NCBI GenBank assembly: GCA_003249025.1
Contig: QBMH01000013.1
Location: forward strand, 1-42,278
Origin: Leptolyngbya sp.
GTDB taxonomy: Bacteria > Cyanobacteriota > Cyanobacteriia > Leptolyngbyales > Leptolyngbyaceae
DNA: 42,278 bases
Direction of reading: 5' to 3'
A model generated the notes under the pieces. The model was not told the origin of the DNA. It ran no database searches and saw only the letters and a list, made by a program, of their open reading frames with translations. Numbering within the stretch: the stretch's first letter is position 1; the number at the start of each line of letters is the position of its first letter. This document shows positions 1 through 42,278 of the stretch, piece by piece. Position numbers and translations under genes: made by a program.

Positions 1-2180
1 ACTCGCCTTGGGCCACAATCTGACGAGCCACCCTGAAAATGAGCGAACCGTAAGTGTTGATACTTCACAGCATCAAACGGTGTCACAGATGGGCTGGGTT
101 CAAAAAAACTGAGCTTCTCCTTTTTGGCAAACTCAATAAAGGCTTCTGCAATGCCGTCTTCCGTCAATCCTTCGTGGTTATACAGGTCATGATCCACCAC
201 CAAATGACCGTGTTCATCTTGCAAGAAATCGCCCTCGACCCCAACCACTCGTTGCACTGGAGAAGGCGGCATCAATTCGCTCAGTTCCTCCTCTTCGGGT
301 GAAGTGGTAGACGAGGTAATCTTGCGCCAGATTTTGTCTCCAGAGTTATCCTTGCCCGACTTCCGCATCGTGGCAAAAAAGATGTTGTAGTCATCCTGGC
401 GAGGGCAGAGTGCGCCTGCTTTGGGGTCGTCGTTCCACTTCTGCACCAACAGCACCGAAGTTTTTGTGCCTGTGTGCGGCTTAAAGGTGTTGCCGTGCAG
501 CCCTACTACTGACAAAATTCGACATCGTTCCGCAATGAAATCTCGAATGTTTTTATCGGAGGAGTTGTTGAAGCGTCCTTGCGGTAGGACTATCGCCATT
601 CGTCCTCCCGGTTTCAAAAAGTCTAGGTTGCGCTCAACAAACAAAATGTCGCGCCCCACTTTGGTTTGCCACTTGCCATCGGGCTTTTTTGCCAGGTCAT
701 AGCGGGCAATCATGCGCGGTTCTTTGATGTCTCCAGCAAAGGGCGGATTTGCCATCAATACATCAAACTGAAACTCTCGATAGTCTTTACTGCCTTTGGG
801 TCGCAGCTTTTTCAGCCGCTTAAACCCCTCATGGTAAATATCATCCCAATCGTCTTGTTCGGTGACTTCATCCCACAGTTCATAATCCAATGTGTTCAGG
901 TGCAACACATTGGTTTGCCCATCCCCTGCAATCAGGTTCAGCGTCCGCGCTACCCGCACCGCCTTTTCATCAAAGTCGATCGCAAACACCTTGTCTTCCA
1001 CATACTCTTTGCATCGGGGCGGCTTGTCTTCCAGCGAAAATAAATGACTCGCTTGCAAGCCCTCATCATCCAAAATTTGCCGCCACACATGAAAAATCGT
1101 ATGTACCGGAAACCCCGATGAACCCGCTGCTGTGTCGATCATGTACTCATCCTCTTGGGGATTGAGCATCTTCACACACAGATCAATCACATACCGGGGC
1201 GTGAAATACTGTCCTTTTTCACCCTTGCTACTCTGGTTGATCAAATATTCAAAGGCTTCATCAATCACATCCAGGTTGGAGTTAAACAGCTTCACATTTT
1301 CCAACGACGACACACACACCGACAAGTGAGAGGGCGTAAGGCTAATCTTGGCATCCTCACTAAATACCCCTTCCCACTTTTTCTTGGCTTTGTCGAACAG
1401 ATCCTGAATCTTGGTTTTCAGGGCTGCTTCCGTTTGCCCCGTGTTGCGAAACTCTAGAGAACGGGTCGATCGCCGGGTTCCCTGCCCGGAATACCACTCA
1501 TCATAAAGCTTGGTGAAAATCAGCTTAAACAGTTCCTCAAATACATCGACCCCGGCATTTGCCAGCACCTCATCTTCCATTTCTTCGATCAACGTTTTGA
1601 GGGATTTGTTCTCCTTCACCAACTTGTCATTGACAATCAAATCTTCCAACGTAAACTTGATCTGGAGAATATCCGCCAGGGTTTGATTCGCATTCGGCAG
1701 ATCGGGGATATCTTCAAAATAGTTGGGGTCTTTGCGCTGGTAGTAAGAGATTTGATCGCCATTTGTCCAGACTGCGATCGGGGCACCTGTGGCATTGCAG
1801 TACGATCGCAACTGATCTTTACCATCCTTCAGCTTCGGCTTCTTTAGCTCCACCAGCATATAAACGGTAGTGGGACGATCTTTATCCATCACCACAATGT
1901 CTGCTCGTTTCACCTCGCGCCCAAAGTTCACCCCATACTCGACCTGAATCCGACTGAGGGGATAGTGCAGGCGATCGGTCAAAATCTGTAGATATAGCTG
2001 CCGGATCGCTTCCTCTGGCGTGAGCCTAATTGCCTTCTGGCGGACTAGACAAACCGTATAGGGAACGTCGCCGCTTTTAGTTGGCTTCAGGGTGATCGTC
2101 TGCTCGAATTGCTCAATTTCAGCGATCGTAAACTGCGACAGCTTGTAATTTGAGTCTTTGAGAATGTCGGCTAATTTCAT
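1..2180 (-). CDS. Type I-like DNA adenine methyltransferase with HsdR-type N-terminal domain (partial, runs off left edge)
   Basis: The reading frame is open from the ATG at 2180 to the window edge, about 726 codons with no stop. Residues 1-130 resemble the HSDR_N domain, with a PD-(D/E)xK-like set (D94 in RADIVVMD, E111 and K113 in VELKKPK). An alpha-helical linker follows, then the N6-adenine methylase domain: QYFTPRYVIDL just before the SAM motif DTAAGSSGF (349-357), and the catalytic motif NPPF at 478-481. These features identify a SAM-dependent N6-adenine DNA methylase of the HsdM type, expected to modify adenines as part of a restriction-modification system. Any specificity or nuclease gene would lie beyond the left edge. 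It starts 24 bp after the stop of the large glycosyltransferase gene, with an AGGA 14 nt before the ATG, so it may be read from the same transcript. Whether the N-terminal domain cuts DNA is unknown. Confidence 0.88.
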   Translation of the reverse strand, partial: MKLADILKDSNYKLSQFTIAEIEQFEQTITLKPTKSGDVPYTVCLVRQKAIRLTPEEAIRQLYLQILTDRLHYPLSRIQVEYGVNFGREVKRADIVVMDKDRPTTVYMLVELKKPKLKDGKDQLRSYCNATGAPIAVWTNGDQISYYQRKDPNYFEDIPDLPNANQTLADILQIKFTLEDLIVNDKLVKENKSLKTLIEEMEDEVLANAGVDVFEELFKLIFTKLYDEWYSGQGTRRSTRSLEFRNTGQTEAALKTKIQDLFDKAKKKWEGVFSEDAKISLTPSHLSVCVSSLENVKLFNSNLDVIDEAFEYLINQSSKGEKGQYFTPRYVIDLCVKMLNPQEDEYMIDTAAGSSGFPVHTIFHVWRQILDDEGLQASHLFSLEDKPPRCKEYVEDKVFAIDFDEKAVRVARTLNLIAGDGQTNVLHLNTLDYELWDEVTEQDDWDDIYHEGFKRLKKLRPKGSKDYREFQFDVLMANPPFAGDIKEPRMIARYDLAKKPDGKWQTKVGRDILFVERNLDFLKPGGRMAIVLPQGRFNNSSDKNIRDFIAERCRILSVVGLHGNTFKPHTGTKTSVLLVQKWNDDPKAGALCPRQDDYNIFFATMRKSGKDNSGDKIWRKITSSTTSPEEEELSELMPPSPVQRVVGVEGDFLQDEHGHLVVDHDLYNHEGLTEDGIAEAFIEFAKKEKLSFFEPSPSVTPFDAVKYQHLRFAHFQGGSSDCGPRR

Positions 2181-2204
2181 GAATTAAGCATCTTTCCTAA
2201 GGAC

Positions 2205-5200
2205 TTACGGCGTAACAATGGTGCTGAGAAGATCCGCAAAGTCTTTGGTGACCGTTGACCAGGGGCGCGATCGCAACCAGTCGGCGCTGGCAAGGCTGCG
2301 CTGCTGCGCTTCAGCCCGATGAGTATAAAGATATTCCAGGTTTTCCACCAGTTCTTCCACATCCGATTCACCCCAGCCTTCCACACCGACCAACTCGGCG
2401 GATGCTTTGACTCGGCGTTGCGATTGCAGTGGGAAGCCCAGGTTTTGTTGAGTCAAATCCCGGTTGCCCGTGTTGTTGGATAGCACCGTTGGCACCCCGC
2501 AGGCAAGGCTAGCGATCGCGCTGTGGTTAATGCCAGCTTCACAGCGACTTGGAAAAACGGCAACATCGACTTGGTGCAATACTTGACCCAGCAAGGCATA
2601 AGCCACAGGTTCAAGCACCAGAAAAGACTCTTTGGGCAATCCGTTTTGACTTAGCCATTGAGAGGTTTCAAGCTGTCCATATGGGTTGAATTCTGGCGTT
2701 CCGATGACATGATGGGCATGATCCAGACCTTTCAGAGAATCGCTATCTGCCCACCAAGAGGTTAACAGTAGTGCATCAGGATGGCGAGTATGAAAGGCTT
2801 TAAATGCTGCAATCAAGATATCCTGACCGTGGGTATAGCTCAATCTGCCAGGGGAAAAGATGACAAAGCGATCGCTCAACCAATCGCCCTTCTTGCTGGG
2901 ATAAAACAAGGTTGGATCAATGCCTTGGAGCCACATTTGAGAGACTTCCAGTCCGTAGCTTCTGAGCAGATCCGCATTCCAGGTGGAAGCCGTGATGATT
3001 GCCCGACAGGATTTTGCGGCTGCCAATGCTGGGTTATCGAGGTGCGTATCTTCTAGAGTGACCAAGGCAATGGTTTGCTGTGGATCGGCAGGCGGACTAG
3101 CGGCAATGGGCGTAAAGCCATCGGCGATCGCCTGTAGCCGTATTCCATTTAATTCATCACTGTTTTCTGTTTTGAGCGATCGCAGCAGCGCCATTTCCAG
3201 CGGAGTCAAATTACTAGAGGCAGCTAACGGATGCTGAAGCGCAGGCGCAAACTGGGAATGGTGCCGCAAGTGCAATGCCAATTGCGTTCCTAAAATGCCC
3301 CAGTCGGTGAGTCCGTTGAGATGCCAGGAAAGAGAAATGGCGAGTGGCGAGTGGCAAGTGGCGATGGGATGTTCGGCGTGAAGCGTACGGTGTGCGGTAG
3401 GCGGTGTTTGCACTGCATCATTTGCCGATTGGGATGGGTCATTTGCACTGCGTAAGGGATCACTCAAAGTGCGTTCTAACTCGCGCCGAATGTGCTGCAT
3501 CACGCTGTGCCAATCGCCGGGTTGGGGTTGCCGGAATAGGCGGAGGGTGGGATACCAGGGGCTATCGGTGCGATCGCACATCCAGCGCCAGTCGGGAGCA
3601 AAGGCTAAAAGTACCCACACGGGTTTTCCGAGCGCTCCGGCGAGGTGAGCGACGGCAGTATCGACGGTGATGATCAGGTCTAGCTGGGCGATCGCGCAGG
3701 CTGTATCCGCAAAGTCCTGTAGCTCCAACCCAACATCATGAACTGGCAATTCAGCAGTTAACTCGGCGGCGGCATCTCCTTTTTGCAGGCTGTAAAAGGC
3801 GACGTTTTCCAGGTCAAATAAGGGCTGAAACTGCTCCAAGCGGCAGGAGCGGAAGCGGTTGTTGCGGTGATTGGGGTTGCCTGCCCAGACAAGACCCACT
3901 TTGAATTGACGATTTTCGATTTTCGATTTTCGAGTGGATGAGGAGACCAAATGGTCTTTCTCTATTCGACACTCGACACTCGGCATTCTTAACTCGACAC
4001 TCGGCACGGGCAGGTAAGGAATATCGGCGGGAATAGTATCGAGGGTGGTGCCGAGGATACGGGGTAGGTTGAGCAGGGGCGCGTGGACATCAAAGGGCGG
4101 CAGTAGGGCATCTTGGGAAATCAGTTGATCGATGCCGGGGGTGTTGGTCAGCAGGCGCAGCAGGGGTTCCTGGCATTCCACAATGACTCGTCCGCCATAG
4201 GCTTTGACGAGGGGCGTATAGCGGATGAATTGCAGGGTGTCGCCCATGCCCTGTTCGGCGTGGAGCAAAATGGTTTTGCCATGCAAGTCGCCGCCATCCC
4301 ACTCTGGCTGCGTAAACGGGCGGACTGCCCAGCCTTCTTGCTGCCAACGCCATTGATATTCCACAAATCCGGTGGTGAATTCGCCTGTCAGTAACAGGGC
4401 GTGTCCCAGATTTTTGTGAGCATTGACGAAATCGGGCTGGAGCGCGATCGCCCGACGATAAGCCGCGATTGCTTCGGGGATGCGATTCGATCGCCGCAGG
4501 GCAAACCCCAAGTTATAGAAGGCATCCGGTGAATCCGGTCTGACTGCCACGACTTGTTCGGCATGTTGCACTGCCGCTTCTGGACGGTTCAGATCCAACA
4601 GCGCCACGCTCAGATTTTGATGTACATTCGGATTGGCAAGATTCAGCGCCAGCGATCGCTCATAGCAGGCGATCGCGTCCTCAAACTGCTGCTGTTCTTG
4701 CAGTGCGCCGCCCAAGTTGCCCCAGCCTTCCGCAAAATCTGGCTGGAGATTGGTTAAATGACGCAACTGGGCGATCGCCTCTTCATACCGCTTCGTCTGG
4801 CACAAAATCACGCCCAACACATGCAGCGCATCCGCTTGATCCGGCTGTTGCTGCAAAATTTGACGATAAATTTGCTCCGCCTCGGCTAAGTTGCCGTTGT
4901 GATAGTGCTGTAAAGCGGTGGAAAGGAGTTCGGGCGTTTGGAGTTCGAGGTTCGGGGTTCGGGGTTCGGGGTTCACACTCCGTACTTCGTACTCCGCACT
5001 CTGCACTTGGTTCACACTCCGCACTCCATCCTCCGCACTCCGCACTTGATTCGCACTCCGTACTTCTTCCAAGGCTATTCTGACCTGCTGCAACACGCTG
5101 TCCCAATCTCCGGCGGTGGGCTGGCGGAAAATTTGCACGGTGGGATACCAGGGGCTATCGTCGCGGTGCAGCATCCAGCGCCAGTCGGGGGCAAAGGGCA

Positions 5201-8200
5201 ACAGCAGCCAGGTGGTTTTACCTAAGGCTCCGGCAAGATGAGTGACGGCAGTATCGACGCTGATGATCAGATCTAACTGCTGAATCAGGCTGGCAGTATC
5301 TACAAAATCGGTCAGCAAGTCGCGCAGATCATGCACTTGAGGATGCGATCGCAGCAAAGTTTCATCATTATCAACCAGATCTTTTTGCAAGCTATAAAGT
5401 TCTATTCCAGGTAAATCTGCCAGCGATAGCAAAGATGCGAGCGGCACAGCACGATTGCGATTGTAGGGATTTCCAGTATTACCAGACCAAACCAAACCGA
5501 TCTTGAATTGCGGATGACGAATTCCGAGTTGCGAACGAGTGACTTCTTCTTTCTGTGGGAATTCACCATTCGGCAATCGACATTCGGAACTGGCTGGATT
5601 GAGGTATGGAATGTCGGCGGGGACGGCTTCCAGGGTGATTCCCAGGATGTTGGGTAGGCTGAGCAGGGGAGCTTGAATGTGATAGGGCGGTGGGGCGCTG
5701 CCGTAGGGAACCAGAGTTTCTACGCCGGGGAGAGTTTTTAGCAGGTTGACCAGAGGGGGATGGCATTCCAAGATCACACGCCCGCCAAGCTGCACAACCA
5801 AGGGCACATAGCGGACAAATTGAATCAGGTCGCCCATCCCCTGTTCTGCATGGAGAAAGATTATTTGCCCATTGAGCGGGGAGCCATCCCACCGAGGACC
5901 GGGAAAGTCGCGCAGAGATTTGAAGCTGGGCAGGTTGACGTGTTTGCGCCATTCATATTCCGCAAAGCCACGCTCTAGATCGCCGCCCACTAATAAAGTT
6001 AAAGCTTTGTTCCAGTGCGCCTCCGAAAAATTGGGTTCGATCGCGGTTGCCTGGTCGTAATACTGAATCGCGGTTTGCAGGTCGCCTTCATCCCGAAAGA
6101 TATTGCCCCAGTTATTGTAGGCTTTGGCGTAATCGGGTTTGAAGCCGATCGCCTGTTGATAGTAAACGGCAGCTTCGGCAAAATTGCCCATCTCTTTCAG
6201 GGCATTACCTAAATGGTTCAGCGCTTGGGGGAAGTTGGGACGCAATGCCACAGCTTGCCGATAGGCAACAGCGGCTTGCTCGAAGTTGCTCATGGCGTAG
6301 TAGGCAAGCCCCAAATTGTTGTGAGCATCGGCGTAGGTAGGGTTTGCCGCGATCGCCTGCTGGTAATGCTGCACCGCTTCTTCCAAGCGCCCCTTTTCCC
6401 GTAGGGCATTGGCGTAATTATTGTGGGCATCGGCATAGTCGGGCTTCAGCGCTAATACTTTCTGATAATGGGCGATCGCGTCATCAAACTTGCCCTGTTC
6501 ATGCAACGCAACTGCCAGATTGTTGTAGGAGTCGCAATGGGTGGGATCAGCCGCGATCGCCCGTTGATAGTGGGCGATCGCCTCATCCAAGTTGCGCTCC
6601 TGATGCGCCATCAGTGCCAGCAGATGCCAGCCATCTGCCAGATCTGGCTGTTGCTCCAGCACCGCTCGACAAGTCTGCTTTGCCGCTTCAATGTCTCCCG
6701 CTTGATGATAACGAACTGCGACCTTGAGCGATTCGGGCAACGTGGATTTGGGCTGAGATATCGGGTGTCGGGTGTCAGGTGTTGGGGGGAAGTTTTGTAA
6801 GTCCTGCGGACTGGCTTTGCCCACGCGTAGCGTTCCCGCAGGGAATATTTTGTTCGCGTCAGCGGCGCTTTGCGCTTTTGAGTGTTGAGTGGAAGAAAGA
6901 GAATGAATGGGAGCAGACTTTACATCAATCCCTTTGCCCTTCTGTTTCTTGCTCTTTTTCTTCCCTCTTTCCTCTTTCCTCTTCCCTCTTTCCTCTTCCC
7001 TTTTTCCTAAAACCTGAAACCTGAAACCTGAAACCTGATCTCTGTCCCTTAATGCCGCTTTCACTTCCACTAAAACGGTTTCCCAGTCGCCATAGCTAGG
7101 CTGACGAAGTAGACGCATGGTGGGATACCAGGGGCTATCAGTGCGATCGCACATCCAGCGCCAGTCGGGAGCAAAGGGCAACAGCAGCCAGGTTGGTTTG
7201 CCTAAGGCTCCGGCAAGATGAGCGACGGCAGTATCGACGGCAATGATCAGATCCAACTGCTGAATCAGGGCGGCAGTGTCGGTGAAGTTATCCAGCCGCG
7301 ATCGCAAATCTTGAATTTCTGGATGGGCTTGCAGTAGTGCCACATCTTCGGGCTTGGGTTCTTTTTGCAGGCTATAGAGGGTTACGCCAGGAATTTCGGC
7401 GAGGGGAAGCAGTAATTCTAGGGGGCAGGTGCGCGATCTATTGTAGGGATTTTGGGGGTTGCCATCCCAGACGAAACCAATCTTAAATTGCGACTGATGA
7501 ATTGCTAACTCGCCTCTTGCCCCGTTCGGCTGAGCGCTCACGTCGAAGCCTTGCCCCTCGCCATTCACTACGGATAGATAGGGAATGTCAGTCGGGATGG
7601 TTTCGAGGGTGGTGCCGAGGATATAGGGCAGACTCATCAAGGGCGCGTGGACATCGAAGCTAGGCAATGGGGTGCCGTAGGGAATGATTTGTTCGATGTG
7701 GGGAATGGCTTGCAGCAGATTAACCAAGGGCGGGTGGCATTCCAGGATGATATGTCCGCCTTGCTGAGCAACCAAGGAGACATAGCGAATAAATTGAATG
7801 GTGTCGCCCATACCCTGTTCGGCATAGAGCAAGACGGTTTTGCCATCCAATGGGGTGCCATCCCAGCGGGGTTGGGTAAAGTTGCGGGAAGGGTTTTGCT
7901 CAATAAACTTGCTCCACTGAAACCGCTGCTCGTATCCAGCAAAGCCAGTTTTCAGGTCGCCAATCAGCAGGTAATTGAGGGCTTTATTCCAGTGTGCTTC
8001 AATAAAATCGGGCTTGAGTTCGATCGCGCGATCATAGGCAATAAAAGCAGCATCGAGATCACCAGAGTTGCGCCGAGCAATACCCAGATTATTGTAGGCT
8101 CCGGCAAAGTCGGCTTGGGTGGCGATCGCCTGGGCAAAATGCTCAAAGGCTTCGTCAAATTCGCCAATATATTGCAGCATGTTGCCCAGATTGCTCCGCA

Positions 8201-9437
8201 CTTCGGCAAGCTCAGGCTTCAGTTCAACGGCTTTGCGGTAGCAGGCGATCGCGTCTTCTAAGCGATCTAGTTCTTGGTAGGCATTGCCCAAATTATTATG
8301 GATTTCTGCAAAACCGGGCTGAAGCGAGAGCGCCTGTTCCAGGTAAGAAATTCCTTCTACGTTTTTTTTCTGATCTCGCAGTACGGCTCCCAAATTGCTC
8401 AAAGCTTCCACAAAATTGGGGCGCAGTTCTAAAGCACGGCGATATTCAGCCACGGCTTCATCTCGCTGACCCAAGCGTTGGAGGGCATTACCCAAGTTAT
8501 TGCAGGCTTCCGCATAGGTGGGGCGGAGTTCCAGCGCTTGACGATAGGAGGCGATCGCTTCTTCGGTGCGATCGCTTTCCAGCAAAAGATTGCCCAAGTT
8601 GTTGCACACACCAGGATAGTCAGGACGGATGACCAGCGCCTGTTTAAATGCCGCGATCGCCTCCTCCACCTTCCCCTGTTCTTGCAGCACCATCGCCAGA
8701 TTATTATAGGTTTCGGCAGAGTCAGGTTTTAGGGTTAGCACATGGGTAAACTGGGCGATCGCTTCGTCTAACTTGCCTTGCTGATGTAGAGTCGATCCCA
8801 AGCTGGTATGAGCATCCACGTAAGTAGGCTTGAGGGCGATCGCCTGCCGAAAATAGTCAATTGCTTGGTCAAGTTTGCCCTGAAGCCGCCAAATAATACC
8901 GAGATTGTGATGGGCTTCCACATAATTAGGCTTCAGGCGTAGCGCGGTCTGATAGCACGAAATCGCCTCGTCTAACTTGCCTTGCTCCTTATAGCTAATA
9001 CCAAGATTGTTGTGGGCTTCGGCATAGTTGGGGTTCAGGGCGATCGCATCGCGGTAACAGGCGATCGCGTCCTCCGCACTGCCGCTTTCCTTTAAGGCAT
9101 TCCCTAAGTTGCTCATCACCTCTGGCTGGTTGGGTTTCAGCGCCAGCGCCTTGCGGTATTGCTCCACCGCTGCTGAATAGTTCCCTTGCGCCTTCAGCAC
9201 GATCGCCACGCTGTTATGCGACTCAGCGGCGGGTCTTAAGGTCAATACCTGCTCAAAATAGGTCAGTGCTTCATCATAACGACCCCGTTCATGCAGCAAT
9301 GCCCCCAGCAAATTAAGCGCATCAATCGATTCGGGCTGCTGTTGTAAGAGCGATCGATAGACCTGCTCAGCTTCAGCCATGCGTCCGGCTCTTTGATGAT
9401 CGAGGGCAGTGGTAATTGAAATCGGCGCTTGGTTCAT
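2205..9437 (-). CDS. Giant TPR / glycosyltransferase polyprotein (2410 aa, three TPR-GT modules plus a terminal GT4-like domain)
   Basis: Module 1 has about 15 TPR units (residues 1-515) and a heptosyltransferase-like GT domain (about 520-780, with AEQGMGDTIQF and DLIIAVDTAVAHLAGALGKP). Module 2 has about 8 TPRs (905-1145) and a second GT domain (about 1180-1440). Module 3 has about 6 TPRs (1505-1680) and a third GT domain (about 1710-1970). The C-terminus (about 2040-2410) is a different, GT4-like glycosyltransferase (FSPGRLSYTHGQDIL; FPSRCEAG; ACGVPTVLSN). The three GT domains share the AEQGMGD motif and the end motif PDWRWM, so they arose by duplication. Linkers near 800-900, 1456-1504 and 1988-2034 are low-complexity and encoded by short tandem DNA repeats. 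The likely role is glycosylation of proteins or surface polysaccharide, with TPRs binding partners; the substrate cannot be told. The ATG at 9437 is the first possible start. No signal peptide is seen. Confidence 0.9.
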   Translation of the reverse strand: MNQAPISITTALDHQRAGRMAEAEQVYRSLLQQQPESIDALNLLGALLHERGRYDEALTYFEQVLTLRPAAESHNSVAIVLKAQGNYSAAVEQYRKALALKPNQPEVMSNLGNALKESGSAEDAIACYRDAIALNPNYAEAHNNLGISYKEQGKLDEAISCYQTALRLKPNYVEAHHNLGIIWRLQGKLDQAIDYFRQAIALKPTYVDAHTSLGSTLHQQGKLDEAIAQFTHVLTLKPDSAETYNNLAMVLQEQGKVEEAIAAFKQALVIRPDYPGVCNNLGNLLLESDRTEEAIASYRQALELRPTYAEACNNLGNALQRLGQRDEAVAEYRRALELRPNFVEALSNLGAVLRDQKKNVEGISYLEQALSLQPGFAEIHNNLGNAYQELDRLEDAIACYRKAVELKPELAEVRSNLGNMLQYIGEFDEAFEHFAQAIATQADFAGAYNNLGIARRNSGDLDAAFIAYDRAIELKPDFIEAHWNKALNYLLIGDLKTGFAGYEQRFQWSKFIEQNPSRNFTQPRWDGTPLDGKTVLLYAEQGMGDTIQFIRYVSLVAQQGGHIILECHPPLVNLLQAIPHIEQIIPYGTPLPSFDVHAPLMSLPYILGTTLETIPTDIPYLSVVNGEGQGFDVSAQPNGARGELAIHQSQFKIGFVWDGNPQNPYNRSRTCPLELLLPLAEIPGVTLYSLQKEPKPEDVALLQAHPEIQDLRSRLDNFTDTAALIQQLDLIIAVDTAVAHLAGALGKPTWLLLPFAPDWRWMCDRTDSPWYPTMRLLRQPSYGDWETVLVEVKAALRDRDQVSGFRFQVLGKREEERGKRKEERGKKKSKKQKGKGIDVKSAPIHSLSSTQHSKAQSAADANKIFPAGTLRVGKASPQDLQNFPPTPDTRHPISQPKSTLPESLKVAVRYHQAGDIEAAKQTCRAVLEQQPDLADGWHLLALMAHQERNLDEAIAHYQRAIAADPTHCDSYNNLAVALHEQGKFDDAIAHYQKVLALKPDYADAHNNYANALREKGRLEEAVQHYQQAIAANPTYADAHNNLGLAYYAMSNFEQAAVAYRQAVALRPNFPQALNHLGNALKEMGNFAEAAVYYQQAIGFKPDYAKAYNNWGNIFRDEGDLQTAIQYYDQATAIEPNFSEAHWNKALTLLVGGDLERGFAEYEWRKHVNLPSFKSLRDFPGPRWDGSPLNGQIIFLHAEQGMGDLIQFVRYVPLVVQLGGRVILECHPPLVNLLKTLPGVETLVPYGSAPPPYHIQAPLLSLPNILGITLEAVPADIPYLNPASSECRLPNGEFPQKEEVTRSQLGIRHPQFKIGLVWSGNTGNPYNRNRAVPLASLLSLADLPGIELYSLQKDLVDNDETLLRSHPQVHDLRDLLTDFVDTASLIQQLDLIISVDTAVTHLAGALGKTTWLLLPFAPDWRWMLHRDDSPWYPTVQIFRQPTAGDWDSVLQQVRIALEEVRSANQVRSAEDGVRSVNQVQSAEYEVRSVNPEPRTPNLELQTPELLSTALQHYHNGNLAEAEQIYRQILQQQPDQADALHVLGVILCQTKRYEEAIAQLRHLTNLQPDFAEGWGNLGGALQEQQQFEDAIACYERSLALNLANPNVHQNLSVALLDLNRPEAAVQHAEQVVAVRPDSPDAFYNLGFALRRSNRIPEAIAAYRRAIALQPDFVNAHKNLGHALLLTGEFTTGFVEYQWRWQQEGWAVRPFTQPEWDGGDLHGKTILLHAEQGMGDTLQFIRYTPLVKAYGGRVIVECQEPLLRLLTNTPGIDQLISQDALLPPFDVHAPLLNLPRILGTTLDTIPADIPYLPVPSVELRMPSVECRIEKDHLVSSSTRKSKIENRQFKVGLVWAGNPNHRNNRFRSCRLEQFQPLFDLENVAFYSLQKGDAAAELTAELPVHDVGLELQDFADTACAIAQLDLIITVDTAVAHLAGALGKPVWVLLAFAPDWRWMCDRTDSPWYPTLRLFRQPQPGDWHSVMQHIRRELERTLSDPLRSANDPSQSANDAVQTPPTAHRTLHAEHPIATCHSPLAISLSWHLNGLTDWGILGTQLALHLRHHSQFAPALQHPLAASSNLTPLEMALLRSLKTENSDELNGIRLQAIADGFTPIAASPPADPQQTIALVTLEDTHLDNPALAAAKSCRAIITASTWNADLLRSYGLEVSQMWLQGIDPTLFYPSKKGDWLSDRFVIFSPGRLSYTHGQDILIAAFKAFHTRHPDALLLTSWWADSDSLKGLDHAHHVIGTPEFNPYGQLETSQWLSQNGLPKESFLVLEPVAYALLGQVLHQVDVAVFPSRCEAGINHSAIASLACGVPTVLSNNTGNRDLTQQNLGFPLQSQRRVKASAELVGVEGWGESDVEELVENLEYLYTHRAEAQQRSLASADWLRSRPWSTVTKDFADLLSTIVTP
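3339..3368. repeat. Heptamer-type repeat inside linker 3 of the TPR/GT gene
   Basis: Near-heptamer units (gcgagtg, gcgagtg, gcaagtg) run in tandem within the coding sequence and encode part of the linker between the third GT domain and the terminal GT4-like domain. Confidence 0.6.
3905..4012. repeat. Short tandem repeats inserted in GT domain 3
   Basis: Two repeat families are adjacent: gattttc-type units (3910-3931) and cgacact-type heptamers (3967-4006). They encode a loop between DIPYLPV and QFKVGLVW. The same loop in GT domains 1 and 2 also carries extra, unrelated residues. Confidence 0.65.
4921..5070. repeat. Heptamer repeat tract encoding linker 2 of the TPR/GT gene
   Basis: Units of the ggttcgg family (about 4945-4975) are followed by cactccg-type units (about 4975-5070). 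On the minus strand they encode a serine/valine/arginine-rich stretch of near-heptads such as VRSANQ, VRSAEDG and VRSVNQ, joining GT domain 2 to TPR block 3. Confidence 0.75.
6755..7040. repeat. Composite repeat tract encoding linker 1 of the TPR/GT gene
   Basis: This tract contains gggtgtc-type heptamers (6757-6785), a palindromic element around acgcgtagcgttcccgcag (about 6818-6855), pyrimidine-rich tttcctc/ttccctc heptamers (6945-7010) and aacctga heptamers (7010-7040). The pyrimidine tract encodes exact heptads of charge (KREEERG, KRKEERG). The 15-mer CCTGACACCCGACAC, read on the minus strand here, also occurs in the spacer before lipA (38452-38483). Confidence 0.8.
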
Positions 9438-9726
9438 CGATGGCTCCCTGCCCTTGCTATCTGGGTGATTATTTTACCCACCCTGTCGCTATAACGGGCG
9501 ATCGTTGTGGAGTTTTCTGTTAAGAAATAAGGAGTTGTCACATAACTTTAGCAATCAAGTACTATTAACTCCAACTTATTAAAGTACGGTATTTTTATCG
9601 ATTCATCGTATATTTCTACAGATTTTTATAAGAGAATCATTGCCTATAATTTTTGCTTGCGGTTCACTGCATTGACACCCTGGCAAATTACGGATAACCT
9701 ACCGGAATACAGTTCTTTTTACAACC
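9438..9726. other. Divergent spacer between the TPR/GT gene and the Crp-family gene
   Basis: This AT-rich spacer of 289 bp must hold promoters for the two divergent genes. I see no clear operator, hairpin or RNA gene in it. The stretch 9525-9660 is the most AT-rich part. Confidence 0.4.
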
Positions 9727-10314
9727 ATGACTGCTATTCTACAACCTCCATCTTTGTATGGGACTGCGAACGAACTACGGTTTGAGCCTAGAGCAATCCT
9801 GCCTTACAAACTCAACTGTCTTTGGCAGGTTGAGAAGGGGGTTGTACGAAGTGCAACTTGGCTAGAGGATGGCACGATGATTACCCTCGGCGTATGGGGC
9901 GCAGGAGATATTGTTGGTAAACCACTATCGACTATTGATCCCTATCAAATCGAGTGCTTGACTAAGGTGGAAGCGTCTCTGCTGTCGGGCGATCGCTGGA
10001 TGCAAAACACCCATGACCTGCTAAGTCATATTCGTCAATCCGAAGCGTTTTTATTGATTCGCAGCTATCGCAAAATCGATGTCATGTTGTTGAAGTTTCT
10101 AGCTTGGACAGCCAGAAAGTTTGGTCGGACGGTAGAAACTGGATTGCTGCTTGATGTCCGCCTGACTCATCAAGACATTGCCGAAATCCTCAACACAACC
10201 CGCGTCACTATCACGCGCACCCTGAGCCAGCTAGAACAACAGGGACTAATTCAGCGTCTACCATTGCACCGGATTGTTGTGAAGAATGAAGACCTCTGGC
10301 ACTACGAGATTTAG
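9727..10314 (+). CDS. Crp/Fnr-family transcriptional regulator
   Basis: This 195-aa protein has a C-terminal winged helix-turn-helix (about residues 145-176, LTHQDIAEILNTTRVTITRT) that matches the Crp/Fnr/NtcA recognition helix pattern. The N-terminal half is a shortened cupin-like region (GVVRSATWLEDGTMITLGVWGAGDIVG about 38-62) followed by a long dimerisation helix. No Fe-S cysteine cluster and no canonical cAMP-binding arginine motif are evident, so the ligand is unknown. It ends 78 bp from the stop of the convergent mntH gene. A link to metal uptake is possible by position only. No good Shine-Dalgarno sequence precedes the ATG. Confidence 0.85.
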   Translation: MTAILQPPSLYGTANELRFEPRAILPYKLNCLWQVEKGVVRSATWLEDGTMITLGVWGAGDIVGKPLSTIDPYQIECLTKVEASLLSGDRWMQNTHDLLSHIRQSEAFLLIRSYRKIDVMLLKFLAWTARKFGRTVETGLLLDVRLTHQDIAEILNTTRVTITRTLSQLEQQGLIQRLPLHRIVVKNEDLWHYEI

Positions 10315-10392
10315 CGATCGCTCCTGCTTTTCACTTGAGAAATCAGCATGATAGCAAACGCAAAAATCTAGTAAACACCAAGCTAGTGATCC

Positions 10393-11709
10393 CTATGAAA
10401 CGGGATACAACCATCCTAAAAATGTCTGTAATAATAACCAAGCATTTAAGCCCACAATCATCGTTGCTACGGCATAAGCCAGTATTTTGAGCCAGCGAGG
10501 ATTAACAAACTCTCCCATTAAGCGGCGATCGCTCGTGAACATTACCAGCGGAATTACGGCAAAAGAAAGCTGTAGACTCAGAATGACCTGACTCAGAATC
10601 AGCAGATTGGTGGTGCTACCTTCTCCCAAAAATACGATAGTCAGCAGAGCAGGAACAATTGCCACTAGACGAGTCAGCAAGCGACGCATCCAAGGTTTCA
10701 GTCGAATTTGCAGAAACCCTTCCATCACAATCTGTCCGGCTAGGGTGCCTGTCAGTGTAGAGTTTTGCCCTGATGCTAACAACGCGATCGCAAAAAGAAC
10801 ACTCGCAGGCGCAAACCCCAGCACAGGAGATAGCAACTTGTAAGCGGTTTGAATTTCTGCCACATCCTGATACCCGGAAAAATGGAAGGTCGCAGCGGAC
10901 AGAATCAAAATAGCTGCGTTAATAAATAGAGCGATCGATAAGGCAACAGTTGAGTCGATAGTACCAAACTTGATGGCTTCACGCTTTTTCTCAGGTGTTT
11001 CTTGCCAAGCGCGCGTTTGGATAATGGAAGAGTGTAGATAGAGATTATGAGGCATGACGGTCGCCCCTAAAATCCCAATAGCAATAAAGAGCGCTTTTGG
11101 ATTTCGCACTACTTCTGACTGCGGGACAAAACCTTGCAGCACGCCACCCAAGTCAGGACGAGCCACACTCAATTGAATGACAAAACAAATGCCAATCAGA
11201 GCAATGATAGTAATAACTAACGCTTCAATATAGCGAAAGCCTTTGCTTTGTAAAAACAAAATTATCATGACATCTAAGGCTGTGATGCAAACCCCTATCG
11301 CTAATGGAATGCCAAACAAGAGTTGTAGGGCGATCGCACTGCCAAGCAACTCTGCTAAATCACAAGCAGCGATCGCAATCTCACACAAAATCCACAAGCA
11401 AAAACTGACACGCGGACTGAAATAGTCTCGACAGGCTTGTGCCAGATCCCGCCCCGTTGCTACGCCCAGCTTGACACAAAGCGCCTGCAACAAAATTGCC
11501 ATCAAATTAGAGAGTAAAATGACACTCAGCAGCATGTAGCCGAATTGGGCACCACCAGCCAAATCAGTTGCCCAGTTGCCAGGGTCCATATAGCCCACTG
11601 AAACTAGGTATCCGGGTCCCGCATAAGCCAACATTTTGTGCCAGAAACCACCTTGGTTAGGCACTTTAATGCTTCGGTGTACTTCTGGCAGAGAAGGAAT
11701 TTGTCCCAT
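10393..11709 (-). CDS. mntH: Nramp-family divalent metal transporter
   Basis: This 438-aa integral membrane protein has the two Nramp signatures: DPGNWATDL near residues 42-50 in TM1 (metal-binding Asp and Asn) and MPHNLYLHS near 219-227 in TM6 (metal-binding Met, so selective for transition metals). About eleven hydrophobic helices are visible. It should import Mn2+ (or Fe2+) across the plasma membrane with protons. The N-terminus ([10 protein letters not shown] before [13 protein letters not shown]) looks complete, so the ATG at 11709 is accepted. A decayed manganese-binding-protein gene lies immediately upstream on the same strand. The symbol follows the family; substrate preference is inferred. 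Confidence 0.92.
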
Positions 11710-11724
11710 TTGCGTCGCGGCTTA

Positions 11725-11982
11725 CCTTTTTCATATTCACTGACAACTTGCTTTTGAGCCTTGTCGTTGACGGTACTTTCACAGAAAACAACTGAAATTT
11801 CTCGTTCTTCAGTTGATCCATCACCGTTCTAATTTGTTGCGGGGTTCCTTCTTGTGCAGCATTAATCGACCATAGATGCCATTCCCAAGCCCATAGTCTC
11901 GGATTAGATCAGAAAATGCACTCTCACAAGTGACCATATACCGCTGGTTTTCTATTACCTTGGTAAGATCTTTTCCCAATGC
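11725..11982 (-). pseudogene. Remnant of a manganese/zinc ABC-transporter binding protein (mntC-like), frameshifted
   Basis: Reading the minus strand in successive frames recovers three collinear pieces of a MntC/ZnuA-family solute-binding protein: GKDLTKVIENQRYMVTCES plus AFSDLIRDYGL (about 11982-11890), WSINAAQEGTPQQIRTVMDQ (about 11870-11810), and VVFCESTVNDKAQKQV (about 11790-11735). Each piece sits in a different frame, so at least two frameshifts have occurred. Both ends of the protein are absent. The remnant stops about 15 bp before the mntH start, which suggests a deletion joined the two. Homology is judged by recognition of conserved segments. Confidence 0.75.
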
Positions 11983-12198
11983 CTAGTTGATCGCTAGATT
12001 ACTGAGTACGGCTAGACTTGTTTTTCATAATCCTTTCATTTTCCTAAAGCGTAACACGAGTAGAGAAAGATGAAAGAATTATGAAAATAATTATGCTAGC
12101 AGTGATTGTCTAGGCTAGGGCTTTTCCTGATAAAAAGCCGGTATCTAACTCAATCGTTTCTGAACCAATCGTTTACGACTTTGAAGGGAGAGTGGTTC

Positions 12199-12450
12199 AT
12201 GCATCAACTCAAAGTAAAGATTTTGGGTGTAGGAACTTATCTCCTGTCTGGTGTGGTTTCAACGATGATTGAAACCCAAGTAGCCTCGCCGCCACCGAGG
12301 ACGTTGATCCCTCATCCCTGTCCAATCTTGCAATCACTCCGCCACAATTTTGCCATAATGACCTGCCTCGACCTGCGAACGACTTGGCAATGCTCTAGAC
12401 CTGTGGAAATAAGAGAGAATGAGAGGAGTTGTCTTTCTTGTCCTGCCTAA
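12199..12450 (+). CDS. Possible small exported protein of unknown function
   Basis: This is an 83-aa frame from the ATG at 12199, preceded by GAAGGGAG 8 nt upstream, a good ribosome-binding site. The first ~30 residues (basic start, then ILGVGTYLLSGVVSTMI) resemble a signal peptide ending near TQVASP. The rest has five cysteines in the last 45 residues but no recognisable domain. It lies in a stretch full of gene remnants, so it may itself be the start of a broken gene. I do not recognise it. Confidence 0.3.
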   Translation: MHQLKVKILGVGTYLLSGVVSTMIETQVASPPPRTLIPHPCPILQSLRHNFAIMTCLDLRTTWQCSRPVEIRENERSCLSCPA

Positions 12451-12490
12451 TGATATTAGAACCTGTGGTGTGTCCCGATTGTAGCAGTGA
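12450..12490 (+). pseudogene. Possible start of an IS1-type transposase (very short remnant)
   Basis: The ATG at 12450 opens a frame reading MILEPVVCPDCSS, which resembles the zinc-binding start of IS1-family InsA proteins in cyanobacteria (MxLEPVxCPxC). After about 13 residues the similarity ends. The match is short and could be chance. Confidence 0.25.
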
Positions 12491-12525
12491 TGCAGGGGGC
12501 GATCGCTCGGTGTTTAAGTGGATTG

Positions 12526-12941
12526 TTATGAGTTGGGACGAACTTCAAACACAAGTTGTGAACGATAGAAACAGACATCAAATTCCAAGAAGAAGTTCAT
12601 CCGACCCGATAGCAAAGGCACATCATCAGACAAGCTCCACGCAAAAACTAACCGCACCGGGTTGAAATCACCAATCTGGGCGAAATCAGTAAAACCCGTG
12701 CCTCGACCGAAGCCAATTTTCCAGCCACAATCACAGAGGTTGTCTGCTCTTCCCAAGTCGCACCAAGCTGAATTCCAACACGATAGGGGAGGACGTTGAC
12801 ACTTGCACCTGTATCCAGCAATGCTAAAACTTCTACCGATAAACCTCGATAGGTTAGGGATAACGGCAATTGAGGCAATGCATCAGGAACACCAAAGGTA
12901 TCAAGCCCCTCTGTAAAGTTAAATCGCTGAGCGTTACGCAT
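12526..12941 (-). pseudogene. Retropepsin-like aspartic protease, frameshifted
   Basis: The frame from the ATG at 12941 encodes a retroviral-type aspartic protease domain with the catalytic motif LLDTGASVNVLPY near residues 41-53 (catalytic Asp in DTGAS). It is complete to about EARVLLIS, then leaves frame near 12670-12685. The expected C-terminus (IGDFNPVRLVFAW, then GRMNFFLEFDVCFYRS, ending FEVRPNS at 12526) continues in another frame. Loss of one base explains this. The restored protein would be about 138 aa, as in related small cyanobacterial proteins. Its start overlaps the previous gene by 8 nt, so the two form a translationally coupled pair. Confidence 0.75.
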
Positions 12942-13149
12942 TTTGCGCTGTCTGATCCGATTCCAAGAGTTGGCTGAGTGTGTGAGCCGCTTCGTGTGAA
13001 TTGAGAGGTGACCAGAGTGAGTAAGTTGCTCCAGCTTGTAAGGTTGGCTCTTCTTCTTTCGCTAATTCGGCAATCAGAAATTGCATGACTCTCAATTTAT
13101 CTGCGCGAGGCAAGCTTTTTAAAATTGGAAATAGCTCTACTGTTAGCAT
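12934..13149 (-). CDS. Small conserved protein paired with the retropepsin gene (antitoxin-like)
   Basis: This 71-aa protein has a helical N-terminal half (LPRADKLRVMQFLIAELAKEE), like small cyanobacterial proteins encoded next to aspartic proteases or in toxin-antitoxin pairs. The second half contains TYSLWSPLNSHEAAHTLSQL. It overlaps the downstream protease gene by 8 nt (its stop is inside the protease start region), so the two were made together. The role is unknown: it may be an inhibitor, antitoxin or substrate of the protease. Its frame is intact although its partner is frameshifted. Confidence 0.6.
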   Translation of the reverse strand: MLTVELFPILKSLPRADKLRVMQFLIAELAKEEEPTLQAGATYSLWSPLNSHEAAHTLSQLLESDQTAQNA

Positions 13150-13163
13150 AAGGCTAAGAAAAT

Positions 13164-13412
13164 ATGCGGCTTCTCTATCCTCTCATAGCCATCCACGATC
13201 GCTATTTCATCTCCCAAGTCGCCAACAAGATCGTGGACATTCACGAAGGACAGCTACGCCTATTTCGCGGCGATTATCACTACTACTTAGATAAAGTGGC
13301 GGCGGAAAAAGAGCAGGCAAAACTAGAAGAGATCGAAGCTGAGAAGGCTGCAAAAGCGGAAGCCAAACGCAATAAGCAAAAGGAAAAATCTAAAAAGACT
13401 GCGAAAACATAA
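13164..13412 (+). pseudogene. C-terminal fragment of an ABC-F ATPase
   Basis: From about 13185 the frame reads HDRYFISQVANKIVDIHEG and RLFRGDYHYYLDK, followed by a lysine/glutamate/alanine-rich coiled tail. This is the end of an ABC-F (EttA/Uup-type) translation factor: the H-loop region after the second Walker B, then the charged C-terminal extension. Everything upstream (both Walker A motifs and signature sequences, roughly 480 residues) is missing. The fragment begins 15 bp from the start of the opposite-strand small gene, which marks a rearrangement breakpoint near 13150-13185. It is not expected to function. Confidence 0.8.
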
Positions 13413-13509
13413 CCAGTTCAACAACCCTGTGTATCCTGTTAGCCCTGATGTTTTCAGAAATGCTTCACTGAGATGCTGTAATTGATGGTGGTAAATAACT
13501 CTAGGGACT

Positions 13510-14589
13510 ATGCACCAGCTTGCCAGCAAAGTAAAAGTTTCACCGAAGGTATTTACAGCAATCGTGATCGCAGCACTAGGAATTCTAATTTTAGGTTGCT
13601 TGGGCTACCGTTTATATGGACAGCACCAGACGCTTCAAGACTTTGGCAAACAGATTCAATCACTGCCAGCATCTGTTCCCCCTGAAGAGAAACTTAAATT
13701 AGAGAAAGAGCGCATTGCGCTAGAAAGTACGCTCACAAGCACTCTGGCTCAAATCCTTACGGGTGGATTTTTCTTTATCACTGCGTATTTTACTTGGGGA
13801 AACCTTCAAGTTGCTAATGCAAAACAAATCACTGAACGGTTCACCCAAGCCATTAACCAACTCGGAAGTGAAAAAATCGAAGTCCGGTTGGGTGGAATCT
13901 ATGCCCTGGAGCGAATCGCTAAAGATTCACCAAAAGACCACTGGACTATTATGGAAGTTCTGACCGCATTTGTGAGGGAGCGATCGCCTGTTTCAATCCT
14001 GCAAAATGAAGACAGCATACAGCCTAAGATTACTACTGATCTACAAGCGGCATTAACCGTCATTGAACGACGTAATCTAAAAAAAGAAGAGCCTCACCAG
14101 CGCATTAATTTAAGCAGGGTATACCTCAACCGTGCCGACCTCAGAGGTACTAACCTCAGCAGTGCCAATCTCAGACGTGCCAGCCTCCACTGTACCAACC
14201 TCAGTGGTGCCGACCTCAGCGGTGCTGATCTCAGTGGTGCCGACCTCAGTGGTACTAACCTCAGCAGTGCCGACCTCAGAGGTACTAACCTCAGCAGTGC
14301 CGACCTCAGAGGTGCCAACCTCAGTGCCAACCTCAGCTTTGCCGACCTCAGTGCCAACCTCAGCTTTGCCGACCTTAGCGTTGTCAATTTTAGCGGTCCT
14401 AACCTCAGCGATGCCGACCTCTCCTCTTTTATCCCCGGCACTGCTGCTCGGAATTGGACTGAAGAACAGCTTGCCGCAACCAAACTTTGTAACACTAGAT
14501 TGCCAGAAGGGTGCAATTTGAACCCGAACCGAGACTGTGAAGCACTGAGCATCTCACTCGACCCATTTGCAACAGAATCACCTGAGTAG
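13510..14589 (+). CDS. Membrane-anchored pentapeptide-repeat protein
   Basis: This is a 359-aa protein. A transmembrane helix lies at about residues 14-34 (VFTAIVIAALGILILGCLGY) and a second hydrophobic segment at about 80-98 (LAQILTGGFFFITAYFTWG). A conserved block follows (FTQAINQLGSEKIEVRLGGI, then YALERIAKDSPKDHWTIMEV, about 119-160), typical of a cyanobacterial family in this setting. Residues about 197-310 are pentapeptide repeats of the A(D/N)LSG type that should fold as a right-handed quadrilateral beta-helix. The repeats lose register at NLSANLSFADLSANLSFADL, where units are shortened. A cysteine-containing tail ends the protein. The function is unknown. The frame opens at the ATG at 13510; an AGGG lies a few bases before it. 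Confidence 0.85.
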   Translation: MHQLASKVKVSPKVFTAIVIAALGILILGCLGYRLYGQHQTLQDFGKQIQSLPASVPPEEKLKLEKERIALESTLTSTLAQILTGGFFFITAYFTWGNLQVANAKQITERFTQAINQLGSEKIEVRLGGIYALERIAKDSPKDHWTIMEVLTAFVRERSPVSILQNEDSIQPKITTDLQAALTVIERRNLKKEEPHQRINLSRVYLNRADLRGTNLSSANLRRASLHCTNLSGADLSGADLSGADLSGTNLSSADLRGTNLSSADLRGANLSANLSFADLSANLSFADLSVVNFSGPNLSDADLSSFIPGTAARNWTEEQLAATKLCNTRLPEGCNLNPNRDCEALSISLDPFATESPE

Positions 14590-14647
14590 TTTATAGCTCT
14601 AGAACCATCAAGGCATTGGGGGATGCCCCCAAACCCCCATTGAGGGA

Positions 14648-14697
14648 TTTTGCATGTTAGAGCAGACAAAGCTCGTCTCGTGCTCTAACATGCAAAA
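14648..14697. repeat. Perfect 17-bp inverted repeat
   Basis: The arms TTTTGCATGTTAGAGCA (14648-14664) and TGCTCTAACATGCAAAA (14681-14697) are exact complements with a 16-nt loop. There is no T-run at either exit of the kind a Rho-independent terminator needs, so it may be a mobile palindromic unit or an RNA processing structure downstream of the pentapeptide-repeat gene. Confidence 0.75.
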
Positions 14698-14925
14698 ACA
14701 ATTGCTTCCCTCAAACTCCCTCCAAACTGGAGTCCTACCGATTGAATAAAGAACAGTTGCATTGAGTCTTGGTGCTACATCCCAGAACTCTTATGCGGGG
14801 GTTTTGGGGGAGTGAGGCCCCCAAGCAGCGGGGCGCGGGGGGAAGTCCCCCGGCACAGGTTCTCACCCAAGACGAGATGTGTGTAGGTAGCAAGGGTTAT
14901 GGGCAACCGTAAGCTGATGGAAGAG

Positions 14926-14987
14926 CGTGCTTTTAAGATTCGTTGCGAATTTAATTGGCGTTCCTAGAAAAATGTGCTGCTTTGCAG
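14926..14987 (+). repeat. Dispersed ~60-bp repeat, copy 1
   Basis: The sequence beginning CGTGCTTTTAAGATTCGTTG is matched at 16129-16188 with a few substitutions and small indels, including the exact shared core GTTCCTAGAAAAATG. The two copies are in the same orientation and bracket the PEP-CTERM gene. Confidence 0.8.
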
Positions 14988-15008
14988 GTCAGAACTATCA
15001 CGTCTCAA

Positions 15009-15054
15009 TAAAAAAGCGATCGCTGTTTGAGTTTCCTCTTGCAGCGATCGCTTT
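15009..15054 (-). terminator. Rho-independent terminator of the PEP-CTERM gene, built from two HIP1 sites
   Basis: Read on the minus strand, AAAGCGATCGCTG (15054-15042) pairs perfectly with CAGCGATCGCTTT (15025-15013) across a 16-nt loop and runs into TTTTTTATTG. It lies about 50 bp after the PEP-CTERM stop. Each arm contains a complete GCGATCGC octamer. Confidence 0.8.
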
Positions 15055-15106
15055 CACTATTTTGAACCTGATGAATTATAGAGCCGGGAAAAGTAGGTGC
15101 TTGAGT

Positions 15107-15742
15107 TTAAGCTTTAACCGCAGCACGACGACGGCGATAAGCCGCTAAACCCGCTCCAGCTAGCGCCAAGCCTGCCATGGTGCTAGGTTCAGGAGCCGCC
15201 GCAGAGCTTCCGCCCGTGGAACCCGTGGAGCCACCCTCGGTAAAGTAAACGCTGATGTGAGAGACATCTTTGGTATTACGGACATCAAAGAGGAGTTTTT
15301 CAAACGGTGAAGTCCAAGTCCCAGAGGTAACTCCCTTTTCCAGTTGATAGCCAACTAATGAGGTGCCTGTTCCGCTTTTGAAGACTAGCATCGCGTTTTG
15401 CCAGGTTGGCTGAAAAACTTGAGCGATATTCCAGAGACCCTGTTGTCCAGATCCGTTACCGCCGTAACCCGCATTTTCGCCAATCTTGCCGCCAAAATTC
15501 CAGTTGGTGAGTCCAAAAAAGCCTTCTTCGTTGACGGTAAGCGGCTTGCTAGGAGTAACAGAGTCCTGAGTTGCGGTATTGCTATACTGGCAACCAGATG
15601 ATCCAGAGACATTATCAGCAGTGCCAGAAGGGCAACTAAAGGTTGCTGCATGAACGGGAGCCGTGGCAACAATGCTAGCAGCGATCGCAGAGCCAACAGC
15701 AGCGAAAGCAGTTGCAGAGGAAGTAGAGAAAGTGCGTTTCAT
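15107..15742 (-). CDS. PEP-CTERM sorting-domain protein, exported
   Basis: This 211-aa protein has a signal peptide (MKRTFSTSSATAFAAVGSAI..., likely cleaved after APVHA at about residue 32). The mature region is rich in Gly, Ser and Thr with two early cysteines. The C-terminus is the classic tripartite PEP-CTERM signal: PEPSTM, hydrophobic AGLALAGAGLAAY, then RRRRAAVKA. Such proteins are recognised by an exosortase, cleaved and usually delivered to the surface or extracellular matrix; no exosortase is in the window. AAGG lies 6 nt before the ATG. The gene has its own spacer and terminator, so it is monocistronic. The exact role of the mature part is unknown. Confidence 0.92.
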   Translation of the reverse strand: MKRTFSTSSATAFAAVGSAIAASIVATAPVHAATFSCPSGTADNVSGSSGCQYSNTATQDSVTPSKPLTVNEEGFFGLTNWNFGGKIGENAGYGGNGSGQQGLWNIAQVFQPTWQNAMLVFKSGTGTSLVGYQLEKGVTSGTWTSPFEKLLFDVRNTKDVSHISVYFTEGGSTGSTGGSSAAAPEPSTMAGLALAGAGLAAYRRRRAAVKA

Positions 15743-16052
15743 AGTTAGCCTTGAGAGTTTGATGAGGTGAAAAAACTTTGACAGATGTAATTTTGCTTGC
15801 GAGTAGATTCAACCTTTCTTGTAACTTAAGTTACCAAACCTGTTTGTAAGAAATCCACCGAATCTCCACGGATTCAAGGGATCTTTATTAATCTGGCTGG
15901 ACTCTAAAGGGATGGAAAACCACTGCTTATAGAGATTGCCTCATCGTTTTTAGATGTATTTCTACTTAGAAGACCTCAGTGTAATTAACTAGAGTCATCT
16001 GCACGATAACGACTCTAAGTAAGCCATAAATATCTAAAATCTAAAATTGCCA

Positions 16053-16091
16053 CCTAAACTTGCAACCTAAACTTGCAGCCTAAACTTGCAT
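16053..16091. repeat. 13-bp tandem repeat, three copies
   Basis: The unit CCTAAACTTGCA plus one variable base is repeated three times without a gap (16053-16065, 16066-16078, 16079-16091). A weaker related unit lies just before. Confidence 0.85.
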
Positions 16092-16128
16092 AGAGGCTCA
16101 CCCTGATTGCTTGAAAACAGGCGAGAAA

Positions 16129-16188
16129 CGCGCTCTTAAGGTTCGTTGCGATATTTAATTGGTGTTCCTAGAAAAATGCGCCATTTCA
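16129..16188 (+). repeat. Dispersed ~60-bp repeat, copy 2
   Basis: This is the partner of 14926-14987 in the same orientation; it begins CGCGCTCTTAAGGTTCGTTG and shares GTTCCTAGAAAAATG. Confidence 0.8.
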
Positions 16189-16218
16189 GAAAGCATTGGC
16201 TACGCTAGTCTGCGTGAA

Positions 16219-16263
16219 TCCATGCAGCAGTTCTCCATGCAGCAGTTCTCCATGCAGCAGTTC
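16219..16263. repeat. 15-bp tandem repeat, three perfect copies
   Basis: The unit TCCATGCAGCAGTTC occurs three times head to tail (16219-16233, 16234-16248, 16249-16263), ending 25 bp before the purQ stop. The length is a multiple of three but no gene covers it. Confidence 0.9.
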
Positions 16264-16287
16264 AAGTCGTGGTTTCAAAATGATGGT

Positions 16288-16992
16288 CTAAACTGGAATA
16301 TCTGCGCAGATCGCCGCCAGCAATCCATGAAATAGATGAATGCCATCAGTTACGCCTAAAACCGGATCGGCGGCTCGTTCAGGATGGGGCATCATGCCAA
16401 GAACATTGCCTTGAAGATTACAAACTCCAGCAATATTTTGTAAAGAGCCGTTGGGATTATTCTCAGGATTGACTATGCCCTTGGCTGAGCAGTAACGAAA
16501 CAAAATTTGGTGATTATCTTCTAAGGTCTTAAGCGTGTCTGCATCGGCGTAATAACTGCCTTCGCCATGGGCAATGGGTAGAGTAATCACTTCCCCTGGT
16601 TGGTAGTGGCTTGTCCACGGCAGATCGGTGCGATCGATTCGTAGTGGCACCCGATCGCAAATAAAATGAAGATCCCGATTTCTCACCAGCGCCCCCGGAA
16701 GCAATCTCGCCTCCGTTAAAACCTGAAAGCCATTGCAAATTCCGAGAACATACTTGCCTTGATTGGCGTGGTCTACCACCGATCGCATCGCCGGAGCAAA
16801 CCGGGCGATCGCCCCACAGCGCAAATAATCACCATAGCTAAACCCGCCGGGAACGATCACCACATCCACATCCGATAAATCGCTGTCTTCATGCCAGATC
16901 ATGCGAGTCGGTTGCTGTAACAAATCACGGATGACATAGGCAACATCGCGATCGCAATTTGATCCTGGAAATACAACAATTCCAAATTTCAC
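16288..16992 (-). CDS. purQ: Phosphoribosylformylglycinamidine synthase, glutaminase subunit
   Basis: This is a 234-aa class I glutamine amidotransferase that supplies ammonia to PurL for FGAM formation, the fourth step of purine synthesis, in the cytoplasm. The start FGIVVFPGSNCDRDVAYV and VPGGFSYGDYLR are typical; the nucleophile Cys sits in GICNGFQVL and the His/Glu pair in MMPHPERAADP. The GTG at 16992 (VKFGIVV) matches the usual family start. A TTG 12 nt further up would only add four residues. PurS and PurL are not in the window. It is divergent from cobN. Confidence 0.95.
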   Translation of the reverse strand: MKFGIVVFPGSNCDRDVAYVIRDLLQQPTRMIWHEDSDLSDVDVVIVPGGFSYGDYLRCGAIARFAPAMRSVVDHANQGKYVLGICNGFQVLTEARLLPGALVRNRDLHFICDRVPLRIDRTDLPWTSHYQPGEVITLPIAHGEGSYYADADTLKTLEDNHQILFRYCSAKGIVNPENNPNGSLQNIAGVCNLQGNVLGMMPHPERAADPVLGVTDGIHLFHGLLAAICADIPV

Positions 16993-17004
16993 AAACGGCA
17001 CCAA

Positions 17005-17319
17005 TAGTAGGAGAGGGGGGTTCAGAGATTAGCTTATTCTAAATTTTATGATATTGGCAACGTGGGGCTTTCGCTTGCTTGGATTGTAAGTTCGTCGTCT
17101 CTTTCAGACTAGGTGAAAAACTATTGAGCGACTGTTGATTATTTTCCCAATTAAATTCGTTTAAGCGATGCAGAAGGATTCACCGTTGACTATTACAAGT
17201 GATTCTCCAGCGTCGATTCTGGTAATGACTAGACACCCAGCGATCGCTCCTAATGGAGATGCGATACACTCACTCAATGCCCCATTCACGGCAACCTCAC
17301 TCACTCGAAAGACATCATC
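17005..17319. other. Divergent purQ-cobN spacer
   Basis: This spacer of about 315 bp must contain both promoters. I looked for a cobalamin riboswitch upstream of cobN and did not find its conserved boxes. Nothing else is recognisable. Confidence 0.4.
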
Positions 17320-20300
17320 ATGCATAGACTGGCAGCAACACCGGGCGGTTGGACTCCTGACACAGAAGGGGTGATTTTTGTGGATCAGACTCCCGCCCCA
17401 ATCGTGTTGATTACCGCAGCGGATACTGACATCAAAGCGATCGCCCAGGCGATGCCCTATCTCCCTGCCAACTTTCCGGCTCTGCGGGTGGTCAATTTGT
17501 TGCAACTTCAGCAGCAATTGTCGATCGACACCTATGCTGAAACTGTTTTGGAGAAAGCTCAAGTGATCGTGCTGCGGCTGTTGGGCGGTCGCTCCTACTG
17601 GTCCTATGGATTGGAAGTGGTGCGCGAGACGGTCGAACGCACGGGAGCAACGCTGATTGTGCTGCCGGGAGATAATCAGCCTGATCCAACGCTGATCAGC
17701 CATTCCACTTTAGCGATCGCCCAGGTAAACCAGTGCTGGCGTTACTTTTTGGAAGGTGGTGTCGAGAACATGGTCAACGCGTTGTGCTGGCTGGCACATC
17801 ACGGGGTGTCGCCGGATTATGACTATGCGCCGCCGCAACTGGTGCCGTCTGCTGGAATCTATCCTTTCTTAATTCCACCTGCAATCCAGAATGCCCCTCA
17901 AGTTGGGATCGTGTTCTACCGAGCGCATTATTTAGCGGGAAACTTGGCTCCAATCGATGCACTCTGTCAGGCATTGAGCGATCGCAATATATGCCCGATT
18001 CCTATCTTTGTCTCGTCGCTGCGAGATCCCGATGTGCAGTCAGAATTGCTGCACTACTTCCGTCCTAAAGATGGAGCTGGCATCCAGGTGTTGCTGAATA
18101 CCACCAGTTTTTCTCTGGCTCAACTGGGAGAGCGAGAGCGCGGCGGTGAACCGACTTCTGACTTTCCAGAGTTGTGGCAACGGTTAGATGTGTCTGTGCT
18201 GCAAGTGATTCTGAGTGGGGGCGGATTGGCGCAATGGCAGCAGGAATGGCGCGGGTTGTCGCCCCGCGATGTGGCGATGAATGTGGCATTGCCAGAGGTC
18301 GATGGACGGATTATTAGCCGTGCGGTTTCGTTTAAGGCGGTGCAAGGTTGGAATGCAGCCTTAGAAACGGAAGTGCTAAATTACCAGCCCGTGGACGATC
18401 GCATTCAGTTTGTGGCGGAGTTGGCGGCAAATTGGGCGAAACTGCGGCAGGAGCAGGTGGGCGATCGCAAAGTGTCGTTGATTTTAGCCAACTATCCGAG
18501 CCGCAATGGTCGCCTTGCCAATGGGGTCGGGCTAGATACTCCGGCAAGCTGTGTGGCAATTCTTCAGGCGCTGCAACAGGCTGGATATCACGTTGAGAAT
18601 ATCCCTGCAACCGATGATGAACTGATTCAACGACTCACGGCAGGCATCACAAATGACCCAGAAACGAAAGGGATGAATCCAGTTAGGCAAACCCTTGAAA
18701 TCGCAGCCTACCAAGCTTGGTTTGAAACACTTCCAGAGACGGTAAAAACTCAGGTTCAAAAACGCTGGGGAGATGCCCAAGACTCATTTGCGATCGCTGG
18801 AATTCAACTGGGTAATATCTTTGTGGGCATTCAACCCTCACGCGGATATGACACCGATCCAGCACTCAACTATCACGCGCCAGATTTAGAACCAACCCAC
18901 GACTATCTCGCGTTTTATCACTGGCTGCGATCGGATTTTGGCACCCATGCGATCGTCCATGTGGGTAAGCATGGCAATTTGGAATGGCTTCCTGGCAAAA
19001 GTGTTGCCCTGTCTGAGGATTGCTATCCCGAAGTTGCCTTTGGGGCGATTCCCCATCTCTATCCGTTTATTGTCAACGATCCGGGGGAAGGTTCCCAGGC
19101 AAAACGGCGATCGCAAGCCGTGATCATCGATCACCTGACACCGCCCATGACTCGCGCCGAACTCTATGGTGGTTTGCAGCAGCTTGAGGGCTTAATTGAT
19201 GAATACTATGAAGCCCAAACGCTTGATCCATCGCGCTTGGCAGTAATTCGCGATCGCATGACGGCATTGATTCAGCAAGAGAATCTCAGTCAGGAAGTCC
19301 AATCCATGGCAGGCGATATAGATCTTGATCAATTTACCCCTGCTGCCCTAACCGAACTGATCACTAACGCCGATCGCTATTTGTGCGAACTGAAAGAATC
19401 TCAAATCCGCGACGGCTTACACATCTTTGGACAATGCCCCGCCGGAAGACAGTTACGCGACCTGATCGTCTCCATCGCTCGCCATCCATCACCGGGACGG
19501 TTAGGCTTGACCCGCGCGATCGCCCAAGTTTGGAACCTTGATTTCGACCCATTGACAGCTGATCCAGCGCAGTTGGTTGAGGAAGGGGAAAGGGAAAAGG
19601 GAAAAGGGGAAATGCGACCTGACTCTCGACTCGCAACTTGCTACACAATCGGAGATGCCGTTGATCTGATTGAAAACTACGCCGCCGAACAGGTTGAGCA
19701 ATTGCTGAATGGAAAGTGTGATTCATCGGATAACGATGAGATATCAACAGAGTTGAACTGGATTCGCGATCGCCTCTTGCCCGATCTACAACACACTGAT
19801 CAAGAAATGTCTTACTTGCTGCATGGATTGGCAGGAGGCTATGTGCCAGCGGCTCCGTCGGGTGCGCCCACGCGGGGTCGCCCGGATGTGTTGCCGACGG
19901 GACGCAATTTCTATTCAGTCGATATTCGGGCAGTGCCGACCGAAAGCGCTTGGGATGTGGGTCGTAAGGCGGCTGAGGTTCTGATCGAAGCCTATACTCA
20001 AGAACACGGCGAGTATCCTAAAACCTTGGCGCTCTCGATTTGGGGCACTTCCACCATGCGAACCGGGGGCGATGATTTGGCGGAGGCACTGGCGCTATTA
20101 GGCGTGCAGCCCGTTTGGGAAGGTGCCTCGCGTCGAGTGATTGATTTTGAGATATTGCCGCTGTCGCTGTTGGGTCGTCCACGGGTCGATGTGACGCTAC
20201 GAATTTCAGGCTTTTTCCGGGATGCGTTTCCCAACTTGATTGATTTGTTTGACCAAGCGGTGACTGCGGTTGCAGCATTGGATGAATCGGCAGATCAAAA

Positions 20301-21126
20301 TCCGCTGGCGGCACAGGTGCAGCAAGAAACCCAAGAGTGGCAGCAGGCAGGCTTGACGGTTGAAGAAGCACAGCAGCGATCGCAATATCGAGTGTTTGGC
20401 TCCAAACCCGGTGCCTATGGCGCTGGATTGCAGGGATTAATCGAATCGCAAAACTGGGAAACCACAGAAGATCTTGCCCGTGCCTACCTCAACTGGAGCA
20501 GCTATGCGTATAGCGCTCAGGGCGTGGGTTACTCGGCACCAGAAGCCTTTGAACGCCGTCTGACCAATCTGCAAGTTGTGCTGCAAAACCAGGATAACCG
20601 CGAACATGATCTGCTCGATTCTGATGATTATTACCAGTTTCAAGGGGGCTTAACGGCGGCGGTACGATCGCTCCAAGGGCAAAACCCAACGGTGTATTTT
20701 GGCGATCATTCCCTGGCAGAAAATCCCAAGGTGAGATCGCTGCAACAGGAGATTGCGCGGGTCTATCGATCGCGCGTCGTCAACCCAAAATGGATCGCTG
20801 GAGCCATGCGGCATGGCTACAAGGGAGCCTTTGAAATGGCAGCAACAATCGACTTCCTGTTTGCCTACGATGCCACCGCCCAATGCGTGGCAGACTATAT
20901 GTATGAAGGCGTGGCAGAAGCCTATGTGCTTGATCCGCAGGTGCAGGCGTTTGTCCAAGAGAAAAACCCTTGGGCGTTGCGCGACATGGCAGAACGGCTG
21001 CTGGAAGCACATCAGCGGGGTATGTGGGAAAACGTGGATCAAACCATGCTGGATCAGTTGCGATCGCTTTCTCTGGAAGCCGAAGCCGAAATTGAAGGAC
21101 GACTGGGAAGTATGGTACAGGCATGA
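17320..21126 (+). CDS. cobN: Cobaltochelatase subunit CobN
   Basis: This 1268-aa protein is of the CobN/BchH family and the usual CobN length. The N-terminus MHRLAATPGGW is that of cyanobacterial CobN rather than magnesium chelatase ChlH. Conserved blocks include HVGKHGNLEWLPGKSVALS (about 546-564), VLPTGRNFYSVD (about 858-869), LALSIWGTSTMRTGGDD and FRDAFPNLIDLFDQA. CobN holds the corrin ring (hydrogenobyrinate diamide) and inserts cobalt with an AAA+ motor during B12 synthesis. No CobS/CobT or ChlI/ChlD gene is nearby, so it probably shares the magnesium-chelatase motor, as proposed in cyanobacteria. A lysine/glutamate/glycine-rich insert (residues 754-765) is encoded by a purine-rich short tandem repeat and lies in a variable loop. 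The ATG at 17320 is preceded only by a weak GAAAG. Confidence 0.93.
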   Translation: MHRLAATPGGWTPDTEGVIFVDQTPAPIVLITAADTDIKAIAQAMPYLPANFPALRVVNLLQLQQQLSIDTYAETVLEKAQVIVLRLLGGRSYWSYGLEVVRETVERTGATLIVLPGDNQPDPTLISHSTLAIAQVNQCWRYFLEGGVENMVNALCWLAHHGVSPDYDYAPPQLVPSAGIYPFLIPPAIQNAPQVGIVFYRAHYLAGNLAPIDALCQALSDRNICPIPIFVSSLRDPDVQSELLHYFRPKDGAGIQVLLNTTSFSLAQLGERERGGEPTSDFPELWQRLDVSVLQVILSGGGLAQWQQEWRGLSPRDVAMNVALPEVDGRIISRAVSFKAVQGWNAALETEVLNYQPVDDRIQFVAELAANWAKLRQEQVGDRKVSLILANYPSRNGRLANGVGLDTPASCVAILQALQQAGYHVENIPATDDELIQRLTAGITNDPETKGMNPVRQTLEIAAYQAWFETLPETVKTQVQKRWGDAQDSFAIAGIQLGNIFVGIQPSRGYDTDPALNYHAPDLEPTHDYLAFYHWLRSDFGTHAIVHVGKHGNLEWLPGKSVALSEDCYPEVAFGAIPHLYPFIVNDPGEGSQAKRRSQAVIIDHLTPPMTRAELYGGLQQLEGLIDEYYEAQTLDPSRLAVIRDRMTALIQQENLSQEVQSMAGDIDLDQFTPAALTELITNADRYLCELKESQIRDGLHIFGQCPAGRQLRDLIVSIARHPSPGRLGLTRAIAQVWNLDFDPLTADPAQLVEEGEREKGKGEMRPDSRLATCYTIGDAVDLIENYAAEQVEQLLNGKCDSSDNDEISTELNWIRDRLLPDLQHTDQEMSYLLHGLAGGYVPAAPSGAPTRGRPDVLPTGRNFYSVDIRAVPTESAWDVGRKAAEVLIEAYTQEHGEYPKTLALSIWGTSTMRTGGDDLAEALALLGVQPVWEGASRRVIDFEILPLSLLGRPRVDVTLRISGFFRDAFPNLIDLFDQAVTAVAALDESADQNPLAAQVQQETQEWQQAGLTVEEAQQRSQYRVFGSKPGAYGAGLQGLIESQNWETTEDLARAYLNWSSYAYSAQGVGYSAPEAFERRLTNLQVVLQNQDNREHDLLDSDDYYQFQGGLTAAVRSLQGQNPTVYFGDHSLAENPKVRSLQQEIARVYRSRVVNPKWIAGAMRHGYKGAFEMAATIDFLFAYDATAQCVADYMYEGVAEAYVLDPQVQAFVQEKNPWALRDMAERLLEAHQRGMWENVDQTMLDQLRSLSLEAEAEIEGRLGSMVQA
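19585..19612. repeat. Short tandem repeat inside cobN
   Basis: The tract contains GGGAAAAGGGAAAAGGGG (19592-19609). Its reverse complement is found exactly at 39457-39474, in the first codons of gpsA. Confidence 0.85.
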
Positions 21127-21269
21127 ATTTTTTGCCTCAACTGTCTCATACTCTTGGAAGTGGTTGGGTTAGAATGGAAATACCTTAGTTTTTAGTTCTA
21201 AAATAGGTTATTTGCCGGATTAAGGATAGTTTTAATCATGTTGGTAAGAGTTAGGAGAATTTCGCGTTG

Positions 21270-22004
21270 ATGGGTCATCCTTCGCATTCAGTTGACTGCG
21301 GTTCTTTGAATGATGCTTTGCATCTACCAGTCATCTGCGAATCTGACCCTTCTTCCCAAGCTCTCACTACATCAGAACCTATACTGAAGCCGCTGAATCG
21401 CAAGCAAGTTTTAAGTTGGTTAAGCGAGAATGTGCCCGAAAAACGACTGAATCACATTCTTCGGGTAGAAGAAACCGCCATTAAGTTAGCTCAATATCAT
21501 GATTTAGACTGGGAACGAGCGGCTCAAGCTGGATTGCTGCATGACCTGGCAAAATATTTTAAGCCAAAGCGTCTATTGGAATTAGCCAAAGCTGATGAAC
21601 TAGAACTTGATCCGATGGATGAAATCAATCCTCATTTGCTTCATGCCGATGTGGGGGCGATTGTCGCTAGGGAAGAGTTTGGGGTCTGTGATGCTGAAGT
21701 GTTGGCAGCGATTCGCAATCATACACTGGGTCGCCCTGGAATGAGTCTGGTTAGCTGTGTTGTATTTTTAGCGGATAGCATGGAGCCGGGTCGGGGCGAC
21801 ACTTTGGAATTGAATGAACTCCGAAAGCTCAGCCGCAAGAATCTGTATCGTGCCGTTTTGCAAACCTGTGAAGACTCAATGCGATCGCTATTTGCAAAGC
21901 AGGGATTGATTCATCCTCGCGCTTTACAAACCCGTAACTGGGCGTTACAAATGGCGCAACAATCTACTACGAAAGGCGACAAGCCTAAATTGAGTAGCTC
22001 CTAG
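21270..22004 (+). CDS. yqeK: HD-domain hydrolase, YqeK family (symmetrical Ap4A hydrolase)
   Basis: This is a protein of about 244 aa. After a variable ~45-residue N-terminus, the HD-domain starts at NRKQVLSWLSENVPEKRLNH. Metal-binding residues are seen in NHILRVEETA, LLHDLAKYF (HD), NPHLLHADVGA and IRNHTLGRPGMS. YqeK enzymes cleave diadenosine tetraphosphate to two ADP. The gene pairs with rsfS in the conserved yqeK-rsfS order, 112 bp upstream of it. AGGAG at 21253-21257 could serve the ATG at 21270 or a TTG one codon earlier; ATG is preferred. Confidence 0.9.
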   Translation: MGHPSHSVDCGSLNDALHLPVICESDPSSQALTTSEPILKPLNRKQVLSWLSENVPEKRLNHILRVEETAIKLAQYHDLDWERAAQAGLLHDLAKYFKPKRLLELAKADELELDPMDEINPHLLHADVGAIVAREEFGVCDAEVLAAIRNHTLGRPGMSLVSCVVFLADSMEPGRGDTLELNELRKLSRKNLYRAVLQTCEDSMRSLFAKQGLIHPRALQTRNWALQMAQQSTTKGDKPKLSSS

Positions 22005-22116
22005 CCGATTCAATCCACTTTTCTGGTCTGATGAGAGGTCGTAAACCGATAAAAGTTTGATTTTTTCTAACCCAACGTCTCTAACCTACCGCTCAAATTT
22101 ATTAAGGAACCACTGA

Positions 22117-22545
22117 ATGCAAAATCTTTCTAACCCTTCTCCAACCTCCGTCGTAACCTCCAGTGTGGCAACTGCTTTACCAATGGAAGATCATAGCTTG
22201 CAGTTAGCGCTAAGCGCCGTTCATGCCGCCGAGGATCGAAAAGGTGCAGACATCACGCTATTGCGGACGACAGCAGTGTCTCTATTGGCAGACTACTTTG
22301 TCATTATTACGGGCTTTTCTAGAGTTCAAGTTCGGGCGATCGCCAATTCAATCGCGGATGCAGTGGAAGAAGACTTGCAGCGTCTGCCTAAACATATGGA
22401 AGGGCAGGGAGACTCAAATTGGGTCTTGCTGGATTATGGCGATGTGATTGTGCATGTGATGATGCCTCAAGAACGTGAGTTTTACGATTTAGAAGCCTTT
22501 TGGGGACACGCTGAAAAAGTAGACTATGCAGAACTGCTGGCATAA
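22117..22545 (+). CDS. rsfS: Ribosome silencing factor RsfS (RsfA/Iojap)
   Basis: This 142-aa protein contains the DUF143/Iojap domain from about residue 29: AEDRKGADITLLRT, DYFVIITGFSRVQVRAI, DSNWVLLDYGDVIVHVM and REFYDLEAFWGHA. It binds ribosomal protein uL14 on the large subunit and blocks subunit joining when nutrients are scarce. The extra N-terminal ~28 residues are serine/threonine-rich and variable. AAGGA lies 8 nt before the ATG. It follows yqeK in the same direction and precedes purN by 30 bp. Confidence 0.93.
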   Translation: MQNLSNPSPTSVVTSSVATALPMEDHSLQLALSAVHAAEDRKGADITLLRTTAVSLLADYFVIITGFSRVQVRAIANSIADAVEEDLQRLPKHMEGQGDSNWVLLDYGDVIVHVMMPQEREFYDLEAFWGHAEKVDYAELLA

Positions 22546-22575
22546 TCAACGTGTTCGATTATCCCTGCTGATTCC

Positions 22576-23214
22576 ATGACTCTTGCGCCGAATAATACGC
22601 CAAGCCTGATTGCGCCTAGTGAGTTGCCCTTTAATCCCGATGCTACCCCGCTGAAATTGGGCGTGATGGCATCGGGCAGCGGCAGTAATTTTGAGGCGAT
22701 CGCTCAGGCAATTGCTGATCGTCAACTCAACGCCAAAATTCACGTCCTGATTTACAACAATCCCGATGCAAAAGCAGCAATACGAGCCGCACAATGGACT
22801 ATTCCCGCTGTACTGCTGAATCACCGTGACTTTGCGAGTCGAGAGGCACTGGATGGGGCAATCGTCCAAACCCTGCGTGAACATGATGTGGAGTGGGTGA
22901 TCATGGCAGGCTGGATGCGGATTGTGACGAGCCGTTTAATTGATGCCTTTCCAGATCGCGTGATCAACATTCATCCGAGTTTGCTGCCCAGCTTCAAAGG
23001 AGCGCACGCCATTCAGCAAGCCTTCACAGCGGGAGTGAAAATAACGGGCTGCACCGTTCACTTGGTGCAATTGGAAGTAGATAGCGGCACCATTTTGATG
23101 CAGGCTGCCGTCCCCATTTTGCCCGATGACACAGTAGAAACCTTACAAGCCCGAATTCAAGTGCAGGAACACCGCATTTTTCCGCCTGCGATCGCGATCG
23201 CAGCCCAACTGTAA
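22576..23214 (+). CDS. purN: Phosphoribosylglycinamide formyltransferase (GART)
   Basis: This 212-aa enzyme transfers a formyl group from 10-formyl-THF to GAR in the third step of purine synthesis. Core motifs are GVMASGSGSNFEAIAQAI (phosphate loop), GWMRIVTS, and the catalytic set NIHPSLLPSFKGAHAI (His and the Ser-Leu-Leu-Pro loop) with the later VDSGTILMQAAVPI (Asp). The ~20-residue N-terminal extension before PLKLGVMASG is ordinary for cyanobacteria. It begins 30 bp after rsfS on the same strand, so it is probably in the same transcript. Confidence 0.95.
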   Translation: MTLAPNNTPSLIAPSELPFNPDATPLKLGVMASGSGSNFEAIAQAIADRQLNAKIHVLIYNNPDAKAAIRAAQWTIPAVLLNHRDFASREALDGAIVQTLREHDVEWVIMAGWMRIVTSRLIDAFPDRVINIHPSLLPSFKGAHAIQQAFTAGVKITGCTVHLVQLEVDSGTILMQAAVPILPDDTVETLQARIQVQEHRIFPPAIAIAAQL

Positions 23215-23375
23215 GAGCGCAACTATTCAGTTCTCTTATGCCTATCGCCTGTCACCCACACGACTTATCATCAGCAAATATTATTTTCTCTAGTCAACTC
23301 TTACTTTGTAGTGATGGGCTATTTGACTGAAATCGCTATAGTTAGCTCACCGATTTACGAAAAGGAGCGATCGCC

Positions 23376-24221
23376 ATGAAGTGGGAGTTTGGGCGCAGAA
23401 GCAGCAACGTGGAAGATCAGCGCGGACGTGGGGCAGGCACAGCCGTCGTGGGTGGCGGCATTGGGACTATCCTAATTGCTATTGTCGTAACCTTACTGGG
23501 CGGCGATCCAAGTATCATTTTGCAACAGACCGCCAACAATCCGCCTGTATCGAATGCTCCTCAAGGCAACAAGACTCCAGCGCCAACTCAAGAAACTAAG
23601 TTTGTCGCTGCGGTGCTGGCTCAAACAGAAGATGTGTGGAATGAGCAGTTTCAGGCTTTGGGACGAACCTATCAGGAGCCAAAACTGGTGCTGTTTTCGG
23701 GTGCGGTGCAGTCTGCTTGTGGTGTCGCGAAGTCTTCTACGGGTCCGTTCTACTGCCCTAGCGATCGCAAAGTGTATCTCGATACCAGTTTTTTTCGCGA
23801 TATGAAAACTAAGCTTCAATCACCCGGTGACTTTGCTCAAGCCTATGTGATTGCCCATGAAGTGGGGCATCATGTGCAAAATCAGCTTGGCATTTTGCCC
23901 AAAGTGAACAAACTCCAACAGCAAGTCAGCAAAACCGAATCCAATCAGCTTTCAGTACGAACCGAGCTTCAGGCAGACTGTTTTGCTGGCGTGTGGGCAA
24001 ACCGAGCGAATCAAACCAAACAAATTCTGGAACCCGGTGACATTGAAGAAGCCTTAAATGCGGCTAGCCAGATCGGGGACGATCGCTTGCAATCTCAAGC
24101 AAGAGGCTATGTAGTACCCGATTCTTTCACCCACGGCAGTTCTGCCCAGCGGGTTCGCTGGTTCAAGCGCGGCGTTCAATCGGGTAGCCTCAAACAATGC
24201 GATACCTTCGCTGATAGCTAA
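23376..24221 (+). CDS. Neutral zinc metallopeptidase, YpfJ family, membrane-anchored
   Basis: This 281-aa protein has a short cytoplasmic N-terminus (WEFGRRSSNVEDQRG), one glycine-rich transmembrane helix (about residues 25-50), a Pro/Asn-rich linker, then the peptidase domain. The zinc site AHEVGHH is at about residues 160-166, with LQADCFAGVWA providing the third ligand region. YpfJ-family proteins are putative neutral zinc metallopeptidases of unknown substrate. The start context is AAGGAG followed by a HIP1 octamer just before the ATG. It appears monocistronic, between purN and psaD. Confidence 0.9.
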   Translation: MKWEFGRRSSNVEDQRGRGAGTAVVGGGIGTILIAIVVTLLGGDPSIILQQTANNPPVSNAPQGNKTPAPTQETKFVAAVLAQTEDVWNEQFQALGRTYQEPKLVLFSGAVQSACGVAKSSTGPFYCPSDRKVYLDTSFFRDMKTKLQSPGDFAQAYVIAHEVGHHVQNQLGILPKVNKLQQQVSKTESNQLSVRTELQADCFAGVWANRANQTKQILEPGDIEEALNAASQIGDDRLQSQARGYVVPDSFTHGSSAQRVRWFKRGVQSGSLKQCDTFADS

Positions 24222-24305
24222 AGAACTGTTACAGTTCCCTCAAAAGTCCGTATCAGGGGACAAACTCAGTGATAGGATTCCCTAAAACATTGAGAGAAAC
24301 ATCCA

Positions 24306-24728
24306 ATGGCAGAAACTCTTACTGGACAACCTCCCATTTTTGGTGGTAGCACTGGTGGACTACTGACGAAAGCCCTTGTTGAAGAAAAATACGCAATCAC
24401 TTGGACTAGTCCTAGTGAACAGGTTTTTGAAATGCCGACTGGCGGCGCAGCCGTTATGCGACAAGGCGAGAACCTTTTATACCTAGCTCGTAAAGAGCAA
24501 TGCCTCGCACTAGGCGGTCAGCAATTGCGGAAGATGAAGATCATGGATTACAAAATCTATCGCATTTTCCCCAATGGAGAAGTGCAATATCTTCACCCTG
24601 CTGATGGCGTTTTTCCTGAAAAAGTCAATCCTGGTCGTGCAACTGTCAACAAAGTCGATCGCAACATCGGCAGCAACCCTGAGCCAGCCAAGCTGAAATT
24701 CAGCGGTGTGGCTCCTTACAACGCATAG
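24306..24728 (+). CDS. psaD: Photosystem I subunit II (PsaD)
   Basis: This 140-aa protein is almost identical to cyanobacterial PsaD. It opens with [20 protein letters not shown] and contains [34 protein letters not shown] and [20 protein letters not shown]. PsaD is a stromal-side extrinsic subunit that docks ferredoxin and stabilises PsaC. The gene is monocistronic, with a spacer on the left and a hairpin terminator on the right. A GAGAG purine run precedes the ATG. Confidence 0.98.
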
Positions 24729-24753
24729 TTTTTGAACTACTTAGTGAAACTTC

Positions 24754-24785
24754 AGCCCCTAGACATTTACGTCCGGGGGTTTTTT
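24754..24785 (+). terminator. Rho-independent terminator of psaD
   Basis: GCCCC(ta)GAC, loop atttac, GTC(c)GGGGG forms a stem with a small internal loop, directly followed by TTTTTT. It lies 25 bp after the psaD stop. Confidence 0.8.
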
Positions 24786-24814
24786 ACTAAGGTAGTAGGA
24801 ACCCGATAGGGTTT

Positions 24815-24860
24815 GATCAGTCTATCTCCTATTCCCTATTCCCCATTCCCTTTTTCCTAT
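24815..24860. repeat. Pyrimidine-rich heptamer repeat before the next gene
   Basis: Units such as attccct/attcccc run up to the ATG at 24866. They leave no room for a Shine-Dalgarno sequence. Confidence 0.6.
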
Positions 24861-24865
24861 CGCCT

Positions 24866-25771
24866 ATGTCGCCTCTTCGGATTTTGCTGCAAACTACTAT
24901 TCCGACCACAGCGGATGACTGGAGCATTGCTCGGTTCTCGTTGCTGCATGGCTATTTATCTTCACTGCGAGATCAGGCAGGCACTCTCCTGTGCGAGGTC
25001 ACATCCCGCGATCGCGAAGCCAACGAAAACGGTGATGATCCGGTGATGAGTACGCTAGATACTTCCGACTTTGATGAACTGTGGCTGTTTGCCGTGGATG
25101 TGGGTGATGGCATCAGTGAAAAAGACTGTCAAGGCATCTCAAATTTTCGACGGCGGGGCGGCGGCATGATCGTCACCCGCGACCATATGGATTTAGGATG
25201 CTCTGTTTGCTCTCTAGCGGGTGTGGGCGACGCTCACTATTTTCATACTAAAAATCCTGAACCCGATTCGTCGCGCCATTGCATTGATGATCCTTACACA
25301 ACCACCATCTCCTATCCCAATTATCATTCTGGGAGAAATGGTGACTGTCAAAGCATCACAATTACGGAGCCGATGCACGACTTGCTCAAAAATCCCGCTG
25401 CGACGACAGGTATAATCCAGTTTTTGCCAGCGCATCCCCATGAAGGGGCGGTGGGCGCGCCTGCCAACAATCCTCATGCACGGGCGATCGCCACAGGAAA
25501 AAGCCTCGTTACTGGACGTACATTCAACCTGGCGATCGCCCTTGAGCGCGAACGAGATCCCCAAGGCAACCTACTGGGACGCGCCGTTGCTGAATCCACC
25601 TTTCACCACTTTTGCGATTACAACTGGGATGCTCGCTTAGACTGCCCTAGCTTTGTCAATGAGCCACCCGGAGACACCATGCAAACCGAACCCCAAGCGC
25701 TTCCCGATTTGAAAGCCTACCTGCGGAATTTAGCCTTGTGGTTGGCACCGGATACTACACAGTCGGACTGA
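24866..25771 (+). CDS. Conserved protein of unknown function, possible ThuA-like (glutamine-amidotransferase-like) fold
   Basis: This 301-aa protein starts MSPLRILLQTTIPTTADDWS and shows a Rossmann-like pattern: a beta strand at the start, DELWLFAVDVGDGISEKD, and RRGGGMIVTRDHMDLG. This arrangement resembles ThuA/GATase1-like proteins. A histidine-rich centre (DAHYFHT, PNYHSGRNGD, LPAHPHEGA) may bind metal. Near the end FHHFCDYNWDARLDCPSF is distinctive. No signal peptide is seen. It has no Shine-Dalgarno sequence because a heptamer repeat abuts the start. Its 3' end overlaps the convergent HTH/GrpE-like gene by 17 bp. The function is not known to me. Confidence 0.7.
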   Translation: MSPLRILLQTTIPTTADDWSIARFSLLHGYLSSLRDQAGTLLCEVTSRDREANENGDDPVMSTLDTSDFDELWLFAVDVGDGISEKDCQGISNFRRRGGGMIVTRDHMDLGCSVCSLAGVGDAHYFHTKNPEPDSSRHCIDDPYTTTISYPNYHSGRNGDCQSITITEPMHDLLKNPAATTGIIQFLPAHPHEGAVGAPANNPHARAIATGKSLVTGRTFNLAIALERERDPQGNLLGRAVAESTFHHFCDYNWDARLDCPSFVNEPPGDTMQTEPQALPDLKAYLRNLALWLAPDTTQSD

Positions 25772-26429
25772 CTTTTGCCCGATAGAGCAGCTTGTCTCCC
25801 TGCCGATAGCCCACATACCGCACCTGCACGCGATCTCCCATTTCTGCCATTCCTTCCATCAGTTGATGCTGTTGTGGATCATAGGCAAGTTCAACGCCGA
25901 CTTGGGCGATCGCTTCAATGCCCCACTGCTGCAACAATGCATCAATCGGACGCAGCAACGGCAACAACTTTACCGCTGGCACTTGGGGATTTTGCTGAGC
26001 CGCATATGCCGCAGTAGGTAACTGCAATAGCATCGATTCCAAAACTTGCAAGCTGGACTGCTGAAATTCTTGCCAAAGTATTTCTTTTTGCTGGTCTAGC
26101 TGACGTTGCAGGCGATCGTACTCCTGCTGTAAAGCGGCAACGTCGCTGAGGGCTGACGGCTGAGAGCTAGGGACTGTAGTAATGTCTGAAAAAGTAGAGA
26201 CTAATTCTAAAAGAGAAACCTGCAATGCCTCAGCCAGTTTTTGCAATATAGAAACTGGCATTTGACCTACGAACCCTTGCCGCAACCGACGAATCTGCTT
26301 TTCTGAAACAGCCGCCGACTGACTCAATCTTCTAAAGCTAATCAATCCGGCTTGTTGCATCAACTGCTTTAGCTGAGGAGTGTAGTCCACAGAAGCATTT
26401 TGCCCAGAATTCACCGCGATCGCAGTCAT
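25755..26429 (-). CDS. HTH-domain protein with GrpE-like C-terminal region
   Basis: This is a protein of about 224 aa. The N-terminus (about 20-80) is an XRE-type helix-turn-helix (LISFRRLSQSAAVSEKQIRR, then ISILQKLAEALQVSLLEL-like helices). Then comes a coiled coil rich in Gln (about 105-140). The C-terminus (about 150-224) ends VRYVGYRQGDKLLYRAKVSP, which resembles the GrpE beta-domain end (GY...LLRPAxV). It may be a cyanobacteria-specific GrpE relative or a regulator with a GrpE-like dimer domain. The ATG at 26429 (MTAIAVNS) is preferred over a GTG two codons earlier. A true grpE-dnaK context is absent. Confidence 0.65.
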   Translation of the reverse strand: MTAIAVNSGQNASVDYTPQLKQLMQQAGLISFRRLSQSAAVSEKQIRRLRQGFVGQMPVSILQKLAEALQVSLLELVSTFSDITTVPSSQPSALSDVAALQQEYDRLQRQLDQQKEILWQEFQQSSLQVLESMLLQLPTAAYAAQQNPQVPAVKLLPLLRPIDALLQQWGIEAIAQVGVELAYDPQQHQLMEGMAEMGDRVQVRYVGYRQGDKLLYRAKVSPTV

Positions 26430-26435
26430 GATCAC

Positions 26436-26720
26436 TTACATGGGGGTTGTTAAACTGTGCCGCTGTTTTTAGCAGAAGGCATAAATTAGTTAAAGATGAG
26501 GTTTTTTATACTACCGTGCCAGCCATCATATCGTGAAGAGGCTGATCTTCTCAGTCCAAGCTGCGATAGGATCACCAACATTGCCTCATTCAACGTTAAG
26601 TCTAGAATAGGAAAGGGGTGATCGATGAATTGCATCGGCGATCTCAATGATCAGGATTCAAGGCAGACCTCATACCCTTTAAAAAAGCGATAAGCCCTAA
26701 AATGCGACCCCTATTCCCTG
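26436..26720. other. Spacer without recognised features
   Basis: About 285 bp lie between two minus-strand genes. I see no clear hairpin or repeat; the AT-rich stretch near 26490-26515 may carry the promoter of the HTH/GrpE-like gene. Confidence 0.35.
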
Positions 26721-28124
26721 CTATGGAGCAAATGCTGCGTTGCTGGGCTGACTTAGATAGGTATAGACAATCCGAGAAACATCTTGAATGAAATCTCTAG
26801 CGCTGGGGTCGTCATAGGCACTTTCTACCAGTACAGCCGCTAAATAGCGTTTGCCTGTGGGCATTTGAATGATGCCTGCGTCACCTAAAATAAAGCCGAT
26901 ATCACCTGTTTTGTGGGCGATCGTCGCGCCACGAGCTAAACCAACTGGCAGCAGGGTTCGGTTACGCACCCTCTGCAAGATATTTAGCACTTGCCCTTGG
27001 CTTTGGGACGATAGCAGTTGTTGCTTATCTAGCATGGCCAGTAAACGAACGAGTTCTCTAGCAGTGGTCGTGTTCGTCCCTTTAAGATCAGGCAACATAT
27101 TTCGCATCGCCGTTTTTTGTAAGCCCCAACTCCGAAATCGCGCATTGAGTACTTGAATGCCGCCCATGCGCTTGATGATCATGTTGGTCGCCGTATTGTC
27201 ACTGATGACAATCATTTTGGTTGCAGTTTCCAGCAAGCTAAACTTAGTTCCTGGCGGCAGGTCTTGGATTTCTCCAGAGCCGCCCACAATCACATCTCTG
27301 GTCATGGTCAAGGTTTCGTTCAGACGAATATTCCCGGCATCCACTTCCTGAAATAGGGCAATCAAAATTGGCAGTTTGATGATGCTAGCCGTGGGATACA
27401 CTTTATCTCCATTGACCTCCGCATAGTTTCCAGTCTCTAAATCCATAAAAAACATGCCAGGTTTGAGCGAGGCGTATGCCCCCGATCTCAAGCTTGCCAG
27501 CCTTTGTTGGAGCCAACTGAGCGATCGCCCCGCTGGAATTAATCCATTCGCATCAATATTAGATGGAGTCACCGATGCGATCGCTGGAGAATTTCCGCTC
27601 TGAGGCATCCCTACACGCGGCACAGGTTGCATCCCAGGCATTGAAGGAAAAGTGGGTTGAGGAATAGTCGCAATAGCCGATTGACCAGGAATCACAACAG
27701 CCGTATTAGCAACCTCAAAGCGCGGCGCAGGCAACTGTACAGACCAGCGGGTCGAAGATTGCCCCCGCACTTTTACTTGGGCTGGATCTAGGACATAGCC
27801 TGGAGCCAGTTCAATCACTAAACGGGTCGTTTGAGCATCGAACTGACCAATCCGCAACGTTTGAACCGTTCCGCCAAAAGATTCGCTGACCTTGGGGCGC
27901 TTCAACTTGGCACCGGGTAGATCAATCACCAAACGTGTGGGGTTGGAAACTAGCTGGGCGATCGGCTGTACGCCTTCATCAGTCGAAAACTCTAGCCGAT
28001 TTTGCCGAACATCAAAGCGCCAAGATTGGAGGCTGTTCGCTTGAACTGAACTGGGAAACACCAGCAGAAAACCAGCAAGGCTAGAAAGAAAACAGGGTAG
28101 CTTAGAGTCAGAGTGCATAAGCAT
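26721..28124 (-). CDS. AMIN-domain serine hydrolase (class A beta-lactamase-like)
   Basis: This is a protein of about 467 aa. A signal peptide (MHSDSKLPCFLSSLAGFLL then PSSVQA) precedes an AMIN domain (about 30-130: LEFSTDEGVQPIAQLVSNPT, RLVIDLPG, TRLVIELAPGY). A Pro-rich linker follows, then a penicillin-recognising hydrolase domain: the SxxK nucleophile in TASIIKLP (about residue 247), SDN in VISDNTATN and KTG in AHKTGDIGF. AMIN domains bind peptidoglycan or target periplasmic proteins to the wall. The enzyme therefore probably acts on peptidoglycan or beta-lactams in the periplasm; catalysis is not proven. ATG 28124 or 28118 are both possible; no Shine-Dalgarno sequence decides. Confidence 0.85.
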   Translation of the reverse strand: MLMHSDSKLPCFLSSLAGFLLVFPSSVQANSLQSWRFDVRQNRLEFSTDEGVQPIAQLVSNPTRLVIDLPGAKLKRPKVSESFGGTVQTLRIGQFDAQTTRLVIELAPGYVLDPAQVKVRGQSSTRWSVQLPAPRFEVANTAVVIPGQSAIATIPQPTFPSMPGMQPVPRVGMPQSGNSPAIASVTPSNIDANGLIPAGRSLSWLQQRLASLRSGAYASLKPGMFFMDLETGNYAEVNGDKVYPTASIIKLPILIALFQEVDAGNIRLNETLTMTRDVIVGGSGEIQDLPPGTKFSLLETATKMIVISDNTATNMIIKRMGGIQVLNARFRSWGLQKTAMRNMLPDLKGTNTTTARELVRLLAMLDKQQLLSSQSQGQVLNILQRVRNRTLLPVGLARGATIAHKTGDIGFILGDAGIIQMPTGKRYLAAVLVESAYDDPSARDFIQDVSRIVYTYLSQPSNAAFAP

Positions 28125-28307
28125 TATTAAAAATGATTGCAAAGATTATGCCGTATTGAACTCGAACACACCTAGAAAAATGAGAAAGGTCATCTAGCTT
28201 GATTGCAGCAGATATGAACCTGCCTAACAGTCGCTTTTCATCAATGATAGGACTTACGCAGAGCGAAAAGGGAAGGGCAACCCAAATATATAGAACCCAT
28301 TTGGCAT

Positions 28308-28842
28308 CTAATTTACCGCTAGCCGTTTGAGCATCAATCGGATAAAGCAAAGATTAACCTTGGCAGTAGCATTGTCCAGGGTTCTCTCAAAGTTCTTGAC
28401 CAAACTCTTACAGCGTTCCATCCAAGCATTCGATCGCTCAATGACCCAGCGGGTTGCCACGACCACAAATCCTGTTTTCCCTTGGGCAACTTTTTCAGCC
28501 TTGATCGGCTTGGGAGCTAGTTCAAATTGAATCTTGGTCATAATCTGTGGATAAATCGGCTCTAAGGCTTCGGTGAGCTTGTCCGGGTGATACCCGTTAT
28601 CTAGCAGAATCGTCAGCTTCTCTAAATCGTCAGGTCTAGCCTTGAAGTAATCGATGGTGTGCTTGAGCATTTCAATTAACCCCTGGTCATCGCTGACGTT
28701 GGCTTTAGTGCAGTGCGTGAAAAGGGAAATCCCAGGGTATCGACCGCCAAATGTCGTTTGATGCCATTGGTGCATTTGTAGAAACAAAACCCTTTCGACT
28801 CGATGCTCGCGTTACAGGTGTTTTGCACCGCTTGTGAATCAA
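28308..28842 (-). pseudogene. IS5-family transposase, C-terminal part, frameshifted
   Basis: This continues the transposase after the A8 run: LLLIDSQAVQNT (first catalytic Asp) and ASIESKGFCFYKCTNGIKRH. It then breaks at about 28715-28725, where LGFPF and FTHCTKANVSDDQGL lie in different frames. The rest holds the second Asp (ILLDNGYHPDKL) and the Glu (WVIERSNAWMERCKSL), ending LKRLAVN 15 bp from the left tip. The second break is not in a slippery run, so this copy is probably inactive. Confidence 0.8.
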
Positions 28843-29145
28843 TCAGCAGTAAGGGTGTCCACTGTGGTTTTTTTTGACGTGTTCGCGCACTTGAGCATGT
28901 AAAGTATCGCGAATCTGCTCGAGTACTCCCTCATCTCTCCACTGTTTGTAGTGCCAAAATACCGTGGAGTAGGGCGGCAGGTCTTTGGGTAAATCGCCCC
29001 AGTTACACCCATTCTTGAGTTGATAGAAGATGCCATCCAAGATTTCCCGCTTTGTCCATCGAGGCGGTCTGGTTCGCTTCTTTTGGGGTAATAATGGCGC
29101 AATGATTTCCCACTCGTTGTCAGTTAAGCTGCTGGAGTACGGCAT
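28843..29145 (-). CDS. IS5-family transposase, N-terminal part (OrfA-like)
   Basis: This 100-aa frame is typical of the DUF4096-type start of IS5 transposases: LTDNEWEIIAPLLP, REILDGIFYQLKNGCNWGDL and YSTVFWHYKQWRDEG. It ends in a run of eight A residues (VREHVKKNHS). A -1 shift there would read VREHVKKKPQWTPLLLIDSQ and join the catalytic part, as in IS5 elements that use programmed frameshifting. Confidence 0.8.
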   Translation of the reverse strand: MPYSSSLTDNEWEIIAPLLPQKKRTRPPRWTKREILDGIFYQLKNGCNWGDLPKDLPPYSTVFWHYKQWRDEGVLEQIRDTLHAQVREHVKKNHSGHPYC

Positions 29146-29235
29146 GGGCTAGGGCTAGAGAATACTACGACTTTCTCATCCTAGCTCTTAACTGAAAAGA
29201 TCCAAAATGGGTTCTATAGTGGCAATGCCCATGGG

Positions 29236-29967
29236 GTGATCAAAGGAATTGGTGTAGTCACCTGTGTCTATGTCAATCCTGAGTTGAATGAGTTCTGGTT
29301 CATTGATTACCGGATTTACGACCCAGCGGGAGACGGCAAAAGCAAACTGGAGCATGTGCGGGAGATGTTGAGTCACACGGTCTATCACAAGCAAGTGCCG
29401 TTTGAGGCGGTGCTGATGGACACCTGGTATGCGACCAAAGACCTGATGCTGTTGATTGAGTCACTCCAGAAGACCTATTACTGCCCCCTGAAAGACAATC
29501 GCCAAGTCGATGATTCAGGGGGACAACAGCCTTATCACCGAATCGATGGACTCGATTGGAGTGCGGCAGAACTTGAACCAGGCAAATTGGTCAAAATCAA
29601 GGGCTTTCCTAAAGACCACAAGGTACAGTGTTTCCGGGTTGAGGTGTCTACCCACCGCACGGACTTCGTCGTCACCAACGATTTGGCTCAAGATTCTACA
29701 GAGGCAACCCAACAGGCGTGTGGCTTCCGTTGGAAAATTGAGCAACTGCACCGAGAAGGAAAGCAGGTGACTGGGTTAGAGGCTTGCCAGTGCCGCAAAG
29801 CACGGATTCAGCGTAACCACATTGGGTGTGCATTCCTGGTTTGGGTCAAACTCAAAGGGTTAGCGATTCAAACGGGTCAAACAGTTTATCAACTTAAGCA
29901 CGGGTTGCTTGATGATTACCTTTGTCAGCAGCTTAAAAGTCCAGCGCTGAAGATGACTTTTGCCTAA
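29236..29967 (+). pseudogene. IS701-like transposase, C-terminal part
   Basis: This 243-aa frame begins inside the catalytic domain (KGIGVVTCVYVNPELNEFWF). It keeps the second acidic residue (VLMDTWYATKDLM) and the final Glu (FRWKIEQLHREGKQVTGLE), and ends CRKARIQRNH...LKMTFA at the element tip. The N-terminal part with the first catalytic Asp is absent; the IS5-type insert sits just upstream. It cannot transpose by itself. Confidence 0.75.
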
Positions 29968-30129
29968 GTCCTATTGATAAATCATTCATGCTTACAGGTT
30001 ATGGTCATCCCTAGATAGGGCACTCTGATAATTACTACCTTCACCATCTCATCAATAGGGCATCTCCACACTTTTTTGTGACTCACTGGTAGGCGGAATT
30101 GTCAAGTTCTTTGTAGACTGGAACACACC

Positions 30130-32325
30130 ATGGCGTTTGGCAAATATCGAGACATTTTGCAACGTCTCCACAAAGTCACTCAAAAACGACATAGAGTCAT
30201 GCTGACGGCAGTAAGCGTGACTAGTTGTGTACTTGCAGTGCGATTAACAGGGCTGCTGCAAGGATGGGAACTCGCAACTTATGACCAAATGATGCGTCTG
30301 CGCCCCCCTGAGCCAAGGGACGATCGCATTGTAATTGTCACTATTGACGATTCAGATTTACGTCAAATTGGCAAATATCCGATTCCCGATGCCGCGTTAG
30401 CTAAACTCCTAAAAATCTTGCAAACCACGAATTCTCGTGCCATTGGCTTAGATATTTATCGCGACTTGCCCGTTGCACCTGGACACCAAGCCTTGCTGAA
30501 AGCCTATCAGCAAAACCCCAATTTGATTGGAATTACCTATATTGCAGATCAGGACAATCCAGAAGTTCCAGCCCCTTTCCCCCTCAAACGGCTGAATCAA
30601 GTTGGGTTTAATAACTTGGTGCATGATCAAGATGACAAAGTGCGACGAGGACTGCTGTATTGGAAACCAGAAGATAAACGCGCAGCGCGTCAAAGTTTTG
30701 CATTGGTGCTAGCCCTGAAGTATCTGCAAATGCAGGGCATTAAGCCTGAGACGGCAGCTGATCAATCAGGCAACTTGCAATTGGGCAATGCCATCTTTCG
30801 GCGATATACGGCTCATGATGGTGCCTATATCTTGGCGGATGACGGGGGATATCAGATTTTGCTTAATCCCCGTGGACCCGCTAATAGCTTTCGGCAGGTG
30901 TCACTTACAGAAGTATTGGCTGGAAAAGTGGCTCCGGAAGTGTTTCGCGATCGCATTGTATTAGTCGGCTACACCGCCGTTAGCATCAACGATTTTGTCT
31001 TCACGTCCTACAGCAGTCAGTTGATCGGGGCACCGCGCTCCATTTCAGGCGTAGAATTTCACGCGAACTTAATTAGCCAAATTCTAAGCGCAGCGCAAGA
31101 CGGACGGACATTGATCAATAGCTGGACTGACCCGATGGAATGGCTGTGGATTCTTGCCTGGGCAGGAATAGGAGCCGCAATTAGCTCGCAACTTCGATCG
31201 CCTCGCCTGTCTGCTTTAGGAATTGCGATCGCTGGAACAAGTTTAGTGCTGATTGCCCATGGTTCTCTGCTGATTGGCTGGTGGATTCCCGTAGTGCCGC
31301 CGCTGGTCACTATGACCGCATCGGCGATCGTTATCATTGCCCATATTGCCCGTGTGCAAGAAGAAATGCGGCGATCTAAAGAATTTCTCAACACCATTAT
31401 CAACACGATTCCCGACCCTATTTTTGTAAAAGATCGAAACTATCGATGGGTAGTGCTGAATGAAGCGTTTTCAAGATTTTTGGGCTATCCCCTCACCGAA
31501 TTAATCGAGCGATCGGACTACGATGTTTTTCCGCAAGCTGAAGCTGATATTTTTCGACAGCAAGACGATACTGTGTTTCACACGGAGCGAGAATGCCATA
31601 ACGAAGAAGCTTTTACAGATCGCAATGGCTTTACCCACCAGATCGAAACCAAGCGATCGCTGCATAAAGATGCCGCAGGAAACCGCTTTTTGGTGGGCAT
31701 CATTCGAGATATTACCGAGCGCAAACGCATGGAGGATGACCTGAAACGTACCACGGCTGAACTGGTGCAATCCAATGCAGAGCTTCAGCGCTCCACAACC
31801 GAACTCAGCCATGTTGCCAATCACGATTCTCTGACCGGCTTACCCAATCGCAAGCTATTTCATGAACGGTTGGAACAGGCGATCGCTTGGGCAGAGAAAA
31901 AAGACCAAGTAGTTGCCTTACTCTTTCTTGATCTCGATGGTTTCAAACAAGTTAACGACACCAAAGGACACGACATTGGTGATTTGTTGCTCAGAGCCGT
32001 AGCCGGTCGGCTTACAGGTTGTTTACGCGGCAGTGATACCGTGGCTCGGTTGGGCGGCGACGAGTTTACTATCATTCTGCCTGGGATTCCTAGCGTTCAA
32101 GATGCTGCCAGAGTCGCAACAAAACTACTTAGCACGTTGGCTAAACCATTTGAACTGGAAGGACACCTCATCTCCATCACCAGCAGTGTCGGCATTAGCC
32201 TCTATCCCCACCAAGCATCCGATTTAGAAACTTTGTTAAAAGAGGCAGACAATGCCATGTATCGAGCAAAGCAATCAGGCAAAGGACGCTATGAATTTTC
32301 TTTAATCCCAATGGAAATGGGGTAG
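30130..32325 (+). CDS. CHASE2-PAS-GGDEF diguanylate cyclase
   Basis: This is a 731-aa membrane protein. An N-terminal helix (about 24-45) is followed by a periplasmic CHASE2 sensor (about 50-335, RDDRIVIVTIDDSDLRQIG, DRIVLVGYTA). Three transmembrane helices (about 335-405) lead to a PAS domain (about 418-535, FVKDRNYRWVVLNEAFSRFL) and a coiled linker. The GGDEF domain has GGDEF at 642-646 and an RxxD inhibitory site at R633-D636 (RGSDTVARLGGDEF), so it should make cyclic di-GMP and be subject to product inhibition. No EAL domain is attached. The gene begins 156 bp after the nested IS, so its upstream sequence has been partly remodelled. Confidence 0.93.
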   Translation: MAFGKYRDILQRLHKVTQKRHRVMLTAVSVTSCVLAVRLTGLLQGWELATYDQMMRLRPPEPRDDRIVIVTIDDSDLRQIGKYPIPDAALAKLLKILQTTNSRAIGLDIYRDLPVAPGHQALLKAYQQNPNLIGITYIADQDNPEVPAPFPLKRLNQVGFNNLVHDQDDKVRRGLLYWKPEDKRAARQSFALVLALKYLQMQGIKPETAADQSGNLQLGNAIFRRYTAHDGAYILADDGGYQILLNPRGPANSFRQVSLTEVLAGKVAPEVFRDRIVLVGYTAVSINDFVFTSYSSQLIGAPRSISGVEFHANLISQILSAAQDGRTLINSWTDPMEWLWILAWAGIGAAISSQLRSPRLSALGIAIAGTSLVLIAHGSLLIGWWIPVVPPLVTMTASAIVIIAHIARVQEEMRRSKEFLNTIINTIPDPIFVKDRNYRWVVLNEAFSRFLGYPLTELIERSDYDVFPQAEADIFRQQDDTVFHTERECHNEEAFTDRNGFTHQIETKRSLHKDAAGNRFLVGIIRDITERKRMEDDLKRTTAELVQSNAELQRSTTELSHVANHDSLTGLPNRKLFHERLEQAIAWAEKKDQVVALLFLDLDGFKQVNDTKGHDIGDLLLRAVAGRLTGCLRGSDTVARLGGDEFTIILPGIPSVQDAARVATKLLSTLAKPFELEGHLISITSSVGISLYPHQASDLETLLKEADNAMYRAKQSGKGRYEFSLIPMEMG

Positions 32326-32330
32326 AGGAA

Positions 32331-32418
32331 AGGACGAAGGACGAAGTGTGAAATGCGAAGTGAGGAGTTTTGAGTTTTGAGTTCAACCTCCGTCATTCGT
32401 CATTCGTCATTCGTCATT
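32331..32418. repeat. Heptamer tandem repeats between the cyclase gene and argJ
   Basis: Units include ggacgaa x2, gttttga x2 and gtcattc x4 (32393-32420). They fill nearly the whole convergent spacer and end at the argJ stop. Confidence 0.85.
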
Positions 32419-32421
32419 CGC

Positions 32422-33663
32422 TCAGGTCGTGTACTCAGCATTAATTTTGACGTAATCGTAGCTGAGGTCGCAGCCCCAAGCGGTGCCAACTCCCGATCCA
32501 TCTCCCACGCTGAGGGCAATCAAGACTGTATCATCTTGCAAATAGGCTCCGGCAGCAGCTTGTTTGAGATAGGCATTGGCAGCCATGCGATCAAAAGGCT
32601 GGGGTTGACCTTGATCCATCATCAAGAAGTCGCCTAGTTTAATCTGTAAGTCGTCTTGGTTGAATGGGACATCGGCGCGTCCGGCGGCTCCGGCAATTCT
32701 GCCCCAGTTGGGATCGCGTCCAAAAATTGCCGCTTTGGTTAGAGATGATCCCGCGATCGTACGTGCGATCTTCCTGGCAGAGGCATCATCTACTGCACCA
32801 GAAACTTGCACTTCGATCAAGCAGGTTGCGCCTTCACCATCCCGCGCGATCGCCTTTGCCAAATAAATGCACACTTCTGTTAGCATTGCTTCGAGTTTGT
32901 CGGCTTCCGTTCCCGGCTCGGTAATCGCGGGAGTGCGAGACTCGCCATTTGCCAGTGCTAACACCGTGTCGTTGGTGCTGGTGTCGCCATCCACTGTAAT
33001 CTGGTTGAAGCTTTTGTCTACGGCACGGCTCAACATTTGCTGCCAAAGTTGCGGGGAAACTGCCGCGTCACAGGTGATAAAACCCAGCATGGTCGCCATA
33101 TTGGGGTGGATCATGCCGGAACCTTTGCAGATGCCGCCGATCCGCACGGGTCTGTCGCCAAAGGTTGTTTCTAAGGCGATCGTTTTTGGCACCAAATCGG
33201 TTGTGCAAATTGCCTTGGCAGCGCTATCTGATCCGGTATCAGAAAGGGACTCAACTAACTTTGGCAAGGCAGATTTCAAAATATCCAGCTTGATTCGCTG
33301 CCCGATCACGCCAGTAGATGCCAGCAAAATGGTATCGGATGAAATTCCCAACTGTTGGCTGAGCGATTGAGCAGATTCTATAGCATCCACAATACCTTGC
33401 GACCCAGTGGCGGCATTTGCCTGTCCTGCGTTGCAAAGAATGGCACGGGCATTGGGTCTGGCGCGCAGTTTGTCCCGGCAGTAGTCTATGCAAGCGGCTC
33501 GAACGACGCTAAGGGTGAATACTCCCGCCGCGATCGCTTCTACATCTGACACAATCAGCGCTAAATCTGGCAATCCAGATGGTTTTAGTCCTGCTGTAAT
33601 CCCTGCTGCCCGATAGCCTTTCGGTGCTGTCACTCCACCTGAAATCACTTGCCATGCTGCCAT
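32422..33663 (-). CDS. argJ: Bifunctional glutamate N-acetyltransferase / ornithine acetyltransferase
   Basis: This 413-aa protein belongs to the ArgJ family. The motif NMATMLGFITCDA contains the Thr at which the precursor cleaves itself into alpha and beta chains and which becomes the nucleophile. Other blocks are GYRAAGITAGLKPSGLPDLA, ANAATGSQGIVDA, FNQITVDGDTSTNDT and RDPNWGRIAGAAGRA. It recycles acetyl groups between acetylornithine and glutamate in arginine synthesis. The ATG at 33663 has GGGAGAG 4 nt upstream. It stands alone in this window, convergent with the cyclase gene. Confidence 0.96.
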   Translation of the reverse strand: MAAWQVISGGVTAPKGYRAAGITAGLKPSGLPDLALIVSDVEAIAAGVFTLSVVRAACIDYCRDKLRARPNARAILCNAGQANAATGSQGIVDAIESAQSLSQQLGISSDTILLASTGVIGQRIKLDILKSALPKLVESLSDTGSDSAAKAICTTDLVPKTIALETTFGDRPVRIGGICKGSGMIHPNMATMLGFITCDAAVSPQLWQQMLSRAVDKSFNQITVDGDTSTNDTVLALANGESRTPAITEPGTEADKLEAMLTEVCIYLAKAIARDGEGATCLIEVQVSGAVDDASARKIARTIAGSSLTKAAIFGRDPNWGRIAGAAGRADVPFNQDDLQIKLGDFLMMDQGQPQPFDRMAANAYLKQAAAGAYLQDDTVLIALSVGDGSGVGTAWGCDLSYDYVKINAEYTT

Positions 33664-33887
33664 GTCACTCTCCCAAAATCACCATACCTGCGGCGATTAT
33701 ATCAGGGTCGGAGTCAGGCGATTGCCATCCGAAGTACGTTTTATTTGAGTTTGAAGAAACAAGTAGAGCAAGTCATCAATAACTATTGATCAGCTGATCA
33801 GCCCAGGCGATCGCCGACTCTAAATAAATTGACAGGCAAGATAGTTTCGGCTAGAAATACGGGAAGTGTGTTTTGAGGGATCAGGCA

Positions 33888-36800
33888 ATGAGAAGACGAT
33901 CGCATTGCGTCTACGGTGGTTTACTATTTGCGATCGCGATCGCCCATCCTGCAAAAGCACAGCCCAATGAAGTTGCTCCCATTCCCACCAGCACTAAAGC
34001 CGCTGATCTAGTGATTACGCCACGAGTTGGGGTCGGCTACACCACTCCAGGCGGAGGCTACGACGGTTTTGCCAATATTCAAGGCTTTATTCCCCTGATG
34101 CAAACTCCCGGCAAAAGTTTGCTGTTTTTGGATGGGCGATTTTTGCTAGATAACAATGCCAATCCCGGCGGCAGCCTAGTTTTAGGTTATCGCGCCTATC
34201 AATCCGCCGCAAATCGAATTTATGGTGCCTATCTTGCCTACGATAACCGCGACACCGGCTCCAACGTATTTTCTCAAGTGGGGCTGGGACTGGAAACCTT
34301 GGGCGAAGGGTGGGATGCGCGAATCAATGGCTACATTCCCGCTGGCAGTACCCGCCAAACGGTACGAGAAACCGCGATCGCATCCAATTACGCAGTCAGC
34401 AGTACGCGCTTTCAAACGAACTCGCTGCTGGCATCGGGCACCCGCCAACAGTTGACCATCCGCGATGTGGAAGCAGCGATGGCAGGGTTTGATGCCGAAG
34501 TCGGCGGCAGACTGGTTAAGTTTCCCGATGATGGCGGCGACCTGCGGGGCTATGGCGGATTGTATTACCTGAGTGCGGCGGGTAGCCCCCGCGTGGGGGG
34601 GGTACGGGGCAGGTTAGAGGCACGGGTGACAGATAATTTATTGCTGGGCGTTGCGGTGCAGCATGATGGGCTGTTTGGCACCAATGTGTTTGGCACGATC
34701 TCCCTGACGTTGCCAGGAGTGCGTCCTAAAGGAGCCGCGCCCAAATCGCTGCTGGCACGGATGGCGGAATCTCCAACCCGCATCGGCACGATCGCGATCG
34801 ATCAGCAGCGCGAAATCACTAACATTACTGCCCCCTTCACTGATTTAGCGATCGACAATCCAGCAACCGGACAACCCTATTTCTTTCAACATGTGATTGT
34901 CGGACGGAGCGGTGGCGATGGCACCTTTGAAAACCCATTTGGCATTGTGCAATCTGCGTTGAATGCAACGCGATCAGATGGTAATTCGATTGTGTATGTG
35001 CAGGCTGGCAATAATTCAGGAATTCCTGCCTTTACGGTGCGCGATCGCGTCCAAGTATTGTCTACCTTTCCAGCCCAAATCATTCCTGCCGCCTTTCAAG
35101 GACAGCGAATTCCCGACTTGCAATTGCCCTTATCGAATCTGGGTGCCATTCGTCCCAACGTGACGGGCACTGTCACCATGCAAAACGACACGGTGCTATC
35201 GGGATTCAACATCACCAGTGCAACCGGAGCCGGAGTCACCTTTAGCAATGTCCGCAATGTGGAGATTCGAGATAACGTCATCAGCAATACCGCCGATGCC
35301 GGAGTTCTTGGCAATGGCGTAAACACCCTACTGCTATTGCGAAACCAGATTAATCGTGCCACCAATCAGGGAGTCTACATCCAAAATGCTAGCGGCACGG
35401 TGAATCTGATTAGCAATCAAGTAAGCGGTACGGTGGGCGGCACCACTACGATTTCTAACCCAATCACCAACGATGTTTCGTTCACCAATCCGCTGGGCGG
35501 CGGCGTGATTACCATTCCCAATCCTGGGAGCATTATTCCTCTTCCCAGCGGTCAAGGCATTGTAGTCGGTTCAGTCAACGGCACCACGAACATTCTGGAT
35601 AACACGATCGTAAATACCGCGACTCAAGGAATTGTGGTGCTGAATGCAACGGGCAATTTAGCGATCGCCAATAACTCCATAGCAAACACCATCGGCGCAG
35701 ATGCACCCGTCACCGTTCCCACCATTGGCACCCTCAATATTCCTTCTGGGCAAGGCATTGTGGTCGGTGGCGCAAACGGCACCACTAATATTTCTGGAAA
35801 CACCGTCAGCAATACCCGTGGACAGGGGCTTACCCTTGCTGGAGCCAGCGGCACCGTGACGATCGCCAACAACACCCTGACGAAAACCCTCGATCAAGGA
35901 CTCACCCTCGCAGGCACCGCCGCAACCGTATCCATTACCAATAACCTCATCTCAGAGGTGGGTACTCGTGCCTTTACCACCCCGCCCATTGCCGCGTTAG
36001 GCGGAGTTGCGTTCAATATTGCCACCGGTCAAGGCATCTTTGTTGCAGGCGCAACGGGTAGCCTGACGATTTCTAACAACACGATCGAGCGCGTGGATGG
36101 CAGCGTGCCTGTGAACCCTTTACCGATTCCGCCCGGTGGACAGGGGCTAGTGTTGGGTAACTTCTCTGGGCAGCTTGATTTCACCCTCAGCAACAACCAA
36201 ATTCGGAATAATTTCAATGATGGCGTATTCATGACCTTTGCCAACACCGCCACCGCAACAGTCACAATTCGCGGCAATACGATTGAGAATAATGGAATTT
36301 TGCCTACGCCTGTACCCATTCGGGGGGATGGAATTGCGATCGCTGCCGATCAAAACGCCAGCATCAGCAACTTGCTCATTGAAAACAACCTGATTCAAAA
36401 CAACGGCGATGATGGTATTGATCTCCGGCTTGGTTCCCTCTTTCCCTTGGGTGCTGCAAATGCTCAAGTCACCGGAAACATCCGCAACAACACTGTCACT
36501 ATCAACACCACGCCCCTTTTAGCCAATACGTTTGCAGGGATTCAAGTGGAAGCACGAGGCAGAACCGAAGCCCGAGTCACCATTGAAAACAACACCGTTA
36601 ATGCCAATAATCCTGCGGCTCAAGCGATTAATCTACAAACCTTTGGCGTTACTCCTATATTGGTCTTTCTAGTGGGAGGCAGCAATCCCTTGATTTCTGC
36701 CAATGTTCGATTCAATACGTTGACGGGACCGGGTAATCCTGGCTTTCGTGCCCTCACTGGTTTAGACAACGTGCCCCTGAATTTTGCATTCAACAACCCA

Positions 36801-36965
36801 CAACGACTTTGCGTCAATCTGAATGGCAACAGCAGCTTAGTTGGAGGCTACACGCTAGCCAACAATGCTGCATTTGGCGCAGGTTCTCAACTGCAAGTGG
36901 TTTTGGGCGCAAACACCGGAGCCGTAACCCAAACCAACACCACCGCTGTGGGCACGTGTCCTTGA
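33888..36965 (+). CDS. Outer-membrane beta-barrel (inverse-autotransporter-like) plus right-handed beta-helix protein
   Basis: This is a protein of about 1025 aa. A signal peptide (MRRRSHCVYGGLLFAIAIAH, cut near AKAQ) precedes an N-terminal ~250-residue domain with alternating strands and motifs such as GGSLVLGYRAYQ, YGAYLAYDNRD, QVGLGLETLGEGWDARINGY and IPAG, which recall the inverse-autotransporter barrel of intimin/invasin. From about residue 315 a parallel beta-helix begins (GGDGTFENPFG), with many PbH1 turns of the form NxIxNTxxQGIVVxxxxG. It is probably an outer-membrane-anchored surface protein exporting a beta-helix passenger, perhaps binding or cleaving polysaccharide. The ATG at 33888 has GAGGGA 7 nt upstream, so it is chosen over a TTG at 33873. 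No catalytic site is identified. Confidence 0.85.
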   Translation: MRRRSHCVYGGLLFAIAIAHPAKAQPNEVAPIPTSTKAADLVITPRVGVGYTTPGGGYDGFANIQGFIPLMQTPGKSLLFLDGRFLLDNNANPGGSLVLGYRAYQSAANRIYGAYLAYDNRDTGSNVFSQVGLGLETLGEGWDARINGYIPAGSTRQTVRETAIASNYAVSSTRFQTNSLLASGTRQQLTIRDVEAAMAGFDAEVGGRLVKFPDDGGDLRGYGGLYYLSAAGSPRVGGVRGRLEARVTDNLLLGVAVQHDGLFGTNVFGTISLTLPGVRPKGAAPKSLLARMAESPTRIGTIAIDQQREITNITAPFTDLAIDNPATGQPYFFQHVIVGRSGGDGTFENPFGIVQSALNATRSDGNSIVYVQAGNNSGIPAFTVRDRVQVLSTFPAQIIPAAFQGQRIPDLQLPLSNLGAIRPNVTGTVTMQNDTVLSGFNITSATGAGVTFSNVRNVEIRDNVISNTADAGVLGNGVNTLLLLRNQINRATNQGVYIQNASGTVNLISNQVSGTVGGTTTISNPITNDVSFTNPLGGGVITIPNPGSIIPLPSGQGIVVGSVNGTTNILDNTIVNTATQGIVVLNATGNLAIANNSIANTIGADAPVTVPTIGTLNIPSGQGIVVGGANGTTNISGNTVSNTRGQGLTLAGASGTVTIANNTLTKTLDQGLTLAGTAATVSITNNLISEVGTRAFTTPPIAALGGVAFNIATGQGIFVAGATGSLTISNNTIERVDGSVPVNPLPIPPGGQGLVLGNFSGQLDFTLSNNQIRNNFNDGVFMTFANTATATVTIRGNTIENNGILPTPVPIRGDGIAIAADQNASISNLLIENNLIQNNGDDGIDLRLGSLFPLGAANAQVTGNIRNNTVTINTTPLLANTFAGIQVEARGRTEARVTIENNTVNANNPAAQAINLQTFGVTPILVFLVGGSNPLISANVRFNTLTGPGNPGFRALTGLDNVPLNFAFNNPQRLCVNLNGNSSLVGGYTLANNAAFGAGSQLQVVLGANTGAVTQTNTTAVGTCP

Positions 36966-37071
36966 GCCATTAGGAACTTTCATTCAATTGGCATGAGAAA
37001 ACGCATAGCGCCAAATAGCGAATCCAAAGGTCAGGATAGACGTGTAACGTTGCTAATAAAAGGACTCTTCC

Positions 37072-38289
37072 ATGACTGAACCCAGGGCAAACACGGTCGT
37101 ACCCGCTCAAACAACCGCGATCGCCTACAACATCGAGCAAGCCGTTCGGGAACGCTATGAAGCTGGAGCGCAAGAACCAGAAGCATTGTTGTGTTGCCCA
37201 ACGGATGGCTACGACTCCTCCTATTTAGAACGATTGCCCCAAGAAATCATCGAAAAAGATTATGGCTGTGGTGATCCGACTCGCTATGTGAATCTGGGTG
37301 AAACCGTGGTGGATTTAGGGTCGGGAGCCGGAAAAAACTGCTACATTTTGGCACAACGGGTGGGTGCAGCGGGGCAAGTCATTGGTGTAGATTTCAACGA
37401 AGAAATGTTAGCCCTATCGCGCAAATATTTAGAAGAAATGGGTGACAAACTGGGCTATCGCAATCTGGAATTTGTCAAAGGCAAAATTCAAGACTTAGCC
37501 CTAAACCTCGATCGCATGGAGTCGTGGTTGCAGCAAAATCCGATTACGACCCTGGAGGGTGTTGCCGCCTTTGAAACAGAGCGCGATCGCCTCCGCAGTC
37601 AGACCCCACTCATCGCCAGCGATAGTATCGATGTCGTTATCTCCAACTGTGTACTGAACCTGGTTCGCCCTCAAGATAAACAGCAGTTATTTGCCGAGAT
37701 TTTTCGCGTCCTAAAACGAGGTGGACGGGCAGTCATTTCAGATATCGTGTGCGATGAAGACCCCACTCCAACCATTCTCAACGACCCCAAACTTTGGAGC
37801 GGATGCATTGCCGGAGCATTTCGTGAACACACTTTCTTGGAAATGTTTGAACAAGCGGGTTTCCACGGTATCGAAATTTTGACGCGGCAAGAAGAACCGT
37901 GGCAAGTGATTGATGGCATCGAGTTTCGATCGCTCACAGTGCGGGCTTACAAAGGGAAACAAGGTTTATGCTTGGAACGGAATCAAGCTGTGATTTATAA
38001 AGGTCCCTGGAAATCCGTCCAAGATGATGATGGTCATACGCTTTATCGGGGTCAACGGATGGCAGTCTGCGACAAAACCTTTCAGCTTTATACTGACCCA
38101 CGCAGTCCCTATCATCAAGACATGATTCCTGTCTTACCTCATGCCACCATTCCACTCGAATCCGCTCCGGTGTTCGATTGCTCACGAGATTCCCTACGTC
38201 ACCCCCGCGAAACCAAGGGCGTAAATTACCGCGATACGATCGCCGATACTGGCAGCGCATGTTGCGATCCAGCCACCAATTGTTGTTAA
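37072..38289 (+). CDS. ArsM-like SAM methyltransferase with cysteine-rich C-terminus
   Basis: This 405-aa protein has a Rossmann methyltransferase core (VVDLGSGAGKNCYILAQRVG, VIGVDFNEEML). Three cysteines at positions matching the arsenic-binding cysteines of ArsM are seen: C66 (YGCGDP), C193 (ISNCVLNL) and C245 (SGCIAGA). C41-C42 and the C-terminal CCDPATNCC (397-405) add further thiols. The C-terminal domain contains MAVCDKTFQLYTD, as in longer bacterial ArsM relatives. It is probably an arsenite S-adenosylmethionine methyltransferase or close relative, acting in the cytoplasm in arsenic or metalloid detoxification. AAGGA is about 7 nt before the ATG. It has no arsenic gene neighbours here, so the substrate remains inferred. 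Confidence 0.8.
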   Translation: MTEPRANTVVPAQTTAIAYNIEQAVRERYEAGAQEPEALLCCPTDGYDSSYLERLPQEIIEKDYGCGDPTRYVNLGETVVDLGSGAGKNCYILAQRVGAAGQVIGVDFNEEMLALSRKYLEEMGDKLGYRNLEFVKGKIQDLALNLDRMESWLQQNPITTLEGVAAFETERDRLRSQTPLIASDSIDVVISNCVLNLVRPQDKQQLFAEIFRVLKRGGRAVISDIVCDEDPTPTILNDPKLWSGCIAGAFREHTFLEMFEQAGFHGIEILTRQEEPWQVIDGIEFRSLTVRAYKGKQGLCLERNQAVIYKGPWKSVQDDDGHTLYRGQRMAVCDKTFQLYTDPRSPYHQDMIPVLPHATIPLESAPVFDCSRDSLRHPRETKGVNYRDTIADTGSACCDPATNCC

Positions 38290-38451
38290 GTTCAGAATGT
38301 CGTATCTAGCTGGATTCGTTGTCTAGGTTGAACGACAAGTTGACGAAACTGAAGCATGACCATGAGACGTGCCAGGGAGGGAGGATGTTAGTATAACGAC
38401 CCAGCGCAGATCACCTTTTCTTTCCCCCGCCAAAGTCAGCCGCACCTAACG

Positions 38452-38483
38452 CCTGACACCCGACACCTGACACCCGACACCTG
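38452..38483. repeat. Heptamer tandem repeat upstream of lipA
   Basis: The 14-mer CCTGACACCCGACA is present twice plus a partial third. A 15-nt core is shared with linker 1 of the TPR/GT gene. Confidence 0.9.
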
Positions 38484-38526
38484 CCTCTTTGATACACTAA
38501 ACCCATACACACACCAGGATTTGAAC

Positions 38527-39420
38527 GTGGTTGTTAAGCCAGAATGGTTACGAGTTAAAGCGCCTCAGTGGGAACGGGTTGGCAAAGTCAAAGACGTTCT
38601 GCGGGATTTAGGGCTGAATACGGTCTGTGAAGAAGCCTCTTGCCCCAACATTGGCGAATGCTTTAGTCATGGCACTGCCACTTTCTTGATTATGGGTCCT
38701 GCCTGCACTCGTGCCTGCCCCTATTGCGATATTGACTTTGAAAAGAAACCGCAGCCGCTTGACCCCACGGAACCCGATCGCCTTGCGGAAGCAGTTCGCC
38801 GGATGCGCCTAAATCATGTGGTAGTGACTTCGGTGAATCGGGATGACTTGCCCGATGGTGGTGCTTCTCAGTTCGATCGCTGCATTCACGCCATTCGCGC
38901 TGCATCCCCCGGCACGACGATCGAAGTGCTGATTCCTGACCTTTGCGCCAATTGGAACGCCCTAGAGATCATTCTCAACGCCAACCCAGATGTGCTAAAC
39001 CACAACACTGAAACGATCGCGCGCCTCTATCGTCGGGTTCGCCCCCAAGGAGACTATGGGCGATCGCTGGAATTACTGCGCCGCACCCGTGAACTTGCCC
39101 CTTGGGTCTATACCAAAAGCGGCATCATGGCAGGCTTGGGTGAAACCGATGAAGAAGTGAAACAAGTCATGCATGACCTGCGGCAAGCGGATTGTGACAT
39201 TCTCACCATTGGTCAATATCTCCAGCCCAGCCAAAAGCACTTAGGAGTCCAAGACTTCATCACGCCGGAGCAGTTCGATGCATGGCGTGATTATGGCGAA
39301 TCCATCGGCTTTCTACAAGTGGTGTCTTCTCCTCTCACCCGCAGTTCCTACCACGCCGAACAGGTGCGCGCCCTCATGGAACGCCACCCACGCAGTACAG
39401 GTTTGAGTGATAAGGTTTGA
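38527..39420 (+). CDS. lipA: Lipoyl synthase
   Basis: This is a 297-aa radical SAM enzyme that inserts two sulfur atoms into octanoyl groups. The auxiliary cluster cysteines are C34, C39 and C45 ([12 protein letters not shown]); the radical SAM cluster is C60-C64-C67 (CTRACPYC). The C-terminal RSSYHA motif supplies the serine ligand. The GTG at 38527 ([17 protein letters not shown]) fits the family, with AGGA 7 nt upstream. A TTG two codons earlier has only 1 nt spacing and is rejected. It ends directly against gpsA. Confidence 0.96.
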
Positions 39421-39423
39421 GTG

Positions 39424-40404
39424 ATGAATGATCCAATCCCTCTCCCTTTCTCCCTTCCCCTTTTCCCTTTTCCCTTAACGATCGCCATTCTCGGTGCCGG
39501 AGCTTGGGGAACCACTCTGGCAACCTTAGCTTCCCAACAAAGGCATAGGGTGCGGCTATGGTCGCGACAAGGTGAGGAATCCTTGCAGTCTGTGTTAGCT
39601 GGGGCAGACATGATAGTTTCTGCCGTGTCGATCAAAGGGGTGCGGCAGGTGGCGGAGCAAGTGCGATCGCTGCAAATTTCGCCCAATGTCATCCTCGTTT
39701 CTGCCACTAAAGGGCTTGACCCCGATTCCGGCAGCGAAGCAGAATTACCTTGCTTACCGTCGCAAATCTGGCAGGCAGCCTTCCCTGATCACCCCGTGGT
39801 GGTGCTATCGGGACCCAATCTTTCAGCAGAAATTCAAGAACACTTGCCCGCTGCAACGGTGGTTGCCAGTGCCAACGAAATGGCGGCTGAACGGGTACAG
39901 CAGGCACTTTCTTCCAACAGATTTCGGGTTTACACGAATGCTGATGTTTTAGGGGTGGAGTTGGGCGGCATTTTGAAAAATGTGATCGCGATCGCCGTGG
40001 GTGCCTGCGACGGTTTGCAACTGGGCACCAATGCCAAAGCTGCTTTGGTCACTCGTGGTTTAGCAGAAATCATCCGCATCGGCACCGATTGGGGCGCTAA
40101 ATCCGAAACTTTTTACGGTTTATCAGGACTTGGCGACCTGCTTGCTACCTGTAATAGCGCCCTCAGCCGCAACTATCAAGTCGGTTACGGCTTGGCTCAA
40201 GGAAAACCCTTGTCCGCTGTATTGGAATCTCTACAAGGCACGGCTGAAGGCATCAATACAACCCAAGTTCTGATGCGCCTTGCCAGCCAACAGCAGATCG
40301 CCCTGCCCATTTCTCATCAGGTTGATCAATTGCTCCAAGGAAAGATTACGCCCCAAGCCGCTCTTAAAGCTTTAATGCTGCGCGATCGCAAATCTGAAAA
40401 TTGA
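39424..40404 (+). CDS. gpsA: NAD(P)-dependent glycerol-3-phosphate dehydrogenase
   Basis: This 326-aa protein reduces dihydroxyacetone phosphate to sn-glycerol-3-phosphate for lipid synthesis. The NAD-binding loop is ILGAGAWGTTLA; other motifs are VSATKGLD, VVLSGPNLSAEIQ, GGILKNVIAIAVGACDGLQL and YGLSGLGDLLATC. The first ~18 residues (PIPLPFSLPLFPFPL) are encoded by a pyrimidine-rich short tandem repeat and replace the usual short start before the first beta strand. The lipA TGA is followed at once by GTG (39421) and ATG (39424), so translation is probably coupled. Confidence 0.95.
   Translation: MNDPIPLPFSLPLFPFPLTIAILGAGAWGTTLATLASQQRHRVRLWSRQGEESLQSVLAGADMIVSAVSIKGVRQVAEQVRSLQISPNVILVSATKGLDPDSGSEAELPCLPSQIWQAAFPDHPVVVLSGPNLSAEIQEHLPAATVVASANEMAAERVQQALSSNRFRVYTNADVLGVELGGILKNVIAIAVGACDGLQLGTNAKAALVTRGLAEIIRIGTDWGAKSETFYGLSGLGDLLATCNSALSRNYQVGYGLAQGKPLSAVLESLQGTAEGINTTQVLMRLASQQQIALPISHQVDQLLQGKITPQAALKALMLRDRKSEN
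39438..39476. repeat. Short tandem repeat forming the gpsA N-terminal codons
   Basis: Pyrimidine tract with CCCCTTTTCCCTTTTCCC at 39457-39474, an exact reverse complement of 19592-19609 in cobN. Confidence 0.85.
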
Positions 40405-40885
40405 TAAAACCAGGGAATGGCGAATGGTAACTCAAAACTCCTCCCTCATCTGAATGCAAGCAGGTTTCCTGATATTTCACGGTTTCCTAATCAAACAAAC
40501 CGTCATTCAAAGCCTTAGTAAAGATGCCGGATTAGGCTGTCAAAGTCAGGAAAGAAGCAAGAGGGTGATGTAGGTTAGCGTATGCCTTGATTCAAGTCAC
40601 GACCCGTTGCTTGATAGCTCCCTATACTAACCAAAACGCAGCAACTGTTGTAAAAGTCAGTTTTTTCTGACACCAGCCAATTTCTGCTTTTTTAGGTATT
40701 GGATGCGGCAATCTAAGACTGGTTATGTGACTGAGCGATCGCATAATTCTGACCGTTTATGTTGACAGCTTCAAAAAGGGATCATTACGGAACCCTAAGC
40801 CGTGTTCATCAGTCCCCCCTGAAGGGAACACTACTTTTATATCTGACTGAAGCTAATTCTTATCTGGAGCAACCGAGACGAGACT
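40405..40885. other. Spacer upstream of sigC
   Basis: About 480 bp form the leader region of sigC. The only structure I see is a hairpin at 40802-40831, listed separately. No protein-coding frame looks convincing. Confidence 0.4.
40802..40831 (+). promoter_or_regulatory. Hairpin in the sigC 5' region
   Basis: GTGTTC (40802-40807) pairs with GAACAC (40826-40831), with an inner CAG/CTG pair around a C-rich loop. It is 55 bp before the start codon. It is not followed by a long T-run; a regulatory or operator role is only possible. Confidence 0.35.
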
Positions 40886-42133
40886 ATGCCAGCAACAACT
40901 TTCTACGCTGAAGCAGACTACGACGAGCAACAAGTGTATTCCCAACGTTTTCAGCCGAGTAGCCCTAACGCTGAAGACCCCCCGATTGATGCGATGGATT
41001 TGGACATCGATACTGTTGATCCTGACAGTTTCTATCGAGCCGCCTCTCCCCGCACAACCGATCTTGTTCGTTTGTATCTCCAAGAGATTGGGCGTGTTCG
41101 CTTGCTAGGACGAGACGAAGAAGTTTCAGAAGCTCAGCGAGTGCAGCGCTATATGGCTTTACTAGAGTTGCGCGCACAAGCGGTAGAACAAGAAACGGGA
41201 GCGATTCAGCAGTATGTCAAATTGGTGGAAGCCCACGATCGCCTCACCTCCCAACTCGGACATCGCCCTTCCTTAGAACGCTGGGCAACCGAAGGTGGCG
41301 TAGATATGACGGAACTCAAGCCTAGTTTGGCAGCCGGAAAACGCCATTGGGCAGCGATCGCAAATCTACCCGTGGATGAGCTAGAGCGCATCCAAACTGA
41401 AGGCAGCCGTGCGAAAGAACACATGATTAAGGCGAATTTACGCTTGGTCGTCTCTGTTGCCAAAAAGTATCAAAATCGCGGATTAGAACTCCTAGACTTG
41501 ATTCAGGAAGGCACCCTAGGCTTAGAACGCGCCGTAGAAAAATTTGACCCCACCAAAGGCTATCGCTTTAGCACCTATGCTTACTGGTGGATTCGCCAAG
41601 GCATTACCCGCGCGATCGCCACTCAAAGCCGCACGATTCGCCTACCCGTCCACGTTACCGAAAAACTGAACAAAATCAAAAAAGCGCAGCGCAAAATCTC
41701 TCAAGAGAAAGGACGCACCGCCAGTATTGAAGACATTGCCCTTGAACTAGACATGACCGCCACCCAAGTCAGGGAAGTGCTGCTGCGGGTGCCCCGCTCC
41801 ATTTCTTTGGAAACCAAGGTAGGTAAGGAAAAAGATACGGAACTGGGCGATCTGCTGGAAACGGACGAAATCACACCAGAAGAGACCCTCATGCGAGAGG
41901 CTCTCCGCCGCGACTTGCAGCAGCTACTCGCAGACCTCACCACCCGCGAACGGGATGTCATCCAAATGCGGTTTGGCTTGGGCGACGGACAACCCTACTC
42001 CTTGGCTGAAATTGGTCGGGCGCTAGAGTTATCTCGTGAGCGAGTTCGCCAGATTGAGGCAAAAGCGCTGCAAAAACTGCGTCAACCCAAACGCCGCAAC
42101 CGCGTCCGCGACTACCTCGAAGCGCTGGGTTAA
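40886..42133 (+). CDS. sigC: Group 2 RNA polymerase sigma-70 factor, probably SigC
   Basis: This 415-aa sigma factor begins MPATTFYAEADYDEQQ, like cyanobacterial SigC. Region 1.2 is DLVRLYLQEIGRVRLLGRDE; region 2 is HMIKANLRLVVSVAKKYQNR, followed by LDLIQEGTLGLERAVEKFDP and YRFSTYAYWWIRQGITRAI; region 4 has SLAEIGRALELSRERVRQIE. It directs core polymerase to -10/-35 promoters. Group 2 factors are non-essential and respond to carbon, nitrogen and heat conditions. GAGACGAG lies just before the ATG. It is monocistronic with its own terminator. SigC rather than another group 2 member is inferred from the N-terminus. Confidence 0.9.
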   Translation: MPATTFYAEADYDEQQVYSQRFQPSSPNAEDPPIDAMDLDIDTVDPDSFYRAASPRTTDLVRLYLQEIGRVRLLGRDEEVSEAQRVQRYMALLELRAQAVEQETGAIQQYVKLVEAHDRLTSQLGHRPSLERWATEGGVDMTELKPSLAAGKRHWAAIANLPVDELERIQTEGSRAKEHMIKANLRLVVSVAKKYQNRGLELLDLIQEGTLGLERAVEKFDPTKGYRFSTYAYWWIRQGITRAIATQSRTIRLPVHVTEKLNKIKKAQRKISQEKGRTASIEDIALELDMTATQVREVLLRVPRSISLETKVGKEKDTELGDLLETDEITPEETLMREALRRDLQQLLADLTTRERDVIQMRFGLGDGQPYSLAEIGRALELSRERVRQIEAKALQKLRQPKRRNRVRDYLEALG

Positions 42134-42168
42134 GTTTCTCCTCTCTCCTAACTGCAAGAACAACGCCG

Positions 42169-42192
42169 GGGATAGTTCGCTATCCCTTTTTT
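42169..42192 (+). terminator. Rho-independent terminator of sigC
   Basis: GGGATAG, loop TTCG, CTATCCC forms a perfect 7-bp stem followed by TTTTTT. It lies 35 bp after the sigC stop. Confidence 0.92.
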
Positions 42193-42278
42193 CATTGACT
42201 GGGATAAACAGAAGATAAGCAGCCTTAACGGGTGACAAGGCAACTCAAAGCTATAGGGGACAAAGCTTTGAGAAAATG

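Follow-up and report, generated by a model that had tools for sequence, protein, structure and literature searches.

Spacer-type heptamer repeats in the reading frames of a Leptolyngbya genome

The window (the whole 42,278-nt stretch of Leptolyngbya DNA analysed here) carries tandem heptamer repeats between genes and also, in frame, inside several of them. The original prediction named in-frame arrays in a gene encoding TPR and glycosyltransferase modules (TPR/GT), in a loop of CobN and at the N-terminus of GpsA, and proposed that the repeats spread as units and supply new linkers; every named array is present. Spacer arrays of the window are as follows.

24828..24860: (CCTATTC)n in a spacer, nearly alignable in the sister species, G001 (MAG PMM_0083)
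32330..32420: AAGGACG, GAGTTTT and CGTCATT arrays in the spacer from a GGDEF gene to argJ (TIGR00120)
38452..38483: (GACACCC/GACACCT)n in the spacer upstream of lipA (TIGR00510)

In-frame arrays of the window

The main host of in-frame arrays is the TPR/GT gene, with at least seven arrays over four linkers or loops.

2205..9437, minus strand: TPR/GT gene, an ORF of 2410 aa; three TPR plus GT9-like (heptosyltransferase-type) modules, then a glycosyltransferase-like C-terminal part (Pfam TPR, Glyco_transf_9)
7522..7550, minus strand: 29-nt dispersed repeat, coding GFDVSAQPN in frame
7006..7038, minus strand: (CAGGTTT)n array in the first inter-module linker, coding QVSGFRFQV
6952..7008, minus strand: (GGAAAGA/GGGAAGA)n array, coding KREEERGKRKEERGKKK
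6789..6890, minus strand: dispersed repeat within the first linker, coding KAQSAADAN
6761..6786, minus strand: (ACACCTG/ACACCCG)n array, coding TPDTRHP
4928..5046, minus strand: heptamer arrays in the second linker, coding EVRSANQVRSAEDGVRSVNQVQSAEYEVRSVNPEPRTPNLEL; resembles a 94-nt piece within mutS
3910..4007, minus strand: two arrays, (CGAGTGT)n and (CGAAAAT)n, within a third-GT-domain loop, which encode PSVELRMPSVECRI...TRKSKIENR
3338..3364, minus strand: fourth-linker array (GCCACTC)n, which encodes ATCHSPLAI

Period-7 DNA makes up 31%, 57%, 37% and 15% of the four linkers or loops and is absent from the remaining 6,492 nt; the arrays thus lie in linkers as predicted, though by this coverage in four and not three. 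The heptad peptides KREEERGKRKEERG are indeed encoded by the array at 6952-7008, a site occupied by an AGGGAAC array in the sister species. Between the array at 6761..6786 and the spacer array at 38452-38483 a match had been claimed over 15 nt; it is real and longer, a 19-mer (ACACCTGACACCCGACACC). Both dispersed repeats recur in the sister genome: the one at 6789..6890 matches several places there, its KAQSAADAN peptide occurring in GlmS too, and the 29-nt repeat is found at several places with 100% identity. This 29-nt repeat was also seen in frame in unrelated genes (window 7522-7550; L108 6697; L063; L152), read as GFDVSAQPN or, on the opposite strand, as VRLSAHVEA.

Across 17 TPR/GT loci we counted 59 arrays of period 7, with only four of period 8, two of period 9 and one of period 10. 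Linker columns in an alignment of ten species are 24% identical, versus 71% and 58% in the adjacent domains, and in an AlphaFold2 model of a piece of the protein the first linker (residues 153-246 of that piece) has pLDDT <50, so that disorder is predicted for it.

The TPR/GT gene of genome G058 is frameshifted exactly across the heptamer-rich linker (L071, reverse strand, 5061-5241), where the arrays (AAAACTC)n-(CCCCACA)n are open in both frames; judging from the sequence, adding or losing a single 7-nt unit would do just this. Such a case, a unit length that is not a multiple of three, and the position of the gpsA array (see below) after the start codon could be expected of phase-variation switches, in which one unit gained or lost shifts the frame and leaves the protein off or truncated. 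However, these are short, degenerate arrays of about 2-7 units, their hosts are housekeeping enzymes, orthologous arrays are mostly in frame, and the frameshift is the single one among the cases examined, in a draft genome. We consider phase variation a very improbable role for these arrays.

In-frame heptamer arrays of the window also lie in cobN and gpsA.

17320..21126, plus strand: cobN, cobaltochelatase large subunit (TIGR02257, 1667 bits; Pfam)
19583..19612, plus strand: (GGGAAAA)n array in the CobN loop, coding EEGEREKGKGE
39421..40404, plus strand: gpsA (NF011212, 499 bits), with ATG likely at 39424
39437..39476, plus strand: (TTCCCTT)n array, which encodes the N-terminal extension of GpsA, PLPFSLPLFPFPL

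As predicted, an exact 18-mer, GGGAAAAGGGAAAAGGGG, occurs in cobN (19592-19609) and, on the opposite strand, in gpsA (39457-39474). Exact matches of 18 or 19 nt were rejected as proof that arrays had been copied: any two arrays with the same unit share them, so that they tie families together and leave copying unproved.

The flanks of the cobN array are 92% identical in DNA to the sister species, while the 100-nt loop itself (19569-19668) is unalignable. At this place the sister gene has a different tandem array, (CACTCCTT)n, coding YSFTPSLLHSFTP; it was rejected as a heptamer case, being an octamer. Other genera have different repeat-coded inserts or a short loop, and among CobN orthologues arrays of periods 7, 8 and 9 number 21, 4 and 4. 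A longer repeat-like insert, of PPKSPRMGDFE or PPKSPFRRGTLKSEAPFLRGLGG type, was observed at the loop site in L055, L056 and L057 (one genus) and in L050.

An N-terminus coded by a heptamer array is present in five of 29 GpsA orthologues (the window, L004, L005, L007 and L008), with units that are all different. We found no ATG, GTG or TTG in these five genes from the array to the NAD-binding GxGxxG motif, and the array must therefore be translated if starts are canonical; on such start-codon grounds its residues should be part of the protein. GpsA residues 1-13 have pLDDT below 50 in the AlphaFold2 model, which predicts them to be disordered, and most of the core about 90 or more. The lipA stop and the gpsA start are spanned by a 14-nt tandem duplication (AGGTTTGAGTGATA/AGGTTTGAGTGATG; window 39399-39425).

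One could speculate that old spacers, made coding by gene fusion or by an upstream shift of the start, gave rise to the TPR/GT linkers and the GpsA N-terminus, with no insertion of repeats into genes. After all, gpsA adjoins lipA, its array sitting where the former spacer was, and the TPR/GT protein is modular, with linkers resembling spacer DNA. Still, several genera have a fused TPR/GT ORF of about 2300-2400 aa, with differing linkers, and the internal loops of single enzymes (CobN and, as described below, GlmS, MutS, LeuRS and a GlcE-like protein) cannot be former spacers. These loops already contradict fusion or start shift as a general explanation, and for the TPR/GT linkers and the GpsA N-terminus it seems to us improbable.

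Period 7 in genes and spacers of the genome

The host genome, whose relatives are of Leptolyngbyaceae type, is a 5.46-Mb draft in 407 contigs; our sample covered 1.35 Mb, ~25% of it (80 contigs beyond the window), with genes outside the window called by our own hexamer model (85% coding). Since arrays can break assemblies, so fragmented a genome might suggest an artefact of assembly or binning, but the same patterns are present in the one- to three-contig genomes G006, G015, G023 and G026 and the ORFs remain open across the arrays; we give an artefact almost no credence.

The comparison of coding with spacer DNA that the original prediction called for gave period 7 the lead in both, with 30 and 41 arrays, respectively. 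In spacers it is the commonest tandem period, periods 6 and 8 having only 2-3 arrays. In genes it is the commonest as well; period 15, a multiple of three, has 23 arrays, periods 6, 8, 9, 12 and 14 yielded 6, 2, 4, 8 and 7 arrays, and no coding period from 4 to 14 other than 7 exceeded eight arrays in 1.15 Mb. The period-15/27 array at 14123-14421 of the window belongs to a pentapeptide-repeat protein and has no relation to the heptamers. Codon-shuffled genes of the sample contained no period-7 arrays, versus 30 in the real genes, and chance is excluded as the origin of the coding arrays. As period 7 tops coding DNA though 7 is not a multiple of three, a process at the DNA level is indicated, not repetition at the level of protein.

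While 30 of the 71 period-7 arrays in the sample are intragenic, by density they are mainly intergenic, at 20.5 per 100 kb of spacer DNA versus 2.6 per 100 kb of genes, in which they are thus depleted 8-fold. At least one strand is open in all three frames in 88% of spacer arrays; all three frames are commonly open together because a 7-nt unit runs through every frame in 21 nt. With so many spacer arrays open on one strand, absorption into genes should be easy.

Host genes and turnover between species

Beyond the TPR/GT gene, hosts of arrays include genes for MutS (two arrays), leucyl-tRNA synthetase (LeuRS), GlmS (three), NAD synthase (NadE), nicotinate phosphoribosyltransferase, citramalate synthase, o-succinylbenzoate synthase, a CobG/NirA-type reductase, a GlcE-like oxidase, a CbiG-like protein and histidine kinases as well as CobN and GpsA; hosts were identified via Pfam, NCBIfam and solved homologues. 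Against solved proteins the arrays of MutS, GlmS, LeuRS and CobN fall in insertions or poorly aligned junctions. Thus, MutS 302-309 and GlmS 146-152 lie opposite gaps, MutS 707-719 and GlmS 303-325 within unaligned inserts, and the LeuRS array ahead of the anticodon-binding domain, at a junction that aligns poorly.

Comparison of 122 kb of orthologous coding DNA with the sister species yielded 69 indel segments, 10 distinct ones of which carry period-7 arrays; the controls, periods 5, 6, 8 and 9, gave 0, 1, 2 and 2. Clean cases are the GlcE-like gene, with a difference of 7 aa, and nicotinate phosphoribosyltransferase, with one of 23 aa. Array-coded residues, those of CobN, GpsA and the TPR/GT protein among them, are species-specific and unconserved in orthologues, as the original prediction had anticipated, and at fixed sites one array stands in place of another. 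Matching residues encoded by ordinary DNA were looked for in distant orthologues of these three proteins and not found.

The idea that three 7-nt units keep the frame in steps of 21 nt held in part. In-frame heptads and differences of +/-21 nt do occur, and the 7-aa (21-nt) difference, in seven of the 69 segments, is among the joint-commonest sizes above 1 aa. No general 21-nt superperiod was found in coding arrays (p = 0.37): subtracting identity at lag 14 from that at lag 21 gave -0.015 for coding arrays and -0.020 for those in spacers. With the lag test negative, we rejected such a superperiod as the trace of three-unit expansion in genes; isolated 21-nt order is seen, e.g. in the TPHTPLP repeats of G032. 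The general interpretation accordingly stands for species-specific residues from a spacer pool and not for a general 21-nt step.

The concentration of arrays in inter-domain linkers and their recurrence at the same sites across many genera might be taken to mean that the linkers are selected for a function (spacing, flexibility or interaction), the repeats being an adaptive source of peptides. But the peptides are unrelated across species (those of one may be rich in charge and those of another in proline), arrays are absent from many relatives, the 8-fold depletion in genes points to purifying selection, and recurrence at permissive sites is explicable with no function at all. Adaptive use of this kind is, in our opinion, distinctly unlikely.

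Origin of the coding arrays and known systems

Coding and spacer arrays draw on common units. The 84 arrays compared have 43 distinct units, with 104 pairs of identical units (8.7 in composition-preserving shuffles) and 334 pairs one step apart (86 in the shuffles). For 18 of 36 coding arrays the unit is also present in spacers, versus 2.2 in a composition-shuffled null. These data support the conclusion that coding units are drawn from the spacer unit pool.

Longer matches were also observed. The TPR/GT linker matches the mutS insert over 94 nt (77%), both reading EVRSAEDGV; the nicotinate phosphoribosyltransferase insert has a 77-nt composite match to a spacer; and a histidine kinase gene matches a spacer at 41 of 41 nt over the junction of a dispersed repeat and an array, a partly nonperiodic sequence. 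Since BLAST E-values are too optimistic on low-complexity DNA, we put weight on the shuffle tests and on the 41-nt match. The tripled AAAACTC unit is patchy, being found in 11 of 116 genomes of the class with 1 to 51 matches each, and has 11 matches genome-wide in the host; a reversed-pattern control is uninformative for this unit, which reversed is a rotation of itself.

The dispersed repeat CGTTCGCGTAGCGTCTCCGTAGGAGATAT was noticed adjoining heptamer arrays or lying within them, both in spacers and in genes such as those for GlmS and a histidine kinase (L192 8073-8101, L223 11439-11467, L228 5100, L209 7804). Two copies are close to the N-terminus in the sister orthologue of the L118 gene.

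Slippage in place from chance seeds, with no movement between loci, could also produce arrays, shared units then reflecting a slippage bias for heptamers. The arrays are short and imperfect, and many of their units (43 distinct in 84 arrays) are simple variants of each other, as slippage would have it; that biased slippage could explain the shared units weighs against the account that we prefer. However, identical and one-step pairs far exceed the shuffles, some inserts combine two families at once (e.g. the 23-aa difference in nicotinate phosphoribosyltransferase), a 77-nt composite is common to gene and spacer, and so are 41 of 41 nt of nonperiodic dispersed repeat plus array. Slippage alone is a possible explanation, though we doubt it.

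Very probably, in our view, spacer repeats land or grow within genes and persist wherever the protein can carry a disordered in-frame peptide without harm. The repeats would be of STRR (short tandemly repeated repetitive) type, i.e. short imperfect tandem 7-nt arrays often fused to small dispersed repeats, and the process making and spreading them would be blind to the distinction of spacer and gene, so that arrays would keep landing or growing in genes. Those likely to survive would lie in a loop, domain linker or terminus tolerant of added residues and would change the length by a net multiple of three with no stop codon. Surviving arrays would then yield low-complexity, disordered-looking heptad peptides with turnover faster than that of the surrounding protein. 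We infer that arrays are copied from, or recombine with, one another and that their peptides are nearly neutral. More tentatively, and with doubts about as strong as those over slippage alone, arrays and small dispersed repeats might form a pool that is recombined into permissive sites of essential genes, swapping peptide cassettes between sister species and continually supplying linkers.

With such arrays in frame in many housekeeping genes, spacer-type DNA would be becoming protein repeatedly. Here is a direct route, at the level of sequence, from noncoding repeats to protein segments, with snapshots in sister species of gain and replacement in housekeeping enzymes. As a 7-nt unit keeps the frame only in three-unit steps, repeat dynamics can be measured against purifying selection. 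Annotators and structure modellers should be warned that repeats encode many of the unique loops in these cyanobacterial proteins.

STRR heptamers have reportedly long been recognized in cyanobacteria. They are described between genes and within an RNA gene. Their features are a 7-nt unit, many related units, abundance in spacers and variable copy number; likewise, period 7 dominates here, related units are dispersed and the arrays are mainly intergenic, a likeness in these general features. The difference is that here many housekeeping proteins contain in-frame arrays, which turn over in a species-specific manner. Nostoc is also said to have families of small dispersed repeats (SDR), and the short dispersed repeats that adjoin heptamer arrays here or lie within them, CGTTCGCGTAGCGTCTCCGTAGGAGATAT for instance, resemble these in general description.

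Genome-wide heptamers of GGGGA(T/C)T or GGGNATC type are reported for Nostoc and Xanthomonas, 68% of the Nostoc ones intergenic and a minority intragenic, in passages of a paper on G-quadruplexes and gene expression that deal with neither encoded peptides nor turnover in frame (PMC4692102). The heptamers are genome-wide here too, but most units are not of the GGGNATC type. Among open-licence papers, none turned up that describes peptides encoded in frame by cyanobacterial heptamers.

Rickettsia palindromic elements are dispersed repeats of roughly 100-150 nt. Passages of a later paper cite their presence in protein-coding genes (Ogata 2000, 2002, via PMC5896051). As in our case, spacer-type repeats are in frame in unrelated genes, adding peptide segments that are absent from orthologues. 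A palindrome with fixed ends is not seen here, where tandem heptamers of varied unit and length are joined by small dispersed repeats. Among the systems compared, the Rickettsia palindromic element is the nearest precedent for spacer repeats read in frame.

Follow-up and report, generated by a model that had tools for sequence, protein, structure and literature searches.

A chain of three TPR–GT9 modules with a degenerate GT4 cap in Leptolyngbya sp., a candidate FlmG-type protein O-glycosyltransferase

Glycosylation of flagellins in Caulobacter requires FlmG, a protein of 596 aa, which binds flagellins via its TPR N-domain and glycosylates them with the help of a 288-aa glycosyltransferase C-domain; its gene adjoins flmH (PMC7591256). 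In cyanobacteria, Ogt was shown to glycosylate the pilin PilA (PMC12288463). For GumH, a member of the GT4 family, a modelling preprint places the first Glu of the donor site near the anomeric carbon, the second Glu in contact with the ribose, and Arg/Lys in contact with the diphosphate (PMC13104830). Cyanobacterial protein O-glycosylation is poorly mapped, and no TPR-GT9 proteins of cyanobacteria were found in the literature searched, which covers part of the literature only. Here, we describe such a protein, encoded in a stretch of 42,278 nucleotides of a Leptolyngbya sp. genome (contig QBMH01000013.1; the whole stretch is called the window). It is proposed, with a probability of about 0.5, that the protein is a cytoplasmic multi-module FlmG-type protein O-glycosyltransferase with a pseudo-GT4 cap.

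The open reading frame lies on the minus strand, from the ATG at 9437 to the stop at 2205-2207, and consists of 2410 codons with no internal stop. An AGGGAG-like ribosome-binding site is located about 10 bases upstream of the ATG. No Rfam families or tRNA were detected in the window. The domain order in the chain is TPR15–GT9–TPR8–GT9–TPR6–GT9–GT4, and its features are:

2205-9437, minus strand: complete polyprotein gene, 2410 aa, ATG at 9437 (ORF reading)
7917-9428, minus strand: module 1 TPR array, 15 units, aa 4-507 (TPR HMM and eye)
7050-7916, minus strand: module 1 GT9 domain, aa 508-796, conserved 'GD' Asp at aa 545
6741-7049, minus strand: linker 1, aa 797-899, with heptanucleotide arrays at 6952-7038 and 6761-6786
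5940-6740, minus strand: module 2 TPR array, 8 units, aa 900-1166 (TPR HMM and eye)
5067-5939, minus strand: module 2 GT9 domain, aa 1167-1457, conserved Asp at aa 1203
4929-5066, minus strand: linker 2, aa 1458-1503, nearly all heptanucleotide arrays (4928-5064)
4341-4928, minus strand: module 3 TPR array, 6 units, aa 1504-1699 (TPR HMM)
3468-4340, minus strand: module 3 GT9 domain (GT9-3), aa 1700-1990, conserved Asp at aa 1733, GT9-like fold
3910-4007, minus strand: GT9-3 inter-lobe loop, two heptanucleotide arrays, aa 1819-1841 predicted disordered
3363-3467, minus strand: linker 3, aa 1991-2025, predicted disordered
2205-3362, minus strand: GT4-family cap, aa 2026-2410, degenerate donor site

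The first-pass annotation had counted about 29 TPR units, split 15/8/6, together with three paralogous glycosyltransferase domains and one GT4-like domain, with no strand given, and this layout was confirmed. An HMM purpose-built from the polyprotein scores 25 TPR units (13/6/6), and degenerate first or capping units recognized by eye (aa 4-37, 479-507, 900-933, and 1138-1166) bring the total to 15/8/6, that is, 29. Pfam scores all four transferase domains above the cut-off: the three modules reach 22.8, 22.5, and 27.2 bits for Glyco_transf_9 (PF01075; cut-off 22), and the C-terminal 385 aa, which form the cap, reach 37.7 bits for Glycos_transf_1 (PF00534; cut-off 26.4). The PF01075 matches are marginal and confined to the C-lobe in all three modules. 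Single-sequence searches against solved structures gave no matches and the GT9 sequence profile gave matches at chance level only, so the structural GT9 assignment is carried by the fold search, in which the AlphaFold model of GT9-3 (pLDDT 84.7) is best matched by 3tov, WaaF (1psw), WaaC, and TibC, with modest TM values of 0.5-0.55. The invariant Asp of the GT9 'GD' motif, which we take to be the counterpart of the WaaC catalytic Asp, was found in 57/57 modules, including all three of the window. The other GT9 core residues (second-lobe Asp, His, DWRW, and WYP) are kept in 56-58 of 58 modules and the C-lobe DT..H motif in 57-58 of 58. Pairwise identity among the three window GT9 modules is 52-58%, and their core motifs show no between-module difference predicting distinct donors. 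Judging from these motifs, all three GT9 modules are apparently working; their catalytic residues are intact, whereas the motifs of the GT4 cap are lost.

The profile of the cap family aligns with PimB' (3okc) at the RxxxxK and second-Glu positions. In an alignment of 68 relatives from outside the clade (cyanobacteria to alphaproteobacteria) with 11 clade rows from 8 distinct genomes, the second Glu of the EX7E motif is kept by 66 of the 68 outside relatives and replaced by Ala or Gln in 8/8 clade genomes. The Glu of GKLE, kept in 67/68 outside relatives, is lost throughout the clade (8 genomes), and where 67/68 outside relatives keep the Lys of RKGQD, the window has H2203, with R2198 retained. 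The window cap reads GRLSYTHGQD at the site where relatives have GKLEYRKGQD, and CEAGINHSAIASLACG where they have CEGGTNLVAMECMACG. The diphosphate-binding pair is partly lost in the window and in most other clade genomes; the Lys or the first Glu is gone in some of them, and the pattern of loss varies by genus. Comparison with the sister species indicates that the cap is under purifying selection (dN/dS 0.145; C-lobe 0.108), and no second copy of this GT4 was found elsewhere in the genome at E <= 1e-20. The missing EX7E Glu speaks strongly, if indirectly, for inactivity, as some glycosyltransferases with altered motifs remain active. Since the donor motifs are lost, yet the domain is constrained and has no second copy, the preferred reading is that the cap is probably a pseudo-glycosyltransferase whose active site has been lost. 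The earlier proposal of four sugar transferases in one chain is thus not supported, as the cap has no ribose-binding Glu in any of the 8 clade genomes.

The C-terminal GT4 domain is present in 13 of the 39 relatives searched. Ahead of it, Phormidesmis has one GT9 module, other cyanobacteria two to three, Microcoleus and Trichodesmium five (3157-3353 aa), and the genome G028 six (3553 aa). The five- and six-module chains of Trichodesmium, Microcoleus, and G028 (L034, L026, L056, and L101) carry an apparently canonical GT4 domain. In the module tree, module 1 of the window (M1) clusters with M1 of three other genomes (99/94) and module 2 (M2) with M2 of two other genomes (100/99). M1 and M2 are joined (100/98) and M3 is separate (97/96, focused tree); the tree is weakest at M1 of the genome G018 and at the exact M2 group. 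On these trees, M1 and M2 are sisters and M3 is a separate, older branch. As M1 groups with M1 and M2 with M2 across genera, the M1/M2 duplication is older than these genera, and a gradient of the 15/8/6 type, common to several genera, is inherited and not recent. The idea of serial duplication and trimming can therefore be kept only in part: the modules are paralogous, but the event is old, M3 stands apart, and the gradient is inherited across genera. Recent serial duplication within the species was rejected on the basis of the module trees. The Microcoleus modules and most Trichodesmium/Okeania modules fall in groups of their own, which implies independent amplification. Multi-module fusion also arose outside cyanobacteria. 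Two alphaproteobacterial chains were observed, one of 1704 aa with three GT9 matches (L088:13632-18743) and one of 2199 aa with four (G043 contig C19:129249-135035).

The debatable issue with a chain of this kind is whether it exists as one protein. The genome of the window is a draft in 407 contigs, the linkers are repeat-rich, and contigs of the sister genome end near linker 1 and inside module 3, so that an assembler might have fused separate genes or collapsed repeats. However, the same layout with similar TPR counts was found in four further genera (G012, 2370 aa; G014, 2462 aa; G018, 2237 aa; and G023, 2400 aa). Three of these genomes are drafts, and G023 is a genome in one contig that contains the full-length chain. 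By the window-derived TPR profile, the architecture of all four is TPRx12-13-GT9-TPRx6-GT9-TPRx5-GT9-GT4; in two more genomes (G002 and G017) the chain is truncated at contig ends. No in-frame ATG was found within the linkers, and their few GTG/TTG codons lie inside repeats or have no convincing ribosome-binding site, which argues against separate genes. An assembly artefact is hardly credible and was rejected, as the layout recurs in several genomes, one of them single-contig; the first-pass reading of a single 2410-aa chain is upheld. The dN/dS values against the sister species are 0.07-0.15 for the covered parts, which comprise module 1, the cap, and one half of GT9-3; module 2 was not recovered from the sister-species assembly.

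The linkers themselves invite another explanation. Tandem arrays of 7-bp units lie at 6952-7038, 6761-6786, 4928-5064, 3910-4007, and 3338-3364, in the inter-module linkers and the GT9-3 inter-lobe loop, and in none of the 806 residues of the TPR arrays. A 907-aa model has pLDDT <50 in two stretches, the GT9-3 loop and linker 3. At the threshold used, arrays were seen in 5 of 8 clade genomes and in none of the other three, and their units vary among the clade genomes (CAGGAGG, CAGAAAC, ATTCAAA, ACTCGAA, and others). Compared with the sister species, the array of the GT9-3 loop is identical and the content of the linker 3 array wholly different. Some of the arrays turn over fast and nevertheless keep the frame. 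Over 705 kb sampled from the genome, tandem repeats most often have period 7, with 57 arrays, 24 of which lie in ORFs of at least 150 aa. The polyprotein gene has five arrays, where the rate in other ORFs would predict about 0.26, a post-hoc comparison. A bias of coding heptad arrays to 21-bp in-frame periods was considered and set aside, as there was no clear difference (4/21 in ORFs vs 3/29 between genes). A paralogous TPR-GT9 protein (L109:2348-5260; G000 contig C385, minus strand) has a 14-copy heptanucleotide linker followed by an FkbM methyltransferase domain, which makes it a second fusion built on this plan. One-unit slips of 7 bp would shift the frame, and for slips at linkers 1, 2, and 3 the product would end near 837-839, 1517-1551, and 2049-2074 aa, respectively, giving one-, two-, or three-module products and cells that switch module number. 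Such a phase-variable enzyme would agree with the differences in array units and lengths that two linkers show between the sister species. However, the arrays are short, at 3-11 copies, and their units imperfect, the genome has many similar arrays between its genes, and the full frame is kept in every intact genome seen, which makes phase variation improbable. A long shot, at best, is the extension in which the linkers are functional slippage switches that set module number, the glycan load of a surface protein varies within a clone, and the pseudo-GT4 occurs only in full-length chains. The simplest account is that tolerant linkers were colonised by a genome-wide repeat process.

The link to FlmG comes from alphaproteobacteria. 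In five alphaproteobacterial genomes, the GT9 (A3) profile gave 6-20 TPR-GT9-type matches per genome. In a Phenylobacterium MAG, this profile matched a 611-aa TPR-GT protein with an E-value of 1.2e-25; it adjoins FlaF, two flagellins, a GNAT acetyltransferase, and a cytidylyltransferase, and it is 30% identical to the modules, with the GD Asp aligned. This protein fits an FlmG-type flagellin glycosyltransferase, identified by synteny and length and not by comparison with the Caulobacter sequence. Three alphaproteobacterial loci (L048, L055, and L066) have homologues of the cap adjoining FliK, FlgD, and/or FlgE genes. Two of these loci, L048 and L055, also carry several TPR-GT9 genes, with GDP-sugar genes in L048; in L066 there are a GT41 gene and a single TPR-GT9-methyltransferase gene. 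In flagellated bacteria, these components sit in apparent flagellar glycosylation islands, and in cyanobacteria they are fused. The earlier suggestion that the acceptor is a protein bound by the TPRs is supported as likely, since the modules are homologous to a TPR-GT protein encoded beside flaF and flagellin genes. A Flagellin_N search of the window's genome found no flagellin; the acceptor is therefore not flagellin and the protein is not FlmG itself. By analogy with the pilin-modifying Ogt, a pilin or another surface protein may be the acceptor, which is a plausible guess.

The genomic neighbours do not name the acceptor. No acceptor or donor gene adjoins the polyprotein gene in the window, and no conserved neighbourhood pointing to an acceptor was seen in the four cyanobacterial loci read, where the sole recurrent genes, shared by two genera, are moeA and one for a TPR-GT2-methyltransferase. 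At L183:1158-3020 and L185:4005-5876, a TPR-containing GT2-methyltransferase protein (Pfam on L183 only) is encoded beside moeA, downstream of the polyprotein. Other genes of the window include an ORF at 3-2180 (minus strand), cut by the contig edge, that joins an HsdR_N-like domain and an N6 DNA methylase and is possibly a fused restriction-modification gene. A pentapeptide-repeat protein is encoded at 13510-14589 (plus strand), with an N-terminal segment that seems membrane-spanning by eye, and a small exported protein at 15107-15742 (minus strand), with a PEP-CTERM-like tail, APEPSTMAGLALAGAGLAAYRRRR, recognized by eye and no Pfam match. Two DDE transposase ORFs, possibly remnants, lie at 28308-28787 (minus strand) and 29236-29967 (plus strand), and a 1030-aa right-handed beta-helix protein, called with a TTG start, at 33873-36965 (plus strand), with a weak inverse-autotransporter beta-domain match.

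In the proposed multi-module FlmG-type O-glycosyltransferase, for which we infer catalysis, the protein acceptor, and the cytoplasmic site, the TPR superhelix of each module would hold a protein acceptor and the GT9-fold (GT-B) transferase would add a sugar. The disordered linkers would tether the modules, which would allow repeated or multi-site modification of a single acceptor or of an array of similar ones. The cap would go back to an active GT4 enzyme that was separate and belonged to a glycosylation cluster of this type, and the pseudo-GT4 may be retained in the clade for structure, acceptor binding, or regulation. In line with the first-pass annotation, the modules could also act in turn, so that a fixed oligosaccharide grows on the TPR-bound protein by one different sugar per module, with one residue added by the GT4. 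The divergence of the three GT9 modules, their long-fixed order, and the distinct branch of M3, which might use another donor, agree with such a scheme, but the broken donor site of the cap makes the GT4 step unlikely and the core motifs predict no donor difference, so we regard it as rather doubtful. Somewhat less likely again is that the chain makes a polysaccharide or lipid-linked glycan, a multi-GT enzyme for a capsule or cell-wall polymer with the TPRs as a scaffold, like the capsule multienzyme 8qoy. The latter is the best fold match of the model of M3 plus cap (TPR-GT9-GT4), and the GT9 family includes LPS heptosyltransferases; however, the two structures superpose loosely over several domains (TM 0.23, rmsd 29), export and capsule genes are absent nearby, and relatives sit amid flagellar and TPR-GT genes. 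The next fold matches of the same model after 8qoy are the TPR protein glycosyltransferases SPY and OGT, which favours the proposed O-glycosyltransferase.

The family offers chains with one to six FlmG-like modules and thus a direct route to asking if the number of modules determines how long the glycan is or how many sites are modified. The cap forms a natural series from a stand-alone GT4 enzyme, through a fused domain with intact motifs, to an apparent pseudo-enzyme, and the linkers are an example of non-triplet repeats turning over in coding DNA with the frame preserved. The heptanucleotide GGGGATT SSRs of Nostoc (PMC4692102) are similar in period 7, variable copy number, and genome-wide spread, but they lie mostly between genes and belong to a single G-rich type, whereas here many unrelated units form in-frame protein linkers. 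The cap resembles the GT4 enzymes PimB' and GumH in its Glycos_transf_1 match and its profile alignment with PimB', and differs from them in the absence, in the window, of the second EX7E Glu and the diphosphate-binding Lys. The GT41 proteins OGT and SPINDLY, including the PilA-modifying cyanobacterial Ogt (PMC12288463), share the combination of a TPR superhelix and a GT-B transferase acting on proteins, but their GT family differs from that of the GT9 modules; the polyprotein has no match to GT41 PF13844, whose only match in the genome is a separate GT41 protein on contig C377. WaaF, WaaC, and the protein heptosyltransferase TibC are the best fold matches of the module and share its GD Asp and C-lobe DT..H, but they are without TPR arrays and not multi-module, and the sequence similarity of the modules to this family is near the Pfam cut-off. 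FlmG (PMC7591256) shares with the modules an N-terminal TPR array directly followed by a GT-B domain of about 290 aa, the homology being that of the Phenylobacterium protein identified by synteny. FlmG is a single module with a flagellin acceptor, whereas the window protein fuses three modules and a GT4-derived cap, which makes it a variant of this system.
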